Positions 1-64,000 of a DNA stretch of 64,000 nt are shown one piece after another. Made by a program: the position numbers and the translations under genes. The first letter of the stretch is position 1. Every line of letters begins with the position of its first letter. Below the pieces are notes generated by a model that saw nothing but the letters and a program-made list of their open reading frames with translations, searched no databases and had not been told where the DNA came from. The stretch is from Actinomadura spongiicola (GTDB taxonomy: Bacteria; Actinomycetota; Actinomycetes; Streptosporangiales; Streptosporangiaceae), in NCBI RefSeq assembly GCF_003432485.1, contig NZ_QVNQ01000009.1:124001-188000 (forward strand), given 5' to 3'.

Positions 1-652
1 GCAACCGCCGGACGAGGTTCTTCCAGCCGGGCTCACCGAGGTGCCGGCTGTAGCGGTGCCGGAACACCGCGACGTTCCCCGCCGCCGTCTCCTCCAGGTT
101 GGCGATCGGGTTGCAGCACGGCGGCAACGTGAACGAGATCAGCAGGAAGTTCCGCTCCCCCGGGGGCGCCGCCACGACGTGCGGGAAGACGGCCGCGTAG
201 GCGGCGTTCCAGGCGAGGACGTCGCAGCGGCCGTTGGCCACCGCCGCGGGAAGCGGGACCAGCGCGTCGACGATGCCCTGGAGGTCCTCGGGCAGGCACT
301 CGGACTCCCCGCCCACCGTGGCGTCCGGGACCTCCGCCAGGTGGTACAGGTGCTCCCGCTCCGTGGCGTCCAGTCTCAGCGTCCGCGCCACCGCGTCCAG
401 CACCTGGGGGCTGGCGTTGATCGGACGGCCCTGTTCCAGCCACGTGTACCAGGTGACGCCGATCCCGGCGAGCTGGGCGACCTCCTCGCGGCGCAGGCCC
501 GGGGTGCGGCGCCGGATTCCGGGCGGCATCCCCACGTCCTCGGGCGTGATCCGCTCCCGCCTGCTCCGCAGGAACGCCGCCAGCTCGGTACGACGCGGCC
601 GTGCCCGGGCGCGGGTGCGGCCGACGGCGCGGGAGGCGGTGTCGGAGTCCAT
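1..652 (-). CDS. MmyB-like XRE-family transcriptional regulator (3' end cut by window edge)
   Basis: Reading the minus strand leftwards gives an open frame of at least 217 codons that runs off the left end, so the C-terminus is missing. The N-terminal third is a typical XRE helix-turn-helix with the signature PGLRREEVAQLAGIGVTWYT, followed by WLEQGR. The middle starts the MmyB-type ligand-binding domain (VLAWNAAYAAVFP, then NFLLISF). Such proteins are DNA-binding repressors or activators that probably sense a small hydrophobic ligand. The ATG at 652 was chosen; an in-frame GTG at 676 would add eight residues. It is divergent from the MFS exporter, so control of that exporter is likely but inferred. 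Confidence 0.85.
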   Translation of the reverse strand, partial: MDSDTASRAVGRTRARARPRRTELAAFLRSRRERITPEDVGMPPGIRRRTPGLRREEVAQLAGIGVTWYTWLEQGRPINASPQVLDAVARTLRLDATEREHLYHLAEVPDATVGGESECLPEDLQGIVDALVPLPAAVANGRCDVLAWNAAYAAVFPHVVAAPPGERNFLLISFTLPPCCNPIANLEETAAGNVAVFRHRYSRHLGEPGWKNLVRRL

Positions 653-744
653 GGTGGCGGTGTCCAGGGTGGTCACGGGATCAAGCCTGCACCCGGTCGG
701 CGCTCGGTGCCAGGTGCTGCCGGTACCAGGATCGGCAGGCTCTC

Positions 745-756
745 GTTACCGGTATC
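745..756. promoter_or_regulatory. Candidate operator between XRE regulator and MFS gene
   Basis: The 8-bp palindrome TACCGGTA at 747-754 sits in the short divergent intergenic region, about 25 bp upstream of the exporter start. A related CCGGTACC copy lies at 719-726. No Shine-Dalgarno sequence precedes the exporter ATG. The position suits an operator for the neighbouring XRE regulator, but this is inference from location only. Confidence 0.3.
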
Positions 757-779
757 CGTTTCCTCGCAGACTGCCACAT

Positions 780-2219
780 ATGACACAGACAACCGATCGG
801 CGGGGGATCATTCCCGACCGGGGGTCGCGGGACGGGGCCGGTGGGGTGGCGCTGGCCGTCATCCTGCTCGGGCAGTTCATGTGCATCCTGGACACCAACA
901 TCGTCAACGTCGCCCTGCCGACGCTGCGCGCCGACCTGCACGCGTCCGGCGCCGGGCTCCAGCTCGTGGTGGCCGGGTACATCATCGCCTTCGCGGTGCT
1001 GCTGATCACGGGGGCGCGGCTCGGTCGCCTCGCCGGCCATCGCCGCATGTACCAGGCGGGCCTCGCGGCGTTCACCGTGGCGTCGCTGGCGTGCGGGCTG
1101 GCGCCCTCCACGGGGACGCTCGTGGGCTTCCGCTTCCTCCAGGGGGCCGCGGCGGCGCTGCTGACACCGCAGGTGATGTCCATGATCCAGCGGAGCTTCA
1201 CCGGCGCGGCGCGGGGGCGGGCGATCGGGCTGTACACGGCGACCATCGGGGGCGGCGTCGTGGTCGGGCAGGTGGCCGGGGGCGTGCTGGTGAGCGCGGA
1301 CCTGTTCGGCGCGGGCTGGCGGACGGTCTTCCTGGTGAACGTGCCGATCGGTGCCGCGCTGCTGCTCGCCGGGCCGCGCGTCCTGCCGCGCGACGAGCCC
1401 CGGTCGCGCGGTGCGGGGGTGCGCGGCGAGCTGGACGTCGCGGGGCTGCTGACGTTGAGCCCGGCGGTGCTGCTGTTCGTCGTCCCGCTGATCATGGGGC
1501 ATGAGCTGGGCTGGCCGGCGTGGGGGTGGGCGTCGCTGGCGGCGAGCGTCGTGTTCGTGGCCGCCTTCGTCCTCGTGGAGCGGCGGTTCGCGGCCACGGG
1601 CGGACGGCCGCTGCTCTCGGCCCGGGTGCTCCGGGCGCCGCTGCTGGCACCGGCCTGTGTCGCGCTCCTGTTCGGGCCGGGGAGCTGGGGGGCGTTCCTG
1701 TTCACCACGACGCTGCACCTCCAGGGCGGGAGGAACCTGTCGCCGGTGGAGTCGGGGCTCGCGTTCGTGCCGTGCGTCCTGGCGTACGCGCTGGTCGGGC
1801 TGACCTGGCAGCGGCTGCCCGACCGCCTGCACCGTGCCGCGGTCCCCGTCGGGTTCGTCGTCGCCGCGGCCGGCTACGCGTGGCTCGGGCCGCTCGGCGG
1901 GGGCGGCGTGGCCTACGAGGCGCTGACGGCGGTCATCGGGATGGGCCTCGGCGTCATGTCGATCACGATGACGGTCGCGCTGGCGCACGTCCCGGCCCGC
2001 GACGCGTCCGACGCGAGCGGGCTGCTGCTCACGGTGATGCAGCTCGGGCAGGTGATCGGGATCGCCACCGTCGGAACGCTGTTCCTGACGCTGGCCGGGC
2101 CCGGCGGCGCGACCGGGCACGCCGAGTACGGCACGGGGTGGGCGCTCTCGGCGGTGGCGCTCTTCGGCGCCGCGGCGGGGCTGTTCCTCGCCCGCGGCCG
2201 AAGGCCGAAGGCTCAGTAG
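780..2219 (+). CDS. MFS transporter, DHA2 (EmrB/QacA) drug:H+ antiporter family
   Basis: A 479-residue, strongly hydrophobic protein that should sit in the cytoplasmic membrane with about 14 helices and export small molecules with proton exchange. The N-terminal motif LDTNIVNVALPTL (about residues 37-49) is diagnostic of the 14-helix DHA2 branch. The loop after helix 2 carries the family's motif A in weakened form (GARLGRLAGHRR). A glycine-rich stretch GGGVVVGQVAGG matches antiporter motif C. The frame is open further upstream, but residues before the ATG at 780 are not membrane-like and would overlap the divergent regulator. It is probably controlled by that adjacent XRE protein. The substrate cannot be told from sequence. 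Confidence 0.88.
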   Translation: MTQTTDRRGIIPDRGSRDGAGGVALAVILLGQFMCILDTNIVNVALPTLRADLHASGAGLQLVVAGYIIAFAVLLITGARLGRLAGHRRMYQAGLAAFTVASLACGLAPSTGTLVGFRFLQGAAAALLTPQVMSMIQRSFTGAARGRAIGLYTATIGGGVVVGQVAGGVLVSADLFGAGWRTVFLVNVPIGAALLLAGPRVLPRDEPRSRGAGVRGELDVAGLLTLSPAVLLFVVPLIMGHELGWPAWGWASLAASVVFVAAFVLVERRFAATGGRPLLSARVLRAPLLAPACVALLFGPGSWGAFLFTTTLHLQGGRNLSPVESGLAFVPCVLAYALVGLTWQRLPDRLHRAAVPVGFVVAAAGYAWLGPLGGGGVAYEALTAVIGMGLGVMSITMTVALAHVPARDASDASGLLLTVMQLGQVIGIATVGTLFLTLAGPGGATGHAEYGTGWALSAVALFGAAAGLFLARGRRPKAQ

Positions 2220-3088
2220 CGCGTCAGGCGGGCGCGGGCCGCCTCCACGGCGGGCGGGACCGGGCGGCGGGCGCCGACCAGGCCGGGCAGGGCGCGGGCC
2301 GCGTCGGCGAGCCCCGCGCGGCCGTCCCGGGTGGTCAGCGCCGACACGGCGGCGCGGCCGACGACCGGGAGCGGGCGGCGCAGCCACGCGGTCAGCACCC
2401 GGTTGCGGACCTCGCGGCGGCGGCGCGCGGACGGGTCGCGGCCCGCCGTGGACGGGTGGTGGTGGACGACGAGTTCGGGCACGTAGGCGAGGCCCCACCC
2501 GGCGGCGGCCAGGTCGAGGGCGAGCAGTTCCTCCTCGCCGCCGAAGTGCAGGACGCGGGAGAACCCGCCCGCGTCGAGGAACGCGTCGCGCCGCACGATG
2601 ACCGAGCAGGCGAGGAAGCCGAGGACGGCGGGTCCTGGCAGCCCGTCCGGGCGGCCGAGGGGCGAGCGGGCCATCAACTCGGAGACGGGCTCCGGCCGCT
2701 GCTCGTCGCCGACGAGCACGCGGGCCGCGAGCAGCGCCGTCCGTGGATGCGCGTCGAGGATCTCCACGGCGCGGTCGAGGGAGCCGGGCGCCCACCACGA
2801 GTCGTCGTCGGCGAACGCGACGAACCGGGTCGTGGCGTGCTCGGCGGCGACGGTGCGGGCGGCGGCGCCGAGGTTGCGCGGCAGCCGGAGCACGCGGGCC
2901 CCGGCCGCCTCGGCGACCTCCGCGGTGTCGTCGCGGGACGCGTTGTCGGCCACGATGACCGGGGCGTGCCCCTCACCGGCGGCGTGCCCGGCGGCGTGGC
3001 GGGCGAGGCTGCGGCGCAGCTCCGGCGCGCGGTCGCGGGTCGCCACCACCACGGTCACGGCGGCCCCGCCATCGGTGTCGACGCCCAT
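2213..3088 (-). CDS. Glycosyltransferase family 2
   Basis: A 291-residue GT-A fold enzyme expected to move a sugar from a nucleotide donor to a growing surface glycan. The nucleotide-binding start VTVVVATRDR (about residues 11-20), the VADNASRDDT segment and the metal-binding DDD triplet (about 94-96, in FADDDSWW) are all present. FGGEEELLALDL resembles the acceptor-side ED motif region. The ATG at 3088 has a strong ribosome site (TAGGAGG, 5 bp away). It lies 9 bp downstream of a paralogous GT2 and its 3' end overlaps the MFS stop region by 7 bp, convergently. The two GT2 genes probably form one leftward unit divergent from the heptose operon. Confidence 0.88.
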   Translation of the reverse strand: MGVDTDGGAAVTVVVATRDRAPELRRSLARHAAGHAAGEGHAPVIVADNASRDDTAEVAEAAGARVLRLPRNLGAAARTVAAEHATTRFVAFADDDSWWAPGSLDRAVEILDAHPRTALLAARVLVGDEQRPEPVSELMARSPLGRPDGLPGPAVLGFLACSVIVRRDAFLDAGGFSRVLHFGGEEELLALDLAAAGWGLAYVPELVVHHHPSTAGRDPSARRRREVRNRVLTAWLRRPLPVVGRAAVSALTTRDGRAGLADAARALPGLVGARRPVPPAVEAARARLTRY

Positions 3089-3097
3089 GGGGTCCTC

Positions 3098-3985
3098 CTA
3101 GCTCACGTAGCGGCGGGCCGTGGACTCCCGCTGGGAGGTCTCCAGGCGGCGGAGCCGGGCCTCGACGTCCGGGGGCAGCGGCCGCCGCTCCCGGGCCACC
3201 CAGGCGAGGCCCGCGGCGGCCTCGGCGAGCGCGCCCGCGGTGACGCGGTCGCGCGGGAGCGTGCGCAGCAGCGCGGCGGTGCGGCGGGCGGCGGCGGGCA
3301 GCGGGCGGCGCAGCCAGGTGAACCACAGCGTGTTGCGGATGCCGTGCCGCCGCCGCAGGTGCGCCTCGCGGACCCGGGACGGCTCGTGGTGCACGACGAC
3401 GTCCTCGGCGAAGCACAGCCACCAGCCGAGCGCCATCAGGTCGGCGCTCAGCAGTTCCTCCTCGCCGCCGAGCCACAGCCGCGCGGAGAACCCGCCCGCC
3501 TCGCGGAACGCGTCCGTCCGCACCATGGACGCCCCGGCGAGGAACGACCCGAGCGCGGGGCCCGGCAGCCACGGCGGCCCGGGGACGGGCGAGTGCCGCA
3601 GTTCGGGCACGATCGGGTCCTCGCGGCCGCCGGGGTCGACCAGGATCCGTCCGGTGACGACCGCGAGCCGGGGGCGCGCGTCGAGCAGGTGTGCGGCACG
3701 GGACGGCGCGTCCGGCTCCCACCAGGTGTCGTCGTCGCAGAACGCCACGTAGGGGGTGCGGACGTGGTCCACGGCGACGTTGCGGGCGACGGCGCCGAGG
3801 TTGCGCGACGACCGGATCAGCCGGGCTTCGGGGTACTCGCGCGCCACGGCGTCGGCGCTGCCGTCCCGCGAGGCGTTGTCCACGACGATGACCGGAGACC
3901 GCTCCCGGAGCTCTCGGACGCGGGCGAGCGTCGCGAGCAGGGACCGGCGCCGGTCCCGGGTGATGACGACCACCGTGAACCTCAT
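3098..3985 (-). CDS. Glycosyltransferase family 2
   Basis: A 295-residue GT2 enzyme, clearly a paralogue of the gene just downstream. It has the same layout: FTVVVITRD at the N-terminus, VVDNASRDGS, RNLGAVARNV, the DDD metal site (about 84-86, FCDDDTWW), then LGGEEELLSADL. The ATG at 3985 starts immediately before the first beta strand, as is usual in the family. A TTG at 4027 with GAGGA upstream would add 14 residues and cannot be excluded. The donor and acceptor are unknown. The divergent operon makes an activated heptose, so a role in the same glycan is a fair inference. Confidence 0.85.
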   Translation of the reverse strand: MRFTVVVITRDRRRSLLATLARVRELRERSPVIVVDNASRDGSADAVAREYPEARLIRSSRNLGAVARNVAVDHVRTPYVAFCDDDTWWEPDAPSRAAHLLDARPRLAVVTGRILVDPGGREDPIVPELRHSPVPGPPWLPGPALGSFLAGASMVRTDAFREAGGFSARLWLGGEEELLSADLMALGWWLCFAEDVVVHHEPSRVREAHLRRRHGIRNTLWFTWLRRPLPAAARRTAALLRTLPRDRVTAGALAEAAAGLAWVARERRPLPPDVEARLRRLETSQRESTARRYVS

Positions 3986-4027
3986 GAATCCGCTGTACCC
4001 GGGCCTTTCGCCTGTATGTGAAGACAA

Positions 4028-4222
4028 TCCTCATTATCTGGCACTTCAACTACAAGCGACTTTTCGGACTTTAGCGTTTAGGGCCATGGTCTGCGGCAAT
4101 GTCCCGGCCGGAGGTCGAAATCACCTATAGGGAATTTCGCTCCCCGTAGGAACCACCAGGGCCGATGCCTACGACGACGGCATCGCCCATTCACCGAACG
4201 CTGCGCCGAAACGGGGTCATCC
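4028..4222. promoter_or_regulatory. Divergent promoter region of the glycan locus
   Basis: About 195 bp between the leftward GT2 pair and the rightward carbamoyltransferase operon. It is notably richer in A and T than the flanking genes, especially 4030-4085 and 4120-4140, as expected for a divergent promoter. I could not assign clear -35/-10 hexamers or an operator. Confidence 0.5.
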
Positions 4223-5863
4223 ATGCGCGTGCTCGGAATAAATGCGATCTTCCACGACCCGGCCGCCGCGCTGACCGTGGACGGCGCCGTCGTCGCGGCG
4301 GCGGAGGAAGAGCGCTTCAGCCGCCGCAAGCACGGGAAACGTCCGGTGCCGTTCTCCGCCTGGGAACCGCCCGAGAAGGCGGCCCGCTGGTGCCTGGAGG
4401 AGGCCGGGCTGGAGCCCGGTGACCTCGACGCGGTCGCCTACTCCTACGACCCCGACCTCGTCGAGCCCGGAATCGACGGCCACGACGAGCAGTGGGAACG
4501 GTTGCGCACGCTGTACGCGCGGCGCGCCCCGAACTTCCTCGCGACCGCGCTGCCCGGGCTGGATCCCGGGATCGTCCGGTACGTCCCTCACCATGTGGCG
4601 CACGCCGCGTCCGCCGCGCTCGCCGCGCCCGGGCCGGGCGACGGCGACGTGCTGGTCCTCGACGGCCGCGGCGAGTCGCACTCCCATCTGGCCGGGACCT
4701 ACCGGAACGGCGTCCTGACACCGCTGTGCGCGCAGCGGCTGCCGCACTCGCTGGGCCTGATGTACGAGGAGCTCACCGAGCACCTCGGCTTCCTGCGCTC
4801 CAGCGACGAGTACAAGGTGATGGCGCTGGCGTCCTACGGCGAGCCGCGGTTCGCGGACGAGCTGCGCGAGCACGTCCGCGCCACGGGAGACGGCGGCTTC
4901 ACGGCCGCCCGCGTCGACTGGGGCGCGCTCGCCAAGGCGCGCCGGCCCGGCGGCGAGTGGACCCGCGACCACGCCGACCTCGCCGCCAGCGCCCAGGTCC
5001 GCCTCGAAGAGGTCCTGCTGGAGCTGGCCGCGTGGCTGCACGGCCGCACCGGCTCCCGGCGCCTGACGCTCGCCGGGGGCGTCGCGTTGAACTGCGTCGC
5101 CAACTCCCGGCTCGCCGCGACCGGCCCGTACGACGACGTGTGGGTGCAGCCCGCCGCGGGCGACGCGGGAACGGCGCTCGGCGCCGCGCTGCACGTGGCG
5201 CGCGACGGCGGCGACCCGCTCACCGCCATGCCCGGCGCGGACCTCGGCCGCCACTTCGACGACCGGGAGATCGCCCGGTGGCTCGACACCGCCGGGATTC
5301 CCCACGAGCGGCCGGACGACCTGGCCGCCGCCGTGGCGGACGCGCTCGCCCGCAACGAGATCGTCGCCTGGTTCCAGGGCCGGTCGGAGTTCGGCCCGCG
5401 CGCCCTCGGACGCCGCTCGCTGCTCGCCCATCCCGGGCACGCGGGCAACGTGGAGCGGCTCAACGACGTCAAGGGCCGCGAGCAGTTCCGGCCGATCGCG
5501 CCGATGGTCGCGCTCGACCACGCGGCGGAGATCTTCGACGGTCCGCTGCCCAGCCCGTACATGCTGTTCGTCCACGAGGTGCGACCACACTGGCGGGAGC
5601 GGATACCCGCGGTCGTGCACGTGGACGGCACCGCCCGCATCCAGACGGTCGCGGCCGCCGACGAGCCGCTCCTCGCGCGCCTGCTGGAGGAGTTCCGCCG
5701 CCGCACCGGCCTGCCCGTCGTCGTCAACACCAGCCTGAACACCGCCGGAAGGCCGATGGTCGACGACCCGCGCGACGCGCTGGAGTGCTTCGGCTCCGCC
5801 CCGGTCGACCTGCTCGCCATCGGCCCCTACGTGGTGCGCCGCCGGGAGGTGCACGCCCGATGA
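4223..5863 (+). CDS. Carbamoyltransferase, NodU/CmcH family
   Basis: A 546-residue enzyme of the family that transfers a carbamoyl group from carbamoyl phosphate, via carbamoyl-AMP, onto a hydroxyl of a sugar or antibiotic. The N-terminal half is the Kae1-like ATPase fold: it starts VLGINAIFHDPAAAL, has HHVAHAASA, and contains LAGGVALNCVANSRL. The C-terminal half has the family block WFQGRSEFGPRALGRRSLLA and NTSLN. Length is normal. It is the first gene of the rightward operon and its stop overlaps the next start (ATGA). In this setting it probably decorates the heptose-containing glycan with a carbamate; the acceptor is inferred only from context. Confidence 0.9.
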   Translation: MRVLGINAIFHDPAAALTVDGAVVAAAEEERFSRRKHGKRPVPFSAWEPPEKAARWCLEEAGLEPGDLDAVAYSYDPDLVEPGIDGHDEQWERLRTLYARRAPNFLATALPGLDPGIVRYVPHHVAHAASAALAAPGPGDGDVLVLDGRGESHSHLAGTYRNGVLTPLCAQRLPHSLGLMYEELTEHLGFLRSSDEYKVMALASYGEPRFADELREHVRATGDGGFTAARVDWGALAKARRPGGEWTRDHADLAASAQVRLEEVLLELAAWLHGRTGSRRLTLAGGVALNCVANSRLAATGPYDDVWVQPAAGDAGTALGAALHVARDGGDPLTAMPGADLGRHFDDREIARWLDTAGIPHERPDDLAAAVADALARNEIVAWFQGRSEFGPRALGRRSLLAHPGHAGNVERLNDVKGREQFRPIAPMVALDHAAEIFDGPLPSPYMLFVHEVRPHWRERIPAVVHVDGTARIQTVAAADEPLLARLLEEFRRRTGLPVVVNTSLNTAGRPMVDDPRDALECFGSAPVDLLAIGPYVVRRREVHAR

Positions 5864-7419
5864 ACCGCACCGTCGTCATTCCCACGATCGGCAGGGAGAG
5901 CCTGCGCGCGACGTTGCGCGCCCTGCTCGACGCCAGCGCCGCCGACCCCGGATCGGCGCCGCGGGAGATCATCGTCGTGGACGACCGTCCCGGGCCCGGC
6001 GCCCCGCTCCCCCTCCCGGCGGAGACCGCCCCCGTCCCTGACGGGGGCACGACCGCCCGCGTCCCTCGCGACGGCCCGGAGATCCGGGTGATCCGCTCCG
6101 GCGGGCGCGGCCCCGCCGCCGCCCGGAACGCGGGCTGGCGCGCCGCGACGACCGAGTGGGTCGCGTTCCTGGACGACGACGTCGTGCCCGCGCCCGGGTG
6201 GCCCGCCGCACTGGCCGCCGACCTCGGTGGCCTGCCACCCGGGGTCGGCGGTTCCCAGGGCCGGGTCACGGTCCCGCCGCCGGACGGCGGCCGGGCCCCG
6301 ACGGACTGGGAGCGGGGCACCGCCGCGCTGGCGGGCGCCGACTGGATCACCGCCGACATGGCCTACCGGCGCGGCGTCCTGGAGGAGGTCGGCGGTTTCG
6401 ACGAGCGGTTCCGCCGCGCCTACCGGGAGGACGCCGACCTGGCGCTGCGCGTCCTGGACGCCGGGCACGGCCTCGTCCTCGGCGCCCGGAGGGTGACGCA
6501 TCCGGTGCGTCCCGCCGGGTTCTGGGCGTCGGTGCGGGCGCAGGCGGGGAACGCCGACGACGTCCTCATGTGGCGGGTGCACGGCCGGTGCTGGCGCGCC
6601 CGCGCGGGCGAGGGGCGCGGCCTGCTCCGCCGTCATGTCACGACCACCGCGGCGGGCCTGCTCTCGGTCGCGACGGCGCCGGCGGCCCGGCACGGCCGCC
6701 CGACCGTGCACCTGGCCGCCGTGGCCGCGTGGGCCGTGCTGACGGCCCGGTTCGCGCACCGGCGGATCAGGCCGGGGCCACGGACACCGGACGAGATCCT
6801 CAAGATGACCGTGACCAGCGCCGCGATCCCGCCCGTCGCGGTGTGGCACCGGCTCCGGGGTCTGGTCGTCCACCGCCGCGCCGGACGCTGGGACGGGCCG
6901 TGGGCCGTGCTGTTCGACCGCGACGACACCCTCATCAAGGACGTTCCGTACAACGGGGACCCGGCGCGGGTGGAGCCGATGCCGGGCGCGCGACGCGCCC
7001 TGGACCGGCTGCGGCGCCACGGCGCCCGCATCGGCGTCGTGTCCAACCAGTCGGGCGTCGCCAAGGGGCACATCACCGCCGACGACGTGCGGCGCGTCAA
7101 CGCGCGGGTCGAGGAGCTGCTCGGCCGCGTCGACGTCTGGGAGTTCTGCCCCCACGACGGCGACGACGCCTGCGACTGCCGCAAGCCGCGCCCCGGGATG
7201 ATCGTGCGGGCGGCGCGGCGGCTCGGCGTGCCGCCGTCCGGCTGCGCCGTCATCGGCGACATCGGCCGCGACGTCGAGGCCGCCGCGGCGGCGGGCGCCC
7301 GCGGCATCCTCGTCCCGACCCGCCGCACCCTCGCGGCGGAGATCGCGCGGGCGCCGGAGACGGCGCCGACGCTGCTCGCCGCCGTCGATCTGGTCCTCGG
7401 CGGAAGGCGGCGCCGATGA
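5860..7419 (+). CDS. Fusion: glycosyltransferase family 2 + HAD-IIIA D,D-heptose bisphosphate phosphatase (GmhB-like)
   Basis: A 519-residue two-domain protein. Residues about 1-330 are a GT2 domain with VVIPTIGRES at the start, the metal triplet DDD at 105-107 (FLDDDVVPAPGW) and an FRRAYREDADLALRV acceptor motif. Residues about 345-515 are a HAD phosphatase of the GmhB/histidinol-phosphatase type: nucleophile motif DRDDT at 353-357, VSNQSGVAKG, the zinc-loop cysteines in CPHDGDDACDCRKPRPGM, and VIGDIGRDVEAA. GmhB removes the 7-phosphate from D-glycero-D-manno-heptose 1,7-bisphosphate. The ATG overlaps the upstream stop (ATGA). Fusing a pathway phosphatase to a transferase is unusual, but both active sites look intact. 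Confidence 0.88.
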   Translation: MNRTVVIPTIGRESLRATLRALLDASAADPGSAPREIIVVDDRPGPGAPLPLPAETAPVPDGGTTARVPRDGPEIRVIRSGGRGPAAARNAGWRAATTEWVAFLDDDVVPAPGWPAALAADLGGLPPGVGGSQGRVTVPPPDGGRAPTDWERGTAALAGADWITADMAYRRGVLEEVGGFDERFRRAYREDADLALRVLDAGHGLVLGARRVTHPVRPAGFWASVRAQAGNADDVLMWRVHGRCWRARAGEGRGLLRRHVTTTAAGLLSVATAPAARHGRPTVHLAAVAAWAVLTARFAHRRIRPGPRTPDEILKMTVTSAAIPPVAVWHRLRGLVVHRRAGRWDGPWAVLFDRDDTLIKDVPYNGDPARVEPMPGARRALDRLRRHGARIGVVSNQSGVAKGHITADDVRRVNARVEELLGRVDVWEFCPHDGDDACDCRKPRPGMIVRAARRLGVPPSGCAVIGDIGRDVEAAAAAGARGILVPTRRTLAAEIARAPETAPTLLAAVDLVLGGRRRR

Positions 7420-8444
7420 GGGTCCTCGTGTCCCGCCAGGACAACCTCGGCGACGTGCTCCTCGCCGGGCCCGCCGTGCGGGCGGTCGCCGCCCGCGCCG
7501 ACGAGGTCGTGCTGCTGTGCGGCCCCCGCGGCCGCGCCGCCGCCGACCTGCTGCCCGGCGTCGACCACGTCATCGAGTGGCGCGCCCCGTGGATCGACCC
7601 GGACCACGTCCCGGTCAGGCGCGACGAGATCGACGAGCTGACGCGCGGGCTCCGCGGCTTCGACCGCGCGCTGATCCTGACCTCGTTCCACCAGTCGCCG
7701 CTGCCGCTGGCGCTGCTGCTGCGCCTGGCCGGGACACCGTGGATCGGCGGCATCAGCGAGGACTACCCCGGCTCGCTGCTCGACCTGCGGCACCGTCCCG
7801 ACGAGGACGTGCCGGAGCCGCTGCGCATGCTCGCGCTGGCCGAGGACGCCGGGTTCCCGTCCCCCGACGACGCGCGGCTGCGGGTCCGGGGCCCGCTCCC
7901 TGACACCGGTCATCTCACCGGCGGCCCCGGGTACGTCGTCGTGCATCCGGGGACGTCCGTGCCCGCGCGGGCCTGGCCGCCGCACCGCTGCGCCGAGGCG
8001 GTCCGGGTGCTGGACGCGGCGGGCCACCGCGTCGTCGTCACCGGCCACGGCGACGAGAAGGAACTGACCGCGCTCGTCGCCGGGGAGGACGGCCTGGACC
8101 TCGGCGGCCGGACCACGCTGCCGGAACTGGCGTCGGTGCTGGCGGGCGCCCGCGCCGTCGTCGCCGGCAACACCGGGCCCGCGCATCTGGCGGCGGCGGT
8201 GGGCACGCCCGTCGTGTCGCTGTTCGCCCCGACCGTGCCCGCGGCCCGGTGGGCGCCGTTCGGGGTCCCGATGGCGCTGCTCGGCGACCAGCAGGCGCCG
8301 TGCAAGGACAGCCGCGCCCGCGAGTGCCCGGTCGACGGCCACCCGTGCCTGTCGTCCGTCGGCGCCGACGAGGTCGCCGCCGCCCTGGAGATCGTGATGA
8401 GACGGGAGGCCGTGCCGTCCGACGAGAAGGTGGGTACCCGGTGA
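7416..8444 (+). CDS. Glycosyltransferase family 9 (heptosyltransferase-like)
   Basis: A 342-residue GT-B protein of the ADP-heptose transferase family. It begins RVLVSRQDNLGDVLLAGPAVRA, the family's conserved N-terminal block. The C-terminal donor site is recognisable as VVHPGTSVPARAWPPHRCAE, VVTGHGDEKEL and AGNTGPAHLAAAVGTPVVSLFAP. The start overlaps the preceding stop by 4 bp. It likely transfers the heptose made by this operon from its nucleotide donor onto a lipid-linked or surface glycan; that the donor is ADP-heptose is inferred from HldE downstream. Confidence 0.9.
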   Translation: MRVLVSRQDNLGDVLLAGPAVRAVAARADEVVLLCGPRGRAAADLLPGVDHVIEWRAPWIDPDHVPVRRDEIDELTRGLRGFDRALILTSFHQSPLPLALLLRLAGTPWIGGISEDYPGSLLDLRHRPDEDVPEPLRMLALAEDAGFPSPDDARLRVRGPLPDTGHLTGGPGYVVVHPGTSVPARAWPPHRCAEAVRVLDAAGHRVVVTGHGDEKELTALVAGEDGLDLGGRTTLPELASVLAGARAVVAGNTGPAHLAAAVGTPVVSLFAPTVPAARWAPFGVPMALLGDQQAPCKDSRARECPVDGHPCLSSVGADEVAAALEIVMRREAVPSDEKVGTR

Positions 8445-9436
8445 GAGTTCTGCTGTGGCACGTGCACGGCTCGTGGGCGACGTCGTTCGTCCACGGCCCG
8501 TGGACCACGCTCGTCCCGGTCACCCCGGACCGCGGCCCGGACGGGAGGGGACGGCCCGACACGTTCACCTGGCCCGACCGGGCGGTCGAGGTGCCGCCCG
8601 AACGGCTCCGCGACGAGGACGTCGACGTCGTCGTCCTGCAACGCCCCCACGAGCTGCGGCTGGCCGAGGAATGGCTCGGCCGCCGCCCCGGACGCGACGT
8701 CCCCGCCGTCTACGTCGAGCACGACACGCCGCGCCGGACGCCGTCCGACATCGGGCTGCCCGAGGAGGTCGTCCCCGACAGCCGCCACTTCCTGCATGAC
8801 CGCTCCGACATCCTGGTCGTCCACGTCACGCACTTCAACCGGCTGTTCTGGAACTGCGGCGACGCCCCGACCCGGGTCATCGAGCACGGCGTCGTCGACC
8901 CCGGCTACCGGTACACCGCCGACATGCCGCGGGCGGGCGTCGTCATCAACGACCCGCTGCGCCGGGGCCGCGTCGCCGGGACCGACCTGCTCGCCGAACT
9001 CGCGGGCGCGGTGCCGCTCGACCTGTTCGGGATGAACGTCACCGGCGTCCCCGACCGGCTCGGCATCCCGCACGAGTCGCTGTGGACCTTCGAGGACCTG
9101 CCGCAGGCGAGGATGCACGAGGAACTCGCCCGCCGCCGCGTCTATGTCCACCCCTACCGGTGGACGTCCCTCGGCCTCGCGCTGATCGAGGCCATGATGC
9201 TCGGCCTGCCCGTGGTGGCGCTCGCCACCACCGAGGCGGTCGAGGCGGTGCCGCCGGAGGCCGGGGTGCTGTCCACGCGCGTCGCCACGCTGGCGGACGC
9301 CGCGCGGACCCTGGCCGCCGACCCGCCGCGGGCCCGCCAGATGGGCAAGGAGGCGCGGGCCCACGCCGTCGACCGGTACGGCCTGGCGCGCTTCCTGCGC
9401 GACTGGCGGCGAACTCTCCGGGAGGTAACGCGATGA
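8441..9436 (+). CDS. Glycosyltransferase, family 4-like
   Basis: A 331-residue GT-B-type enzyme. The N-terminus (VLLWHVHGSWATSFVHGPW) is the acceptor-side Rossmann domain. The C-terminal half has HPYRWTSLGLALIEAMMLGLPVVAL, the usual donor-site motif with the glutamate of the E-x7-E region, although the family's first glutamate is replaced. The start is GTG within GTGA at the previous stop. It is part of the continuous heptose/carbamoyl operon, so it probably builds the same glycan. Donor sugar and linkage cannot be predicted. Confidence 0.8.
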   Translation: MRVLLWHVHGSWATSFVHGPWTTLVPVTPDRGPDGRGRPDTFTWPDRAVEVPPERLRDEDVDVVVLQRPHELRLAEEWLGRRPGRDVPAVYVEHDTPRRTPSDIGLPEEVVPDSRHFLHDRSDILVVHVTHFNRLFWNCGDAPTRVIEHGVVDPGYRYTADMPRAGVVINDPLRRGRVAGTDLLAELAGAVPLDLFGMNVTGVPDRLGIPHESLWTFEDLPQARMHEELARRRVYVHPYRWTSLGLALIEAMMLGLPVVALATTEAVEAVPPEAGVLSTRVATLADAARTLAADPPRARQMGKEARAHAVDRYGLARFLRDWRRTLREVTR

Positions 9437-10686
9437 GGATAGCCATGATCTCCGAGCACGCCAGCCCCCTCGCCGCCGGGCGCGGCGCGGCGGCCGGCGG
9501 CCCCACGGGCAAGGGACTGGGCGGGGCCGACGGCGGCGGGCAGAACGTGTTCGTCGCGGAACTGGCCGCCGAGCTCGGTCGCCAGGGGCACTACGTCACC
9601 GTCTACACCCGCCGCGACTCCCCCGCCCAGCGGGAAAGGGTGCGGCTGGCGCCCGGCGTGACCGTCGAGCACGTCCCCGCCGGTCCGCCCGAGCACATCC
9701 CCAAGGACGACCTGCTGCCGTGGATGCACGACTTCGGGCGTTACCTGGAGCGGCGGTGGGCCGCCGACCCTCCCGACGTCGCGCACGCCCACTTCTGGAT
9801 GAGCGGGCTCGCCGCGGTCCAGGCCGCGCAGGCGGCCGGCCGGCCGCGCGTGCCGGTCGTGCAGACCTACCACGCGCTCGGCACGGTGAAGCGCCGCCAC
9901 CAGGGCGACGGGGACACCAGCCCGGCGTCGCGGATCAGGCTGGAACGCGCCGTCGGGCGCGCCGTCGACGGCGTGCTCGCCACCTGCTCGGACGAGCTCA
10001 CCGAACTGGCCGCGATGGGCGTCCCGCGCGACCGCGTCCACGTGGTGCCGTGCGGCGTCGACGTCGACCTCTTCACCCCCGACGGCCGCACGACGATGAC
10101 GCGGGGCCGTGACGGGCACCGGCTGGTGGTGCTGTCACGGCTCGTCGAACGCAAGGGCGTCGACACCGCCATCCGGGCGCTCGCGCACGTCCCGGGCGCG
10201 AGGCTCACCGTCGCGGGCGGCCCGCGCCGCGGCGACCTGCACACCGACCCGGAGGTCCGCAGGCTGCGGGACGTGGCCCTGGACGCGGGCGTCGCCGGGC
10301 GGGTGGAGTTCCTCGGCCGCGTCGGCCGCGACGAGGTCCCCCCGCTGCTCCGGTCGGCGAGCCTCGTGGTGACGCTGCCCTGGTACGAGCCGTTCGGGAT
10401 GGTGCCGCTGGAGGCCATGGCCTGCGGCGTCCCCGTCGTCGCGAGCGCCGTCGGCGGTCATCTCGACACGGTCGTCGACGGCGTCACCGGCGTCCACGTC
10501 CCGCCCCGCGACCCGGAAGCCGCGGCCCGCGCGATCCGGGCGCTGCTGGACGACCCCGCCGGACGCGCCGGAATGGGTTTCGCGGGCGGCGACCGGGCCC
10601 GTGACCGCTACTCCTGGACCCGTGTCGCCGCCGACACGACGGAGGTGTACCGCCACGCCGCGGCGCTGAGCGAGGTGGCCGCATGA
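9433..10686 (+). CDS. Glycosyltransferase family 4
   Basis: A 417-residue GT4 enzyme with an N-terminal insertion rich in Gly and Ala that ends GGADGGGQNVFVAELAAELG, as in sucrose-phosphate synthase/MshA-like proteins. The donor domain shows LVVLSRLVERKGVDTAIRAL and PWYEPFGMVPLEAMACGVPVVAS, which contains the E-x7-E catalytic signature. It overlaps both neighbours by ATGA. The sequence does not decide the donor; MshA itself (mycothiol synthesis) is unlikely in this operon setting. Confidence 0.87.
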   Translation: MRIAMISEHASPLAAGRGAAAGGPTGKGLGGADGGGQNVFVAELAAELGRQGHYVTVYTRRDSPAQRERVRLAPGVTVEHVPAGPPEHIPKDDLLPWMHDFGRYLERRWAADPPDVAHAHFWMSGLAAVQAAQAAGRPRVPVVQTYHALGTVKRRHQGDGDTSPASRIRLERAVGRAVDGVLATCSDELTELAAMGVPRDRVHVVPCGVDVDLFTPDGRTTMTRGRDGHRLVVLSRLVERKGVDTAIRALAHVPGARLTVAGGPRRGDLHTDPEVRRLRDVALDAGVAGRVEFLGRVGRDEVPPLLRSASLVVTLPWYEPFGMVPLEAMACGVPVVASAVGGHLDTVVDGVTGVHVPPRDPEAAARAIRALLDDPAGRAGMGFAGGDRARDRYSWTRVAADTTEVYRHAAALSEVAA

Positions 10687-11279
10687 CGCAGACGGCGCAG
10701 ACCAGGACCTCCACCGACCGGGACCGGCGGCTGGAGGCGCTCGCGGAGGCGGCGCTGCGGTTCCGCGCGCAGGTGCCCACCATCGAGGCGTGGGGCCGCG
10801 ACCTCGCCCGCGTGCTGCGCGGCGGCGGGCGGCTGCTGGCGTGCGGCAACGGCGGCAGCGCCGCCGAGGCGCAGCATCTGACCGCCGAGCTCGTCGGCCG
10901 GTTCGAGGACGACCGGCGGCCGCTGTCGGCGATCCCGCTGCACGCCGACACCTCGGCGACCACCGCGATCGGCAACGACTACGGTCCCGTCGACGTGTTC
11001 GCGCGGCAGGTCCAGGCGCACGGCCGCCGCGGCGACGTGCTGGTGTGCCTGTCGACCAGCGGGCGCAGCCCCAACGTCCTCGCGGCGGCGCACCGGGCGC
11101 GGCGGCTCGGCGTCGCCGCGTGGGCCGTCACCGGTCCGGGGCCGAACCCGCTGACCGAGGCCTGCGACGACGCCGTCACCGTGGACGCCCGGGCGACCTC
11201 GACCGTGCAGGAGATCCATCTCGCCGCGATCCACCTGCTGTGCGGGGTGGTCGACGAGACGCTGGGGGTGGGGAGATGA
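10683..11279 (+). CDS. gmhA: Phosphoheptose isomerase (sedoheptulose 7-phosphate isomerase)
   Basis: A 198-residue single SIS-domain protein. It converts sedoheptulose 7-phosphate to D-glycero-D-manno-heptose 7-phosphate, the first committed step of activated heptose synthesis in the cytosol. The signature LLACGNGGSAAEAQHLTAELVGRFE, the later LSTSGRSPNV phosphate loop, and the C-terminal EIHLAAIHLLCGVVD (metal-ligand helix) match GmhA well. Length is typical. ATGA overlaps on both sides couple it to a GT4 upstream and the HldE-like enzyme downstream. Confidence 0.93.
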   Translation: MTQTAQTRTSTDRDRRLEALAEAALRFRAQVPTIEAWGRDLARVLRGGGRLLACGNGGSAAEAQHLTAELVGRFEDDRRPLSAIPLHADTSATTAIGNDYGPVDVFARQVQAHGRRGDVLVCLSTSGRSPNVLAAAHRARRLGVAAWAVTGPGPNPLTEACDDAVTVDARATSTVQEIHLAAIHLLCGVVDETLGVGR

Positions 11280-12751
11280 GCCCGCGATCCACCCCGCGAC
11301 CGACCGCGCGGCCCACCGCCCGGACCGCGCCGCGGTCCGGGGGGCCGCTGGTCGTCGTGGGGGACGTGCTCCTCGACGTCGACATCGTCGGAAGCAGCAG
11401 CCGGCTCTGCCCGGACGCGCCCGTGCCCGTCGTCGAGCAGGCCGAGGAGCGGCCCCGTCCCGGCGGCGCTGGCCTCGCGGCGCTGCTCGCGGCGGCCGAC
11501 GGGCGGGAGGTGGTCCTGGTCACCGCGCTCGCCGACGACGACCGCGGGCGGCGGCTGCGCGCGATGCTGGACCGGCATGTGGAGGTCGCCGCGCTCCACC
11601 TGCACGGCAGCACCCCGTGCAAGCTGCGGATCCGGTCCGGCGGGCAGTCGGTGGCGCGGCTGGACGCCGGGGAGGGCCGGGCCCTGGACGGGCCCGTCGG
11701 CCCGCGGGTCGCCGACGCGATCGCGGGCGCGGGCGCGGTGCTGGTGTCCGACTACGGTCGCGGCGTCACGGGGCACCGCGCCGTCCGGTCGCTGCTCGGC
11801 GGGCTGCCCCCGGACGTGCCCGTCGTGTGGGACCCGCATCCGCGCGGTGAGGCCCCCGTCCCCGGCGTGCGGCTGCTGACCCCGAACGAGGAGGAGGCGG
11901 CCCGGCTCGCCGCCGCGGACGGCGCCGACATCACCGGGTTCGGGCTGTCGGCGGCCGGGCGGCGCGGCCGCCATCTCGGTCGCGCCTGGAACATCGAGGG
12001 CGTCGCGGTGACGCTCGGCGCGGAGGGGGCGCTGCTGTGCGACGGGTCGGAGGCGCCGTTCCTCGCGCCCGCCCGACCCGCGCGGGGCGACGCGTGCGGC
12101 GCGGGCGACAGCTTCGCCGCCGGGGCCGTCGCCGCGCTCGCGGACGGCGGAACGCTCGCCGGCGCCGTCACCGAGGGCGTCGACCGGGCGTCGGAGTTCG
12201 TCCGCGCGGGGGCCGCCGCGGCCGTCGCCGCGCAGCTCGCCGAGACCGGCACCGCCCGGCTCGCGCCCGAGCGCGGCGACGACGCCTGGGACGTGGTCGA
12301 GCGGACCCGCCGGGCGGGCGGCACGGTCGTGGCGACCGGCGGCTGCTTCGACCTGCTCCACGCCGGCCATGTCAGCCTGCTGCAGCAGGCGCGGCGGCTC
12401 GGCGACTGCCTCATCGTGTGCGTGAACTCCGACGCGTCGGTGCGGCGCCGCAAGGGCCCGTCCCGTCCGGTGACGCCCGCCGCCGACCGCGTCCGGGTGC
12501 TGGAGGCGCTCAGCGACGTCGACGCCGCGGTCGTCTTCGACGACGACACCCCGGCGCCGCTGCTGGAGCGGCTTCGCCCGGACGTGTGGGTGAAGGGCGC
12601 CGACTACGCGGGAACGACGCTGCCCGAGGCCGGGACGGTCCGGGCCCACGGCGGCGAGGTCGTCCTGCTGCCCCTCCTGGAGGGGCGTTCCACGACGCGT
12701 CTGCTGTCGACGACGCGATCGACGCCGACCACGAAGGGAAACGTGTCATGA
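11276..12751 (+). CDS. hldE: Bifunctional D-glycero-beta-D-manno-heptose 7-phosphate kinase / 1-phosphate adenylyltransferase
   Basis: A 491-residue fused enzyme. Residues about 22-330 are a PfkB/ribokinase domain with VVVGDVLLDVDIVG and the catalytic RGDACGAGDSFAAGAVAAL. Residues about 345-480 are a nucleotidyltransferase with GGCFDLLHAGHVSLLQQAR (HxGH motif) and VNSDASVRRRKGP. It phosphorylates heptose 7-phosphate at C1, then, after GmhB removes the 7-phosphate, adds AMP to make ADP-heptose. The first 20 residues are Arg/Pro/Thr-rich and probably disordered. The order matches E. coli HldE. The gene overlaps gmhA and the following SDR by 4 bp each. Confidence 0.92.
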   Translation: MSPRSTPRPTARPTARTAPRSGGPLVVVGDVLLDVDIVGSSSRLCPDAPVPVVEQAEERPRPGGAGLAALLAAADGREVVLVTALADDDRGRRLRAMLDRHVEVAALHLHGSTPCKLRIRSGGQSVARLDAGEGRALDGPVGPRVADAIAGAGAVLVSDYGRGVTGHRAVRSLLGGLPPDVPVVWDPHPRGEAPVPGVRLLTPNEEEAARLAAADGADITGFGLSAAGRRGRHLGRAWNIEGVAVTLGAEGALLCDGSEAPFLAPARPARGDACGAGDSFAAGAVAALADGGTLAGAVTEGVDRASEFVRAGAAAAVAAQLAETGTARLAPERGDDAWDVVERTRRAGGTVVATGGCFDLLHAGHVSLLQQARRLGDCLIVCVNSDASVRRRKGPSRPVTPAADRVRVLEALSDVDAAVVFDDDTPAPLLERLRPDVWVKGADYAGTTLPEAGTVRAHGGEVVLLPLLEGRSTTRLLSTTRSTPTTKGNVS

Positions 12752-13425
12752 ACGTCCTCATTACCGGTGGCGCCTCGGGGCTCGGCGAGGCCGTCGCGCG
12801 CAGGGTCGCGGCGGACGGCGGGCGCCCGCTCGTCCTCGACCGGCATCCCCCGAAGGACGACGTCGAGTACCGGCAGGCCGACCTGGCGGACCGCAAGTGC
12901 GCCGAACTCGCCGTGCACGGCCTGGCCCGCGCCGCCGGGGGCCTGAACGCCGTCGTCACCGCCGCGGGCATCGACGCGTGCGGGGCGCTCTGCGACGTCC
13001 CCGCCGAGGACTGGGAGCGGGTCGTGCAGGTGAACCTGCTCGGCACCGTCACCGTCGTCCGCGCCGCGCTCCCCTACCTGGAGAACGAGCCGCACGGCCG
13101 GGTCGTCACCATCGGGTCGACGCTCGGGCTGCGCGCCGTGAGCGACGCCACCGCCTACTGCGCGTCCAAGTTCGGGGTCGTCGGGTTCACCCGGGCGCTC
13201 GCCGCCGAGACGGCCGGGAAGGTCGCCGTCACGATGGTCGTGCCCGGCGGCATGGACACCGCGTTCTTCGACGACCGCGCCGACAAGTACAAGCCCGGCC
13301 CGGACGCCACGCTCAACCAGCCCGGTGACGTGGCGGCGACCATCGCGTTCGCGCTGTCCCAGCCTCCGGGCTGCGAGGTGCGGGAGATGGTCGTCTGCCC
13401 GTCCCGGGAGACGTCGTGGCCCTGA
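12748..13425 (+). CDS. Short-chain dehydrogenase/reductase
   Basis: A 225-residue classical SDR. The cofactor site VLITGGASGLGEAV and the catalytic Ser and YCASK motif (IGSTLGLRAVSDATAYCASK) are intact. It is short for the family, with little C-terminal extension. It is not an HldD-type epimerase, which is an extended SDR, so it more likely reduces or oxidises a sugar or a glycan building block. It is coupled to hldE by ATGA and its end overlaps the next GT9 by 10 bp. Confidence 0.87.
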   Translation: MNVLITGGASGLGEAVARRVAADGGRPLVLDRHPPKDDVEYRQADLADRKCAELAVHGLARAAGGLNAVVTAAGIDACGALCDVPAEDWERVVQVNLLGTVTVVRAALPYLENEPHGRVVTIGSTLGLRAVSDATAYCASKFGVVGFTRALAAETAGKVAVTMVVPGGMDTAFFDDRADKYKPGPDATLNQPGDVAATIAFALSQPPGCEVREMVVCPSRETSWP

Positions 13426-14354
13426 CCGGCCACCGGATCGTGGTCCTGCGCGCGCTCGGCCTCGGCGACCTGCTGACGGCCGTCCCGGCGCTGCGGGCCC
13501 TGCGCCGCGGTACGCCCGGCGCGCGGGTCACGCTCGCCGCGCCCGCCGGGCTCGGTCCGCTCGCCCGCTCCACCGGAGCGGTCGACGACGTCGTCCCGGC
13601 GGACGGCCTGGCGCCGCTGCCGCCGCTCGGGCCGGTCGGCACGGCGGTGAACCTGCACGGCCGGGGACCGGAGAGCCACCGCGTCCTCGCCGCGCTGCCA
13701 CCGCGCCGGCTGCTCGCGTTCGCCTGCGCCGGGGCCGGGCACGCCGACGGGCCCGCGTGGGATCCGGACGAGCACGAGGTGGCGCGGTGGTGCCGGCTCG
13801 TGTCCTCCTACGGGTTCGCCGCCGACCCGGGCGACCTGGACCTGCCCGCTCCGGCGGGTCCCTCGCCCGCGCCGGGCGCCGTGGTCGTGCATCCGGGGGC
13901 GGCGTTCCCTGCTCGTCGCTGGCCCGCCGACCGGTTCGCGGCGGTCGCGGCGGCGCTGCGGGACGGCGGCGAACGCGTCGTCGTCACCGGCGGCCCGGGC
14001 GAGACGGCCCTCGCCCGCCGCGTCGTGGACCTCGCCGGCCTGCCGGTCGAGGCGGACCTGTCGGGCCGCACCCGGCTCACCGAGCTGGCCGCGCTCGTCG
14101 CGGGCGCACGGCTGGTGGTGTGCGGCGACACCGGCGTGGCGCACCTCGCGACCGCGTACCGCACCCCGTCGGTGCTGCTGTTCGGCCCGACGCCGCCCGC
14201 CCGCTGGGGGCCGCCCGCCCGGGACGAGCACCTGGTGCTGTGGGCGGGCCGGCGCGGCGACCCGCACGGCTCCGAGCCGTGCCCCGGCCTGCTGGAGATC
14301 TCCGCGGACGACGCCGTGGCGGCCGCCGGCAGGGCGCTCACCCGCACCCGTTGA
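13416..14354 (+). CDS. Glycosyltransferase family 9 (heptosyltransferase-like)
   Basis: A 312-residue GT9, the second in this operon. It has the N-terminal block IVVLRALGLGDLLTAVPALRAL, the VVHPGAAFPARRWPADRFA phosphate-side motif, VTGGPGETALAR and CGDTGVAHLATAYRTPSVLLFGP. It starts with GTG inside the 3' end of the SDR. Two distinct GT9 enzymes suggest at least two heptose residues, or two acceptor positions, in the product; this is inference. Confidence 0.9.
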   Translation: MALTGHRIVVLRALGLGDLLTAVPALRALRRGTPGARVTLAAPAGLGPLARSTGAVDDVVPADGLAPLPPLGPVGTAVNLHGRGPESHRVLAALPPRRLLAFACAGAGHADGPAWDPDEHEVARWCRLVSSYGFAADPGDLDLPAPAGPSPAPGAVVVHPGAAFPARRWPADRFAAVAAALRDGGERVVVTGGPGETALARRVVDLAGLPVEADLSGRTRLTELAALVAGARLVVCGDTGVAHLATAYRTPSVLLFGPTPPARWGPPARDEHLVLWAGRRGDPHGSEPCPGLLEISADDAVAAAGRALTRTR

Positions 14355-14376
14355 AGTCCCGCCGAAGGGGAACACG

Positions 14377-15333
14377 ATGAGACATCCACGCGCCGTCGTC
14401 ACCGGCGGCTCCGGCTTCCTCGGCTCGCACCTGTGCGAGGCGCTGCTGGCCCGGGGCATCTCGGTGGTGTGCCTGGACAACCTGCTGACCGGGACGTCCC
14501 GCAACATCGCGCACCTGACCGGGCGGCGCGACTTCCGGTTCCTGAAACGCGACCTGACCGACCCGGTGCACGTCCCCGGAGAGGTCGGCTACGTCTTCCA
14601 TCTGGCGTCGGCCGCGTCCCCCGCCGACTACCTGCGGCTGCCGATCCAGACGCTGGAGGTCGGCAGCCAGGGCACCCGCAACGCGCTGGAACTCGCCGAG
14701 GGCAAGAACGCCCGGTTCGTGCTCGCCTCCACCTCCGAGGTGTACGGGGACCCGCTGGTGCATCCGCAGCCCGAGTCGTACTGGGGGAACGTGAACCCGG
14801 TCGGGCCGCGCAGCGTGTACGACGAGGCGAAACGGTTCGGGGAGGCGCTCACGTCGGCGTTCCGGCACGCCCGCGGCCTCGACACCGGGATCGTGCGGAT
14901 CTTCAACAGCTACGGGCCGCGGATGCGACCCGACGACGGCCGCGCCATCCCGACGTTCCTGCGGCAGGCGCTGACCGGCGAGGACCTCACGGTGACCGGG
15001 GACGGGTCGCAGACCCGTTCGATCTGTCATGTCGACGACACCGTCCGCGGCATCCTCGCCCTCGCCACCGCCGATCATCCCGGGCCGATGAACATCGGCA
15101 GCCCCTACGAGATCTCCATGGCGGACCTCGCCCAACTGATCATCGACCTGACGGGGTCGCGGTCACGGATCCGGTTCGTCGACCGTCCGGCGGACGACCC
15201 CCGCGTCCGGCGGCCCGACACCCGGCTGGCCGAGGACGTGCTCGACTGGCGTCCCCGCATCACGGTCGAGAACGGTCTACGCGGCACGATCGAGTGGTTC
15301 GCGCGGGAACTGGTGACCGCCCGACCCGCCTGA
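14377..15333 (+). CDS. Extended SDR NDP-sugar enzyme, UDP-glucuronate decarboxylase (UXS)-like
   Basis: A 318-residue extended SDR with VTGGSGFLGSHLCEALL at the N-terminus. The region HPQPESYWGNVNPVGPRSVYDEAKRF carries the YxxxK pair and the WGNVNPxGxRSxYDE signature of UDP-glucuronate decarboxylases, which make UDP-xylose. NAD is tightly held in that family. The ribosome site is AAGGGGA, and the gene is 22 bp after the GT9 and last in the operon. dTDP-glucose dehydratase is an alternative, but the signature fits UXS better. The UDP-glucuronate source could be the UDP-glucose dehydrogenase encoded at 58.3-59.7 kb. Confidence 0.82.
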   Translation: MRHPRAVVTGGSGFLGSHLCEALLARGISVVCLDNLLTGTSRNIAHLTGRRDFRFLKRDLTDPVHVPGEVGYVFHLASAASPADYLRLPIQTLEVGSQGTRNALELAEGKNARFVLASTSEVYGDPLVHPQPESYWGNVNPVGPRSVYDEAKRFGEALTSAFRHARGLDTGIVRIFNSYGPRMRPDDGRAIPTFLRQALTGEDLTVTGDGSQTRSICHVDDTVRGILALATADHPGPMNIGSPYEISMADLAQLIIDLTGSRSRIRFVDRPADDPRVRRPDTRLAEDVLDWRPRITVENGLRGTIEWFARELVTARPA

Positions 15334-15344
15334 CCTGTCGCCTG

Positions 15345-15746
15345 TCAGCCGCTGCTGCCCGCCGCCACGAGTTCCCTGAGGTCGGCGGGCAGGCTGCCGC
15401 GCACCTTCTGCGCGACGGCCCCCTGGGTCGCCTCGTCGGTCACCTCCAGGACCACCCGCGTCAGGAACGCGGCCCTGGGCTCGTCGGAGCCGGCCCGGTG
15501 GGCGACCCGCTCGATGAAGTCGTGCCTGCCGAACCGTTCACCCGACCCGGCGCCGCCGTAGATCTCCGTTCGGCGCAGATGCTCGCCGATCTCGTGCGGG
15601 AGTTGTGCCGCGAGGTTGTCGGCGAGCCCCTCCGGAATCCGCTCGCCGAGCGTCTCCAGGACCGACCGGGTCGCCCGCTCCGCCTCACCGTGACCGGAGA
15701 GGCGTCCGCGGTTCTGGACCTTGCCGATGAACTCCTCGTGCCGCAT
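15345..15746 (-). CDS. DUF2267 domain protein
   Basis: A 133-residue soluble protein. The N-terminal MRHEEFIGKVQ, the helix ERATRSVLETLGERIPEGLADNLAAQLP and the second repeat DFIERVAHRAG are the DUF2267 pattern of two similar helical units. Function is not established; in actinomycetes these proteins often accompany stress genes. It is convergent with the glycan operon (11 bp between stops), and the GGAAGGAG ribosome site supports the start. Confidence 0.82.
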   Translation of the reverse strand: MRHEEFIGKVQNRGRLSGHGEAERATRSVLETLGERIPEGLADNLAAQLPHEIGEHLRRTEIYGGAGSGERFGRHDFIERVAHRAGSDEPRAAFLTRVVLEVTDEATQGAVAQKVRGSLPADLRELVAAGSSG

Positions 15747-15800
15747 GGCGGACGCTCCTTCCCCCTACCGTTTCGCTGCACTTTGCCTGACCTGCGAAAA

Positions 15801-15817
15801 CTTCCCGATATGTCGGG
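15801..15817 (-). terminator. Weak hairpin after the pyruvyl-transferase-like gene
   Basis: Just past the stop at 15821, the minus strand reads CCCGA-CATA-TCGGG and then AAGTTTT. The perfect 5-bp stem with a 4-nt loop and short T-run is a possible intrinsic terminator. Confidence 0.4.
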
Positions 15818-15820
15818 GTC

Positions 15821-16723
15821 TTAACGTGCGCCGAGCACGTCCAGCAGCTCACCGAGCAGGGTGTCGGACGGCGGTGACGAGGAGGCCGATCCCGCGCCCC
15901 GCGCCGACAGCGCCCAGTCCCACCAGCGATCCAGCGCACGCGGGTCGAGCAGCCGCCCGGTCGCGTCCTCGGGCACGGTCAGGACGGCGGGCCACGACCA
16001 GGCCCGCGCCTGGGCCGTCACCTTCGCGCCGCCGCCGACCGGGTCCACGGCCAGCGCGGGAACGCCGTTCTTCAGGGCGAGGACGAGCCCGTGCAGCCGG
16101 GTCGTCACGACCAGGTCGAGCCGGCGCAGCACCGACTCCAGCTCGGCCGGCGTGCCGAACAGCCGCCAGTCGCGCGGATCGAGCCGCGTGTCGAGCGGCA
16201 GCCGGGCGCACTCCCGGGCGGCGAGCCACTCCGTCAGCTCCCGCTCGACGGGACCGTGCCGCCGCCGCGCCCCGTACTCGTCCTGGCCGGGCGCGAGCAC
16301 GACCCCGACGACCGGTACGGACGGGGTCACGGGCAGCGCCGCCAGGTCGGGCCGCGGGGCCCGCGCGCCCGCCGTCGCGGGGGCGTCACGGGGAAGGACG
16401 GCGTCGAACCCGGTGACCGCCGGGTCGTCGGGGTCGATGACCGAGACGCCGACGGCGACGCGGACGCAACGCGCGTACCGGCGGTGCAGCTCCTCGATCT
16501 GCCATCCGCGCAGCGGCCCGCACGCGAAGACCAGATGGGTGTAGTCGCCGGGGTCGGCGCGGTCGAGGGTTAAGCCGCCGGGCCGGAACACCGGACTCCA
16601 CGCCTGCTCGCACTCGACGCCCGCGCCAGCCAGCCCCGACCGGACGGCCTCCATCGCGAGAACGTCGCCGGCCGTCGCCTCGCCGTGCAGGAAACTCGGC
16701 CATCCGGTCACCAGAACCCGCAA
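15821..16723 (-). CDS. Polysaccharide pyruvyl transferase family protein
   Basis: A 300-residue protein of the pyruvyl-transferase fold. The N-terminus MRVLVTGWPSFLHGEATAGD and FACGPLRGWQ correspond to the first Rossmann half. LVVTTRLHGLVLALKNGVPALAVDP is the family hallmark (TRLHG). Family members add ketal-linked pyruvate to surface sugars; some are inactive relatives with other roles. It is oriented away from the heptose operon but only 0.5 kb from its end, so it may modify the same polymer. No clear ribosome site is seen at the ATG. Confidence 0.82.
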   Translation of the reverse strand: MRVLVTGWPSFLHGEATAGDVLAMEAVRSGLAGAGVECEQAWSPVFRPGGLTLDRADPGDYTHLVFACGPLRGWQIEELHRRYARCVRVAVGVSVIDPDDPAVTGFDAVLPRDAPATAGARAPRPDLAALPVTPSVPVVGVVLAPGQDEYGARRRHGPVERELTEWLAARECARLPLDTRLDPRDWRLFGTPAELESVLRRLDLVVTTRLHGLVLALKNGVPALAVDPVGGGAKVTAQARAWSWPAVLTVPEDATGRLLDPRALDRWWDWALSARGAGSASSSPPSDTLLGELLDVLGAR

Positions 16724-16946
16724 CGGTCCGCACCTCCGGAGTCGTCAGGGCCGGTCTGGAGACGCGCCCATGGCCGCCGGTGCGGTGTCCCCGCGCGGTG
16801 ACAGTTAGCGCGCCGGTCGGTTTACCGGAACGGCCGGATGGGCACAGTCACGTCGCGGCCCACTCGCGAGATCGGAGCCCTGTGCCCCGACCTGCGAGCC
16901 TGGGCCGCACCACGTTCCGCGTCCCCCTCCTCCCGGCTTCCACTGG

Positions 16947-17408
16947 TCACGGCTCGGGACGGTCGACCTGACCGCGCCACCCCCCGGTCTGCACCCCGCG
17001 GGACTCGATGAACGTCTTGAAGCGCTGCAGGTCGCCCTTGACGCGACGGGTCAGCGCCCCGAGCCGGTCACCGGCCTTCTCCACGACGCCGTCCGGAGCG
17101 AAGTCCAACTGCGCGGTGACGCGGGTCGTGGTCTCGTCCAGCCGGTGGAAGGTCACCACACCGGCGTGCGCGGAACCGTCCACGGACTTCCAGGCGACGC
17201 GCTCGTCGGGAAGCTGCTCGGTGATCCGCGCGTCGAACTCGCGGGTGACACCGGCGATCCGCGTCCGCCAGCGGACCGTGGTGTCGTCGACCTGCCGGAC
17301 CTCCTCGACGCCCTCCATGAACTGCGGAAACGTCTCGAACTGTGTCCACTGGTCGTAGGCGGTGCGGATCGGGACGCTGACGTCGACCGACTCGATGATC
17401 GTGCTCAC
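16947..17408 (-). CDS. SRPBCC (START-like) polyketide-cyclase/dehydrase family protein
   Basis: A 153-residue protein beginning STIIESVDVSVPIRTAYDQWTQFETFPQFMEGV, the standard start of the SRPBCC fold with a hydrophobic cavity. Later FHRLDETTTRVTAQLDF and the ERxxGxxxRRVxxDLxRFKxFIE-like helix fit the YndB/CoxG-like stress group. The frame is open to 17540, but GTG at 17408 has a strong ribosome site (GGAGGGGGAGCC) and starts at the domain. Ligand unknown. It is divergent from the SigB-family sigma gene and has a sigma-B-like promoter upstream. Confidence 0.82.
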   Translation of the reverse strand: MSTIIESVDVSVPIRTAYDQWTQFETFPQFMEGVEEVRQVDDTTVRWRTRIAGVTREFDARITEQLPDERVAWKSVDGSAHAGVVTFHRLDETTTRVTAQLDFAPDGVVEKAGDRLGALTRRVKGDLQRFKTFIESRGVQTGGWRGQVDRPEP

Positions 17409-17436
17409 GGCTCCCCCTCCCGGGTCACCGTCTCCG

Positions 17437-17461
17437 GTACCCGCGACGGCGCCCGTTATCC
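17437..17461 (-). promoter_or_regulatory. Candidate SigB/SigF-type promoter for the SRPBCC gene
   Basis: On the minus strand, GGAT (17458-17461), a 15-bp spacer and GGGTAC (17437-17442) match the actinomycete sigma-B consensus GNNT-N14-16-GGGTA(C/T). It lies about 29 bp upstream of the GTG start. The -35 element carries little information, so support rests on the -10 match and the adjacent sigma gene. Confidence 0.45.
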
Positions 17462-17504
17462 CGGCGCCCCGCCCCGCCCGCGGCCGAACGGCGCTCGAAC
17501 CGCC

Positions 17505-17529
17505 GTGTGACGTGCCGATCGACGGGTAG
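17505..17529 (+). promoter_or_regulatory. Candidate autoregulated promoter of the sigma gene
   Basis: GTGT (17505-17508), a 15-bp spacer and GGGTAG (17524-17529) differ from the sigma-B consensus only in the last -10 base. It is about 66 bp upstream of the sigma factor ATG. Autoregulation is common in this family, but the match is weak. Confidence 0.35.
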
Positions 17530-17595
17530 AGGGTCTGCACCGAGCGATCGCCCCCCGTCCCGACGGCCGCTCACCGAAGGGAGACGACCCGCACC

Positions 17596-18384
17596 ATGAC
17601 GCCGGCTCAGTCCACCACCCGGTTCGACGACGGACAGACCGAGACACTGCTCGCGGAGATGAACCGGCTCGCACAGGACGATCCCCGGCGGGAGCGGCTC
17701 AGGGCCCGCATCGTCGACCTCCACACCCCGCTCGTCCGCGGGGTCGCGCGCCGGTACGCCGGCCGCGGCGAACCGATCGACGACCTCCAGCAGGTCGCCT
17801 ACCTCGGCCTGGTCAAGGCCATCAACCGGTTCGACCCCGGCATCGGCGACCGGTTCGTCACCTACGCCTACCCGGTCGTGACCGGGGAGGTGAAGCGGCA
17901 CTTCCGCGACAAGACCTGGGGGTTGCGGGTGTCGCGCCGCATCCAGGAGATGCGACCGGTGCTGCAGCGCACCGTGCAGGAGTTCACCCGCGAGCGGGGA
18001 CGTTCCCCCACGACGGCGGAGATCTCCTCGCTCATGGGCATCACCGAGGAGGAGACGGTCGAGGTCATCGTCGCCTGCGACGCCTACCGGCCGCTGTCGC
18101 TGGAGGCCCCGGCGGACGGGTCGCCGAGCGGCGAGACCGGCACGATCGGCGAGTACCTCGGGTCGGACGACCCGGCCCTGGACGCCTTCATCGACGGTCA
18201 CGCGCTCGGCCCGCTGATCGCCGACCTGCCCGAACGCGAACGGACGATCCTGCTGCTGCGGTTCTTCGGCAACAAGACCCAGACGCAGATCGCCGAGCAG
18301 ATCGGCCTGTCCCAGATGCACGTCTCGCGGCTGCTCCGCGCGACGCTCGACAGGCTCCGCGCCGGGCTGCTGACCGAACGGTGA
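17596..18384 (+). CDS. RNA polymerase sigma factor, SigB/SigF/SigG family
   Basis: A 262-residue group 3 sigma factor. Region 2 includes PLVRGVARRYAGRGEPIDDLQQVAYLGLVKAINRFDP and FVTYAYPVVTGEVKRHFRD. Region 3 includes RGRSPTTAEISSLMGITEEE. Region 4 is LPERERTILLLRFFGNKTQTQIAEQIGLSQMHVSRLLR. This pattern defines the stress/sporulation SigB/F/G class. No anti-sigma or anti-anti-sigma gene is adjacent, which is unusual for a directly partner-controlled member. GAAGGGAG upstream supports the start. Likely targets include the divergent SRPBCC gene. Confidence 0.92.
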   Translation: MTPAQSTTRFDDGQTETLLAEMNRLAQDDPRRERLRARIVDLHTPLVRGVARRYAGRGEPIDDLQQVAYLGLVKAINRFDPGIGDRFVTYAYPVVTGEVKRHFRDKTWGLRVSRRIQEMRPVLQRTVQEFTRERGRSPTTAEISSLMGITEEETVEVIVACDAYRPLSLEAPADGSPSGETGTIGEYLGSDDPALDAFIDGHALGPLIADLPERERTILLLRFFGNKTQTQIAEQIGLSQMHVSRLLRATLDRLRAGLLTER

Positions 18385-18388
18385 CCCG

Positions 18389-19906
18389 TCAGTCCATCTC
18401 CACCCAGCCGTAGGTGCGTTCCACGGCCTTCTTCCAATTCGCGTAGCCGTCCCGCCGCTGCTCCTCGGTCCAGGTGGGCTCCCAGCGCCGGTCCTCATTC
18501 CAGTTCCGCCGGAGCTCGTCGGTGGTGCTCCAGAACCCGACGGCGAGTCCGGCGGCGTAGGCTGCGCCCAGCGCGGTGGTCTCGGCGACCACCGGACGGG
18601 ACACCGGCACCCCGAGGATGTCGGCCTGCAACTGCATGCACAGCTCGTTGGCGGTGACGCCGCCGTCGACCTTGAGGACGTCCAGGTCGACTCCGGAGTC
18701 GGCGCGCATCGCCTCCACCACGTCGCGCGACTGGTAGCAGATCGACTCCAGGGTGGCGCGGGCCAGGTGCGCGTTCGTGTTGAACCGTGACAGGCCGACG
18801 ATCGCGCCGCGGGCGTCCGACCGCCAGTAGGGCGCGAACAGGCCGGAGAAGGCGGGCACGAAGTAGACCCCGCCGTTGTCGTCGACCTGCCGGGCCAGCG
18901 ACTCGCTCTGCGCGGCGCCGGAGATGATGCCGAGCTGGTCCCGCAGCCACTGCACCGCCGACCCCGTCACCGCGATCGACCCCTCCAGCGCGTACACCGG
19001 CGGCCGGTCCCCGAACCGGTAGCAGACGGTGGTGAGCATCCCCGCCTTCGACCGGACGAGTTCCTCCCCGGTGTTGAGGAGGAGGAAGTTGCCGGTGCCG
19101 TAGGTGTTCTTGGCCTCGCCGGGGGCGAAGCACACCTGCCCGACCGTCGCGGCCTGCTGGTCGCCGAGGATCCCGGTCAGCGGCACCTCGCCCCCCATCG
19201 GGCCGCCGCGGGCGGTCACGCCGTACGGCTCGGGCGCCGAGGACGGCTCGATCCTCGGCAGCATCGAACGCGGGACGCCGAAGAACGACAGCAGTTCGTC
19301 GTCCCAGTCGAGGGTCTCCAGATCCATCAGCATGGTGCGGCTGGCGTTGGTGGGGTCGGTGACGTGGACGCCGCCGTCGGCGCCGCCGGTCAGATTCCAC
19401 AGCACCCAGGTGTCGATGTTGCCGAAGACGGCGTCGCCGGCCTCGGCCGCCTCGCGCACGCCGTCGACGTTGTCGAGAATCCATTGGATCTTGCCGCCGG
19501 AGAAGTACGTCGCCGGGGGAAGGCCGGCCTTGCGGCGGATGACGTCGCCGCGGCCGTCGCGTTCCAGGGCCGCGGCGACACGGTCGGTACGGGTGTCCTG
19601 CCACACGATCGCGTTGTAGTACGGGCGGCCGGTACGGCGGTTCCACACCACCGTCGTCTCACGCTGGTTCGTGATCCCGAACGCGGCCAGGTCCGTGTGG
19701 GACAGGCTCGCCTTGTTCAGCGTGGACTCGATGACGGAGCGGGTGCGCTCCCAGATCTCGGTGGGGTTGTGCTCCACCCAGCCCGCACGCGGCAGGATCT
19801 GCTCGTGTTCGAGCTGGTGCCGCGCCACCTCGTCGCCACCGTGATCGAAGATCATGAAGCGGGTGCTGGTGGTGCCCTGGTCGAGCGCTCCGACGAAGTC
19901 GGCCAT
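18389..19906 (-). CDS. glpK: Glycerol kinase
   Basis: A 505-residue FGGY kinase that phosphorylates glycerol to sn-glycerol 3-phosphate with ATP. It starts [19 protein letters not shown] (phosphate loop) and includes [44 protein letters not shown] and [21 protein letters not shown]. Full length for the family. The downstream member of a glpF-glpK pair, 33 bp after glpF, its stop is 4 bp from the convergent sigma gene stop. No glycerol-3-phosphate dehydrogenase is adjacent. Confidence 0.95.
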
Positions 19907-19939
19907 GGCCTTCCTTTCTCAGGCGACGTCCTCCCTCAC

Positions 19940-20788
19940 TCAGGGGACGTCGTACTCCGGTTTGGGCTCGGTCGGCACGGTCCCCTCCTCCTCACCGGGG
20001 AGGTTGCGCCCGATGAGGAGGATGTAAAGCCCGGCGCCGACCACGGCGCCGATCAGGGGCCCCACGATCGGGACCCAGAAATACAGCTCCCCGTACTGAT
20101 CTCGCCAGACGTCCGACCCGTAGCCGGTGAGGAACTGGGCGATGCGCGGGCCGAGGTCGCGGGCGGGGTTGATCGCGTACCCGGCGGCGGCGCCGAACGC
20201 CATCCCGATCGCCACCACGACGAGCCCGATGATGAGCGGCGCCAGGTTCGCCAGCGGCGGCGCGTTGCGCAGGTCCGTGAGGGCGAGGACGAGGAACAGC
20301 AGGATCGCGGTGCCGATGACCTGGTCGCGGAACGCGCCCCACGTCTCGATCGGCAGCGTCCCGTTGCCGGGCAGGGTGGAGAAGACGATGTGCGACTTCT
20401 TCGTCAGGCCCGGGTCGAACCTCTGCAGGATCTCTGAGTAGTTCCACCGGACGATCAGCGCCGCGACCAGCGCGCCGAGTATCTGGGCGAACCAGAACGG
20501 CAGCACCTTGCGCCAGGGGAAGCCCTTGAAGACGGCGAGGGCGAGGGTGACGGCCGGGTTGATGTGCCCGCCGCTGATGCGCGCCGAGACGTACACGCCG
20601 AGGGTCACCCCGATGCCCCACGCCCACGCGATGCTGTCGTGGTCGCCGAGGCTCTGCGGGTCGCCGAGCCCGCTGCCCGCGACCACCTGCGCGACGACGC
20701 CGACACCGAACAGGATCAGGATCATCGTGCCGGCGAACTCCGCCAGCATCTCCCTGACCAGCCCGGGGACGGTCGGACCTCGCGTCAT
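19940..20788 (-). CDS. glpF: MIP-family glycerol facilitator / aquaglyceroporin
   Basis: A 282-residue six-helix channel of the cytoplasmic membrane for passive glycerol uptake. Both half-helix motifs are present, HINPAVTLAL and YAINPARDLGPR. The arginine of the selectivity filter follows the second NPA, and the Asp after it is the glycerol-facilitator variant. The frame stays open far upstream, but the ATG at 20788 has GAGGAGG 5 bp before it and begins at the natural N-terminus. The C-terminal tail is Glu/Pro-rich. It pairs with glpK. Confidence 0.93.
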   Translation of the reverse strand: MTRGPTVPGLVREMLAEFAGTMILILFGVGVVAQVVAGSGLGDPQSLGDHDSIAWAWGIGVTLGVYVSARISGGHINPAVTLALAVFKGFPWRKVLPFWFAQILGALVAALIVRWNYSEILQRFDPGLTKKSHIVFSTLPGNGTLPIETWGAFRDQVIGTAILLFLVLALTDLRNAPPLANLAPLIIGLVVVAIGMAFGAAAGYAINPARDLGPRIAQFLTGYGSDVWRDQYGELYFWVPIVGPLIGAVVGAGLYILLIGRNLPGEEEGTVPTEPKPEYDVP

Positions 20789-20865
20789 CGCTCCTCCTCG
20801 GACACCGGGAGATGATCGTGTCCGGCATCGTTCCCAGGTGCGGTCCGGCAAACCGGCCGACGCGG

Positions 20866-22572
20866 TCAGTGGCCCCGGAACGCCTCTTCCAGCCACCAGG
20901 CGGGCCGGCCGCGCGTGACCTTGGCGTCCACGACCATCGGCCGGTCGCGTGGACCCGCGAGCCAGGCCGCCACCGCGTCGAGGTCCTCGGGGCGCCGGAC
21001 GGTCACCGCGTCGCAGCCGTAGCCGCGTCCGATCGCGGCGAGGTCGGTGGGCGGGAACGTCACCGTCCTCAGCGGATGCCCGCCGGGGCCGAAGTGATGG
21101 ACCTCGGCGCCGTACGCCTCGTCGTCGTAGACGACCACGAGGAGGTCGAGCCTCTGCCGCACGGCCGTCTCCAGTTCCACGGCGGCCATCAGCGCGCCGC
21201 CGTCGCCGAGCGCCGCGACCGTCAGCCGGTCGGGACGCGCCACGGCGGCGCCGATGGCGGTGGCGAGGCCGAGCCCGACCGCCTGGAACGCCTGCGTGAA
21301 CACGAGCCCGTCGGCGTCGGGGACGTCCAGGAACATCGCCGGGTAGCCCATGAAGTTCCCCGAGTCGACGGCGACGGTGCGGTCGCGGGGCAGCATCCGG
21401 TCCAGGGCGATCGACAGGGTGCGAGGGTCGATGCGCGGACCGTCCCCGCCGCCGTCCTCGCCGCCGTGTTGGGAGTCTTCGACGTAGGGGACGTCCTGCC
21501 AGCGTCCCTCGCGGGCGAGCCGCTCCGCGACCTCGGGCGTGCGGTACCCGGACGCGGAGTGCCCGCGCCGGTCCAGCTCCGCGTCCACGGCCCGCGCCGT
21601 CTCGGCGGCGTCCCCGATCAGGCCGAGGTCGACGGGACGGTGCGCGCCGAGCGCCCGCGCGTCCACGTCGACCTGCACGACCGTCGTGTCCGCGCCGACG
21701 AGGGCGCCGTGCCGGGTCGTCCACATGTTCAGCGAGCAGCCCCAGCCGACGATCAGGTCGGCGCCCCGGATCAGGTCGGCGGCGGCCGGGGTGGCGAAGC
21801 CGCCGCTGACGTCCAGGCCGAACGGGTCCCCCACGAACAGGCCGCGTGCGACGGCGGACGTCGCGTTCAGCGCCCCGCAGCGCCGGGCCAGGTCCGCGAG
21901 CGGCTCCCCGGCGCCGGACAGCCGCGCGCCCCGGCCCGCGATGAACACCGGCCGCCGCGCGTCCTCCAGCACGTCGGCCAGCCGGACGATCGCGGTGCGC
22001 GGCGGCACGGGCAGCGGCGGCACCGGGGACGGGTCCTGGCGTCGCTCGCTACGGGGCGCGGGACGCGGGCCCGCCGGGTCCGGGTACTCGGCGTCCTGGA
22101 TGTCCAGCGGCAGTCCGAGCAGGACGGTGCGGCGCTCGGCGACCGCGGTGCGGCAGGCGCGGGCCACGTCGGCGAGCGCGGTCCCCGGCGAGTGGACCCG
22201 CTCGGGGACGGCGCCGACCGCCGCGGCCAGGGCGGCCTGGTCGACCCGGAAGTTGGAGCGGACCGCGGAGGCGGCGACCTCACCGGCCACGACCAGCAGC
22301 GGGGTGCGACTCTTGGCGGCCTCGGCGATGCCGGTGACGGCGTTGGTGAGGCCGGGGCCCTGATGCACCGACACCACCCCGAGGCCGCCGCTGACCCGCG
22401 CGTACGCGTCGGCCATCGTGGCGGCGCCGCCCTCGTGCCGGGCGGCCACGAACCGCGCCCCGTTCGCGATCAGCGCGTTGGTGACGTGGAAGTTGCCGCT
22501 GCCGACCACCCCGAAGACGGTGTCGGCGCCGAGCCGCGCGAGGTGCCGCCCCACCGCCTCCGCGACCTTCAT
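20866..22572 (-). CDS. Thiamine-diphosphate-dependent enzyme, acetolactate-synthase-like
   Basis: A 568-residue enzyme with the three-domain IlvB/POX layout. The N-terminal pyrimidine-binding domain has the catalytic glutamate in AARHEGGAATMADAYARVSG. A central Rossmann domain follows (FIAGRGARLSGAG, WGCSLNMWTTRHG). The C-terminal diphosphate-binding domain has LGDGGALMAAVELETAVRQR. The motif normally ending in NN reads VYDDEAYG here, which could alter metal binding. The start overlaps the stop of the cyclase gene (ATGA), so the two are co-translated. The substrate is unknown; a role in biosynthetic acetolactate synthesis seems unlikely because no small subunit is nearby. Confidence 0.85.
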   Translation of the reverse strand: MKVAEAVGRHLARLGADTVFGVVGSGNFHVTNALIANGARFVAARHEGGAATMADAYARVSGGLGVVSVHQGPGLTNAVTGIAEAAKSRTPLLVVAGEVAASAVRSNFRVDQAALAAAVGAVPERVHSPGTALADVARACRTAVAERRTVLLGLPLDIQDAEYPDPAGPRPAPRSERRQDPSPVPPLPVPPRTAIVRLADVLEDARRPVFIAGRGARLSGAGEPLADLARRCGALNATSAVARGLFVGDPFGLDVSGGFATPAAADLIRGADLIVGWGCSLNMWTTRHGALVGADTTVVQVDVDARALGAHRPVDLGLIGDAAETARAVDAELDRRGHSASGYRTPEVAERLAREGRWQDVPYVEDSQHGGEDGGGDGPRIDPRTLSIALDRMLPRDRTVAVDSGNFMGYPAMFLDVPDADGLVFTQAFQAVGLGLATAIGAAVARPDRLTVAALGDGGALMAAVELETAVRQRLDLLVVVYDDEAYGAEVHHFGPGGHPLRTVTFPPTDLAAIGRGYGCDAVTVRRPEDLDAVAAWLAGPRDRPMVVDAKVTRGRPAWWLEEAFRGH

Positions 22573-23342
22573 CGTTCGACCAGTGCCAGTACTCGGGCGG
22601 GACTGCCCGAGCCGCCGACGATGGGCAGCGGCGACGCCAGCAGCACGGCGCCGCGGGCGGGCAGCCGGTCGAGGTTCCGCAGCTGGGTGAGCCCGTACTT
22701 GCCCGCGCCGAGGAAGTAGGAGTGACAGGGGAACGGCGGTTCGAACCCGTGCGCGGCGCCCGCGTCGGTGCCGACGGTCTCCACGCCGAGGCCGACGAGT
22801 CGCGTCTCCTCGGCGAGCCAGCGGGCGCACTCGGGCGAGATGCCGGGCGTGTGGGGGCCGGTGTCGTCGGCGTTGAGGAAGGCGTCCTGGTCACCGGCGC
22901 GGGCGTCCCAGCCCGTCCGGTACAGCAGCCAGCCGCCGTCCGGGAGCGGACCGTGCTCGGCCTCCCAGTCGCGGACGTGCTCGATCTCCAGCAGGAAGTC
23001 GGGGTCGGTCGCGGCGCGGGCGGAGGCGTCCAGCACGACGGCGGGGGCGACGAGCCGTCCGGGCGGGACCTGGGCGACGTCCTCGCCGTCCCGGCCGGTG
23101 ACCCAGTGCACGGGCGCGTCGAAATGGGTGCCGACATGCTCACCCGCCTCGAAGTCGTTCCAGTACCAGGCGGGACCACGGTCGTCGTACCGGCTGATCT
23201 CCCTGAGCCGGAACGGCGTCGTGTTCGCGAACGGCTCCGGCAGCTTCAGGATCGGGGTGCGCTCCGACAGGGGCGCGGTCAGGTCGACGACCTCGACCCC
23301 GCCGTCGCGGACGGCGCTGAGCAACTGGGCGAGCACGGACAT
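22569..23342 (-). CDS. Cyclase family protein (kynurenine-formamidase-like metal hydrolase)
   Basis: A 257-residue cytosolic protein of the cyclase/KynB family. The metal-binding motif HVGTHFDAPVHW (HxGTHxDxPxH) is intact, and VDLTAPLSERTPI and PCHSYFLGAGKYGLTQL match the family. Members hydrolyse N-formylkynurenine, isatin or related amides and lactones. The only partner is the TPP enzyme downstream, overlapping by 4 bp, and no tryptophan catabolic genes are adjacent. The two likely act in a short unknown catabolic route. Start ATG at 23342 with GGAGGAAC. Confidence 0.85.
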   Translation of the reverse strand: MSVLAQLLSAVRDGGVEVVDLTAPLSERTPILKLPEPFANTTPFRLREISRYDDRGPAWYWNDFEAGEHVGTHFDAPVHWVTGRDGEDVAQVPPGRLVAPAVVLDASARAATDPDFLLEIEHVRDWEAEHGPLPDGGWLLYRTGWDARAGDQDAFLNADDTGPHTPGISPECARWLAEETRLVGLGVETVGTDAGAAHGFEPPFPCHSYFLGAGKYGLTQLRNLDRLPARGAVLLASPLPIVGGSGSPARVLALVER

Positions 23343-23528
23343 CGTTCCTCCGGCGGCGCGAGCGGCTGAGAGTCACGGGAGCCACCCGAACGTACCGCAG
23401 ATGTGCCTGTTCGAAGTGTCACCCGACGCAGGCCTGCCCCGGTCGCTCACCCTCATGTCACGGACGCCGCCGTGTCGGTCACTCGCTCCCCCAACCAGCC
23501 GTTACGCGGAACAAACCGGACGCGGCAC

Positions 23529-23548
23529 AGGTTAGGCTTGCCTAAGTA
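23529..23548. promoter_or_regulatory. Iron box (IdeR/DmdR-type operator)
   Basis: TTAGGC-TT-GCCTAA at 23532-23545 is a perfect 6+6 inverted repeat and matches the core of the actinobacterial iron box (TTAGGTTAGGCTAACCTAA type). It is 29 bp upstream of a siderophore-interacting protein gene, so iron-dependent repression of that gene is expected. Confidence 0.85.
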
Positions 23549-23573
23549 CTGATCGGAATCCTCGGAGGGTTGG

Positions 23574-24419
23574 ATGGCGACGGAACCGGCGCGCAAGGGA
23601 CGCGGGCTGCACAGGGGGACGGTGCTGCGGACCGCGCGCATCACCCCGCACATGATCCGCGTGGTGATCGGGGGTGCGGGACTCGCCGGGTTCGGCGCGG
23701 GAGAGTTCACCGACCACTACGTCAAACTGCTGTTCCCGCAGACCGGCGTCACCTATCCCGAGCCGTTCGACATGGAGGTGATCCGCGCGGAGCTGCCACG
23801 GGACCAGTGGCCGGTCACCCGGACCTACACCGTCCGCGCGTGGGATTCCGAGGCCGTCGAGCTCACCATCGACTTCGTCCACCACGGCGAGAAGGGCCTG
23901 GCGGGCCCGTGGGCGGCGCGGGCGCGGCCCGGCGACGAGATCTACTTCATGGGACCGGGCGGCGGCTACGCGCCCCGCGCCGACGCCGGCTGGCATCTGC
24001 TCGTCGGCGACGAGAGCGCGCTCCCGGCGATCGGCGCCTCGCTCGAGCGGATCCCCCGCGACGCCCAGGCCCGCGTCTTCGTCGAGGTCGCCGGTCCCGA
24101 GGAGGAGCAGGACCTGCCGACGCCGTGCGACGCGGAGATCGTGTGGCTGCACCGCAACGGCGGCGCGATCGGCGACCTGCTGGTCGAGGCCGTCCAGAAC
24201 ATGAAGTTCCCCGACGACGACGTGCACGCCTTCGTCCACGGCGAGGCCAACTTCGTCAAGGCGCTGCGGCGGCACCTGCGGGTCGAGCGGGGCCTACCGA
24301 TGGAGCGGCTGTCCATATCCGGGTACTGGCGGGTCGGCCGGGACGAGGACGGCTGGCAGTCCGGCAAGCGCGACTGGAACCGCCAGGTCGAGGAGGAAGA
24401 GGCGCGGGCCCTGGCCTGA
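23574..24419 (+). CDS. Siderophore-interacting protein (FAD-dependent ferric-siderophore reductase)
   Basis: A 281-residue cytosolic reductase of the SIP/ViuB family that releases iron from imported ferric siderophores. The FAD-binding part has RTYTVRAWDSEAVELTIDFVHHGEKGLAGPWAARARPGDE. The C-terminal half has LLVGDESALPAIGASLERI and VHAFVHGEANFVKALRRHL, ending with the family's ISGYWRVGRDEDGW. The start has GGAGGG upstream. A strong iron box just before it indicates repression in iron excess. No siderophore biosynthesis or uptake genes are next to it. Confidence 0.94.
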   Translation: MATEPARKGRGLHRGTVLRTARITPHMIRVVIGGAGLAGFGAGEFTDHYVKLLFPQTGVTYPEPFDMEVIRAELPRDQWPVTRTYTVRAWDSEAVELTIDFVHHGEKGLAGPWAARARPGDEIYFMGPGGGYAPRADAGWHLLVGDESALPAIGASLERIPRDAQARVFVEVAGPEEEQDLPTPCDAEIVWLHRNGGAIGDLLVEAVQNMKFPDDDVHAFVHGEANFVKALRRHLRVERGLPMERLSISGYWRVGRDEDGWQSGKRDWNRQVEEEEARALA

Positions 24420-24420
24420 C

Positions 24421-24453
24421 CCGCCGCCCCGCCGCCCCGCCGCCGCACCGCCG
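24421..24453. repeat. Short GC-only CCGCC-rich tract
   Basis: A run made almost only of CCGCC/CCCCG units sits just after the siderophore-interacting protein stop. It may be low-complexity spacer or part of a GC-rich terminator; no T-run follows. Confidence 0.4.
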
Positions 24454-24515
24454 TCACCCCGCCCGCCGTTCGTGTTCGCGCGACTACCAAGGGTGATCAA
24501 GGGTAGCTAGCCGGT

Positions 24516-25349
24516 GTGAAGGAGAAACTTGGAGATGCCGGACGCAAGGGCCGGCTGCTGATCATCGGCGGGGCGGAGAACCGGACCTGCGGGGCCGGGG
24601 CACTGGAGACCTTCGTCGAACTGGCGGGCGGCGAGGACGCCCGCATCGTCGTCGTGACCACGGCGACCGAGGTCCCCGACGAGGTCGCCGACGCGTACAC
24701 GGCCGTGTTCGGACGGCTCGGCGTGACCTCGGTGCGGGAACTGCGGCTGCTCGGCCGGGCCGCGGCCGACGACCCGGCGACGCTGCGGGCGCTGGAGGCG
24801 GCGAGCGGGGTGCTGTTCAGCGGCGGCGACCAGTCGCGGCTGCGCACCCTGGTGGGGTCCAACACCAACGAGCTGCTGAAGCGGCGGCTCCACCAGGATG
24901 GCCTGGTCATCGCCGGGACCAGCGCGGGCGCCACGGCCCTCGGCCACTGGATGATCCTCGGCGGGCGGGGGCACGAGGTGGCCGCGTCCACCGTGCGGGT
25001 GGGCCCGGGCCTCGGGCTGCTGGACAACGTGCTGATCGACATGCACTTCAACGAGCGTGGCCGGCTGCCGAGGCTGATGAGCGGCATCGCGCTCGACACC
25101 AGGCTCCTCGGCGTCGGCATCGACGAGGACACCGCGATCGTGGTCGGCGACGGCCGGTTCGAGGTCGTCGGCACGGGCGTGGTCACGGTCGTGGACGCCG
25201 AGCAGTCCACGGTCGCCTACGCCGCCTCCGACGACGAGCCGATGGCGATGCTGGACGTGTCGCTGCACCTGCTGCCCGCCGGCTGCGCGTTCCAGATGAA
25301 CGACCGGCTCCCGGCGATCGGGAACATGCGCGGCCCGGAGGAGGGGTAG
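24516..25349 (+). CDS. cphB: Cyanophycinase
   Basis: A 277-residue serine peptidase (family S51) that cleaves cyanophycin, the Asp-Arg storage polymer, into beta-Asp-Arg dipeptides. The start RLLIIGGAENR, the SGGDQSRL loop, the nucleophile serine at about residue 136 in GTSAGATALGHWMI, and DNVLIDMHFNERGRLPRLMS are family hallmarks. The start is GTG. It precedes cphA by 2 bp, so breakdown and synthesis enzymes are made from one transcript. No signal peptide, so it acts inside the cell. Confidence 0.93.
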   Translation: MKEKLGDAGRKGRLLIIGGAENRTCGAGALETFVELAGGEDARIVVVTTATEVPDEVADAYTAVFGRLGVTSVRELRLLGRAAADDPATLRALEAASGVLFSGGDQSRLRTLVGSNTNELLKRRLHQDGLVIAGTSAGATALGHWMILGGRGHEVAASTVRVGPGLGLLDNVLIDMHFNERGRLPRLMSGIALDTRLLGVGIDEDTAIVVGDGRFEVVGTGVVTVVDAEQSTVAYAASDDEPMAMLDVSLHLLPAGCAFQMNDRLPAIGNMRGPEEG

Positions 25350-25351
25350 CG

Positions 25352-28033
25352 GTGCGCCTCGACCAAGTGCGCCGCCTGAGCGGCCCGAACGTGTACCTGC
25401 CGCGTCCGGTGGCGATCGCGCGGCTCGACCTCCAGGGCCTCACCGGCCACGAGACGACCGACCATCCCGGGTTCGCGGAGCGGCTGGTGGAGGCGCTCCC
25501 GGGCCTGGCGTCGCACCACTGCTCGGCCGGCCGGCCGGGCGGGCTGCTGGACGCGATGGCGCGCGGCACGTACTTCGGGCACGTCACCGAGCACGTGACG
25601 CTGGAGCTGTCCGGGCTGATCGGCCGGGAGGTGTTCTTCGGGCGGACGGTGCGGGCGGGCGGGCCCGCCGAGTACGACGTGGTGCTGGAGTGCCCGCGCG
25701 ACGAGCCGTCCGGCAGCCCCGTGGTGGAGGAGCTGATCGCGCTGGCGCTGCGGCTGGTCGGCGGGGCGCTCGCCGGGTGGGTGCCGGACCCGTCCGGCGA
25801 CCTGGCCCGGATCGGCGCCGTCCACGAGGCGGAGCGGCTCGGGGTGAGCACCTCGGCGCTGGCCCGCGCGGCGCGCCGCCGGGGCGTACCGGTCCGCCGG
25901 GTCGGCGGCCTGAACCTGCTGCGGCTCGGATACGGGCGGTACCGGCGGACGGTGTGGGCGGCGATGACCGACGGCACCTCGGCGATCGGGATGGAGGTCG
26001 CGGGCGACAAGCGCCTCGCGCACCGGGTGCTCGCCGACGCGGGCGTGCCCGTCCCGGAGGGGCGGGTGGCGGCGTCGGCGGCGGAGGCGCTGGAGGCGCT
26101 GCGCGCCATCGGCGGCCCGGTGGTCGTCAAGCCGCTGTCGGGCCACCAGGGCGAGGGCGTCCATGTCGAGTTGTCCACGCCGCCGGAGGTCGTGGCGGCG
26201 TTCGCGGCGGCGGCCGGGGAGGACGGCGAGGTGATCGTCGAGTCCTACATCCCGGGCCGGGACTACCGCGTCCTGGTCGTCGGCGGCCGGGTCGTCGCGG
26301 CGGCGGAGCTGACCGCGGCGTGCGTCACCGGCGACGGGACCGCCACGGTCGCCGAGCTGGTGGAGCGGGTCAACGCCGACCCGGCGCGCGGCGAGGGCCA
26401 CGACCGGCCGCTGACGCGGCTGACGCTCGGCGCGACGGAGCTGGCGGTGCTGGCGCGGCACGGCCACGGCCCGGGGTCGGTCCCGGCGTGCGGGGAGCGG
26501 GTGTGGCTGCGCCGCAACGCGAACCTGTCCACCGGCGGGACCAGCAGGGACGTGACGGGCGAGGTGCACCCGGACGTCGCCGAGCTGTGCGTGCGGGCCG
26601 CCGCGACGGTCGGGATGGACGTGTGCGGCATCGACCTGCGGCTGCCCGACATCGCCGTGCCGCCGCCCGCCGACCGCGGCGCCGCCGGGATCCTGGAGGT
26701 CAACGCGGCTCCGGGCCTGCGGATGCACCTGGCGCCGCACGAGGGCACCGGACGGGACGTCGCGGGCGACATCATCGACCTGATGTACCCGGCGGGCACG
26801 CCGTCGCGGATCCCGGTCGTGTCGGTGACGGGCACCAACGGCAAGACCACGACCGTCCGGATGATCGCGCACATGCTGGAGCTGGCCGGGCGCCGTACCG
26901 GGATGACCAGCACCGAGGGCGTGTACGTGGGGCGGCGGCTGGTGCACGCGTCCGACGCGTCCGGGCCGCGGTCGGCGGAGATGGTGCTGGGCGATCGGTC
27001 GGTGGAGGCGGCGGTGCTGGAGACGGCGCGGGGCGGGATCGTGCGGCGCGGCCTCGGCTACGACCGCGCCGACGTCGCCGTCGTCACCAACATCACCCGC
27101 GACCATCTCGGCGCGGACGGCGCCGACTCCCTGGACGACCTCGTCCACATCAAGGCCCTCGTCGCCGAGGAGATCCGGTCCGGCGGCCACCTCGTCCTCA
27201 ACGCCGAGGACCCGGCGACGGCGGGCCTCGCGGACCGTCCCGGCGTGCGGGCCCGCGCGCCCGTGCTCCGCTACTTCGCGGCGTCGCCCGACGCGCCCGT
27301 GCTCGCGGAGCGTCTGGCGGGCGGCGGCCTCGGCTACTTCGTGGACCGCCATGGCTGGTTGACGGAGGCGTGCGGCGACCGCCGGACCCGGATCCTGCCG
27401 GCCGACGAGGTGGCGGGCTCGTTCGGCGGGCACGCCGCCCACGTGGTCGCGGACGCGCTCGCCGCCTGCGCCGCCGCCCGCGCGCTCGACGTCCCGGTGG
27501 ACGTCCTGGCACGCGCCCTGCGCACGTTCGACCCGCACACGCGCAACCCGGGCCGGGGCTGCGTCTACCAGGTCGGGGACAATCCCGTCCTGGTCGACTA
27601 CGCCCACAACCCGGCGTCGGTCGCGGCGATCGGCGCGTTCGTCGAGCGGCGCTGGGGCGGCCCCGATCGGAAGGGAGAGGGGCGCGGTGGAGGGGTCGCC
27701 GCGGTGACGCTGCCGGGCGACCGGTCCGACGAGCTGGTGATCGAGACGGCGCGGGCCGTGGCCCGGACGTTCGACCGTGTCGTCGTCTACGAGGACGAGG
27801 ACCTGCGCGGCCGCCGCTCCGGCGAGATGACCCGCCTGATCGTGCGGGGGCTGCGGGACGGCCGCGCGGACGTGCGGACGCACCCGGCGGGCGACCTGAA
27901 GGGGGCGCTGACGTCGGCGCTGGACGTCGCCGAGCCGGGCGAGCCCGTCCTGCTCCTGTACGAGAAGCTCCAGCCCGTCGTGGAGCTGCTCGACACGCTC
28001 GGCGCGGAGCCGGGCGGGGACGCGGTCAGGTGA
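25352..28033 (+). CDS. cphA: Cyanophycin synthetase
   Basis: An 893-residue three-part enzyme that builds multi-L-arginyl-poly-L-aspartate from Asp, Arg and ATP without a ribosome. Residues 1-160 are the N-terminal domain starting RRLSGPNVYLPRPVAIARLDL. About 210-470 is the ATP-grasp domain (GGPVVVKPLSGHQGEGVHV, ILEVNAAPGLRMH). About 485-880 is the Mur-ligase-like domain with the P-loop GTNGKTTT near 494-501, TNITRDHLG, and DYAHNPASV. Length fits the family (about 870-900). It starts with GTG 2 bp after cphB. It may store nitrogen during sporulation or starvation (inference). Its end overlaps the convergent pobA by 8 bp. Confidence 0.95.
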   Translation: MRLDQVRRLSGPNVYLPRPVAIARLDLQGLTGHETTDHPGFAERLVEALPGLASHHCSAGRPGGLLDAMARGTYFGHVTEHVTLELSGLIGREVFFGRTVRAGGPAEYDVVLECPRDEPSGSPVVEELIALALRLVGGALAGWVPDPSGDLARIGAVHEAERLGVSTSALARAARRRGVPVRRVGGLNLLRLGYGRYRRTVWAAMTDGTSAIGMEVAGDKRLAHRVLADAGVPVPEGRVAASAAEALEALRAIGGPVVVKPLSGHQGEGVHVELSTPPEVVAAFAAAAGEDGEVIVESYIPGRDYRVLVVGGRVVAAAELTAACVTGDGTATVAELVERVNADPARGEGHDRPLTRLTLGATELAVLARHGHGPGSVPACGERVWLRRNANLSTGGTSRDVTGEVHPDVAELCVRAAATVGMDVCGIDLRLPDIAVPPPADRGAAGILEVNAAPGLRMHLAPHEGTGRDVAGDIIDLMYPAGTPSRIPVVSVTGTNGKTTTVRMIAHMLELAGRRTGMTSTEGVYVGRRLVHASDASGPRSAEMVLGDRSVEAAVLETARGGIVRRGLGYDRADVAVVTNITRDHLGADGADSLDDLVHIKALVAEEIRSGGHLVLNAEDPATAGLADRPGVRARAPVLRYFAASPDAPVLAERLAGGGLGYFVDRHGWLTEACGDRRTRILPADEVAGSFGGHAAHVVADALAACAAARALDVPVDVLARALRTFDPHTRNPGRGCVYQVGDNPVLVDYAHNPASVAAIGAFVERRWGGPDRKGEGRGGGVAAVTLPGDRSDELVIETARAVARTFDRVVVYEDEDLRGRRSGEMTRLIVRGLRDGRADVRTHPAGDLKGALTSALDVAEPGEPVLLLYEKLQPVVELLDTLGAEPGGDAVR

Positions 28034-29183
28034 GCGGCAGGCCGACGTAGTTCTCGGCGAGCGAGGTCGCGGCGGCCTTCGACGTGGCCACATACTCCAG
28101 GTTGGAGCGCTGGAGCCGCCGCTCGAACGCGGTCGCGGCCGGGTCGACGTGCAGCAGCGTCGTCATCCAGTAGGAGAAGTGCTCGGCCCGCCAGACGCGC
28201 CGCAGGCACGCGTCGGAGTAGCCGTCCAGCAGCGTCTCCGACCCGGTGGCGTACCGCTCGGTGAGCGCCCGCGCGAGGATCGTCACGTCGGACACGGCGA
28301 GGTTGAGGCCCTTCGCCCCGGTCGGCGGGACGATGTGGGCCGCGTCCCCGGCGAGGAACAGCCGGTCGTGCCGCATCGGCTCGGCCACGAAGCTGCGCAT
28401 CGGCGTGATCGACCTGTCGGTGATGGGGCCCTCGCGGAGGGTCCATCCGTCGTCGGTCGTGAACCGCGCGGCCAGCTCGTCCCAGATGCGGGCGTCGGAC
28501 CAGGCTGCGATGTCCTCGTCCGGTGACACCTGCAGGTACAGGCGGCTGACCGTGGGCGAGCGGAGGCTGTGCAGCGCGAACCCGCGGTCATGGTGGGCGT
28601 AGATCAGTTCGTCGGTGGACGGTGGCACGTCGGCGAGGATCCCCAGCCACGCGAACGGGTACTCGCGGGAGTACGTCCGCAGGCCCGGCACGGCCGTGCG
28701 GCCGACGCCGTGGAACCCGTCGCAGCCCGCGATGTAGTCGCAGTCCAGGGTGCGGGTCTCGCCGCCGCTGCGGAACGTCACGCTCGGCGCGGACGCGTCC
28801 AGGTCGACGACCTCCGCCTCGAACCGCACGTCGCCGCCGTCCGCCAGGCGCCGGGCGACGAGATCCTTGACGATCTCGGTCTGCGCGTAGACGGTCACCG
28901 CCCGGCCGGTCAGATCGGTCATCGGGATCCGGTGCCCGGCGCCGCCGAACCGCAGCTCCAGACCGTGGTGGACGAGGCCCTCCCGGTCGAGCCGGTCCCC
29001 GACGCCGCTGTCGCGCAGGACGTCGGTCGTGCCCTGCTCCAGCATCCCGGCCCGCTGCCGATGCTCCACGTAGTCGCGGTCCCGGCTCTCCAGCACGACC
29101 GAGTCGACGCCCTGGAGGTGAAGCAGATGGGACAGCAGCAGCCCCGCGGGCCCGCCGCCGATGATCGCGACCTGTGTGCGCAT
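28026..29183 (-). CDS. pobA: 4-hydroxybenzoate 3-monooxygenase
   Basis: A 385-residue flavoprotein hydroxylase that converts 4-hydroxybenzoate to protocatechuate with O2 and NAD(P)H. The FAD site VAIIGGGPAGLLLSHLL begins the protein. The family's YVEHRQRAGMLEQGT, the DG motif in YIAGCDGFHGVGR, and FLAGDAAHIVPPTGAKGLNLA follow. The ATG at 29183 has GGCGAGGAGG before it. It is last in the pca operon, 20 bp after the iclR-type gene, and feeds PcaHG directly. Confidence 0.94.
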   Translation of the reverse strand: MRTQVAIIGGGPAGLLLSHLLHLQGVDSVVLESRDRDYVEHRQRAGMLEQGTTDVLRDSGVGDRLDREGLVHHGLELRFGGAGHRIPMTDLTGRAVTVYAQTEIVKDLVARRLADGGDVRFEAEVVDLDASAPSVTFRSGGETRTLDCDYIAGCDGFHGVGRTAVPGLRTYSREYPFAWLGILADVPPSTDELIYAHHDRGFALHSLRSPTVSRLYLQVSPDEDIAAWSDARIWDELAARFTTDDGWTLREGPITDRSITPMRSFVAEPMRHDRLFLAGDAAHIVPPTGAKGLNLAVSDVTILARALTERYATGSETLLDGYSDACLRRVWRAEHFSYWMTTLLHVDPAATAFERRLQRSNLEYVATSKAAATSLAENYVGLPLT

Positions 29184-29203
29184 CGATCCTCCTCGCCGCC
29201 GGT

Positions 29204-29998
29204 TCATCCGGCGCCGCTCGTGTCGAAGTTCGTGTCGGGACGGCCGCGCCAGTGCGCCGCCACGTCGCGGGACAGGGCGCGCACGGCCGTCGTCAGCGGC
29301 GGCAGCAGCCGCCGCAGGTCGGCGCCCCGGGTGCCGGAGACCAGCGACATCGCCGCGACCACCTCCCCGGACCCGTCCCGGACCGGGGCGCCGACGGACG
29401 AGGCGCCCAGCGTCATCTCGTCGCGGGTCAGCGCGTAGCCGGAGCGGCGGACCTGTTCGAGGGAGCGGCGCAGGTCGTCCGCGTCGGTGATGGACCGCGA
29501 CGCGTACCGTGCCAGCTCCCCGGCCAGGACCTTCTCACGGACGTCCGGCGGCGCGTGCGCCAGCAGCACCTTGCCCAGGCCGGTGGTGTGCAGCGGCAGC
29601 GTCTGCCCGACCTGCGTCACGACCGGCACCGAGCGGGTGCCGCGGAGCCGCTCCACGATCAGCACCCGGTCGTCGCGCAGGACGCCGAGCTGCACGTTGT
29701 CGTGCGTGGCCTCGTACAGGTCCTCCATGTGGGGCAGCGCCAGCTCGCGCAGCCCCATCACGGCCGGGGCCTGGCTGCCGATCCGCCACAGCCGGGTGCC
29801 GATGCGGTACGTGCCGTCCGGGACCCGCTCCAGGAACCCGCCCTCGGTCAGCTCGCCGACAAGGCGGTGACCGGTGGCCAGCGGCAGTCCGGCGCGGCGG
29901 CAGATCTCGCTCAGGTTCGGCCGGACACCGCCCTGCGCGAACGCGTTCAGGATCGCCATCACCTTGCCCGCGACGCTGACCGGCCGCTCGCCCCCCAC
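29204..29998 (-). CDS. IclR-family transcriptional regulator (PcaR/PobR-like)
   Basis: A 264-residue regulator. The N-terminal winged helix (VAGKVMAILNAFA, LSEICRRAGLPLATGHRLVGELTEGGFL) is followed by the IclR effector domain (ERLRGTRSVPVVTQVGQTLPLHTTGLGKVLLA, then GVGAPVRD-like ASSVGAPVRDGSGEVVAAMSLVSG). It starts with GTG. It lies inside the catabolic operon, 22 bp after pcaC and 20 bp before pobA, so it very likely controls this operon in response to protocatechuate, 4-hydroxybenzoate or 3-oxoadipate. The palindrome at 33845-33859 is a candidate target. Confidence 0.9.
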   Translation of the reverse strand: MGGERPVSVAGKVMAILNAFAQGGVRPNLSEICRRAGLPLATGHRLVGELTEGGFLERVPDGTYRIGTRLWRIGSQAPAVMGLRELALPHMEDLYEATHDNVQLGVLRDDRVLIVERLRGTRSVPVVTQVGQTLPLHTTGLGKVLLAHAPPDVREKVLAGELARYASRSITDADDLRRSLEQVRRSGYALTRDEMTLGASSVGAPVRDGSGEVVAAMSLVSGTRGADLRRLLPPLTTAVRALSRDVAAHWRGRPDTNFDTSGAG

Positions 29999-30020
29999 GT
30001 GTCACCACCCGCCCGTGACG

Positions 30021-30425
30021 TCACTCCTGTTCGTTGAGTACCCGTTGGGCGACGGCGAACGCCGAGTTCGCCGCGGGCACCCCGCAGTAGATCGCCGACT
30101 GGAGGAGCACCTCCTTGATCTCGTCGGCGGTCAGCCCGTTGCGGAGCGCGGCCCGCACGTGCATCGCCAGCTCCTCCAGGTGACCGCCGGCGACCATGGC
30201 GGTGAGCGTGATGCAGCTGCGGGTCCTGCGGTCCAAGCCGGGACGGCTCCAGATCTCCCCCCACGCGTACCGGGTGATCAAGTCCTGGAAGTCGGTGGTG
30301 AAGTCGTCCTTGCGGGCCTCCGCGCGGTCGACGTGGGCGTCGCCGAGGACCTGGCGGCGCGTCGTCATGCCCTGCCCGTGCCGGTCTGCCTCGTGCAGGC
30401 GCCCGTCGGTGCTGCGGTCGGTCAT
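30021..30425 (-). CDS. pcaC: 4-carboxymuconolactone decarboxylase
   Basis: A 134-residue protein of the CMD/AhpD-like fold that decarboxylates 4-carboxymuconolactone to 3-oxoadipate enol-lactone. The family core is clear: RRQVLGDAHVDRAEA, TDFQDLITRYAWGEIWSRPGLDRRTRSCITLTAM, LRNGLTADEIKEVLLQSAIYCGVPAANSAF. The N-terminal 18 residues are extra and polar. ATG at 30425 has CTGGAGGAG upstream and overlaps the pcaD stop (ATGA). In many actinomycetes this domain is fused to PcaD as PcaL; here it is separate. Confidence 0.94.
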   Translation of the reverse strand: MTDRSTDGRLHEADRHGQGMTTRRQVLGDAHVDRAEARKDDFTTDFQDLITRYAWGEIWSRPGLDRRTRSCITLTAMVAGGHLEELAMHVRAALRNGLTADEIKEVLLQSAIYCGVPAANSAFAVAQRVLNEQE

Positions 30426-31198
30426 CGGTCGGCTCTCCTCCAGGTGCGGTCCAGATGCGCGATGATCGCGTCGGTGACGGGGCCGGGCCGTTCGGCGTTC
30501 GCGAGGTGCCCGGCGCCCTCGACGACCGTGAGACGGGCGTCGGGGATGCCCGCCGCCAGCCGGTCGGCGTGGCCGTCCGCGGGCGTCGGCATGTCCAGTT
30601 CCCCGGCGATCACCAAGGTGGGGGCGGTGATCTCGCCGAGCCGGGCGGTGACGTCGAACCGGGCCAGGGCGTCGCAGCAGGCCGCGTAGCCCTCGGGGTC
30701 GGTCGCGCGGAGCATCGCCACGTACGGGTCCGCGCCGGTGAAGGACGGCGTGAACCAGCGTCCGGCGGCCGTGTCGGCCACCGGGCCGACGCCCTCGCGG
30801 CGGACGAGCGCCGCCCGGTCCCGCCAGGGCCCCGGGTCGCCGAAGCGCGGGGACGTGCAGCACAGCACGAGGCCGGCGACACGGTCGGGGGCGCGCAGCG
30901 CGAGCGCGGCGCCGATCGCCCCGCCGAGCGACACGCCCGCGTACGCGACCCGGTCGACGCCGAGGTCGTCGAGCAGGCCGGCGATCCCGTCGGCGAGGTC
31001 CTCGACGGTGAACGGCCCGTCCGGCGGCGGCTCCAGCCCGTGGCCGGGCAGGTCGTAGCGCAGGACGCGCCAGGACCGGGTCAGCGCGGGCAGCTGCGGC
31101 GCCCACAGGTCCATGGTCGTGCCGAGGGACGGGCCGAGCACGACGACGGGCGCGTCGGCCGGGCCGTCCAGGCGGTGACGCGGTGGACGGGCGGTCAT
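30422..31198 (-). CDS. pcaD: 3-oxoadipate enol-lactonase
   Basis: A 258-residue alpha/beta hydrolase that opens 3-oxoadipate enol-lactone. The nucleophile elbow GVSLGG, the acid in VIAGELDMPTP and the histidine in VEGAGHLANAERP form the catalytic triad, and GPSLGTTMDLWAPQ supplies the oxyanion region. The ATG at 31198 overlaps the pcaB stop by 4 bp; the frame extends further upstream but inside pcaB. It ends in ATGA overlap with pcaC, consistent with a PcaL that has been split or never fused. Confidence 0.92.
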   Translation of the reverse strand: MTARPPRHRLDGPADAPVVVLGPSLGTTMDLWAPQLPALTRSWRVLRYDLPGHGLEPPPDGPFTVEDLADGIAGLLDDLGVDRVAYAGVSLGGAIGAALALRAPDRVAGLVLCCTSPRFGDPGPWRDRAALVRREGVGPVADTAAGRWFTPSFTGADPYVAMLRATDPEGYAACCDALARFDVTARLGEITAPTLVIAGELDMPTPADGHADRLAAGIPDARLTVVEGAGHLANAERPGPVTDAIIAHLDRTWRRADR

Positions 31199-32355
31199 GC
31201 GCGGCTCCCACGGTAGGCGGCCAGGGCCCGGTCGACGAGCGCGGCGGCGGCGCCGACGCCCGGGTCGTCCCCGAGGACGCTCAGCAGGTCGTCGAGGTCG
31301 GCGCGCATCGGCTCCGGGAACACCTCCAGGCCCTCCAGCAGTTCCACGGCGGTCTCGGCGGCGCCGCCGGTGAGGCGCAGGCACTCGCGCAGCGGCTGCC
31401 ACTCGGCGTGCCACTCCCCCGCGGGCCGCTCGTGCGGCGCGGCCTGCGCGGCGAGGATCACCTGTACCTGTGCCGGGACCTGGAGCGCCGCGGCGCGGAT
31501 CACGGTGGACAGCGCCGGGTTGCGCTTGTGCGGCATCGACGACGACCCGCCCTTGCCGGGACCGGCGGCCTCGGCGACCTCGGCGAGCTCGCTCTGCGAC
31601 AGCAGCCACACATCGGTGGCGATCTTCCCGAGCGCGCCGGTGACCAGCGCCAGCGCAGCCGCGAGGTCGGCGACCGGCGTGCGGCGCGTGTGCCACGGCA
31701 GGACGGGACACGCCAGCCCCGTCTCCTCCGCGTACGCGGCGACCAGGTCGAGGGCCCGGTCGCCGTAGGCGTCCAAGGTCCCGGCGGGGCCGCCGAGCTG
31801 GACGGGCAGCGGCACGGCGGCGAGCCGGGCGCGGGCGTCCAGGCAGCCCGTCAGCCAGTTCGCGACCTTCGCGCCGAACGTCGTCGGCAGCGCGTGCATG
31901 CCGAGCGTGCGGGCGGGCATCGGCGTGTCGCGGTACCGCGTCGCGAGCCCGGCCAGCGCGTCCAGTGCCCGGTCGAGCCGGGCGAGGACGACGCGCCTGG
32001 TCCGGGCCGCGACGAGCATGGCGCCGGTGTCGACGATGTCCTGGCTGGTGGCGCCGCGGTGGACGTGGCCGCCCGCGGGACCGGCCAGCCGCCGCAGGTC
32101 GGCGACCAGCGGCACGACGGGGTTGCCCGCGTCGCGGGCGCGGCGGGCCAAGTCGACCAGGTCGAACCGGTCGGCGACGGCGGCGGCGGCGATCGCCTCC
32201 GCCGCGTCGGCGGGCACGATCCCGAGCCGGGCCTGCGCGCGGGCGAGGGCCACCTCGGCGTCCAGCATGGCCGCCAGGTAGGCGAGGTCACCGGTGGCGG
32301 CCTCCGCCTCCGTTCCCGCGCGGACGGGCGACAGCAGGCCCGCGTCCGGCGACAC
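31195..32355 (-). CDS. pcaB: 3-carboxy-cis,cis-muconate cycloisomerase
   Basis: A 386-residue member of the fumarase/adenylosuccinate lyase superfamily that converts 3-carboxymuconate to 4-carboxymuconolactone. It has HRGATSQDIVDTG, the signature loop GKGGSSSMPHKRNPALS with the catalytic serine, and PTTFGAKVANWL. Homology begins at about DAGLLSPV, so the GTG at 32355 was chosen. A TTG at 32442 overlapping the pcaG stop is an alternative that would add 29 low-complexity residues. It is coupled to pcaD by a 4-bp overlap. Confidence 0.92.
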   Translation of the reverse strand: MSPDAGLLSPVRAGTEAEAATGDLAYLAAMLDAEVALARAQARLGIVPADAAEAIAAAAVADRFDLVDLARRARDAGNPVVPLVADLRRLAGPAGGHVHRGATSQDIVDTGAMLVAARTRRVVLARLDRALDALAGLATRYRDTPMPARTLGMHALPTTFGAKVANWLTGCLDARARLAAVPLPVQLGGPAGTLDAYGDRALDLVAAYAEETGLACPVLPWHTRRTPVADLAAALALVTGALGKIATDVWLLSQSELAEVAEAAGPGKGGSSSMPHKRNPALSTVIRAAALQVPAQVQVILAAQAAPHERPAGEWHAEWQPLRECLRLTGGAAETAVELLEGLEVFPEPMRADLDDLLSVLGDDPGVGAAAALVDRALAAYRGSRA

Positions 32356-32431
32356 CGCGGCGCGGTCCCGCCCGCGCTCGGCGCGTTGCCGGTCAGGGTG
32401 GCCGGGCCGGTCGGGCCGGTCGGCGTGGGCG

Positions 32432-32968
32432 TCAGAAGCCAAGGAAGACCGTCTCCCGCTCCCCCTGGAGGTGGACGTCGAACCGGTACCGCCGCTCCCC
32501 CTCACGCTCGGCGATCAGGGTCGCGCGCCGCTCGTCGGGGACGGCGCCGAGCAGCGGGTCGTGCGCGTGCGCCGCCGCGTCCTCGGGGAAGTACAGCCGG
32601 GTGAACACGGGCTTGAGCAGGCCCCGCGCGAACACCAGCACGGCGATGTAGGGGGCGGCGTCGCCGACCGCGCCGGGCTTGACGGTGCCGAACCAGAAGC
32701 CGCCGTCGGAGTCGGTGGCGCACCGTCCGAAGCCGGAGAAGTCGTGCCCGGCCCGGACGAGGCCGCCGAGGCTCCGCGGGACGCGGCCGTTCTCGTCGGC
32801 CTGCCAGATCTCCAGCAGCGCGTCGGGGACGGGCTCGCCCGCGCCGTCCAGGACGCGGCCGCGCACCCGGATCGCGTCCGGGCGCCAGCCGGGCACGACC
32901 TCCGGCCCGGCCTCGTAGGGCAGCGCGTAGCCGAAGAACGGGCCGACGGTCTGCGACGGGGTGGTCAT
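32432..32968 (-). CDS. pcaG: Protocatechuate 3,4-dioxygenase alpha subunit
   Basis: A 178-residue intradiol dioxygenase alpha chain. It begins TPSQTVGPFFGYALPY, the typical alpha-subunit start, and continues RVLDGAGEPVPDALLEIWQADENGR and GFWFGTVKPGAVG. It lacks the full set of iron ligands, as expected, since the beta chain holds the iron. Its ATG overlaps the pcaH stop (ATGA), giving coupled 1:1 synthesis. Confidence 0.94.
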   Translation of the reverse strand: MTTPSQTVGPFFGYALPYEAGPEVVPGWRPDAIRVRGRVLDGAGEPVPDALLEIWQADENGRVPRSLGGLVRAGHDFSGFGRCATDSDGGFWFGTVKPGAVGDAAPYIAVLVFARGLLKPVFTRLYFPEDAAAHAHDPLLGAVPDERRATLIAEREGERRYRFDVHLQGERETVFLGF

Positions 32969-33633
32969 CAGGCCTCCATCGGGGTGTCGCCGAGGACGAT
33001 GTCCCACGCGTAGCCGAGCGCCCACTCCGGCCGGGTCAGGTCCATGTCGAAACGGGCGATCAGCTTCTCGCGGTCCCGCTGGTCGGGGATCGACTGGAAG
33101 ATCGGGTCATAGGCGAACAGCGGATCGCCGGGGAAGTACATCTGCGTGACGAGACGCTGCGTGAACGCCGTCCCGAAGATCGAGAAGTGGATGTGCGCGG
33201 GCCGCCAGGCGTTGTGGTGGTTGCCCCACGGGTACGCGCCGGGCTTGATCGTGATGAACCGGAACCGGCCCTCGTCGTCGGTGAGGCAGCGTCCCGCGCC
33301 GGTGAAGTTCGGGTCGAGCGGCGCCGGGTGGACGTCGCCGAGATGGGCGTAGCGGCCCGACGCGTTCGCCTGCCACACCTCCACCAGCGTGTTCCGCACC
33401 GGACGGCCGGCGCCGTCCAGGACGCGACCGGTCACGGTGATCCGCTCGCCGAGCGGCTCACCGGCGTGCTGGGTGGTGAGGTCGAAGTCCCGGGTGCCGA
33501 GTTCCTGGTGGCCGAAGACCGGCGCGGTCGCCTCGATGCTGTCCGGGCCGAGTTTCGGCATGATCAGCTCCTGCGCCGGGGCGCGGAGCACGGTGCTCTT
33601 GTAGGCCGGGTACAGGTACGGAGGGTGCGTCAT
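32968..33633 (-). CDS. pcaH: Protocatechuate 3,4-dioxygenase beta subunit
   Basis: A 221-residue intradiol dioxygenase chain that binds non-haem Fe(III) and cleaves protocatechuate to 3-carboxy-cis,cis-muconate. The iron ligands are visible as the tyrosines in GRYAHLGD and GAYPWGNHHNAWR and the two histidines in RPAHIHFS. VLDGAGRPVRNTLVEVWQANASGRY is the family core. The ATG lies within an ATGA overlap with a short upstream frame. It opens the recognisable pca genes of the operon. Confidence 0.95.
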   Translation of the reverse strand: MTHPPYLYPAYKSTVLRAPAQELIMPKLGPDSIEATAPVFGHQELGTRDFDLTTQHAGEPLGERITVTGRVLDGAGRPVRNTLVEVWQANASGRYAHLGDVHPAPLDPNFTGAGRCLTDDEGRFRFITIKPGAYPWGNHHNAWRPAHIHFSIFGTAFTQRLVTQMYFPGDPLFAYDPIFQSIPDQRDREKLIARFDMDLTRPEWALGYAWDIVLGDTPMEA

Positions 33634-33749
33634 GCGTTCGTCCCCTCCGCCGGGCGGCCGGCCACCCGCGTGCGGGCCCGGCCGGCGCGTCCTGCGCCGG
33701 TGGGCGTCGGCGCGCGCTCGTCGCCCGTCGGCGCCACGAGCTTGTCCAT
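33630..33749 (-). CDS. Possible 39-residue leader/small protein coupled to pcaH
   Basis: A short frame starting at ATG 33749 (MDKLVAPTGDERAPTPTGAG...) ends with a TGA that overlaps the pcaH ATG, exactly as the other genes of this operon overlap. The sequence GAGGGGG lies about 9 bp before its start. The peptide is Arg/Ala/Gly/Pro-rich with no membrane segment or known motif. It may be a translated leader that couples ribosomes into pcaH, or chance coding. A second ATG three codons upstream (33758) is possible. Confidence 0.4.
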   Translation of the reverse strand: MDKLVAPTGDERAPTPTGAGRAGRARTRVAGRPAEGTNA

Positions 33750-33844
33750 GTTTCCCATTCCCCCTCGTGCGGGCGGCTCCGGCCGTCGTGCGGGAGCCGC
33801 TGGCACCAGCCTGACAGGCGGCGCGGCGAGCGCCGCACGCGGGT

Positions 33845-33859
33845 TTCCGCTCAGTGGAA
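33845..33859. promoter_or_regulatory. Palindrome upstream of the pca-pob operon (candidate IclR-type operator)
   Basis: TTCCGCTCAGTGGAA is a 15-bp near-perfect inverted repeat (TTCCRCT-S-AGYGGAA), flanked by GGG on one side and CCC on the other. It lies about 95 bp upstream of the first candidate start of the operon. IclR-family regulators bind palindromes of about this length and the operon encodes one, so it is a good candidate operator. Confidence 0.6.
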
Positions 33860-33892
33860 GACCCGCCCGGGGGCGTGCGGGGCGTGCCCGGA

Positions 33893-34870
33893 TCAGATCC
33901 GTTCGGGCAGGCCGAACACGGGGAACATGGCCGGGTAGAAGAACGCGGAGACGTGCGCGACGCCGTCCTTCGTGACGTCGAGGACCTGGATCTGGTAGGG
34001 GCGGTGCACGCCGTCCTCGTCGCGCATGTAGAGCCCGAACGCGGGCTGACCGTTCGCGGCGGTCGGGACCATGCGGATGTCGTCGGGGGCGGGGCCGCAC
34101 TGCGCCTCGATGAGCCGCACGACCCGCTCGGCGCCGACGAACCACTCCAGGTGCGGCGGCATCTCCCAGATGACGTCCTGCTTGAACAGCTCGATCAGGC
34201 CGGCGATGTCGGCGGTCTCGAACGCCTTGGCGTACCGTTCGAGGAGCTCACGCTGCGCCGGGTCGGTCGGCTCGACCAGTTCGTCGCGCAGGGGGGCGTT
34301 GTCCTCCAGCTGCGCCCGCGCCCGCTGCAGCGCGCTGTTGACCGCGGCGGTCGAGGTGTCGAGCAGTTCGGCGACCTCCGCGGCCCGCCACTTCAGGACG
34401 TCCCGCAGGATCAGCACGACCCGCTGCTTGGCGGGCAGGTGCTGAAGCGCCGCGACGAACGCCAGGCGGGTGCTCTCCCGCGCGGCGACGATCGTGGCCG
34501 GGTCGGCGGCGTCCGCGCCTAGCACGGCGTCGGGCGCCGGCTCCAGCCACGGCACCTCGGGCGAGGCGACGACCGGTCGTTCCGGTTCGTCGCTCGGCGC
34601 GCCCAGCCCGGACGGCATGGGCCGGTTGCCGCGCTGGTCGATCGCGGTGAGGCACACGTTCGTCGCGATCTTGTACAGCCACGTCCGGAGGGACGAGCGT
34701 CCCTCGAAGTTCCCGTAGGACCGCCAGGCCCGCAGGTAGGTCTCCTGTACCAGGTCCTCGGCGTCGTGCATGGAGCCAAGCATCCGGTAACAGTGCGCCA
34801 GCAGCTCCCGCCGGTAGGGGTCGGCTGCTGCCTGGAAGTCCCGGTCTGTGTCTATGGTGCTGTTCGCCAT
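33893..34870 (-). CDS. ECF-type RNA polymerase sigma factor with C-terminal SnoaL-like domain
   Basis: A 325-residue sigma factor. Region 2 is PYRRELLAHCYRMLGSMHDAEDLVQETYLRAWRSYGNFEGRSSLRTWLYKIATNVCL. Region 4 is LQHLPAKQRVVLILRDVLKWRAAEVAELLDTSTAAVNSALQRARAQL. Beyond residue about 200 is a SnoaL/NTF2-like domain (ERYAKAFETADIAGLIELFKQDVIWEMPP), found in the SigJ/SigG-like ECF groups, where it modulates activity in place of a classical anti-sigma factor. Trigger unknown. It is convergent with nothing and divergent from the universal stress gene. Confidence 0.9.
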   Translation of the reverse strand: MANSTIDTDRDFQAAADPYRRELLAHCYRMLGSMHDAEDLVQETYLRAWRSYGNFEGRSSLRTWLYKIATNVCLTAIDQRGNRPMPSGLGAPSDEPERPVVASPEVPWLEPAPDAVLGADAADPATIVAARESTRLAFVAALQHLPAKQRVVLILRDVLKWRAAEVAELLDTSTAAVNSALQRARAQLEDNAPLRDELVEPTDPAQRELLERYAKAFETADIAGLIELFKQDVIWEMPPHLEWFVGAERVVRLIEAQCGPAPDDIRMVPTAANGQPAFGLYMRDEDGVHRPYQIQVLDVTKDGVAHVSAFFYPAMFPVFGLPERI

Positions 34871-35137
34871 GAGAGGCCGTCACCTTCGTTCGGCGTCGAC
34901 GCGCGGACGGCTCCACCGACGGGGCCCGTCTGCTTCCGTGTCGTCTCCGACCGTATGCGGACCCACTGACAGAACCGTGCGACCCGTCCTCATCCTACGC
35001 CCCGACCAGCGCGAACTTCCCCGACGCCGTCCGGGACGGGCCCGGGAAACCGAGTTTCTCCCGCGCGAAACACTTCCGTGGCGGCGGGTATGCCTGCACC
35101 CTAGAGTGCACATCAACCGGCGGCCTCGGGAGGGACC

Positions 35138-35692
35138 GTGATCGCGAGACCGGAGGGCGGCCCCCGCGTCGTGGTGGGGGTGGACGACTCCGCGGGCGCC
35201 CGGTGCGCCCTCTCCTGGGCGATCGGCGAGGCGCGGCTGCGGCGGCTGCCGCTGCTGGTCGCGCACGCCGCGCCGCTGCCCCCGCACGTTTCGGCGGCCG
35301 GGCAGCTCGGCTGCGGCATCACCGAGGCGCTGCGCGGCTCCGGCGCCGAGCTGATCGCGCGGCTGCTCGCGGAGGTGAGCGACGGCCCGCCGGACGGGGT
35401 GGAGATGACGGCGCTGGCCCTGGTCGGCGAGCCGGGGGCCACGCTGGTGCGGCTGGCGGGCGAGGACGACATCCTCGTCGTCGGGCACGGCGCACGCGGC
35501 CCGTTCTCGCGGCTGCTGCGCCCGTCGGTGCGGCTGCACTGCGCGCGGCGGGCGCGGGCGACGCTGGTGTGCGTCCGGCCGCCCACGTTCGACACGCTGC
35601 TGGAGCGGCTGATCGCGCGGGACGAGTCCCCCGAGCACGTGCCGGACTCCCGGTTCCGCCGCCTCGGGCGTCGCCTGCGCCTGCCGCTGTGA
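35138..35692 (+). CDS. Universal stress protein family protein
   Basis: A 184-residue UspA-fold protein. It has VVVGVDDSAGARCALSWAIGEARLRRLPLLVAHA at the N-terminus and DDILVVGHGARGPFSRLLRPSVRLHCARRARATLVCV toward the C-terminus. The second block resembles the ATP-binding G-x2-G-x9-G(S/T) motif, but with R in place of the usual Gly-Ser end, so ATP binding is uncertain. A 30-residue Arg-rich tail follows. It starts with GTG after GGGAGGG. A GGGTAT at 35086-35091 resembles a sigma-B -10 box, without a good -35. Confidence 0.85.
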   Translation: MIARPEGGPRVVVGVDDSAGARCALSWAIGEARLRRLPLLVAHAAPLPPHVSAAGQLGCGITEALRGSGAELIARLLAEVSDGPPDGVEMTALALVGEPGATLVRLAGEDDILVVGHGARGPFSRLLRPSVRLHCARRARATLVCVRPPTFDTLLERLIARDESPEHVPDSRFRRLGRRLRLPL

Positions 35693-35734
35693 GTCGCGCG
35701 GGTCCGGGCGGGACGTCCCGCATAGGGTTTCCTC

Positions 35735-36379
35735 ATGCGCAAGTACGTCATCGTCGGGCCACTCGGCAGCGGTAAGGGGACGCAGTCCGCGCTGCTCGCA
35801 CGCGATCTCGACATCGTGCACATCAGCGTCGGCGACGTCTTCCGGTGGCATGTCAAGAACCACACCAAGCTCGGCGCCCAGGTGCGGCGCATCATGGCGG
35901 CCGGTGAGCTGGTCGGCGACGACCTGGTGGAGGGCGTGGTCCGCGACCGCCTCGACCAGCACGACTGGAACTACGGCTTCGTCATCGACGGGTTCCCGCG
36001 CAACAGCAGGCAGGCCGAGTTCTTCCTGGAGGGCTACGACATCGACGGCGTGATCCATCTCGACCTCCCGGACGGGGAGGTCCGGCGCCGCGTCCTGGCC
36101 CGCCGGTACTGCTCCCGGTGCGGGATGGACTACAACCTGATCGCCGACCGTCCCACCGAGGAGGGACGCTGCGACGTGTGCGGCGGCGAGCTGGTCGCCC
36201 GGGAGGACGACACGGAGGAGGCCCTCGTCGAGCGGCTGCGCCTGTACCACGAGAAGACCGACCCCGTCCTGGAGCTGTTCGGCCGCAAGGAGTACGTGGT
36301 GACCGTCGACGCAACGCCGGGCGTCGACGAGGTGCAGCGGACGATCAGGGAACGTCTCGCGCTGCCCCCGCCGCTCTGA
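35735..36379 (+). CDS. Adenylate kinase-like nucleoside monophosphate kinase
   Basis: A 214-residue long-form adenylate kinase. The P-loop reads GPLGSGKGTQS, slightly different from the usual GAPGAGKGTQ. VIDGFPRNSRQAEF matches the NMP-binding region (DGFPR). The lid contains CSRCGMDYN and CDVCGGEL, giving four cysteines that should bind zinc. The housekeeping adk of actinomycetes lies in the ribosomal protein operon, so this is probably a second copy. It stands alone between the stress protein and the HelR-like ATPase, 42 bp after the former. Confidence 0.85.
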   Translation: MRKYVIVGPLGSGKGTQSALLARDLDIVHISVGDVFRWHVKNHTKLGAQVRRIMAAGELVGDDLVEGVVRDRLDQHDWNYGFVIDGFPRNSRQAEFFLEGYDIDGVIHLDLPDGEVRRRVLARRYCSRCGMDYNLIADRPTEEGRCDVCGGELVAREDDTEEALVERLRLYHEKTDPVLELFGRKEYVVTVDATPGVDEVQRTIRERLALPPPL

Positions 36380-36389
36380 CCTCCAAGGA

Positions 36390-38450
36390 TCACATCGAAC
36401 GGCCCGCCAGCTCGGCGGGGAGGTCCTCGCGGTGCAGGACGGTCAGGGACGTGACGGCGCGGGTCAGCACCACGTACAGCCGGGCCAGGCCGCGTGCCTC
36501 CGCGGCGGCGATCGCGGCGGGCTCCGCGACGATCACATGGTCGTACTCCAGGCCCTTGGCGAGGGTGGCCGGGACGAGGAGGAGACGGGCGTCGCCGCCC
36601 GAGTCGGGCCCGAGCACGCCGTGCTCCAGGCCGGCGGACCGCAGCGCGGCGGCGTGCGCGTCCGCCGCCGCGTCCGGGACGATCAGGCCGACCGAGCCGG
36701 GCCGGGCGAGGGCCTCGCGGGCGGCGTCGACGGCGTCGGTCACCGGGTCGGCGACGCGCCGCACGTCCAGGGCGCCCGCGCCGGGACGCAGCGAGCGGGG
36801 CCTTTCCAGTGTGGGCGCGACGTGCGGGAGCAACCGGGCCGCGTAGTCCAGGACGGTTCCTGGGACGCGGAAGCCGAGGGTGAGCTCGGTGACGTCGCCG
36901 TCCTGCCCGAGGTGGGTGAGAACGTCCTTCCAGGACCGCGCCGACCAGGCCGTGGTGCCCTGCGCGATGTCGCCGAGGACGGTCGCCGAGCCCGTCCCGC
37001 AGCGGCGGCCCAGCGCCCGCAACTGCATCGCCGACAGGTCCTGCGCCTCGTCCACGACGAGGTGCCCGAGTGACGGGGTCCGCTCGATCAGGTCGTTCAG
37101 CTCGTCGAGCAGCGCGCGATCGGCGGCTGTCCAGGCGGCCGAGCGGTGGGAGCGGGCCGGTTTCGCCCACAGCAGCGCGGCCTGCTCGTCGTCGTCCAGG
37201 ACGCCCTTGGCGGCCCGGCGCAGGAAGTCGGCGTCCGACAGCAGCCGGTACAGGACCTGCTCGGGGGTCAGCTTCGGCCATACCTCGTCGAGGACCCGCC
37301 GGACGGGCGCGCTCCGCGCGACCTGATCCTGGACCCGGTCGTCGGGCGCCTCGCCGCGCCGCTCCATCCGCACGAGGATCTGGTGCGCGAGCCGCTGCGC
37401 GAACGCGGCGCGGCCGCTGCCGTACCGGGTCGTGCCGCGCAGCGCGGCGGCGATCTCCCGGACCTCGTGGTCGGCGAGCCGGTGGCGGGCCGAGCCGCGG
37501 GTGACGACCAGGCCGTCCACCGGCTTGCGGACGTGCAGCCACAGGGCCTTGCGCAGCACGTCCGCCATCCGCGCCTCGCCCTTGAGGGCGGCGACCCGCG
37601 CCGGCTCCCCCGCCGTCGGCGCGCCGAGCAGGTCGTCGACCGTGGCCTGCTCGACCTTGACCTCGCCGAGCGCGGGCAGGACCGCCGAGATATAGGCGAG
37701 GAACGCCCGGTTGGGGCCGACGATCAGGACCCCGGCCCGCGCCAGCCGCTCCCGGTGCGTGAACAGCAGGTACGCCGCGCGGTGCAGGCCGACGGCCGTC
37801 TTTCCGGTGCCCGGCGCGCCCTGCACGCACACGGTGCGGGGCAGGTCCGCGCGGACGATCGCGTCCTGTTCCGGCTGGATGGTGGCGACGATGTCGCGCA
37901 TCGGCCCGGTCCGGGGACGCTCGATCTCCTCGGTCAGGATGCGGGACGGGCCGAGGTCCCCGCCGTCGAGGGGTTCGTCCTCGAACGCGGTCAACTCCCC
38001 CGCCTGGAAGCCGAACCGGCGCCGCAGCCGCCATCCCATGGGTTCGGTGGGACCGGCCTGGTAGAAGGCCCGCGACACGGGGGCGCGCCAGTCCAGCACG
38101 AGCGGGCGTCCCTCGTCGCCGTCGTGGACGTGCCGCCGCCCCACGTACATGACCGCCGGCAGGTCGGAGTCCTCCGCCGGAACATCCGGGCCGTCCGGGC
38201 GGACGTCGCGGTCCATGCGACCGAAGAACAGCGGGGCGTCGGGATGGTCGGCGAGCGCGGCGACGCGCTGGTCGAGCAGCGATTCCAGGTACTGCTTGGA
38301 CACCCAGTCGGCCGCCACGTCCGCGGACAGGCCGCTCGCGTGCTCGCGCATCCGGCGCAGCGCGGCGCGGGACGCGGCCAGGTGCGCGCGTTCGGCGGCG
38401 AGAACGGCCGCCTGGTCGGGCTGGACGGGCTCGTCGGGTTCGCCGGGCAT
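36390..38450 (-). CDS. UvrD/Rep-like RNA polymerase recycling ATPase (HelD/HelR family)
   Basis: A 686-residue superfamily 1 ATPase. An N-terminal coiled-coil region (LAAERAHLAASRAALRRMREHA) is followed by the HelD-specific VMYVGRRHVHDGDEGRPLVLDWRAPVSRAFYQA block. Walker A is QGAPGTGKTAVGLHRAAYLL, and the DEAQD box is HLVVDEAQDLSAMQLRAL. The late motif is LATLAKGLEYDHVIV-like, then RLYVVLTRAV. HelD/HelR proteins insert into RNA polymerase and free it from DNA, and some protect against rifampicin. No rifamycin-associated element (GGGGCTTGCGGCAAGCCCC type) is seen upstream. It is convergent with the adenylate kinase, 10 bp apart. Confidence 0.88.
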   Translation of the reverse strand: MPGEPDEPVQPDQAAVLAAERAHLAASRAALRRMREHASGLSADVAADWVSKQYLESLLDQRVAALADHPDAPLFFGRMDRDVRPDGPDVPAEDSDLPAVMYVGRRHVHDGDEGRPLVLDWRAPVSRAFYQAGPTEPMGWRLRRRFGFQAGELTAFEDEPLDGGDLGPSRILTEEIERPRTGPMRDIVATIQPEQDAIVRADLPRTVCVQGAPGTGKTAVGLHRAAYLLFTHRERLARAGVLIVGPNRAFLAYISAVLPALGEVKVEQATVDDLLGAPTAGEPARVAALKGEARMADVLRKALWLHVRKPVDGLVVTRGSARHRLADHEVREIAAALRGTTRYGSGRAAFAQRLAHQILVRMERRGEAPDDRVQDQVARSAPVRRVLDEVWPKLTPEQVLYRLLSDADFLRRAAKGVLDDDEQAALLWAKPARSHRSAAWTAADRALLDELNDLIERTPSLGHLVVDEAQDLSAMQLRALGRRCGTGSATVLGDIAQGTTAWSARSWKDVLTHLGQDGDVTELTLGFRVPGTVLDYAARLLPHVAPTLERPRSLRPGAGALDVRRVADPVTDAVDAAREALARPGSVGLIVPDAAADAHAAALRSAGLEHGVLGPDSGGDARLLLVPATLAKGLEYDHVIVAEPAAIAAAEARGLARLYVVLTRAVTSLTVLHREDLPAELAGRSM

Positions 38451-38586
38451 GGGCGTGGACCTCCGGAAGGAAGGGGGGCGAGGGCGAAACTCACCACCTT
38501 ACCGACAGGGGTCGAGGTCGGCGCAGTCCGTTTTCCGGCGGCGGTGCGCCTTGCCGGTCGGGCCGGGGTGTGTGACGTTGGGCGGC

Positions 38587-39381
38587 ATGGTCACTCTGAC
38601 GGGACGGTCGGCGTTGGTCACGGGAGCCTCGTCCGGCATCGGCGCGGTCGTCGCCGAGGCGCTGGCGGCCGCCGGGGCGCGCGTCGGCGTCGTCGCGCGC
38701 CGCAAGGACAGGCTGGAGCAGGTCCTCGCCCGGTGCCGGGAGCACGCGCCCGACTCGGCGCTGTGGACGGCCGACCTCGCCGAACTCGACGCGATCCCCG
38801 ATCTCGCGGCCGCCGTCGAGCGGGAGTTCGGCGGCGTGGACATCCTGGTCAACAACGCGGGAATGCCGAAGCGACGCCGCGTCCAGGACCTGTCCCCCGC
38901 CGAGACCGAGGACGTGATGCGCCTCAACTACCTGTCCCCGGTGCGGCTCACGCTCGCGCTGCTGCCCGGGATGATCAGGCGCGGGCGGGGGCATCTGGTG
39001 GCGGTCGGCTCGGTCGCGGCGCGGCTCGGGCCCCCGCACGAGGCCGCGTACGCGGCGTCCAAGGCGGCGCTGACCGCGTTCTGGGAGAGCCTGGCGGTCG
39101 ACCTGGACGGCACCGGCGTGCGGGCCCACGTCGTCCAGCCCGCGCTCATCGCCGGGACCGAGCTGTTCACCCTCCCCGGCAACGAGGAGCCGATCAGCGA
39201 CCTGTCCGACGCGCTGCCGCCGCGCGAGGTCGCCGACGCGATCCTCGACCTCGTCGGCTCCGGCGGGTTCGAGCGGTACGTGCCGGGCTGGTTCAGCGAG
39301 ATGGCCTCCGGGAAGGCCGCCGACGTCGACGCGTTCGTCGACGGCGTCAAGGAGTGGACCCGCGACCGGCTCCAGCCCTGA
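38587..39381 (+). CDS. Short-chain dehydrogenase/reductase
   Basis: A 264-residue classical SDR with the cofactor motif ALVTGASSGIGAVVAEAL, LVNNAGMPKRRR and the catalytic Tyr/Lys in AAYAASKAALTAF. The C-terminal ERYVPGWFSEMASGKAADVDAF fits the group of fatty-acyl or sterol-type reductases, but the substrate is not predictable. ATG at 38587 follows GTTGGGCGGC. It is 74 bp upstream of a TetR gene, in the same direction, and could be a target of it. Confidence 0.87.
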   Translation: MVTLTGRSALVTGASSGIGAVVAEALAAAGARVGVVARRKDRLEQVLARCREHAPDSALWTADLAELDAIPDLAAAVEREFGGVDILVNNAGMPKRRRVQDLSPAETEDVMRLNYLSPVRLTLALLPGMIRRGRGHLVAVGSVAARLGPPHEAAYAASKAALTAFWESLAVDLDGTGVRAHVVQPALIAGTELFTLPGNEEPISDLSDALPPREVADAILDLVGSGGFERYVPGWFSEMASGKAADVDAFVDGVKEWTRDRLQP

Positions 39382-39398
39382 ACCGGGGGCGTTCACCC

Positions 39399-39430
39399 TA
39401 AAATGGGAGGTGAGGGCGCCACCTCACCTC
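39399..39430 (+). promoter_or_regulatory. -10 box and inverted-repeat operator in front of the TetR gene
   Basis: GAGGTGAGG (39407-39415) and CCTCACCTC (39422-39430) form a perfect 9-bp inverted repeat with a 6-bp spacer. A good -10 hexamer TAAAAT (39399-39404) lies immediately upstream, so the repeat covers the transcription start region. This is the arrangement of a self-repressed TetR gene. Confidence 0.75.
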
Positions 39431-39455
39431 GTCACCCCCGGAGGAACGACGACCC

Positions 39456-40031
39456 ATGGGCACAGCCCGCCGTTCCGTGCGCGAGTCCCTGCTGGACGCC
39501 GCCGCCGACCTTCTCGTGGAACGCGGCTACCGGGCGGTCCGGATGCGGGACGTCGCGGACGCGGCCGGGGTGAGCCGGCAGACCGTCTACAACGAGTTCG
39601 GCGACAAGTGGGGCCTGGCGCGGGCGGTCGTGGTCCGCCACAACGAGCGCTACCTCGACGGCATCGACGCGGTGCTGTCCCGGCACGACGACCTGTACTC
39701 GGCGGTGGTCGCCGCCGTGACGTACACACTGGAGATGTCGGCGGACGACCGGCTGAAGAAGGCGGTGCTCACCGGCGCGGGCGGCGACGAGATGCTGCCG
39801 CTGCTCACCACGCGGGCCGAGCCGGTGATGTTCACCGCCAGCGCCCGCATCGCCGAGCACGCCCTGCGCCGCTGGCCGCACCTGGACCGTGCCGCCCTCA
39901 CCGAGATCACCGACGCGGCGGTGCGGCTCACCGCCAGCCACATCATGCTGCCGTCCGGGCCGCCGGAGCGGCTCGCGCACGTCATCGCCCGGATGGTGAC
40001 GCGTTACCTGGACGTCCCCGGCCCCCGCTGA
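39456..40031 (+). CDS. TetR-family transcriptional regulator
   Basis: A 191-residue protein with the TetR helix-turn-helix: RESLLDAAADLLVERGYRAVRMRDVADAAGVSRQTVYNEFGDKWGLARAVV. The C-terminal ligand domain includes LTAVTYTLEMS-like AAVTYTLEMSADDRLKKAVL and resembles regulators of lipid or hydrocarbon genes. The ribosome site is CCGGAGGAA. A perfect 9+9 inverted repeat just upstream indicates autorepression. It probably also controls the SDR before it or the hydrolase after it; ligand unknown. Confidence 0.92.
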   Translation: MGTARRSVRESLLDAAADLLVERGYRAVRMRDVADAAGVSRQTVYNEFGDKWGLARAVVVRHNERYLDGIDAVLSRHDDLYSAVVAAVTYTLEMSADDRLKKAVLTGAGGDEMLPLLTTRAEPVMFTASARIAEHALRRWPHLDRAALTEITDAAVRLTASHIMLPSGPPERLAHVIARMVTRYLDVPGPR

Positions 40032-40038
40032 CGGGCCC

Positions 40039-40998
40039 TCAGCGGGAACCCTGAGCGGGGCCGGGGTCGAACGCCGCGCGCAACCGGCGAGCGGCGTAGT
40101 CCATCGCCTCGGCACCGGCGTCGAAGAACTCGGGGAGCAGGAAGAACGCGTGCACGACGCCGTCGTAGCGGCGCAGCTCCACCGGCACCCCGGCGGCGGC
40201 GAGCCGGCGCGCGTACGCCTCCGCCTCGTCCCGCAGGATGTCGTACTCCGCGGTGATCACTGTGGCGGGCGCGGCGCCGGTCAGGTCCGGGGCGCGCAGC
40301 GGCGCGAGCCGGACGTCCGCCGGGTCGGCCGCGCCCCGGTAGAGCTCCAGGAACCAGGCGAGCGTCGCGGCGTCCAACCCGTAGCCGGACCGGTAGCGCC
40401 GCCAGCTCGGGGTGTCCATCGCGGTGTCGGTCACCGGGTAGACGAGCAACTGGTGGGCGAGGCGAACGCCCCGCTCGCGCGCCAGCAGCGCGACCGCCGC
40501 CGCCAGGTTCCCGCCCGCGCTGTCCCCCGCCACGGCGACGGCCCCGGGACGGGCGTTCCACCGTTTCGGCTCCCGCGCGACCGACGCCACGACGGCCCAG
40601 GCGTCGTCCACGGCGGCGGGGAACGGATGCTCCGGGGCCAGGCGGTACCCGACGTTCAGCACGACACAGCCGGTCTTCGCGGCGAGGTCGCGGCAGGCGC
40701 CGTCCACGCTGTCGACGTCGCCGAGGACCCAGCCCCCGCCGTGCAGGTACACGATCGCCGGAAGGGCTCCCCTGCCGGGAGGCTCCGGACGGTACAGGCG
40801 CACCGGCACCGGACCGCCCGGACCCGGCACGCGGACGTCCCGGACCTCGGGCAGCTCCCGCCGGACCCCCGGGAGCGCCGGGCCGATCCGCGCTCGCATC
40901 TCCTCGATCGTGGGCTCCGCCGCGTCGCCCGTCCGTTGCGGAGCCGTCCAGGACGCGAGGACGTCCAGGAAACGCGCGGTCTGCGGGTGCAGGGGCAT
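40039..40998 (-). CDS. Alpha/beta hydrolase (hormone-sensitive-lipase family esterase)
   Basis: A 319-residue esterase of family IV. The oxyanion motif HGGGWVLGD, the nucleophile elbow GDSAGGNLAAAVALL, the acid in EYDILRDEAEAYA and the histidine in DGVVHAFFLL are all in place. NVGYRLAPEHPFPAAVDDAW is the typical linker. It should hydrolyse short-chain esters in the cytosol. It is convergent with the TetR gene and 16 bp downstream of the PuuD-like gene, so these two may be co-transcribed. Confidence 0.9.
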   Translation of the reverse strand: MPLHPQTARFLDVLASWTAPQRTGDAAEPTIEEMRARIGPALPGVRRELPEVRDVRVPGPGGPVPVRLYRPEPPGRGALPAIVYLHGGGWVLGDVDSVDGACRDLAAKTGCVVLNVGYRLAPEHPFPAAVDDAWAVVASVAREPKRWNARPGAVAVAGDSAGGNLAAAVALLARERGVRLAHQLLVYPVTDTAMDTPSWRRYRSGYGLDAATLAWFLELYRGAADPADVRLAPLRAPDLTGAAPATVITAEYDILRDEAEAYARRLAAAGVPVELRRYDGVVHAFFLLPEFFDAGAEAMDYAARRLRAAFDPGPAQGSR

Positions 40999-41014
40999 GT
41001 GCGGGCGGCGGCCG

Positions 41015-41764
41015 TCAGCGTCCTGCGGCCTCGGCGACCAGGGCCTCGAACAGGCGGCCGTCGTCGCCCTCCTCCGGATGCCACTGGACCGCGAGCCCGA
41101 AACGGTGGCCCGGCAACTCCACGGCCTCCACCACCTGGTCGTCGGCCCAGGCCACCGGAACCAGGCCCTTCCCGAGCCGGCCGACCGCCTGGTGGTGGTA
41201 GGTGGGGACGTTCGCGGACTCGCCGAGGATCTTGCCGACCAGGCTCGTCCCGCTGATCCGCACCGGGTGGGACCCGACGATGCCGGTCTCCGGCGCGTGC
41301 CCCCGGTGCCCCACCGCCTCCGGCAGGTACTGGATGAGCGCGCCGCCGCGCGCCACGTTCAGCACCTGCATGCCCCGGCAGATCGCCAGGAACGGCAGGT
41401 CGGCGTCGATCACCGCGCGGGCGAGCGCCAGTTCGAACCGGTCGCGCTGCGGCTGCGGCGGCCCGGTCTCGGCGTGCCGGACGGCGCCGTACAGTTCCGG
41501 GCCGATGTCCCCGCCGCCCGCGAGGACGATCCCGTCCAGCCGTTCGATCAGGGCGCCCAGCCCGCGCAGCGACGCGGTGGACGGCAGCAGGACCGGAACG
41601 CCGCCGGCGCGCTCGACCGAGCGCGCGTACGGCGCCGGGAGCAACGCGACCTCGCGCACCCAGGTGCCCCAGCGGGCCGCCTCCTGGTAGGCGGTGATGC
41701 CGATGAGCGGCGGCGCGCCGCCGCCGGCGTGCGGAGCCGGGGCCCCGCGGACGGCCTCTGTCAT
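41015..41764 (-). CDS. Class I glutamine amidotransferase-like hydrolase (PuuD, gamma-Glu-GABA hydrolase family)
   Basis: A 249-residue protein of peptidase family C26. The nucleophile is the cysteine in FLAICRGMQVLNVARGG, and the histidine and glutamate are in LAVQWHPEEGDDG. LDGIVLAGGGDIGPELYG is also typical. Relatives cut gamma-glutamyl-GABA in putrescine breakdown, but no other puu genes are next to it. The ATG at 41764 has CAGAGGGGAAG before it; the frame extends 21 codons upstream without a better site. Divergent from the flavohemoprotein gene. Confidence 0.87.
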   Translation of the reverse strand: MTEAVRGAPAPHAGGGAPPLIGITAYQEAARWGTWVREVALLPAPYARSVERAGGVPVLLPSTASLRGLGALIERLDGIVLAGGGDIGPELYGAVRHAETGPPQPQRDRFELALARAVIDADLPFLAICRGMQVLNVARGGALIQYLPEAVGHRGHAPETGIVGSHPVRISGTSLVGKILGESANVPTYHHQAVGRLGKGLVPVAWADDQVVEAVELPGHRFGLAVQWHPEEGDDGRLFEALVAEAAGR

Positions 41765-42324
41765 GCGTGCTTCCCCTCTGCCGGAACTCCGGCCACGCGG
41801 CGGCTCGGCTCCGGACGGTCCGCGCACCCGCCGATCGCGTCTCCACGCCGATCGCGCGGCACGCGCGCCGTCCGCCCCCTCCGGCCGCCCTGCCTCCGAG
41901 GTTTTACCTTCCGGTCAGCTTGCCGCACGGGGCCGGATCCGCGTAGTACCCGGGAAAGATCGGTCCGCCTTCGGCCGGATCCCGGAACACCGCTCGGGCG
42001 TCGTCTCGGGACGGCGCGCTCCGCGAAATCCGCGAATCTTCCACCGGGTGCCAGATTCGTCCCCCCGTTCGTCCACCGCCGCGCGGCGGTCACCTCGGCG
42101 CAGGTCAGTACCGATCAGTATATCTCCGCTCCCTTTTGATAAACCGACTACAGAGAATCGCGCTTCGATTACGCTCCGCGTCGACGGGAATGGCGGCGAC
42201 CCGATCGACTTGAACACCTGCGGATTTCGATGAGAGAGTTTCACCAAGCCGGGCATCGAATTAAGAGATGATCACCGACAATCCCGGATACGGTCGCCGA
42301 AGCCCCAGGGGGCGAGCTACGCCA
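41765..42324. other. 560-bp divergent intergenic region with an A/T-rich island
   Basis: Separates the PuuD-like gene from the flavohemoprotein. No convincing gene was found in it. The left part is ordinary GC-rich DNA. From about 42100 the sequence becomes much richer in A and T (for example TATATCTCC and TTTTGATAAACC), as expected for a promoter. TCAGTA occurs twice exactly 10 bp apart (42105-42110 and 42115-42120), which could be a direct-repeat operator. An inverted CATC/GATG pair flanks 42258-42270. Confidence 0.5.
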
Positions 42325-43608
42325 ATGGCACCCGAACCCCGAATCGTCGAAGAGACCTTCACCCGCCTCGAAGCCGACCCGGCCGGAGCCGCGAGCTATT
42401 TCTACGGCCGCCTTTTCGCCGCGGAGCCCCTTTTGCGGACCCTGTTCCCGCCCGCGATGGGCGTCCAGCACGCCCGGTTCTTCCGCGCCCTCACCCGGAT
42501 CGCCCGGAGCCAGGACGATCCGGAGGACCTCGACCGGCTCCTGCGCCGCCTCGGCCGCGACCACCGCAGGCACGGGGTCCTGCCCGAGCACTACGCCGCC
42601 GTCGAGGCGGCGCTGCTGGCGACGCTGCGGACCTTCGCCGCCGACCGGTGGACCGTCGAGGCCGCGGACGCCTGGACCACCGCCTACCGCGCCGCCGCCG
42701 CAACCATGATCGAAGCCGCGCGGGCGGACGCGGCGGACGCTCCGCCCTGGTGGGTCGCCGAGGTCACCGGACACGACCGCCGCGCCGCCGACCTCGCGGT
42801 CCTCACGCTCACGCCCGAGCGCCCGCTGCCGTTCCTGCCGGGCCAGCATGTGACCGTTCAGACGCCGCGCTGGCCCCGGGTCTGGCGGTCGTACTGGATC
42901 GCCAACGCGCCCCGCCCCGACGGGACGCTACGCCTGCACGTCCGCGCCCGTCCCGCCGGCTGGGTGAGCGGCGCCCTGGTCCGGCACACCGCGCCCGGAG
43001 ACTCCGTGCTGGTCGGCCCGGCCGCGGGCGCCATGCCCCTCGACCCGGACCCGGGGCGCGGGCTGCTGCTGGTCGGCGGCGGCACCGGCCTCGCCCCCAT
43101 GAAGGCGCTCGCCGAACAGGCCGTGTCCACCGACCCGGACCGCGACGTCCACCTGATCGTCGGCGCCCGCACCGAAGCGGACCTGTACGACCTCGCGGAA
43201 CTGCGTCTCCTGGAGTCGGCCTGCGCGCGGCTGCGGGTGGTTCCGGTCCTGTCGGGTTCACCCGCTGCGGAGCCGGGCGACTCGCCGGGCGAACCGCGAG
43301 ATGACTCGCGGGGTGACTCGCAAATCGAATGGCACGGTCGGCTGCCCGACGTGCTGCCCGGCCTCCTGGACGGCGTTCACCGGTGGCAGGACCGCGCCGC
43401 CTATGTGGCGGGCCCTCCCCCGTTCGTCCGGCACACGGTCACCGCGCTGCACCGGCACGGGATGCCGCTCACCCACGTCCACCACGACCCGCTCACCACG
43501 GAGGAGCCGGACGCCCGGGCGGTCACCAGCCCGCGCGTGCTCGGAGAAAGTCCGTCGTCCGAGCGTCGGCCGGATAGAACGACTCGATCGCCAGTTCCGC
43601 CACGGTGA
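42325..43608 (+). CDS. Flavohemoprotein-like: globin domain fused to FAD/NAD reductase
   Basis: A 427-residue protein. Residues 5-140 are a globin with the proximal histidine near residue 80 in RLGRDHRRHGVLPEHYAAVEAALLATL, a very typical flavohaemoglobin block. From about 145, the FNR-like module has FLPGQHVTV, the FAD motif RSYWIAN, GWVSGALV and the NAD site LLVGGGTGLAPMKALAEQ. Such proteins detoxify nitric oxide to nitrate or act as oxygen-binding reductases. An earlier in-frame ATG at 42268 lacks a spaced ribosome site. The last 28 codons lie antisense inside the convergent regulator gene, and the tail is not domain-like, suggesting a lost stop codon. Confidence 0.85.
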   Translation: MAPEPRIVEETFTRLEADPAGAASYFYGRLFAAEPLLRTLFPPAMGVQHARFFRALTRIARSQDDPEDLDRLLRRLGRDHRRHGVLPEHYAAVEAALLATLRTFAADRWTVEAADAWTTAYRAAAATMIEAARADAADAPPWWVAEVTGHDRRAADLAVLTLTPERPLPFLPGQHVTVQTPRWPRVWRSYWIANAPRPDGTLRLHVRARPAGWVSGALVRHTAPGDSVLVGPAAGAMPLDPDPGRGLLLVGGGTGLAPMKALAEQAVSTDPDRDVHLIVGARTEADLYDLAELRLLESACARLRVVPVLSGSPAAEPGDSPGEPRDDSRGDSQIEWHGRLPDVLPGLLDGVHRWQDRAAYVAGPPPFVRHTVTALHRHGMPLTHVHHDPLTTEEPDARAVTSPRVLGESPSSERRPDRTTRSPVPPR

Positions 43609-44317
43609 TGTCGACCGGCGTACCGAAGGTGGCGATGGTGCCGAAGAACGACAGCTCACGCCCGTCCACCCGCATCCGCAGCGGGACGAACACCTCATGG
43701 GTCGCGGGCGGCGCCATCGCCTCCCCCACGTCCCCGGGGAAGCTCCGCAGCTCCCGGTAGAGCTGGGCGAGCCCCGGGTCCGCGGTCAGCGCCACATGCC
43801 GCCGCACCCGGTCGATCATGTGGGCGCGCCACTCGGCCAAGTTCAGGATGTGCTTCGCCATGCCGTCGGGATGCATGCTGAGCCGCAGCACGTTCAGCGG
43901 TGGCTCCAGCAGTTCCGGCGCGGCGCCCTCCATGAAGAACCCGGCCGCGGCGTTGGCGTCGATCAGGTTCCAGAAACGGTCCACGACGACGGCCGGGTAC
44001 GGCTCGTGCCCGTCCAGGACCTGTTTGATGGCCGCGCGCACGGCGTCCATCCTCGGCTCCTCGATCGGGGTCTCCGCGAACACCGGCGCGTACCCGGCCG
44101 CCACCAGCAGCAGGTTCCGGTCGCGCAGCGGGACGTCCAGGTGCTCGGCCAGCCGCAGCACCATGTCCCGGCTCGGCGCCGACCGGCCCGTCTCGACGAA
44201 GCTCAGATGCCGCGTCGACACGTCCGCCTCCGATGCCAGCTCAAGCTGGCTGAGCCTGCGCCGCTGCCGCCACGCGCGCAGCTGCTCCCCGATCGGTTTC
44301 ACGTCACTCAGCGCCAT
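43523..44317 (-). CDS. MmyB-like XRE-family transcriptional regulator
   Basis: A 264-residue regulator. The helix-turn-helix is GEQLRAWRQRRRLSQLELASEADVSTRHLSFVETGRSAPSRDMVLRLAEHL. The rest is the MmyB-type ligand-binding domain: VVVDRFWNLIDANAAAGFF, NVLRLSMHPDGMAKHILNLAEW, and the C-terminal ITVAELAIESFYPAD. The ATG at 44317 begins the domain; the open frame further upstream is low-complexity. It overlaps the flavohemoprotein 3' end by 86 bp tail to tail. It may control that gene or the divergent DUF1266 gene. Confidence 0.9.
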   Translation of the reverse strand: MALSDVKPIGEQLRAWRQRRRLSQLELASEADVSTRHLSFVETGRSAPSRDMVLRLAEHLDVPLRDRNLLLVAAGYAPVFAETPIEEPRMDAVRAAIKQVLDGHEPYPAVVVDRFWNLIDANAAAGFFMEGAAPELLEPPLNVLRLSMHPDGMAKHILNLAEWRAHMIDRVRRHVALTADPGLAQLYRELRSFPGDVGEAMAPPATHEVFVPLRMRVDGRELSFFGTIATFGTPVDITVAELAIESFYPADARTTDFLRARAGW

Positions 44318-44459
44318 CGTCACCGCACCGACGCTACCCGCGACCTCGCTGGGACGGCGATGACGTCGGAGGTAACGCCCACGCCCTTTACATTGTAGAT
44401 TTTTCGTTGACGGGGTGGAGCCGGGGCCGGGGCCGGTACCGTTGCCCGCGGAGGGGACC

Positions 44460-45701
44460 ATGACGTATCAGGCCATGCTCGACCGGGCCAGGAAGTTCGA
44501 ACGGCAGGGCAGGTTCGGGGAGGCCGCCGCCGTCTTCGCCGACGCAGCCGAGGCCATGCGGGCGCACGGCGACTGGACGTCCGCCGTCGCGACACAGGCG
44601 CGGTGCGCACGCGCGCTCGCCGCCGCGGGGCGCACCGGCGAGGCGCAGCGCATGCTCGACACGATCGACCGCACCGCCGCGTCCATGCCCGTCGAGGTCC
44701 GCGCCGGGCTCGACGCGCAGGCCGCGCACATCATGGCGGCCGCGGGCCGCACCGGCGAGGCGGCCCGGCGCGCCTGGTCGGCGATGAGCGGGTTCTGGTC
44801 GCTGCATGACGCCAAGCGCGCCGACGCGGCCGGGGCGCACGCGGCGCGACTCATCGTCAAGGACGCCGGACCGCGCGGCGCGCTGCTGCCCCTGCGGGAG
44901 CTGCTGGCGCAGATGCCGCCGGGCGGCGACGGGCACCGGCAGGTCACCGCGCTGCTCGCCGACGCCGAACGGCGCCCCGACCGTGACCACGACGTCCTGG
45001 TCACCGACCCCGACACCGCCGCCTGGGGTCGTCTCGCGGCCGCGCTCGCCGTCGGCGCGCACCTGGCCGTCGGCAACGGGGTCGCGTGGAACACCCTCAC
45101 CGACCCCGACGACGCCGCCGGCGACCGGGTCCTGCTGGAACGCGATTGGGGCGTCACCGACCACGACAGCTGGCGCGAGCAGACGGACGCGCTGCTGGAC
45201 GCCCGCAACAGCGACCCCGCCATCCAGATGGTCCTCGACCGGCGGGTCCGTGGACGGGACAGGCGCGTCTGGCAGGCGGCGATCGTCGACTGGTGCCGGG
45301 AACGTGACATCGCGGACGAGACCGTCCGCGAGATCGTCGAGATGTCCGAGCTGATCCTGAGGTACGAGTCGCGGTTCAGGGCCGACGGCATCCTCCCGCC
45401 GGACGGCCTGGTCGAGAGCGTGTACGGCTACGACTTCGGCCGCGCGGTGAACATGGCCCGCTGGGGGCTCGGCGCCGGGTACTGCGAAGCCGAGGAGGCC
45501 GAGAAGTGCGTCCTCACCGCCGGGCAGCGCGCCAACCAGGTCTACACGTCGTGGCGGTCGTTCTCCGCCGGATACATCCTCGGCCGGATGCTGCGGTTCG
45601 ACGACGGCGAGTTCGGCGAATGGTACGAGCGGTCGTTGACCGGCCATCGGGTCCTCGCCGAGGACCCGGACAGCCCCTGGCGCCGCATGGCCTGGGGCTG
45701 A
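44460..45701 (+). CDS. TPR-like protein with C-terminal DUF1266
   Basis: A 413-residue cytosolic protein. Residues about 1-110 look like helical repeats (YQAMLDRARKFERQGRFGEAAAVFADAAEAMRAHGDW, then a similar unit), probably TPR. The C-terminal 100 residues are DUF1266: YGYDFGRAVNMARWGLGAGYCEAEEA, then SWRSFSAGYILGRMLRF. DUF1266 proteins have no established role; some sit in polymorphic toxin or secretion loci, but nothing like that is adjacent. The ATG at 44460 follows GGAGGGGACC; a start 15 codons earlier is less likely. Confidence 0.8.
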   Translation: MTYQAMLDRARKFERQGRFGEAAAVFADAAEAMRAHGDWTSAVATQARCARALAAAGRTGEAQRMLDTIDRTAASMPVEVRAGLDAQAAHIMAAAGRTGEAARRAWSAMSGFWSLHDAKRADAAGAHAARLIVKDAGPRGALLPLRELLAQMPPGGDGHRQVTALLADAERRPDRDHDVLVTDPDTAAWGRLAAALAVGAHLAVGNGVAWNTLTDPDDAAGDRVLLERDWGVTDHDSWREQTDALLDARNSDPAIQMVLDRRVRGRDRRVWQAAIVDWCRERDIADETVREIVEMSELILRYESRFRADGILPPDGLVESVYGYDFGRAVNMARWGLGAGYCEAEEAEKCVLTAGQRANQVYTSWRSFSAGYILGRMLRFDDGEFGEWYERSLTGHRVLAEDPDSPWRRMAWG

Positions 45702-45718
45702 CGCCCCGGGACCAGGGC

Positions 45719-46744
45719 TCAGACGAGGGCGTCGATGTCGGCGATGACCGCGTCCCGGGCCGCCCGGTCCATGGACGAGGCGATCACGGCGTTGCGGGCC
45801 AGGGACGCCAGGGCGTCGCGGCCGAGCCCGAACACCTCGGCGGCGGCACGGTACTCGCCGGTGAGGGTCGTGTCGAACATCGGCGGGTCGTCGCTGTTCA
45901 GCGTGACGAACAGGCCCTCGTCCAGCATCCGGGGCAGCGGGTGCGAGGCGAGCGCGGCGACCTGACCCGTGCGCACGTTCGACGTCGGGCACACCTCCAA
46001 CGGCACCCGCGCCTCACGCAGCCGCGCGACGAGACGCGGGTCGTCCAGGCAGCTGGTGCCGTGGCCGATCCGCTCGGCGCCGAGCCCGTCCAGGGCCTCC
46101 CAGATCGTCTCGGGACCGGTCATCTCCCCGGCGTGCGGGAGGCTGCGCAGCCCGGCGGCACGGGCGGCGGCGAACGCGTCCCGAAAGGCGTCCCGGTGCG
46201 GCGGGCGCATCTGCTCGATGCCGCCGAGACCGAAGCCGACGAGTTCCTCCGGCGGATGGCCGAGCGCGTGGTCGAGGGTGCCGCGGGCCGCGTCGGCGCC
46301 GAACTCGCCGGGAATGTCGAAGATGTAGGCGACGCGGACGCCGAACCGCTCGCGGGCCTCACGGGCGGCGATGTCCAGGGCCTCGGTGATCGCGGGCATC
46401 GGCATCCCGGCCCGCCGGTGCGTGTACGGGGTGACGGTCAGCTCGACGTACCGGACGTTCTGGACCGCGAGGTCGCGGGCGACGCCGAGCACGAGGGTGC
46501 CGACGTCCTCCGGCGTCCTGACCAGGCTGGACACCGCGTCGTACACCTTCGCGAAGTGCGGGAAGTCGCGGAACTCGTAGAAGTCGCGCAGCGCGTCCTC
46601 GGCCACCGGGACGGGCCCGTCGGGGTGACGGCGGGCGAGTTCCAGCACGGTCGGAACGGACGCGGAGCCCACGAGGTGGACATGGAGCTCGACCTTCGGC
46701 AGGGCGTCGATGAACGCCTCGATGGAGGGGGAAGGGTTCGGCAT
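45719..46744 (-). CDS. add: Adenosine deaminase
   Basis: A 341-residue metal hydrolase that deaminates adenosine to inosine. The zinc and catalytic residues are visible in order: VELHVHLVGS, the SLPHAGE block with the catalytic glutamate, RIGHGTSC, and VTLNSDDPPMF with the aspartate pair. Length is standard. The start at 46744 has only a weak ribosome site. Some family members act on aminodeoxyfutalosine or adenine instead; the sequence favours true adenosine deaminase but does not prove it. Convergent with the DUF1266 gene. Confidence 0.9.
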   Translation of the reverse strand: MPNPSPSIEAFIDALPKVELHVHLVGSASVPTVLELARRHPDGPVPVAEDALRDFYEFRDFPHFAKVYDAVSSLVRTPEDVGTLVLGVARDLAVQNVRYVELTVTPYTHRRAGMPMPAITEALDIAAREARERFGVRVAYIFDIPGEFGADAARGTLDHALGHPPEELVGFGLGGIEQMRPPHRDAFRDAFAAARAAGLRSLPHAGEMTGPETIWEALDGLGAERIGHGTSCLDDPRLVARLREARVPLEVCPTSNVRTGQVAALASHPLPRMLDEGLFVTLNSDDPPMFDTTLTGEYRAAAEVFGLGRDALASLARNAVIASSMDRAARDAVIADIDALV

Positions 46745-46816
46745 TCCGCGACGCTAACAGCCCACTTGTCCGTGGTGACAGGGCATTTCAGCGAATCTGC
46801 CACGATCTCGTTAGAA

Positions 46817-46846
46817 ATGACCGGTCGTCCTCCGCCTTGGTAGACA
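46817..46846 (+). promoter_or_regulatory. Candidate promoter for a leaderless WYL-regulator mRNA
   Basis: A -10 box TAGACA (46841-46846) ends 6 bp before the GTG start at 46853, and ATGACC (46817-46822) lies at -35 spacing. No ribosome site precedes the GTG. Together this suggests transcription starts at the start codon itself. Confidence 0.45.
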
Positions 46847-46852
46847 GGGTCC

Positions 46853-47824
46853 GTGCGGGCGGCTCGGTTGATCTCGATGGTGTTGCTCCTTCAGTCGCGG
46901 GAGACGATGACGGCGGGCGAGCTGGCGCGGGAGCTGGAGGTGTCGGAGCGCACCGTCTACCGGGACATGGAGGCGCTGTCGGCGGCGGGCGTCCCCGTCT
47001 ACGCGGAGCAGGGCCGTCGCGGCGGCTACCGGCTCCTCGGCGGCTACCGGACGCGGCTCACCGGGCTGACCCGCGAGGAGGCGGAGGCGCTGTTCCTGTC
47101 CGGGCTGCCCGGTCCCGCCGACGATATGGGGCGCGGCGGCGCGGTCGCCGCGGCGGAGCTGAAGGTCCTCGCCGCGCTGCCGCCTTCGCTGCGGGACGCG
47201 CCCGCGCGGGCGGGCCAGCGGTTCCATCTCGACGCGCCGGGTTGGTTCGGTGAGTCCGGGCCACCGCCGTTGCTGCGCGAGCTCGCGCGGGCCGTCTGGG
47301 AGGACGAGTCCGTCGAACTGCGCTACCGCCGCGGGGACACCGAGATCGTGCGGGCGGCGGAACCGTACGGGCTCGTGCTGAAGAACGGCACCTGGTACCT
47401 CGTCGCGCGTGTCGACGGCGGGCCGCGCACCTACCGCGTCGACCGGGTGACCGGCGTCCGTCCGACCGGCGTCGTGTTCGACCGGGACGAGGACTTCGAC
47501 CTCGCCGCGCACTGGCGCGAGCAGGCCGAGGCGTTCCTGCGCTCGATCCTGCGGGAGCGGATCACCGTCCGTCTCTCCCCCGCGGGGATGCGGATCCTGC
47601 GGTACGCCGTCGAGCCGTACGCGGCGCGGCAGGCGGCGGAGGACGCCGGGGAGCCCGACGGGAAGGGGTGGGTGGTGACCACGCTTCCCGTCGAGTCGAC
47701 GCGGGTCGCGGCGGCCGAGCTGATGCGGCTGGGCCCCGAGGTGGAGATCCTGGAACCGCCGGAACTGCGTGCGCGGATGGCCGAGGCCGCCGCCCGGCTC
47801 GCGGACCTGTACGCCCCCGGCTGA
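46853..47824 (+). CDS. HTH/WYL-domain transcriptional regulator
   Basis: A 323-residue regulator of the YafY/PafBC type. The N-terminal HTH-11 domain reads RLISMVLLLQSRETMTAGELARELEVSERTVYRDMEALSAAGVPVYAEQGRRGGYRLL. The WYL domain holds PYGLVLKNGTWYLVARVDGGPRTYRVDRVTGV. A C-terminal WCX extension ends the protein. WYL domains sense nucleic acids or small ligands. It starts with GTG and is probably leaderless. Target genes are unknown; it is divergent from add. Confidence 0.92.
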   Translation: MRAARLISMVLLLQSRETMTAGELARELEVSERTVYRDMEALSAAGVPVYAEQGRRGGYRLLGGYRTRLTGLTREEAEALFLSGLPGPADDMGRGGAVAAAELKVLAALPPSLRDAPARAGQRFHLDAPGWFGESGPPPLLRELARAVWEDESVELRYRRGDTEIVRAAEPYGLVLKNGTWYLVARVDGGPRTYRVDRVTGVRPTGVVFDRDEDFDLAAHWREQAEAFLRSILRERITVRLSPAGMRILRYAVEPYAARQAAEDAGEPDGKGWVVTTLPVESTRVAAAELMRLGPEVEILEPPELRARMAEAAARLADLYAPG

Positions 47825-47863
47825 GGGAGGGCCGGCGCCGGACGGCACCCGACCGCCCGCGCG

Positions 47864-48268
47864 CTAGCCCTGCTTGCGGGCGATCGCCTCGGCCAGCTGC
47901 TCCTTGGTCATCTTCGAGCGGCCCTGGACGTCCAGGTCGGCGGCGCGCTCGTACAGCTCCTTCTTGCTGTTGCCCTCGACGTCCACGCCGCCGTAGCTCT
48001 TGCCGTGGCCACGGCGGGCCTGCGGGTTCTTCGCCCGCGGATCCGACGGGCCCTTGCTCTTCTTCGGGACCCACCGGTCGCCGCGCTTCTCGAACTTGTG
48101 CTTGAGGGCCGAGTAGGCGGTCCGGTGCGCCCGCTGCCCCTCGCCGTAGGTCTCCACCGCGGAGTCATGGGCCTTGGCGAAGGTCTCCTGAGCCTCCTTG
48201 GGGGAACGCTTGAGCGTGTCGGGAAGCTCGTCCTTCTTCGGCTTGCCGCTCTTCGTCGTCTTCGGCAT
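47864..48268 (-). CDS. ChaB-family protein with C-terminal Rho-N/SAP-like helices
   Basis: A 134-residue, strongly basic protein. Residues 10-75 match ChaB (ELPDTLKRSPKEAQETFAKAHDSAVETYGEGQRAHRTAYSALKHKFEKRGDRWV). The C-terminal 35 residues (SKKELYERAADLDVQGRSKMTKEQLAEAIARK) look like the short Rho N-terminal helical unit seen in nucleic-acid-binding proteins. ATG at 48268 with AAGGAGGAG. Function is not established; homologues are often stress-induced. A sigma-B-like promoter upstream fits. Confidence 0.8.
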   Translation of the reverse strand: MPKTTKSGKPKKDELPDTLKRSPKEAQETFAKAHDSAVETYGEGQRAHRTAYSALKHKFEKRGDRWVPKKSKGPSDPRAKNPQARRGHGKSYGGVDVEGNSKKELYERAADLDVQGRSKMTKEQLAEAIARKQG

Positions 48269-48299
48269 GACTCCTCCTTCGTCACGTCTCCGATTGCGA

Positions 48300-48325
48300 A
48301 TAACCGCCCAAGAGCGCCTCAAACC
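48300..48325 (-). promoter_or_regulatory. Candidate SigB/SigF-type promoter for the ChaB-like gene
   Basis: On the minus strand GGTTT (48321-48325), a 15-bp spacer and GGTTAT (48300-48305) resemble GTTT-N14-16-GGGTAT with one mismatch in the -10. It lies about 32 bp upstream of the ATG, in the short gap after the SDR gene. Confidence 0.45.
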
Positions 48326-48326
48326 G

Positions 48327-49256
48327 CTACCGGTATCCGGTGACGTCGGCGGGAAGCCCCGCGTGCTCCACCTCGACGATGTAGCGCCAGGCGTCCGGAC
48401 GGCTGCCGTCGGCGTCGGTGAACCCGTACTCCTTGGCGAGCCCGCCGCTGGACAGCGACGCGCCGTTCCAGCGAGCGCGGTCGGGGTCGGCGGCGAGCGC
48501 CGCGACGGCGCGGCCCACGAACGTCGGGGACTCGGAGATCGCGAAGTGCGGGACCTTCTCCGTGGCGTCGCGCCACGTCTCCTCCGTCACGCCGTAGTGG
48601 TCGAGCATCGCCTCCGAGCGCAGCCAGCCCGGCGTCAGCGCCACGGCCGTCGCCCCGTACGGCGCGATCTCCACGGACTGGGCGAGCGCCGTCCGGATCA
48701 CGGCGCTCTTGACGAGGTCGTAGAAGTATCCGACGTCCTTGCGGTAGTTCGCGTTGTACTCGGCGGTCCCGTCGGTCATCTCGATCACGAGGCCGCCGGG
48801 TTCGCGGATCAGTAGGGGCAGCGCGCGGTGGCTGGTGATGGCGTGGGTCTCGATGCCGAGGCGCAACATCCGCAGCCCCTTTTCCAGGGAGTGCTCCCAC
48901 AGCGTCTTGTCGAACTCGAGGAGGTGGTCGGAGCCCCACACGTCGTTGACGAGGACGTCGAGCCTGCCGCGTTCGGCGTCGATGCGCGCGACCAGGGCGG
49001 CGACCTGCTCCGGGTCGAGGTGGTCGACCGGGACGGCGATGCCCTCGCCGCCCGCGGCCGTCACCAGCTCCGCGGTCTCCTCGATGGTCTCGGGACGGTC
49101 CATCTCCGACCGACGCGTCCGGGTGGTGCGTCCCGTCACGTACACGGTCGCGCCGGCGGCGCCGAGCTCCACGGCGATGCCGCGGCCCGCCCCGCGGGTC
49201 CCCCCTGCCACCAGCGCGATCCTGCCTGTCAGCACACGGTCCATGACATGGTTCAT
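48327..49256 (-). CDS. Short-chain dehydrogenase/reductase
   Basis: A 309-residue SDR. The cofactor motif is ALVAGGTRGAGRGIAVELG, with VYVTGRTTR selecting NADP by its arginine. The usual NNAG is NDVWG here, and the catalytic tyrosine/lysine appear as YFYDLVKSAVIRTAL with LTPGWLRSEAML after it. This matches a distinct long SDR subgroup found in actinomycetes. An in-frame ATG at 49244 is an alternative start. Substrate unknown. Confidence 0.85.
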   Translation of the reverse strand: MNHVMDRVLTGRIALVAGGTRGAGRGIAVELGAAGATVYVTGRTTRTRRSEMDRPETIEETAELVTAAGGEGIAVPVDHLDPEQVAALVARIDAERGRLDVLVNDVWGSDHLLEFDKTLWEHSLEKGLRMLRLGIETHAITSHRALPLLIREPGGLVIEMTDGTAEYNANYRKDVGYFYDLVKSAVIRTALAQSVEIAPYGATAVALTPGWLRSEAMLDHYGVTEETWRDATEKVPHFAISESPTFVGRAVAALAADPDRARWNGASLSSGGLAKEYGFTDADGSRPDAWRYIVEVEHAGLPADVTGYR

Positions 49257-49330
49257 GGGAGGGATGCTGGCACCTAAACCTGTCAGTCCGCGTCAGTGTT
49301 CCGTCCCGAGACCTGGAGATCGGGGGCGCG

Positions 49331-49477
49331 TCAGGTGAAGATGCTCACGCCTCCGGGGCCGACGAGGAGTCCGACCACGATGAGGACGATGCCCCAGATC
49401 AGCTCACGGCGGGCGAGGATCACATAGATCCCTGCGATCACCAGGACCACGGCGAGTAGCCAAAGAAGTGTCATCAT
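49331..49477 (-). CDS. GPGG-motif small membrane protein
   Basis: A 48-codon frame. The translation MMTLLWLLAVVLVIAGIYVI starts a first membrane helix; after ARRELIW, a second hydrophobic segment GIVLIVVGLLVGPGGVSIFT ends the protein. Two transmembrane helices joined by a short basic loop and the terminal LLVGPGG motif fit a recognised class of tiny actinobacterial membrane proteins of unknown role. Two consecutive ATGs (49477 and 49474) could serve as start. Confidence 0.8.
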   Translation of the reverse strand: MMTLLWLLAVVLVIAGIYVILARRELIWGIVLIVVGLLVGPGGVSIFT

Positions 49478-49522
49478 GCCGTCCGGGATCCCCACGTCAG
49501 GCGCCCGGAAACTGGTATGTCG

Positions 49523-49538
49523 TTTCGGATGACCGAAA
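49523..49538. promoter_or_regulatory. Palindrome upstream of the GPGG membrane protein
   Basis: TTTCGG-ATGA-CCGAAA is a perfect 6+6 inverted repeat about 46 bp upstream of the small membrane protein start. It is A/T-richer than its surroundings and could be an operator. Confidence 0.4.
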
Positions 49539-49558
49539 TCACAGATTTGTGCCGTTGT

Positions 49559-49586
49559 GCGGAGAGGGGATCGCTCCCCTCTCCGC
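49559..49586. terminator. Strong hairpin downstream of trpEG
   Basis: GCGGAGAGGGG-ATCGCT-CCCCTCTCCGC is a perfect 11-bp stem with a 6-nt loop, about 130 bp past the trpEG stop. No T-run follows, but actinomycete terminators often lack one. It may end trpEG transcription and insulate the GPGG gene. Confidence 0.6.
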
Positions 49587-49713
49587 CGGGATAACGGCGA
49601 TCACCACACCGCTGGAGCGGCGCCGTGGCCGGTCACCCAGTCTTCCGGCGCGCACCCCACCGCGAACAGCACCCTCGGTACCATTTAGGCCCGCACGATC
49701 TCCTGCCAAGGGA

Positions 49714-51873
49714 CTAGAACCGGCTCAGCCTAAGGACGTTGGCGACGATCCGGTGCCCCGCCCCGCCCGCCGCGGTGAGGATCGACTCCGGGTGGAACTG
49801 CACGCCCCAGCGCCGCCGCGCCGGGTCCTCGATCGCCATCACCACGTCGCCCGTCAGCGCCGTCACCTGGAAGCCCTTCACCCGGTCGGGCGTGGTGTGC
49901 AGCGAGTGGTACCGGGCCGCGGTGAACTCGTCGGGAAGTCCCTCGAAGAGCGCGCCCCCGAGCACCTTGACCTGGCCGGGCTTGCCATGGGACGGCTCGG
50001 GCAGCAGCGCCAGCGCGCCGCCGTCGTGCTCCACCATCGCCTGCAGGCCGAGGCAGACGCCGAAGACCGGGAGGTTCCGCTCGTCCAGCGCGTCCAGGAG
50101 CGGGCCGGTCGAGAAGTCCTCGGGACGTCCCGGGCCGGGCGACAGCACGACGAGGTCGGGCGCGTGCTCGTCCAGCATCCGCGTCGGGAAGCCGTGCCGG
50201 AGCGTGACGACGTCGGCGCCCTGCTGGCGGAAGTAGTCGGCGAGGGTGTTGACGAACGAGTCCTCGTAGTCGACGAGCAGCACCTTCACGCCGTCCCCCG
50301 GCCGCTCGGGCGGCGCCGACTCCCGGGACGCGGCCTCCGCGCCGCCCTCCTGCGACTCGGCGAGCGCGCCCAGCAGCGCGCTCGCCTTGAGGTACGTCTC
50401 ACGCTCCTCCTCGTCGGGGTCGGAGTCGTACAGCAGCGTCGCCCCGGCTCGGACGGTCGCGACGCCGTCGCGGATCTGCGCCGTCCGCAGCGTCAGCCCC
50501 GTGTTCATGGACCCGTCGAACCCGATGCAGCCGACGGCGCCGCCGTACCAGCGGCGCGGCGACTCCTCGTGGTCCTCGATGAACTGCATCGCCCACGCCT
50601 TCGGCGCGCCGGTCACGGTCACGGCCCACATGTGGGTGAGGAACGCGTCGAGCGCGTCGAAGCCGGGGCGCAGCCGCCCCTCGATGTGGTCGACGGTGTG
50701 GATCAGCCGCGAGTACATCTCGATCTGCCGGCGGCCGAGGACCCGGACGCTGCCGGGCACGCAGATCCGCGACTTGTCGTTGCGGTCCACGTCGGTGCAC
50801 ATGGTCAGCTCGGACTCGTCCTTGGCGGATGACAGGATCGCGCGGATCTGCTCGGCGTCCTCCAGCGCGTCGCCGCCGCGCTTGATCGTCCCGGCGATCG
50901 GGCAGGTCTCGACGCGGTCGCCGGTGACCCGCACGAACATCTCGGGCGACGCGCCCACCAGATACTCGCCGTCGCCGAGGTTGAACAGGAACTCGTAGGG
51001 CGCGGGGTTCGTCTCGCGCAGCCGCTCGAAGAACGCGGCGGGCGCGTCGCACCGCCCGTACATGGCGTGCCCGGGCGTCACCTCGAACAGGTCGCCGCGG
51101 ACGAACTTCTCCTTGGCCTCCCGCACCATCCGCGCGTACACGCCGGGGACCGGTTGCGCGGGAACCTCCGCGGGCTCCACGACCGGCGTCGGCTCGGTGG
51201 CCCGGGACAGGCCCGCGGTGCTCCGGTCCCCGACCTCGAAGTCGTACGACATGCGGTGCGACGTCTCGCGCTTGCGGTCCACGACGACCAGTTCGTCGGG
51301 CAGGTGCAGGACGAGGTCACGCTGGTCGGACGGCCTTTCCAGTCTCGTCCGCAACGGCTCGAACTGGAGCGACAGGTCGTACCCGAACGCCCCGTACAGG
51401 CCGAGGTGCGGGTCGTCGCAGGCGAACAGGCCAACCACGGCGCGAAGGGCGGTGAACACGGTCGGCTGGCGGCTGCGCTCCTCCTCGGGGAAGAACTCCC
51501 GCGTGGGCGGGACGAACACCTCGACGACGCCCGGCTCGTCCACCCGGATCTCGCCGGTGTCGCGGAGGACGGCGGCGACGGCGGGCAGCAGGACGCGTCC
51601 CCGCCCGTTGAGGGCCCGCACCGTGACGGTCCGGCCGCGGGCGACGACCTCCAGACACGGGTCGACGTAGCCCATGTGCCAGCGGCTGTAGCGGCCCGGG
51701 TACTCCATGCCGGAGCTCAGCACGCCGCCGCGCCGCTCCCCCACGGCGGCGACGAGGGCGTTCAGCACGTCGGACTTGCGCTCGGGATCGACCGGTGTGG
51801 CGGTACGGGTGACCCGTACGCCCCCGGCGGTGACGAACTCGCTGGTCAGCTGCTGCTGTGAGACGGTGTCCAC
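49714..51873 (-). CDS. trpEG: Anthranilate synthase, fused TrpE-TrpG
   Basis: A 719-residue single-chain enzyme that makes anthranilate from chorismate and glutamine, the first step of tryptophan synthesis. Residues about 1-510 are the chorismate-binding component (CPIAGTIKRGGDALEDAEQI, CTDVDRNDKSRICVPGSVRV, AVTVTGAPKAWAMQFI). Residues about 525-719 are the glutaminase: VLLVDYEDSFVNTLADYF, the nucleophile cysteine in FGVCLGLQAMVEH, and GVQFHPESIL. The start is GTG at 51873. A three-Trp leader peptide and terminator upstream give attenuation control, pointing to primary metabolism rather than a phenazine-type use. Confidence 0.95.
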   Translation of the reverse strand: MDTVSQQQLTSEFVTAGGVRVTRTATPVDPERKSDVLNALVAAVGERRGGVLSSGMEYPGRYSRWHMGYVDPCLEVVARGRTVTVRALNGRGRVLLPAVAAVLRDTGEIRVDEPGVVEVFVPPTREFFPEEERSRQPTVFTALRAVVGLFACDDPHLGLYGAFGYDLSLQFEPLRTRLERPSDQRDLVLHLPDELVVVDRKRETSHRMSYDFEVGDRSTAGLSRATEPTPVVEPAEVPAQPVPGVYARMVREAKEKFVRGDLFEVTPGHAMYGRCDAPAAFFERLRETNPAPYEFLFNLGDGEYLVGASPEMFVRVTGDRVETCPIAGTIKRGGDALEDAEQIRAILSSAKDESELTMCTDVDRNDKSRICVPGSVRVLGRRQIEMYSRLIHTVDHIEGRLRPGFDALDAFLTHMWAVTVTGAPKAWAMQFIEDHEESPRRWYGGAVGCIGFDGSMNTGLTLRTAQIRDGVATVRAGATLLYDSDPDEEERETYLKASALLGALAESQEGGAEAASRESAPPERPGDGVKVLLVDYEDSFVNTLADYFRQQGADVVTLRHGFPTRMLDEHAPDLVVLSPGPGRPEDFSTGPLLDALDERNLPVFGVCLGLQAMVEHDGGALALLPEPSHGKPGQVKVLGGALFEGLPDEFTAARYHSLHTTPDRVKGFQVTALTGDVVMAIEDPARRRWGVQFHPESILTAAGGAGHRIVANVLRLSRF

Positions 51874-51916
51874 CGCGGTGGCCCCTCATGTCGGGCCCTC
51901 ACCAGGCGGGAGCACG

Positions 51917-51941
51917 AAAAAGACCGCCGGTGAGGGCGGTC
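51917..51941 (-). terminator. Attenuator terminator of trpEG
   Basis: On the minus strand GACCGCC-CTCACC-GGCGGTC-TTTTT forms a perfect 7-bp stem with a 6-nt loop and a run of five T, between trpL and trpEG. The competing antiterminator is probably GAGGCGG, which begins at the trpL stop codon and can pair with CCGCCCTC of the terminator's left arm. Confidence 0.88.
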
Positions 51942-51975
51942 GCCTGGATCTGGTCGTGCACGAACCGGCGCCGCC

Positions 51976-52017
51976 TCAGCGACGCCACCACCACTGGGAG
52001 GAGGCCACGGTCCGCAT
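51976..52017 (-). CDS. trpL: Tryptophan leader peptide
   Basis: A 13-residue frame, MRTVASSQWWWRR, with three consecutive TGG codons followed by two Arg codons and TGA. Stalling at scarce tRNA-Trp would let the antiterminator form and the trpEG transcript continue; with enough Trp, the terminator folds. TAGCCT lies 6 bp before the ATG and there is no ribosome site, so the leader may be translated from a leaderless mRNA. It lies 102 bp upstream of trpEG. Confidence 0.92.
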   Translation of the reverse strand: MRTVASSQWWWRR

Positions 52018-52121
52018 GCCGCGAGGCTACCACCTGTGGATCGATCCGCGTACTCGTGCCATGGCCGAGATCACACCGTGACGCGCCCATGGGTACTCTC
52101 GCCCGGCCGCGCCCATGACGC

Positions 52122-52145
52122 CGTGCACACGACCGTGCACGCGAC
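52122..52145. repeat. Tandem 12-bp repeat upstream of the DUF3311/MctP genes
   Basis: CGTGCACACGAC is followed directly by CGTGCACGCGAC (11 of 12 identical), each containing the palindrome GTGCAC. It lies 50-73 bp upstream of the DUF3311 start, in the gap shared with trpL, and could be a regulator-binding site. Confidence 0.45.
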
Positions 52146-52194
52146 GGCGCGCTTGACGGCTCACTCGACCGTGCGCAAGACAAGGAGGAACCCG

Positions 52195-52437
52195 TTGGCT
52201 CCCGACGACCCGAACGACTCGCGCTCGCAACCGCCACCCGTGGACCGCTCCGACCGGAGCGTCTGGAATCTCCTGCTGATCGTCCCGATCGTGGTGCCGC
52301 TGCTGACGTTCCTGTACAACGGCGAGACGCCCCGCCTGGCGGGCTTCCCCGCCTTCTACTGGATCCAGCTGGCCTTCATCGCGCTCGGCGTCACCTGCAC
52401 GCTCGTCGTGTACCGGATGACCAGGAAGCGGGGGTGA
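52195..52437 (+). CDS. DUF3311 small membrane protein, partner of MctP
   Basis: An 80-residue protein with two membrane helices: VWNLLLIVPIVVPLLTFLYN and FYWIQLAFIALGVTCTLVVY. DUF3311 proteins regularly sit directly before a sodium:solute symporter and probably help its assembly. The TTG at 52195 is chosen because AAGGAGGAA lies 4 bp before it, a near-perfect ribosome site, and upstream residues are not protein-like. It is 4 bp before the symporter gene. Confidence 0.85.
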   Translation: MAPDDPNDSRSQPPPVDRSDRSVWNLLLIVPIVVPLLTFLYNGETPRLAGFPAFYWIQLAFIALGVTCTLVVYRMTRKRG

Positions 52438-52441
52438 ACCG

Positions 52442-54052
52442 ATGGCGAGCGACCATGTCACCGAGATCGCCGTCTTCGCCGCCCTCTTCCTGCTGGTCAG
52501 CGGGATGGGCTTCGTCGCGGCCCGATGGCGCCGCGCCGCCACCATGGACAACCTGGACGAGTGGGGTCTCGGCGGCCGCAGCTTCGGCAGCTGGATCACC
52601 TGGTTCCTGATCGGCGGCGACCTCTATACCGCGTACACGTTCGTCGCCGTCCCGGCGCTGGTGTTCGGGGCGGGCGCGGCGGGCTTCTTCGCCGTCCCGT
52701 ACACGATCGTCGTGTACCCGCTGGTGTTCCTGTTCCTGATCCGGCTCTGGTCGGTGTCGCACGTCCACGGGTTCGTCACCCCGGCCGACTTCGTCCGGGC
52801 CAGGTTCGGGTCGCCGACGCTGGCGCTCGCCGTCGCCGTGACCGGCATCGTCGCCACGATGCCGTACATCGCGTTGCAACTGGTCGGCATCGAGGCGGTG
52901 CTGAAGGCGATGGGCGTGCACGGCCACTGGCCGATCATCATCGCGTTCGTGATCCTGGCGGCCTACACCTACCAGTCCGGGCTGCGGGCGCCCGCGCTGA
53001 TCGCGTTCGTCAAGGACGTGCTGATCTACCTCGTGATCATCGTGGCGGTGCTGTACATCCCGGCGAAGCTCGGCGGCTGGGGCGACGTCTTCGGCGCGGC
53101 GAGGGACAAGTTCGAGGCGACGCCCAAGCCGGACGACGGGATCGTGCTCGGCTCCGCCGGTCAGCTCAACTACGCGATGCTGGCGCTCGGCTCGGCGATG
53201 GCGCTGTTCCTGTATCCGCACAGCGTGACCGGCGTGCTCGCGGCCCGGAACCGCGACTGCGTCAAGCGGAACATGGCGGCGCTGCCCGCCTACAGCCTCG
53301 TCCTCGGCCTGATCGCGCTGCTCGGGTACATGGCGATCGCCGCGGAGGTCGTTCCGATCACCACCGACGGGAAGACGGACACCAACACCGTCGTCCCGGT
53401 GCTGTTCGACCAGATGTTCCCGGACTGGTTCGCCGGGGTGGCGTTCGCGGCCATCGGGATCGGCGCGCTCGTCCCGGCGGCGATCATGTCGATCGCGGCG
53501 GCCAACCTGTTCACCCGCAACATCTACAAGGAGTACCTCCGGCGGGACGCGACCGAGAAGCAGGAGGCCACGGTCAGCAAGCTGGTGTCGCTGGTCGTCA
53601 AGGCGGGCGCGGTGGCGTGCATCCTCGCGCTCGACCCCGAGTTCTCCATCGACCTGCAGCTCATCGGCGGCGTCATCATCCTGCAGACGCTCCCGTCGGT
53701 GGGGTTGGGCCTGATGACGCGCTGGTTCCACCGCGGCGCGCTCATCGCCGGATGGGCCTGCGGCCTGGCGGCGGGGCTGTGGATGCTGTACCAGATCCCG
53801 AATCCCGCGAAGGGCAAGGAGCACTTCGGCGGCTCCGCCTACCCGCTGAGCGACCTCGGCCTGGACACCTCGTCGACGATGTACGTCGGGATGCTGGCGC
53901 TCGCCGTCAACGTCGTCGTCGCGGTCGTCGGGACGGTGGCGTGCGGGGCGGCGGGAATCGCGGACGGCGCGGACGCGACCCGCGGGGCCGACTACACCGC
54001 CGACGAGGACGACCCGAAGATCAAGGAACTGGATCTCGCGGGCAGCACCTGA
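52442..54052 (+). CDS. mctP: Sodium:solute symporter, MctP-type monocarboxylate uptake permease
   Basis: A 536-residue membrane protein with about 13 helices of the SSS family. It has WGLGGRSFGSWITWFLIGGDLYTAYTF near the start, RLWSVSHVHGFVTPADFVRARFG, LFLYPHSVTGVLAARN, and AAIGIGALVPAAIMSIAAANLFTRNIYKEYL. The pairing with DUF3311 and these motifs match MctP, which imports lactate, pyruvate, acetate or propionate. No terminal sensor domain. The cation and exact substrate are inferred from the family. Confidence 0.88.
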   Translation: MASDHVTEIAVFAALFLLVSGMGFVAARWRRAATMDNLDEWGLGGRSFGSWITWFLIGGDLYTAYTFVAVPALVFGAGAAGFFAVPYTIVVYPLVFLFLIRLWSVSHVHGFVTPADFVRARFGSPTLALAVAVTGIVATMPYIALQLVGIEAVLKAMGVHGHWPIIIAFVILAAYTYQSGLRAPALIAFVKDVLIYLVIIVAVLYIPAKLGGWGDVFGAARDKFEATPKPDDGIVLGSAGQLNYAMLALGSAMALFLYPHSVTGVLAARNRDCVKRNMAALPAYSLVLGLIALLGYMAIAAEVVPITTDGKTDTNTVVPVLFDQMFPDWFAGVAFAAIGIGALVPAAIMSIAAANLFTRNIYKEYLRRDATEKQEATVSKLVSLVVKAGAVACILALDPEFSIDLQLIGGVIILQTLPSVGLGLMTRWFHRGALIAGWACGLAAGLWMLYQIPNPAKGKEHFGGSAYPLSDLGLDTSSTMYVGMLALAVNVVVAVVGTVACGAAGIADGADATRGADYTADEDDPKIKELDLAGST

Positions 54053-54072
54053 CCGCGTTCCGTGCGGCATAG

Positions 54073-54114
54073 CCGGGACGTCCGGTCTCGTTTTTCGGGC
54101 GTCCCGGCGTTTTG
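54073..54114 (+). terminator. Rho-independent terminator after mctP
   Basis: CCGGGACG (54073-54080) pairs with CGTCCCGG (54100-54107), an 8-bp stem with a 19-nt loop, followed by CGTTTTG. It begins 21 bp after the mctP stop. Confidence 0.7.
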
Positions 54115-54277
54115 TCACGGTCCAAAGAAAGGTACGGGACCAGCCTCCGCCGAACGGCGTTTCGATCACTCCGGAGATCGTCCCCGTCAAGATCCATAGC
54201 CTGACCGGAGGCGGCCACCGGTACTGTGCTGCGGATTTCCGGATGGCCTGATCAGGCGTAGGGATCTTGGCAAATTA

Positions 54278-54294
54278 TTAGGATAGTTTCCTAT
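54278..54294. promoter_or_regulatory. Palindrome directly before the GH20 gene
   Basis: TAGGA-TAGTT-TCCTA lies within ATTAGGATAGTTTCCTATT, ending 3 bp before the ATG. Sites of the TTAGGAAA/TTTCCTAA type occur upstream of secreted glycoside hydrolase genes in actinomycetes (recollection, not checked). The position would block transcription or translation initiation when bound. Confidence 0.5.
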
Positions 54295-54296
54295 TT

Positions 54297-57092
54297 ATGC
54301 CGAATAGACAAGCGGCCGCGTTGACGGCCGCCGCGCTCACCGCCGCTCTTCTGACGGTGATCCCCGCGGGCGCGGCGTCGGCGGCCTGTACCCCGGACGC
54401 ACGCGATCTCATGGTCACCCACCAGCCGGTCGACCACACCGTCGCCGACGCGAAGTACCACCTCGCGCGGCTGACCATCGACAACAACGACACAAGGTGC
54501 ACCCTCGGCGAGGGTGGATGGGCGATGTACTTCAACGCCGTACGGCAGCCCACCGCCGTCCTCGCCGGAGAGGTCGGCGACATCGGTCGCAAGCACCTCG
54601 CCGACCAGGCCGTCTCCGTGACCCGCGCGGACGCGGCGCAGAGCGGCGACTTCTACACCCTGAAACCGCAGAGCGGGTTCAAGCCCGTCGGTCCGGGCGA
54701 GCGCCGCTCGATCGACATCTACTTCGAGGTGTGGGCGGTCCACAAGTCCGACGCCCCGGCCGGATGGACCATCGCCTACAACGGCGGAACACCGAAGTGG
54801 GTGCCCTCCAAGGCCCTGCTCGACCCCGCCGACCCCAAGCAGACCAAGGCGTTCTCCGGTGACAACCGTCCCGTGCAGACGGCGGCCACGAGGTACGGCG
54901 AGAACACCACGCCGAAGCTCGACCTCACGCTCCAGCAGAGCCTCGTCCCGCAGCCGCTGTCGGCGACCGCGACCGGCGGCTCGGTCGCGATCGGCGGCGG
55001 GTCCCCCGTCTCGGCGCCGGCCGAACTCAAGGGTGAGGCCGACTACCTGCGCTCCGCGCTGCGCGACGTCGCACGCGGCAAGGCGGCCTCGATCACGCTG
55101 CGGGTCAACCCGCGGCTGGACGTCGACAACGACGGAAAGGCCGACGCCGAGGGCTACACGCTCACCACGGCCGAGGACGGCGTCGAGATCGTCGGCACCG
55201 ACCGGGCCGGGGTCCTGCACGGCATCCAGACGCTGCGGCAGCTCATCCCGACCGACGGCTACCGGGCCGCGGCGCAGGGCCACAAGTCCTCGACGGTGGC
55301 CGTCCCGCGCGCCAGGATCGCCGACGCGCCGCTGTTCGGGTACCGGGGTCTGCAACTCGACGTGGGCCGCCACTTCGAGTCCAAGCAGACCGTCCTGAAG
55401 TTCCTCGACCTGATGAGCTTCACCAAGCTCAACAAGCTGCACCTGGGTCTGACCAACGACGAGGGCTGGCGCCTGGAGATCCCGGGCCTGCCCGAGCTGA
55501 CGGACTTCGGCTCCAAGCGGGCGCTCGACCTGAAGGAGACCGGCGCGCTGCACCAGGGCATGGGGTCGGTCAACGACCTCGGCGGCGGCGACGGCGTCTC
55601 CGGCAAGGCCCGGAACGAGACCGAGGCCAACCTGGGACGCGCCCCCGCCTACCAGGGCTTCGAGCAGAACACCCTGAACTTCGTCGGCAAGGGCAGCGGC
55701 TACTACTCGGTGAAGGACTTCGAGGAGATCCTGCGGTATGCCGCCGAACGGCACATCGACGTCATCCCCGAACTCAACTTCCCCGCGCACGCCCGCGCCG
55801 CCGTCCAGTCGATGGAGCGCCGCTACCAGCGGACCAAGGACGCCACCTACCGGCTGCTCGACCCCGAGGACAAGAGCCAGCACACCAGCGTCCAGTACTA
55901 CACCGACAACCTCGTCAACCCGTGCCTCGGCAGCACCTACGAGTTCCTGAACAAGGTCGCCTCCGAGGTCGCGAAGATGTACCAGCGGGCCAAGGTCCCG
56001 TTCAACCGGCTGAACCTCGGCGGGGACGAACCGCCGGGCCCGCCGGAGGGCTGGTGGTCCGGATCGCCCGCGTGCAAGACCAACCCGGACACCGCGGGCA
56101 AGTCCGGTGAGGAGCTCAAGCAGCTGTTCTTCCGGGCCTGGAACACCATCGCGCTGAAGCACGCCGGCACCACGGCCGGGTGGGAGGACATCACCGACCC
56201 GACCCACGACTTCCGTCTCAAGAACTTCGCGCCTCTGCCGTGGCAGAACGTGTGGGGCTGGGGACGTGAGGACTGGGCGTACCGGTACGCCAACGAGGGC
56301 ACGCCCGTGATCCTCGCCCACGCGACGAACCTGTACATGGACCTCGCCTTCAACAAGGACCCGGACGAGCCCGGCTACTACTGGGCCGCCTACGTCAACG
56401 AGAAGAGCACGTTCACGTACCAGCCGTTCAACGTGTACGCGAACGCGACCGAGGACCGCTGGGGCAACAAGATCGAACCGAACCCGTCCTGGACGAAGCT
56501 GACCCCCGAGGGCCGGAAGAACATCCTCGGCCTGGAGGCGCAGCTGTGGGGCGAGAACGGGAAGTCCGCCGAGATCCGCGAGTACCAGGCGTTCCCCAAG
56601 CTCCTCGGCGTGGCCGAGCGGGCCTGGAACCGCAACACACCGGCACCGGACAAGATGGAAGAGGCGTGGAAGGTCTTCTCCAACACGCTCGGGCAGAAGA
56701 CGTACCCGCTGCTGTCGTTCTACGAGCCGGTGGGGCTGAGCGGCGCGGGCGTGAACTACCGCGTCCCGCCGCCCGGAGCGAAGATCACCGACGGAACGCT
56801 GTCGGCGAACGTCCGCAACCCGGGCCTGACCGTCGAGTACTCCACGGAGGGCTGGCGCTGGCGGCAGTACGACGGGCCGGTGAAGGTCGGCGCGTACGCG
56901 TTGACCCGCACCCGCGCCGCGGACGGTCGCACCAGCCGCATCTCGCACGTCGGTGTCCCCGCGTGGCAGAACGGCACGTCCTACAAGTCCGGCGCTCTGG
57001 TCCTGCACCAGGGTGAGCTGTACCGCGCGGCGCGCGGCGGCAGCGGCCACGAGCCCGGCCGCTCCGGCGGTCACTGGACGCTGCTCCAGTAG
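54297..57092 (+). CDS. Secreted beta-N-acetylhexosaminidase, glycoside hydrolase family 20
   Basis: A 931-residue exported enzyme that removes N-acetylglucosamine ends from chitin oligomers or peptidoglycan fragments. Residues 1-29 are a signal peptide (MPNRQAAALTAAALTAALL, cleavage near ASA). About 35-180 is the chitobiase N-terminal carbohydrate-binding domain, about 210-330 the alpha/beta GH20 N-domain, about 335-790 the catalytic barrel. The catalytic Asp-Glu pair is at 577-578 in LNLGGDEPP. A chitobiase C-terminal domain follows, and the last 45 residues (WQNGTSYKSGALVLHQGELYRAARGG) are a CBM5/12-like chitin-binding module. The ATG has no well-spaced ribosome site. Confidence 0.92.
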   Translation: MPNRQAAALTAAALTAALLTVIPAGAASAACTPDARDLMVTHQPVDHTVADAKYHLARLTIDNNDTRCTLGEGGWAMYFNAVRQPTAVLAGEVGDIGRKHLADQAVSVTRADAAQSGDFYTLKPQSGFKPVGPGERRSIDIYFEVWAVHKSDAPAGWTIAYNGGTPKWVPSKALLDPADPKQTKAFSGDNRPVQTAATRYGENTTPKLDLTLQQSLVPQPLSATATGGSVAIGGGSPVSAPAELKGEADYLRSALRDVARGKAASITLRVNPRLDVDNDGKADAEGYTLTTAEDGVEIVGTDRAGVLHGIQTLRQLIPTDGYRAAAQGHKSSTVAVPRARIADAPLFGYRGLQLDVGRHFESKQTVLKFLDLMSFTKLNKLHLGLTNDEGWRLEIPGLPELTDFGSKRALDLKETGALHQGMGSVNDLGGGDGVSGKARNETEANLGRAPAYQGFEQNTLNFVGKGSGYYSVKDFEEILRYAAERHIDVIPELNFPAHARAAVQSMERRYQRTKDATYRLLDPEDKSQHTSVQYYTDNLVNPCLGSTYEFLNKVASEVAKMYQRAKVPFNRLNLGGDEPPGPPEGWWSGSPACKTNPDTAGKSGEELKQLFFRAWNTIALKHAGTTAGWEDITDPTHDFRLKNFAPLPWQNVWGWGREDWAYRYANEGTPVILAHATNLYMDLAFNKDPDEPGYYWAAYVNEKSTFTYQPFNVYANATEDRWGNKIEPNPSWTKLTPEGRKNILGLEAQLWGENGKSAEIREYQAFPKLLGVAERAWNRNTPAPDKMEEAWKVFSNTLGQKTYPLLSFYEPVGLSGAGVNYRVPPPGAKITDGTLSANVRNPGLTVEYSTEGWRWRQYDGPVKVGAYALTRTRAADGRTSRISHVGVPAWQNGTSYKSGALVLHQGELYRAARGGSGHEPGRSGGHWTLLQ

Positions 57093-57214
57093 ACCGGCGC
57101 ACCGGTAGGTCCGCGCGCCGATGGACCGCGCTCCGTCGGGTCAGCGCGCAGTGACGGCCCGGTCGTCCGCTCCCCCGGACGGCCGGGCCGACATCCGTCC
57201 GGCGCCGGCGCGGC

Positions 57215-57598
57215 TCAGGCGCGCCCGTACTCGTCTTCGAGACGCTCGATGTCGTCCTCGTCGAAACGGCCGAAGGCGATCTCCATGACGCGCACCGCCG
57301 GTCCGGTGGAGGCGAGCCGGTGCGTGTCGCCGGCCCGGACGAAGACCCGCTCCCCCACCTCGGGCAGGATGCGGCGCCCGGCGACCTCGAACACGGCGCC
57401 GGGATCGAGCGCCACCCACAGCTCGTCGCGGTCGCGGTGCCGTTGCAGGCTGAGCCGCTGCCCGGCCGCCACGTGAATGATCTTCACGGTGGACGCCTCG
57501 TTGAGCGTGAAGCGCTCGAAGCTCCCCCAGGGCCGCGTCTCGGTCTCCACGGCGGGCTCGGGGCGTACGTGGGTGGGCGCGTCGCTCTGCACAGTCAC
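57215..57598 (-). CDS. Cupin protein, mannose-6-phosphate isomerase type II-like
   Basis: A 127-residue single cupin barrel. ETRPWGSFERFTLNEASTVKIIHVAAGQRLSLQRHRDRDELWVAL matches the C-terminal cupin of bifunctional mannose-6-phosphate isomerase/mannose-1-phosphate guanylyltransferases, including metal-binding histidines (QRHRDRDE) and VFVRAGDTHRL. The nucleotidyltransferase half is absent. Stand-alone versions may isomerise sugar phosphates or be binding proteins. It is 12 bp after the TetR gene, last in the leftward set. Confidence 0.85.
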   Translation of the reverse strand: MTVQSDAPTHVRPEPAVETETRPWGSFERFTLNEASTVKIIHVAAGQRLSLQRHRDRDELWVALDPGAVFEVAGRRILPEVGERVFVRAGDTHRLASTGPAVRVMEIAFGRFDEDDIERLEDEYGRA

Positions 57599-57610
57599 CT
57601 CGGGTCGTGG

Positions 57611-58270
57611 TCAGTCGGACGGCTGTCCGGACGGCGGGTCGGTCGGCCGGGAGCCGCGGGCGCCTGACGCGGCCGCTGGCAGCCCGCCGAGGACGAGGTC
57701 GACGAGACCGTCCACGACGCACGTGCGCGGCACCTCGTCGTGGTCGAGCCACCAGTCGCCGGCCGTCTGCACCATGCCGACGATCGCGTGGCCCCACACG
57801 AAGGCGCGGGTCCGGTCCGTCATCGCGCCCTCGGCGAGCATCACCTCGGCCAGTTCCCGGCCCGCGTCGCGGATCATCGTGCTCATCGCGCTGTGCGTGG
57901 CCGTGTCCTCCGCGCTGGCCCGGTGCATCAGGAAGCGGTAGAGGTTGAGGTTCTTGGAGATCGTCGCCAGATAGGTGTCGATGGTGGAGCGGGTCCGCGC
58001 CCGGATCGGCTCGTCGCGGGAGAACTCCTCCCGGATCCCGTCGATCAGCTTGCGGGTGTGCCGTTCGGCCAGTGCCTGGTACAGGCCGCTCTTGTCGCCG
58101 AAATGACGGTAGAGGATCGGTTTGCTGATCCCCGCCTCGGCGGCGATCGCGGCCATGGACGCCTCGGGGCCCTCCCGCTGGATGACGCGGTCGGCGGCCT
58201 CGAGCAGGGCGCGTCGGCGCCCGGGATCGCGTCGCGACCCCGGGCGCCGCCCGCCCCCCGCTCTCGTCAT
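57611..58270 (-). CDS. TetR-family transcriptional regulator
   Basis: A 219-residue regulator. The helix-turn-helix is RRRALLEAADRVIQREGPEASMAAIAAEAGISKPILYRHFGDKSGLYQALAERH. The ligand domain has RSTIDTYLATISKNLNLYRFLMHRA and GHAIVGMVQTAGDWWLDHDEVPR, as in TetR proteins linked to fatty-acid or lipid genes. ATG at 58270; the frame is open 13 codons upstream. It lies between the UDP-glucose dehydrogenase (22 bp) and the cupin gene (12 bp), so may regulate this unit. Confidence 0.9.
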   Translation of the reverse strand: MTRAGGGRRPGSRRDPGRRRALLEAADRVIQREGPEASMAAIAAEAGISKPILYRHFGDKSGLYQALAERHTRKLIDGIREEFSRDEPIRARTRSTIDTYLATISKNLNLYRFLMHRASAEDTATHSAMSTMIRDAGRELAEVMLAEGAMTDRTRAFVWGHAIVGMVQTAGDWWLDHDEVPRTCVVDGLVDLVLGGLPAAASGARGSRPTDPPSGQPSD

Positions 58271-58292
58271 GGACAGCACGGTATCGGCGGTG

Positions 58293-59669
58293 TTACCCCG
58301 CGACAACACCGCCTGGCCTGCGCGCCGCGAGGTCGGGGTCGCGCGGCGCGGGACGTCCGACGCCCCGGCAGGACAGGCCCGCCTCGTCCAGGACGGACGC
58401 GTCCAGCACGTTCCGCGTGTCGATGACGGACTCGCCGAGCAGCAGCCCGGCGATCCGCTTCCAGTCCAGGTCGCGGAACTCGGGCCACTCGGTCAGGACG
58501 ACGAGCGCCGCCGCGCCGTCCGCCGCGGCGTAGGCGGTCTCCACGACGCGGATCCGGTCCCTGTCACCGGGCGGAGCATCGGACAGGGCACCGGGTAGGG
58601 GGCCGGGGACGGCGGGGTCGTGGGCGACGAGTTCCGCGCCCTCGGCGGCCATCCGCGCGGCGACGGCGAGGGCGGGCGAGTCCCGCACGTCGTCGGTTCC
58701 GGCCTTAAACGTCAGGCCGAGCAGGCCGACCCGGACCCCGGCGAACCGGCCGCCCACCGCCTCGCGGACCCGCTCGACCACCAGGTCCCGTTGCCTGGCG
58801 TTGGTGTCGATCGCGGCGCGCAGCAGCGGGAACTCCCCGCCGAGCGCCTCCGCGGACCGCAGCAGGGCGTGGGTGTCCTTCGGCAGGCACGGCCCGCCCC
58901 ACCCCGGGCCGGGCCGCAGGAACGACGTGCCGATCCGCCGGTCGTGCCCCATGCCCAGGGTCACGTCGCCGATGTCGGCGCCCGCCCGCTCGCACAGCTC
59001 CGCGATGCTGTTCACGAAGGACAGGCGGGTCGCGAGGTAGGCGTTGGACGCGTACTTGGTGATCTCCGCGCTCGCCCAGCCGGTGCGCAGGACGGGCGCG
59101 CCGAGCCCCTCGTACAGGGCGGCGACGCGGTCGGCGGCGCCGGGGTCCCGCGCCCCGATCACGATCCTGTCGGGGTTCAGGAAGTCCTCGACCGCCGACC
59201 CCTCGCGGAGGAACTCGGGGTTGGAGGCCACGGCCACGTCCGCCCGGTCCAGCAGTTCGGCGGTGCGCGCCGCCGTGCCCACCGGGACCGTCGACTTGTT
59301 CACCACGACGCAACCGGACGGCAGCAGGCCGCGAATCTCCCGCACGGCGGCCTCCACCGCGGTGAGGTCGGCGGCCCCGTCGGTTCCCATCGGCGTCGGC
59401 ACGCAGAGGAAGACGACGTCGGCGGTGGGGGCCGCGGCGGCCGCGCCGAACACGAACTTCAGCCGGCTGGTCGTGAGGCCGTCCGCGACGAGCTCGCTCA
59501 GGCCCGGTTCCCGGATGCCGGTCTGGCCGCGGGCGAGACCGTCGACCTTCGCGACGTCCACGTCGGCGCACACGACCCGGTGTCCCAGTGACGCCAGGCA
59601 CGCCGCCGTCGTCAGACCTACATGGCCCGCGCCGACCACGGCGACATTGGACTCGAACACTTCAGTCAT
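58293..59669 (-). CDS. UDP-glucose 6-dehydrogenase
   Basis: A 458-residue UDP-glucose/GDP-mannose dehydrogenase that oxidises UDP-glucose to UDP-glucuronate with two NAD+. The N-terminal Rossmann motif is VAVVGAGHVGLTTAACLASLGH. The catalytic cysteine is Cys261, in GWGGPCLPKD (usual form GFGGSCFPKD). EFLREGSAVEDFLNPDRIVIG, KYASNAYLATRLSFVNSIAELCE and LGLTFKAGTDDVRDSPAL are family blocks. GDP-mannose dehydrogenase is less likely from the sequence around the cysteine. The product could feed the uncharacterised cluster and the UXS-like enzyme at 14.4-15.3 kb. Confidence 0.9.
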   Translation of the reverse strand: MTEVFESNVAVVGAGHVGLTTAACLASLGHRVVCADVDVAKVDGLARGQTGIREPGLSELVADGLTTSRLKFVFGAAAAAPTADVVFLCVPTPMGTDGAADLTAVEAAVREIRGLLPSGCVVVNKSTVPVGTAARTAELLDRADVAVASNPEFLREGSAVEDFLNPDRIVIGARDPGAADRVAALYEGLGAPVLRTGWASAEITKYASNAYLATRLSFVNSIAELCERAGADIGDVTLGMGHDRRIGTSFLRPGPGWGGPCLPKDTHALLRSAEALGGEFPLLRAAIDTNARQRDLVVERVREAVGGRFAGVRVGLLGLTFKAGTDDVRDSPALAVAARMAAEGAELVAHDPAVPGPLPGALSDAPPGDRDRIRVVETAYAAADGAAALVVLTEWPEFRDLDWKRIAGLLLGESVIDTRNVLDASVLDEAGLSCRGVGRPAPRDPDLAARRPGGVVAG

Positions 59670-59810
59670 CCCTTCGTTGTTTCGCCGTCCCGCGACCGAG
59701 GGAAGGCCCGACCGTGCGTTCCGGTGGTGCGGCTCGGTGAGGGGGCCCGGGGAGGGGGCTCGGTCGCGGGGCGGCGCGAGTCGGGTGGGTTCGTCCGGCG
59801 CCGGGTGCGG

Positions 59811-61004
59811 CTACTCGTTCAGTGGAAGTGCCCGGATTCCCTCGTGCGGGGTGTCCTTTCCGAGGTAGTCGACCGTCTCGAAGAGGCCGATGGCGTCCAT
59901 CGGGAACCGGGCGCCCTCCTCGGCGACGAAAATGCACGGAAGGATGCGCTTGCGCTCCGACGCCCCGGCCTCACCGCTCTTGCGGATGTGCTTGTGCGTG
60001 TGGATGAGAATGGGCATGAACCCGCCGCCGAGAAACGAGCCGCTCTGCAGGATGGCGCCGCCGACGCAGTCGATCACCAGTCCCTTGCCGAGAATCGCGT
60101 CGCGTCCCTGGTAGTAGTACGACGGCGTGGTGAGCGTCCCGTGCTCCACATGGAAGACCCCGGCGGAAAGGCCGATGATCGAGCGTCCGCTGATTCGCAG
60201 GACCGACCGGTAGAAGTCCACCAGGACGGGCCGCACCCTGGCGTCGGGGAGTTTGAACTCCGGGCACAGCAGAACGATGCGCATCAGTTCCGCGAGCGTG
60301 AGCGCGGCGGCGCCGTCCGCACCGGGGAATTCCTGGTCCCAGGGGACCAGGTAGTCCGAGGGCGAGATCATGCCGGTGCCGGCGTCGTCGAGGATGAGAC
60401 GTTCCGCCTCGGACGCGGGCGCCTCCGCCCGGGGCGCGCGGCCGAGGACGCGCCGCGCGAGCAGGAAGCGGCTCTCCAGCGTCTTCGCCCGGCTGGCGGC
60501 GGTGAGGACGTCGATCCGTCCCGCGGCGGTGTCCGGAATCTCGAAGAGGTGGTCGATGCCGTCGGTGGTGACCCCGAGCTTGGTCTCGGTGGTGCGGTGC
60601 CCCAGCGGTTCGTAGGAGTCCACCGCCTCTTCGAGGTCTCCGGTGAACGGGCCGGGGCCGAAGCGCAGGAGCTCGTCCGCGGCGAGAGCCCGGTAGTCGT
60701 ACGGGATGGCCGTCGAGGTGGACAGCACGATGTCGGCCAGCGTGGCGCGGTAGCGGTCGTCGTCCAGCTCCGCGGCGGCCAGTTCCAGCGACAGGTACGG
60801 GCATTTCTCGCCGGGGCCGTGGACCCAGCTCGCCACGTAGGGGCTCTCGAACCGGCACGCCCGGCCGAACTCCTCGTAGGCGGACTCGTCGGTTCCGATG
60901 CGGCCCGCGAGCCGGGTCCGGGCGGTCTGTTCGTCGGTGACCTCGCCCAGCGTGCCGGCGGTGAGCCGTAGCAGTTCGGCGCAGTTCTGGGTCATCTGCG
61001 TCAT
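59811..61004 (-). CDS. Unrecognised protein of a putative biosynthetic cluster
   Basis: A 397-residue soluble protein that I do not recognise. It has no signal peptide or membrane helix. The N-terminal 130 residues are helical and acidic (LRLTAGTLGEVTDEQTARTRLAG, SPYVASWVHGPGEKCPYLS). The C-terminal third is rich in Gly and beta-branched residues (GLSAGVFHVEHGTLTTPSYYYQGRDAI, GKGLVIDCVGGAILQSGSF), then HTHKHIRKSG; this faintly resembles a left-handed beta-helix acyltransferase, but the repeat is not regular enough to claim it. It lies between the UDP-glucose dehydrogenase and Gfo/Idh genes. Right before its ATG is a minimal ATG-TAA frame overlapping it (ATGTAATG). Confidence 0.75.
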   Translation of the reverse strand: MTQMTQNCAELLRLTAGTLGEVTDEQTARTRLAGRIGTDESAYEEFGRACRFESPYVASWVHGPGEKCPYLSLELAAAELDDDRYRATLADIVLSTSTAIPYDYRALAADELLRFGPGPFTGDLEEAVDSYEPLGHRTTETKLGVTTDGIDHLFEIPDTAAGRIDVLTAASRAKTLESRFLLARRVLGRAPRAEAPASEAERLILDDAGTGMISPSDYLVPWDQEFPGADGAAALTLAELMRIVLLCPEFKLPDARVRPVLVDFYRSVLRISGRSIIGLSAGVFHVEHGTLTTPSYYYQGRDAILGKGLVIDCVGGAILQSGSFLGGGFMPILIHTHKHIRKSGEAGASERKRILPCIFVAEEGARFPMDAIGLFETVDYLGKDTPHEGIRALPLNE

Positions 61005-61074
61005 TACATGTTTCCCATCGTCTGAATTCTGATCGATTTTCGTTGTTTCCTCGGGCGCCGCCGTGCCGGCGTCG

Positions 61075-62109
61075 TTAGAGGGAATGGCAGAGAACGGTGG
61101 ACGTGGCCCACCCGAGTCCGGCGAGGAAACGATGCTCGGGCAGTCGCAACAGGGCGGTTCCCTCCATCGCCCTACCGAGCAGGTCGAGTTGCAGCAGCAA
61201 CGCCTCCTTGAAGTGGTTTCCCGAGATCAGGAAGTGCCGCCATGACACGGCGTCCCTGATATGGACGGCATGTTTGTTCTTGTATTCGGCGTCCGCGCCG
61301 TAATGAACCTCGAAGACGAGCGTTATGTGTTTTCCCGACATGAGTTCCACGTCCGCGAACCGGTATCTGAGGTTCTCCCCGTAGGGAATGAGCGAACGGG
61401 TGATGTGACGCTTCGCGGCGGGGTCGGAGAAGGCGAAGCCCGCGAGTTCGGGATGGCCGATGACACCGGTCGAGGACGCGTACAACTCGATCTCCGGAAG
61501 GTTCTCCGCCGACGTTTTGACCCGCATTTCGGGGGTGACCTGGGCGGGAACCGTCCGCAGGTACGTCCCGTAAAGGTCGGCCGGGAGAATCGAACGGAGC
61601 AGGCTGAGCATGTGGAAGTACTCGTAGCCCGCCTCGCCGTACTGGGTGTCGACGAATCTGCCGTTGGCGACGTCGAGCTCCCGGTTCTTGGTGAACTCGA
61701 CGGTCACCTTTCTGATCGGGTCGGCTCCGCCGTGCAGCCGCACCGACTCCGCGAACCGCCGCACGGCCCCGCTGTGGCCGTAGATGTCGTTGACCACGGT
61801 CCGGGACCTCGGGTGCCGGCGGACCAGCCGCGCGAGATCGGCGATCTCCGTCGGATAGCAGGCCGGCTTCTCCAGCAGGACCCGCGCGTCAGGTCGGCGC
61901 CGCAGGATCTCGCCGAGCACCGGAAGGTGGGCGGCGGTCGGGGTGGCGACGATCCAGGCGTCGACACGTGCCGGATCGGGCACCCGCGACGTCCGGTCGT
62001 GATCCGCGCCGCCCGCGGGGTCGACCGTGACGACCTCGTGGCCCGCCTCCCGGAGGTAGGTCGCGTGCCGCGATCCGATCGTCCCGTTCCCGACGACCAC
62101 GACCCTCAC
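61075..62109 (-). CDS. Gfo/Idh/MocA-family oxidoreductase
   Basis: A 344-residue NAD(P)-dependent oxidoreductase. It begins VVVVGNGTIGSRHATYLREAGHEVVTVDP (Rossmann fold), then DAWIVATPTAAHLPVLGEIL and VLLEKPACYPTEIADLARLV, which carries the conserved EKP of the family. The C-terminal beta-sheet domain has TVEFTKNRELDVANGRFVDTQYGEAGYEYFHM. Family members oxidise or reduce sugar and cyclitol hydroxyls. GTG at 62109 overlaps the FAD enzyme stop (GTGA). The third codon positions are noticeably less GC-rich here (for example around 61250-61500) than in most of the window. Confidence 0.87.
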   Translation of the reverse strand: MRVVVVGNGTIGSRHATYLREAGHEVVTVDPAGGADHDRTSRVPDPARVDAWIVATPTAAHLPVLGEILRRRPDARVLLEKPACYPTEIADLARLVRRHPRSRTVVNDIYGHSGAVRRFAESVRLHGGADPIRKVTVEFTKNRELDVANGRFVDTQYGEAGYEYFHMLSLLRSILPADLYGTYLRTVPAQVTPEMRVKTSAENLPEIELYASSTGVIGHPELAGFAFSDPAAKRHITRSLIPYGENLRYRFADVELMSGKHITLVFEVHYGADAEYKNKHAVHIRDAVSWRHFLISGNHFKEALLLQLDLLGRAMEGTALLRLPEHRFLAGLGWATSTVLCHSL

Positions 62110-63536
62110 GCCGACCTCACCGCCCGGAGCGCGTGGGCGGCGGCCGAACTTCCGGCCGCGCGGCCCAGGACGGCGCCCGCCATGAGGCCCGTGCCGGCCG
62201 GGTAGCCCTCGTCGTAGAGCCCGCCCACGATCACTCCGGCGGCGTACAGGCCCCCCATCGGCTCTCCCCCGCCACGGACCTCGGCGTTCGGGGTCACCGA
62301 CAGCCCGCCGTAGGTGAACGTCAGGCCGCTCACCACGGGAACGAACAGGAACGGGGGCGAGTCCAGGCGTCTGTGCGCCCGCACGGCCCCGGCGGGCGCG
62401 GTGTTCAGCCGGTCGACCTCGGCGGTGAGCCGCTCGGCGTCGATGCCGAACCGCCGGGCGCCCTCGTCGAGCGACCGCACGGTCACCGCGGCGGGGTCGC
62501 TGAGGTAGCCCGCGGGCAGCGCATCGGTGTCGAGCACCCGCCGGTCGAAGACCTGGAAGGCGATCTTCCCCGGCTGGTCCATGATCTTCTGTCCCAGCGA
62601 GACGTAGGTGAGGTTGCTGAACCCCGCCGACTCGTCGAAGAACCGGCGCCCGTCCCGGTTGACGACGATGCCGAGGGTGTGGGCGTAACGCGCCAGCCCG
62701 TGCGACTGGTGCATCTGCCCGGGGAGCACGTGGTCGGGCAGCCCGACGCCCTGCGGCGTGGCGTGGCACTTCGTCCAGTTCCCCGCGGTGTCCGCGCCGA
62801 GCGCGAGCGCCGCCTCCAGCGGTGCGCCGTCGTTGAACGGCACGCCCCGCAGTTTCACGTCCCGCCACCGGTCGCCCAGATGACGTTCGCGCTTCTGCGG
62901 GTTCCCCTCGAAGCCGCCGGAGGCCAGCACCAGCGCGTCACAGTGGAGGGGAAGCGCCTCCCCCGACCCCTGGACGAGATAGCCGCCGCGGGCGTCCCGC
63001 TCGATGTGGGTGACGGTGTTGTCGTGGTGGACGGTCCCGCCGAGCCGCTCGAACTCGGCGAAGTTGCGGGACTGCAGGCCCTGCCCGCCGCCCTCGAAGA
63101 CCACGGGCACGTCGCCCGGCAGCGGGTTCGACCTCGGTTCCCACCGCTGTCCGAACTCCCGCATCCACGCGGTGGCGCTGTTCGAGCGGCGGATGATCGA
63201 CTCGATCAGGGGACGGTCGACGCGCTCGCCGGACACCCCCAGCCAGTCGTGGAGATACTGCTCCTCGCCGTATCCCGACCATCCGGCCAGGATCTCGTCG
63301 AGTCGGTGTCTGTCCGGATCTCGGAGCAGCGTGCCGACGAACGCTCTGTCGTCCCACGAGAAGCGCATGCTCTTCGTCAGCGCGCTGTTCCCGCCGCGGA
63401 GCCGCAGTGGCGCGGAGTCGACGACCGCGACTCCGCGCGCCCCCGCCTGCAACGCCGCGATGCCCGCGCAGAGGCCCGCGTTCCCCGCCCCGACGACGAG
63501 CACCTGCCACCTGTCCGATGTGCGCTGATGTGTCAT
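62106..63536 (-). CDS. FAD-dependent oxidoreductase, fumarate reductase/tricarballylate dehydrogenase-like
   Basis: A 476-residue flavoprotein. The FAD-binding start is VLVVGAGNAGLCAGIAALQAGARGVAVVDSAP; the flavin contact GGNSALTKSMRFSWDD and the C-terminal GGLYAAGVIVGGLYDEGYPAGTGLMAGAVLGR are as in the FrdA/SdhA/TcuA flavoprotein group. LVLASGGFEGNPQKRERHLG is also typical. It should oxidise or reduce a C-C bond next to a carboxylate, or a ketosteroid-like bond. The ATG at 63536 lacks a ribosome site and an earlier start is possible. It is first in the leftward set, divergent from the SARP gene. Confidence 0.87.
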   Translation of the reverse strand: MTHQRTSDRWQVLVVGAGNAGLCAGIAALQAGARGVAVVDSAPLRLRGGNSALTKSMRFSWDDRAFVGTLLRDPDRHRLDEILAGWSGYGEEQYLHDWLGVSGERVDRPLIESIIRRSNSATAWMREFGQRWEPRSNPLPGDVPVVFEGGGQGLQSRNFAEFERLGGTVHHDNTVTHIERDARGGYLVQGSGEALPLHCDALVLASGGFEGNPQKRERHLGDRWRDVKLRGVPFNDGAPLEAALALGADTAGNWTKCHATPQGVGLPDHVLPGQMHQSHGLARYAHTLGIVVNRDGRRFFDESAGFSNLTYVSLGQKIMDQPGKIAFQVFDRRVLDTDALPAGYLSDPAAVTVRSLDEGARRFGIDAERLTAEVDRLNTAPAGAVRAHRRLDSPPFLFVPVVSGLTFTYGGLSVTPNAEVRGGGEPMGGLYAAGVIVGGLYDEGYPAGTGLMAGAVLGRAAGSSAAAHALRAVRSA

Positions 63537-63827
63537 GTGGGAAGCGTGGGGCGTCCGGTCCTCGTCCCGTCCCGGTCCCGTCCTCGCGGCGTCCCGCTCC
63601 GGAAGGACGACACCGGAACGGAGGCGGCGCGACACACGTCCGCACGTTCGGTGCCCGGGCGCCTACGCTCCGCCGTATCCGGTCGTCGCACCGGTGCCTT
63701 ACGGGAGGTATTCGTCCGCCGGACGCCGCCGGATGACTCTCTGGCAGCAAACGGCCAGGAAATCTGTTCCGCTTGCTGCGGTCATGGCACAGGTGTGGGA
63801 TGGGGAAATATCAAGACCCATGGAGGA
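63537..63827. promoter_or_regulatory. Divergent control region between FAD enzyme and SARP genes
   Basis: A 291-bp gap with no convincing gene. Two structures stand out. At 63553-63595 the tetramer GTCC recurs at 63553, 63558, 63564, 63569, 63575, 63580 and 63591, so copies fall in two sets with exact 11-bp spacing, as in SARP binding sites. At 63744-63750 and 63773-63779, GCAGCAA and TTGCTGC form an inverted repeat 22 bp apart. The sequence nearest the SARP gene is A/T-rich (GGGGAAATATCAAG). Confidence 0.5.
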
Positions 63828-64000
63828 ATGACCTTGAATTTCAAGATCCTCGGCCCGCTGGAAATTCGGGACAAAGGAAATTCGGTCGACCCCGGGCCGG
63901 CGCGCCACCAGAAAGTTCTCACCGCTTTGTTGCTGTCCGCCGATCGTGTCGTGCCGCTGCCCCGCCTGATCGACGCGGCCTGGGGCGAGAACCCGCCCGC
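63828..64000 (+). CDS. SARP-family (AfsR/DnrI/RedD-like) transcriptional activator, N-terminal fragment
   Basis: The first 57 codons of a gene cut by the window end. The translation begins MTLNFKILGPLEIRDKGN and continues PARHQKVLTALLLSADRVVPLPRLIDAAWGENPP, the winged-helix OmpR-like DNA-binding domain that starts SARP regulators; the RHQKVLTALLL and LIDAAWGE blocks are diagnostic. The ribosome site GGAGGA is 3 bp before the ATG. SARPs activate antibiotic clusters, so this gene is strong evidence that a biosynthetic cluster lies here and beyond the right edge. Confidence 0.9.
   Translation, partial: MTLNFKILGPLEIRDKGNSVDPGPARHQKVLTALLLSADRVVPLPRLIDAAWGENPP

Follow-up and report, generated by a model that had tools for sequence, protein, structure and literature searches.

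A ten-gene operon in Actinomadura spongiicola, with two divergent glycosyltransferase genes beside it, corresponds by its gene content to the cwg operon of Streptomyces and is not an orphan. We consider it probable that the locus makes an envelope glycan or glycolipid carrying D,D-heptose, xylose and carbamate, where we infer the substrates, the acceptor and the location. What the sequences contribute to this proposal is gene content, conservation of active sites and of gene neighborhoods, and the failure to find HldD and LpxC, and stress induction is published for Streptomyces.

The cwg operon (SCO6179-6190; Hong et al., 2002, via PMC6767563, PMC5839063 and PMC13011467) is described in these accounts as induced by vancomycin from one promoter that depends partly on sigmaE, and a cell wall glycan is predicted there as its product. 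It has been reported as a target of envelope stress since 2002. The publications found in the one literature library searched name no product for cwg and identify no heptose in an Actinomadura wall.

Results

Organization of the locus

The window, as used here, is the whole stretch of 64,000 nucleotides that was analyzed. Profile searches recovered the gene families of the claimed locus at positions 2213-15333, confirming that two divergent GT2 genes accompany a ten-gene operon with the order carbamoyltransferase, GT2-GmhB fusion, GT9, GT4, GT4, GmhA, HldE, SDR, GT9 and UXS (Table 1). The operon had been called almost gapless, and indeed eight of its nine junctions are overlaps, seven by 4 bases and one by 10, with a single gap of 22 bases. 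Some details of the original prediction require adjustment. Specifically, the two divergent GT2 genes are present, but there are three GT2 domains in all, because the expected GmhB domain forms the C-terminal part of a third GT2 protein. Likewise, the families in the earlier gene list are correct, but the SDR gene between HldE and the second GT9 gene was overlooked. Counted by domain, the locus has three GT2, two GT4 and two GT9 glycosyltransferases, seven in all.

Table 1. Features of the heptose locus and its surroundings in the window
Feature	Coordinates	Strand	Remarks
GT2 glycosyltransferase A	2213..3088	-	divergent; PF00535, 73.2 bits
GT2 glycosyltransferase B	3098..4027	-	divergent, related to A; PF00535, 69 bits
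Imperfect 22-bp palindrome, candidate operator	4117..4138		divergent promoter region
O-carbamoyltransferase, NodU/TobZ type	4223..5863	+	PF02543 and PF16861
GT2 fused to GmhB-type HAD-IIIA phosphatase (D)	5860..7419	+	519 aa
GT9 heptosyltransferase-like enzyme E	7416..8444	+	PF01075, 89.5 bits
GT4 glycosyltransferase F	8441..9436	+	PF00534, 41.5 bits
GT4 glycosyltransferase G, MshA-like	9433..10686	+	PF00534, PF13439
GmhA, putative sedoheptulose 7-phosphate isomerase	10683..11279	+	PF13580
HldE, putative heptose 7-phosphate kinase / heptose 1-phosphate adenylyltransferase	11276..12751	+	PF00294, PF01467
SDR oxidoreductase	12748..13425	+	PF00106, 138.6 bits
GT9 heptosyltransferase-like enzyme K	13416..14354	+	PF01075, 104 bits
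UDP-glucuronate decarboxylase (UDP-xylose synthase, UXS)	14377..15333	+	by nearest structures
PS_pyruv_trans-like protein, GT-B type fold, possible outlying locus member	15821..16723	-	PF04230
UDP-glucose 6-dehydrogenase-type gene, outside operon	58293..59669	-	419.1 bits, cut-off 189.8

Among the operon genes, profile searches revealed no flippase, exporter, polymerase or LCP protein, and the case for an envelope location of the product is therefore drawn from the gene types and from the regulon in Streptomyces. By Kyte-Doolittle windows, the one measure applied, the operon proteins have no clear transmembrane segment; the hydrophobic windows of GT4 F (2.15) and GT9 K (1.80) are taken as lying inside the catalytic domains. 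An MFS transporter gene (234-2219) adjoins the locus tail to tail.

The enzymes of the ADP-heptose route

The proposed route from sedoheptulose 7-phosphate to ADP-heptose is supported by conserved active sites in the predicted GmhA, HldE and GmhB, whose nearest structures are heptose enzymes. Among 15 PDB matches of GmhA, 13 are named as phosphoheptose isomerase and 2 as DiaA, with a best score of 152 bits, and the His, Glu, Gln and His of its Zn site are kept in all 63 copies aligned at E 1e-20. For HldE, the Asp of the GAGD motif occurs in 68 of 68 aligned copies (2 of 70 unaligned) and both His of HxGH in 66 of 66 (4 of 70 unaligned); alignment A1 of this protein used 13 of the 31 extracted sequences. 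Ten residues of the GmhB domain (D353, D355, S398, K442, D467, D471, C430, H432, C438 and C440) are invariant among 17 aligned fusion proteins. The fusion protein was modeled with a pLDDT of 90.3, and the best PDB match is the D,D-heptose 1,7-bisphosphate phosphatase 3l8h (TM 0.83 by target).

Among the best 80 HldE matches listed, 59 loci showed both GT2 and GmhB; the two are fused in 44 of them and split in 15, all from Streptomyces. This count leaves out the other 21 loci as undetermined, and scores as fused a locus (L090) in which one ORF carries both domains. Fusion in most loci would tie the phosphatase to glycan assembly.

HldD does not rise above its cut-off in any of 68 HldE-positive genomes from the class sample described below, with at most 27 candidates scored per genome and with E. 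coli and Caulobacter as positive controls; these are 68 of the 69 other genomes, the weakest (G114) having been left out. The best match in the host genome likewise reaches 111.3 bits against a cut-off of 274.6. Given that no HldD exceeds the cut-off in the 68 genomes, we expect the D,D form of heptose in preference to the L,D form, with D,D-heptose as the likely donor.

Carbamate, xylose and the glycosyltransferases

The assignment of a carbamoyltransferase is borne out by sequence. The protein has both NodU/TobZ domains, its nearest solved structure is the novobiocin carbamoyltransferase 9s2t, and TobZ is matched as well. A His, His and Asp that we take to be the metal site are kept in 49 of 49 aligned copies. 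Its score against the NodU equivalog, 197.4 bits, is below the cut-off of 1000.

The gene first described as UXS-like belongs to the family so named, and its identity can now be sharpened: by sequence and by five catalytic residues it is a UDP-glucuronate decarboxylase. Its matches to structures of UDP-glucuronate decarboxylase 1 score 311-314 bits (human, 313.8), and the next-best family, UDP-glucose 4-epimerase, reaches 130 bits. The Thr, Glu, Tyr, Lys and Arg that we presume to be catalytic from human UXS1 numbering are present in all 46 aligned copies. Two other identities were ruled out, HldD by a model score of 59 bits against 311-314 for the UXS structures, and a 4,6-dehydratase by a score of 133 bits with the dTDP-glucose dehydratase model, whose cut-off is 365.

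Among the best 80 HldE matches listed, 24 have a UDP-glucose dehydrogenase gene in the stretch covered around the locus by tblastn at a threshold of our choosing (25 by clustering), and UXS is present in 20 of these 24. Together with the identity of UXS, this association leads us to expect xylose besides heptose in the product. The host genome has five UDP-glucose dehydrogenase genes over the cut-off, and the one in the window is a possible supplier of UDP-glucuronate. Phylum-wide, UXS occurs in 142 of 296 genomes, which says only that the enzyme is common.

Both GT9 proteins match PF01075, as expected for the two heptosyltransferase-like enzymes that had been predicted, and the nearest PDB structure of GT9 E is heptosyltransferase II (1psw). 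The active-site residues inspected in the locus enzymes are invariant wherever aligned, save for four Asn-for-Asp replacements in GT9 K. GT4 G scores 225 bits against TIGR03449, below the MshA cut-off of 462.5. GT2 A and B share 138 identical positions in a global alignment.

Conservation of the gene neighborhood

A search for the same gene arrangement in other actinomycetes reveals that the block is mostly kept around HldE. We relied on an even draw from the class, which gave 69 other HldE-positive genomes from 18 families, as a better basis than the 80 named loci, which are the best HldE matches listed and lean towards Actinomadura and Streptomyces. At neighborhood and tblastn thresholds of our own choice, the numbers of the 69 genomes with a match near HldE are 66 for HldE itself and for GT9 E, 65 for GT4 G, 64 for GmhB, 63 for GmhA, 58 for GT4 F, 57 for GT9 K, 53 for SDR, 49 for the carbamoyltransferase, 46 for UXS, 26 for GT2 A and 15 for GT2 B. 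These counts include loci cut by contig ends, and some of the apparent absences may thus not be real. The recurrence of the same gene types around HldE in most of these genomes argues that the locus is not a chance assembly, and the core block is also found in 14 genomes from other classes.

Some parts of the locus vary between lineages. The carbamoyltransferase and UXS are both absent near hldE in 18 of the 69 class genomes, which means that the product must differ between at least some genomes. The SDR oxidoreductase was considered as a possible substitute for HldD; no SDR gene was found near hldE in the eight genomes of one family (f18) in the class sample. Nocardia and soil mycobacteria are among the carriers of the locus (L055, L069, L098 and others).

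Discussion

Relationship to cwg and to other heptose systems

The case for a cwg counterpart begins with gene content, in that all 12 gene types are found in the window too, although GmhB is a domain here and not a separate gene. The two arrangements agree in part of their order, namely in the succession carbamoyltransferase-GT2-GmhB-GT9-GT4-GT4-GmhA-HldE-GT9. Moreover, the eighth and ninth genes of the Streptomyces loci encode GmhA and HldE, matching cwgH and cwgI, which are published as a putative phosphoheptose isomerase and a bifunctional synthase/transferase. The differences are that UXS is last in Actinomadura and first in Streptomyces, and that in Actinomadura two GT2 genes are divergent, GT2 and GmhB are fused, and an SDR gene is added. 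This comparison used S. violaceoruber, S. coelicoflavus and other Streptomyces loci as stand-ins for the S. coelicolor A3(2) sequence itself. Two published observations on expression are relevant. In an argR mutant, the cwg genes are reported to be up by 1.3- to 4.3-fold, a change that would be in keeping with consumption of carbamoyl phosphate. PMC4630627 reports SCO6185 (cwgG) as one of the five transcripts with the highest stability in its data sets, an observation not easily squared with a product made under stress.

The first three enzymes and the two GT9 enzymes are shared with the ADP-heptose pathway of Gram-negative LPS, but the Actinomadura system differs in that no HldD over the cut-off was found and that the GmhB domain is fused to GT2. 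In addition, a search of the host genome for LpxC, taken here as a marker of lipid A, gave no match, whereas 4 of 14 controls were positive, in agreement with the original view of an organism lacking an LPS core. Given no LpxC and no HldD over the cut-off, we rejected an LPS core locus.

ADP-heptose in Gram-positives is already known from septacidin and hygromycin B, which use this route in Streptomyces according to a review; these are strain-specific antibiotics, whereas the present locus occurs across the phylum and has seven glycosyltransferase domains. The GDP-heptose pathway described with M. tuberculosis GmhA (PMC7705670) also places GmhA in a Gram-positive, but it runs through GDP and the alpha branch, in contrast to the ADP, beta route indicated here by HldE. 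The umbrella-toxin receptor reported in PMC13274773 is a teichuronic-acid-type glycan from other genes, and the passages of that paper on the receptor glycan mention neither heptose nor cwg.

Proposed product and alternative explanations

We hypothesize that, after isomerization by GmhA, the HldE kinase domain would form the 1,7-bisphosphate, the GmhB domain would take off the 7-phosphate, and the adenylyltransferase domain would yield ADP-heptose, while UXS would convert UDP-glucuronate to UDP-xylose. The GT9 pair may then add heptoses to an acceptor, perhaps lipid-linked, at the inner face of the membrane, with the GT4 and GT2 enzymes adding hexoses and xylose to the same acceptor. The carbamoyltransferase would place a carbamate on one sugar, and the neighboring PS_pyruv_trans-like protein might add pyruvate. 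The oligosaccharide would then reach the outside through export systems encoded elsewhere, as an envelope glycan or glycolipid that is made or adjusted under envelope stress. The original prediction of a surface glycan with heptose and perhaps carbamate holds insofar as others also predict a cell wall glycan for the Streptomyces counterpart and the enzymes for heptose and carbamate are conserved. The product itself remains a prediction, to which xylose, the D,D form and the kinship with cwg must be added.

Caution on the heptose assignment is warranted because, among the heptose enzymes, the HldE adenylyltransferase domain is the sole one to exceed its equivalog cut-off at NCBI (TIGR02199, 184.3 against 181.5 bits). 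The HldE kinase domain (TIGR02198, 119.4 against 345 bits), GmhA (153.3 against 209.45) and the GmhB domain (60.9 against 149.6) all score below theirs, as might happen if these enzymes had drifted to another sugar and no heptose were made. We regard such drift as highly improbable given the intact GmhA Zn site, the HldE motif residues found in every aligned copy, the heptose enzymes that are the nearest structures, and the persistence of GmhA, GmhB and HldE together in most class neighborhoods.

If heptose is made, it might instead enter a secreted specialized metabolite with an ADP-heptose-derived sugar like that of septacidin or hygromycin B, or with a carbamoylated sugar as in bleomycin. 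The bleomycin cluster, which also holds carbamoyltransferase, HldE-like and GT9-like genes together, favors this explanation, as does the precedent of the two Streptomyces antibiotics. We nevertheless judge it unlikely, since a core block present in most of the 69 genomes, across 18 families and in other classes, is unlike a strain-specific cluster, profile searches found no NRPS, PKS or export gene within the block, and the adjoining MFS gene is not a recurrent neighbor in the short flanks of Actinomadura loci. The lack of an export gene and of clear transmembrane segments would instead fit a product that is not exported, such as a glycosylated protein or a glycoconjugate of cytoplasmic or cofactor type. 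In NCBIfam, both GT2 A (90.9 bits) and the GT2 part of fusion D (84.6 bits) match the mycofactocin glycosyltransferase MftF best, but both scores fall far under the cut-off of 280, and the Streptomyces operon is reported to respond to envelope stress. A product of this kind is thus quite unlikely, and an envelope glycan or glycolipid remains our preferred reading.

Implications

A broader proposal, on which our judgment is evenly divided, is that LPS-less Actinomycetota have in common a stress-inducible envelope glycan or glycolipid, so far undescribed, that is made through ADP-heptose and is based on D-glycero-D-manno-heptose with xylose and a carbamate; some lineages would drop the carbamate and xylose modules. 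Such a glycan would account for the retention of ADP-heptose genes in bacteria that lack LPS, and its likely building blocks indicate what sugar analysis of a laboratory Streptomyces should seek. ADP-heptose is an innate-immune signal of Gram-negatives to animal immune cells. If the shared-glycan proposal is true, then the Nocardia and soil mycobacteria that carry the locus would also make ADP-heptose, which bears on the sources of this signal.

The neighboring gene and the promoter region

The PS_pyruv_trans-like protein encoded beyond the operon matches PF04230 at 36 bits (cut-off 25.3) over residues 189-227 only, a span of 39 residues, and its profile match to Pvg1p has an E value of 0.8. 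Its model (pLDDT 91) matches many GT-B enzymes at similar scores (Foldseek, VIA-align), with most whole-length rows at an rmsd of at least 15 A, and for this reason we do not read a pyruvyl transferase function from it. The gene accompanies 34 of the best 80 HldE matches listed, but only 3 of the 69 class genomes, all in one family.

Pattern searches of the region upstream of the operon gave no sigmaE-type promoter, either in the window or in the Actinomadura loci, with patterns that also failed on Streptomyces loci: the looser pattern has no match in 14 Streptomyces loci, and the stricter one gives only four scattered matches among the listed loci (L069, L080, L089 and L100). An AAC...CATCTT-like site is visible by eye in some Streptomyces loci in a partial alignment, and the patterns do not allow it, so this test decides nothing. 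With one mismatch allowed, the 18-bp inner form of the palindrome has a single occurrence in the window and a single site genome-wide, and a palindrome-like sequence is visible by eye in 11 of 14 aligned rows, the window included.

Gene content and layout

Gene calls and domain searches recover every gene named in the original prediction, namely a divergent pair of GT2 glycosyltransferase genes (A and B) and an operon encoding GmhA, HldE, a GmhB domain, two GT9 enzymes (E and K), two GT4 enzymes (F and G), a carbamoyltransferase and UXS, a UDP-glucuronate decarboxylase. GmhB is the C-terminal domain of a GT2 protein (D) 519 aa long, and an SDR gene is additional to those named. Ten genes on one strand run from carbamoyltransferase to UXS; eight of their junctions overlap, seven by 4 bases and one by 10, and the other leaves a gap of 22. 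Domain searches detect no flippase, polymerase or exporter family among the genes of this block, and hydropathy reveals no clear transmembrane protein. An MFS transporter gene lies tail to tail with GT2 A, and the short flanks of other Actinomadura loci hold no recurrent neighbour at its position.

The region separating the divergent GT2 genes from the operon contains an imperfect 22-bp palindrome, a candidate operator of some regulator. With one mismatch allowed, the inner 18-bp form of the palindrome has a single occurrence genome-wide, and a similar sequence is present in 11 of 14 aligned rows, the window counted.

Coordinates of the locus and associated features
Feature	Position
Locus, GT2 A to UXS	2213-15333
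MFS transporter gene	234-2219
Palindrome	4117-4138
GT2-GmhB fusion gene (D)	5860-7419
SDR gene	12748-13425
PS_pyruv_trans-like gene	15821-16723
S51 peptidase and cyanophycin synthetase-like genes	24516-28033
UDP-glucose dehydrogenase gene	58293-59669
Two further GmhA relatives elsewhere in host (L002, L003, L200)	G000:C1:886745-888042

Predicted heptose enzymes

Among the heptose-route enzymes, the adenylyltransferase domain of HldE alone exceeds its NCBI equivalog cut-off. The HldE kinase domain, GmhA and GmhB score below theirs, and thus score alone does not settle their substrates. For GmhA, 13 of 15 matched solved structures are named phosphoheptose isomerase, and the Zn-site His, Glu, Gln and His are present in all 63 aligned copies (those matching at E 1e-20). 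The HAD and Cys/His residues of GmhB are invariant among 17 aligned fusions, and in the first five rows of structural matches the model of the fusion protein (pLDDT 90.3) aligns with heptose bisphosphate phosphatases, with target-length TM scores of 0.79-0.83. Among the 59 listed loci showing both parts, GT2 and GmhB are fused in 44 and split in 15, all of the latter in Streptomyces.

No match reaches the HldD (TIGR02197) cut-off in the host genome or in 68 other HldE-positive genomes, each of which had up to 27 candidates scored; E. coli and Caulobacter score positive. We expect the heptose to be used as the D,D- rather than the L,D-form. The two GT9 enzymes look like distinct lineages from their sequences, differing at one motif position that is Asn in 66 of 66 E copies and, in K, Asp in 57 and Asn in four, with one copy not aligned.

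Predicted xylose and carbamate enzymes and neighbouring sugar genes

UXS aligns with human UDP-glucuronate decarboxylase 1 at 314 bits, versus 130 for the next family, and retains Thr, Glu, Tyr, Lys and Arg in 46 of 46 aligned copies at what we take to be the active-site positions. A UDP-glucose dehydrogenase gene occurs near the locus in 24 of the best 80 listed loci (e.g., Nocardia, Mycobacterium, Amycolatopsis and Prauserella); that of the window lies 43 kb away and is one of five over the cut-off genome-wide. The carbamoyltransferase is nearest to the novobiocin enzyme and also matches TobZ, and the residues presumed to form its metal site are present in 49 of 49 aligned copies. Adjoining the locus is a gene for a PS_pyruv_trans-like protein of GT-B type fold, found in 34 of the best 80 listed loci, 3 of 69 class genomes and 2 of 14 loci outside the class.

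Distribution

Of 296 genomes drawn evenly from the class of the host, 70, host included, carry a relative of HldE with an E value no higher than 1e-20. The neighbourhoods of the other 69 (70 loci, two from one genome, in 18 families) contain GT9 E (66), HldE over threshold (66), GT4 G (65), GmhB (64), GmhA (63), GT4 F (58), GT9 K (57), SDR (53), carbamoyltransferase (49), D-type GT2 (49), UXS (46), GT2 A (26), GT2 B (15) and UDP-glucose dehydrogenase (8). These counts define a near-constant heptose core (GmhB, GT9, two GT4s, GmhA and HldE, usually with SDR and the other GT9), with carbamate, GT2 and xylose parts that vary between genomes. Carbamoyltransferase and UXS occur together in 44 of the 69 and are both absent from 18, with carbamoyltransferase alone in five and UXS alone in two; for carbamoyltransferase and D-type GT2 the figures are 48 with both, 19 with neither and one with each alone.

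A phylum-wide draw of 296 genomes yields HldE at 1e-80 in 23, of which 14 are outside the class. Among the 14 corresponding neighbourhoods, one of them just 4.8 kb long, GT9 E, GT4 G and GmhA are each present in 13 and carbamoyltransferase in 12, and UXS is in none within the stretch examined. The order Carb-GT2-GmhB-GT9-GT4-GT4-GmhA-HldE-GT9 also appears in a MAG labelled Chloroflexi (L068), reflecting either transfer or misbinning. The DNA around 12 Geodermatophilaceae loci (L064, L070, L072, L077, L079, L081-L084, L087, L102 and L103; one only 5.8 kb) holds no carbamoyltransferase. In 11 of the 12, a protein of ~540 aa adjoins GT9 K, and the one tested has a weak VWA match below the cut-off.

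Near some cwg-type HldE genes (L073, L113, L133, L135, L146, L149, L150 and L194; the genomes include a Parafrankia) lies a second HldE relative, sometimes with a further GT9, which perhaps serves a second heptose branch. Second copies in the class draw are ~40% identical.

Identity with cwg and the nature of the product

Streptomyces loci of the L095 type have twelve genes in the order UXS, carbamoyltransferase, GT2, GmhB, GT9, GT4, GT4, GmhA, HldE, GT9, GT2, GT2. The S. coelicolor 'cell wall glycan' operon cwg is described as the twelve genes SCO6179-6190, with a putative phosphoheptose isomerase eighth (SCO6186) and a putative bifunctional synthase/transferase ninth (SCO6187) (PMC5839063, PMC6767563). 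A divergent gene of one cluster adjoins UXS in the Streptomyces loci L080, L095, L105, L106 and L110; in L095 it is a polysaccharide deacetylase by Pfam, and published accounts describe SCO6178 as a putative deacetylase (PMC6767563) or a glycoside hydrolase (PMC13011467). On gene content and on the relative order from carbamoyltransferase to the second GT9, we identify the window locus as a counterpart of cwg, the match to S. coelicolor A3(2) being drawn from published descriptions and related loci.

The cwg operon is reported to have a single, vancomycin-induced and partly sigmaE-dependent promoter and a predicted cell wall glycan product (PMC6767563), and salt activates cwgA and the divergent SCO6178 (PMC13011467). 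As a counterpoint to stress activation, SCO6185 is listed among the most stable transcripts of one study (PMC4630627). This published induction, together with the gene types, favours a product in the envelope. The best rival is a metabolite, as septacidin and hygromycin B both draw on ADP-heptose according to a review; the recurrence of the locus over families and classes argues against this rival. To the proposed chemistry, which holds up to the extent that genes can show, the analysis adds xylose as an expected component, a preference for D,D- over L,D-heptose, and the identification with cwg. The locus is real and conserved, and of a kind already known, although chemically unsolved in the literature found.

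Host and relatives

LpxC was not found in the 7.7-Mb host genome. Over the aligned region, HldE shares 92% identity with its Actinomadura rifamycini counterpart; identity to those of the other Actinomadura within the best 14 loci is 72-92%. Twelve named loci (L034-L045) have the same gene order as the window, A' B' Carb GT2-GmhB GT9 GT4 GT4 GmhA HldE SDR GT9 UXS. The two further GmhA relatives of the host are adjacent (33-34% identity), and the surrounding 19.9 kb holds no match to the other locus genes. Elsewhere in the window, a cyanophycin synthetase-like gene directly 3' of a peptidase S51 family gene probably forms with it a pair for cyanophycin, a nitrogen store.
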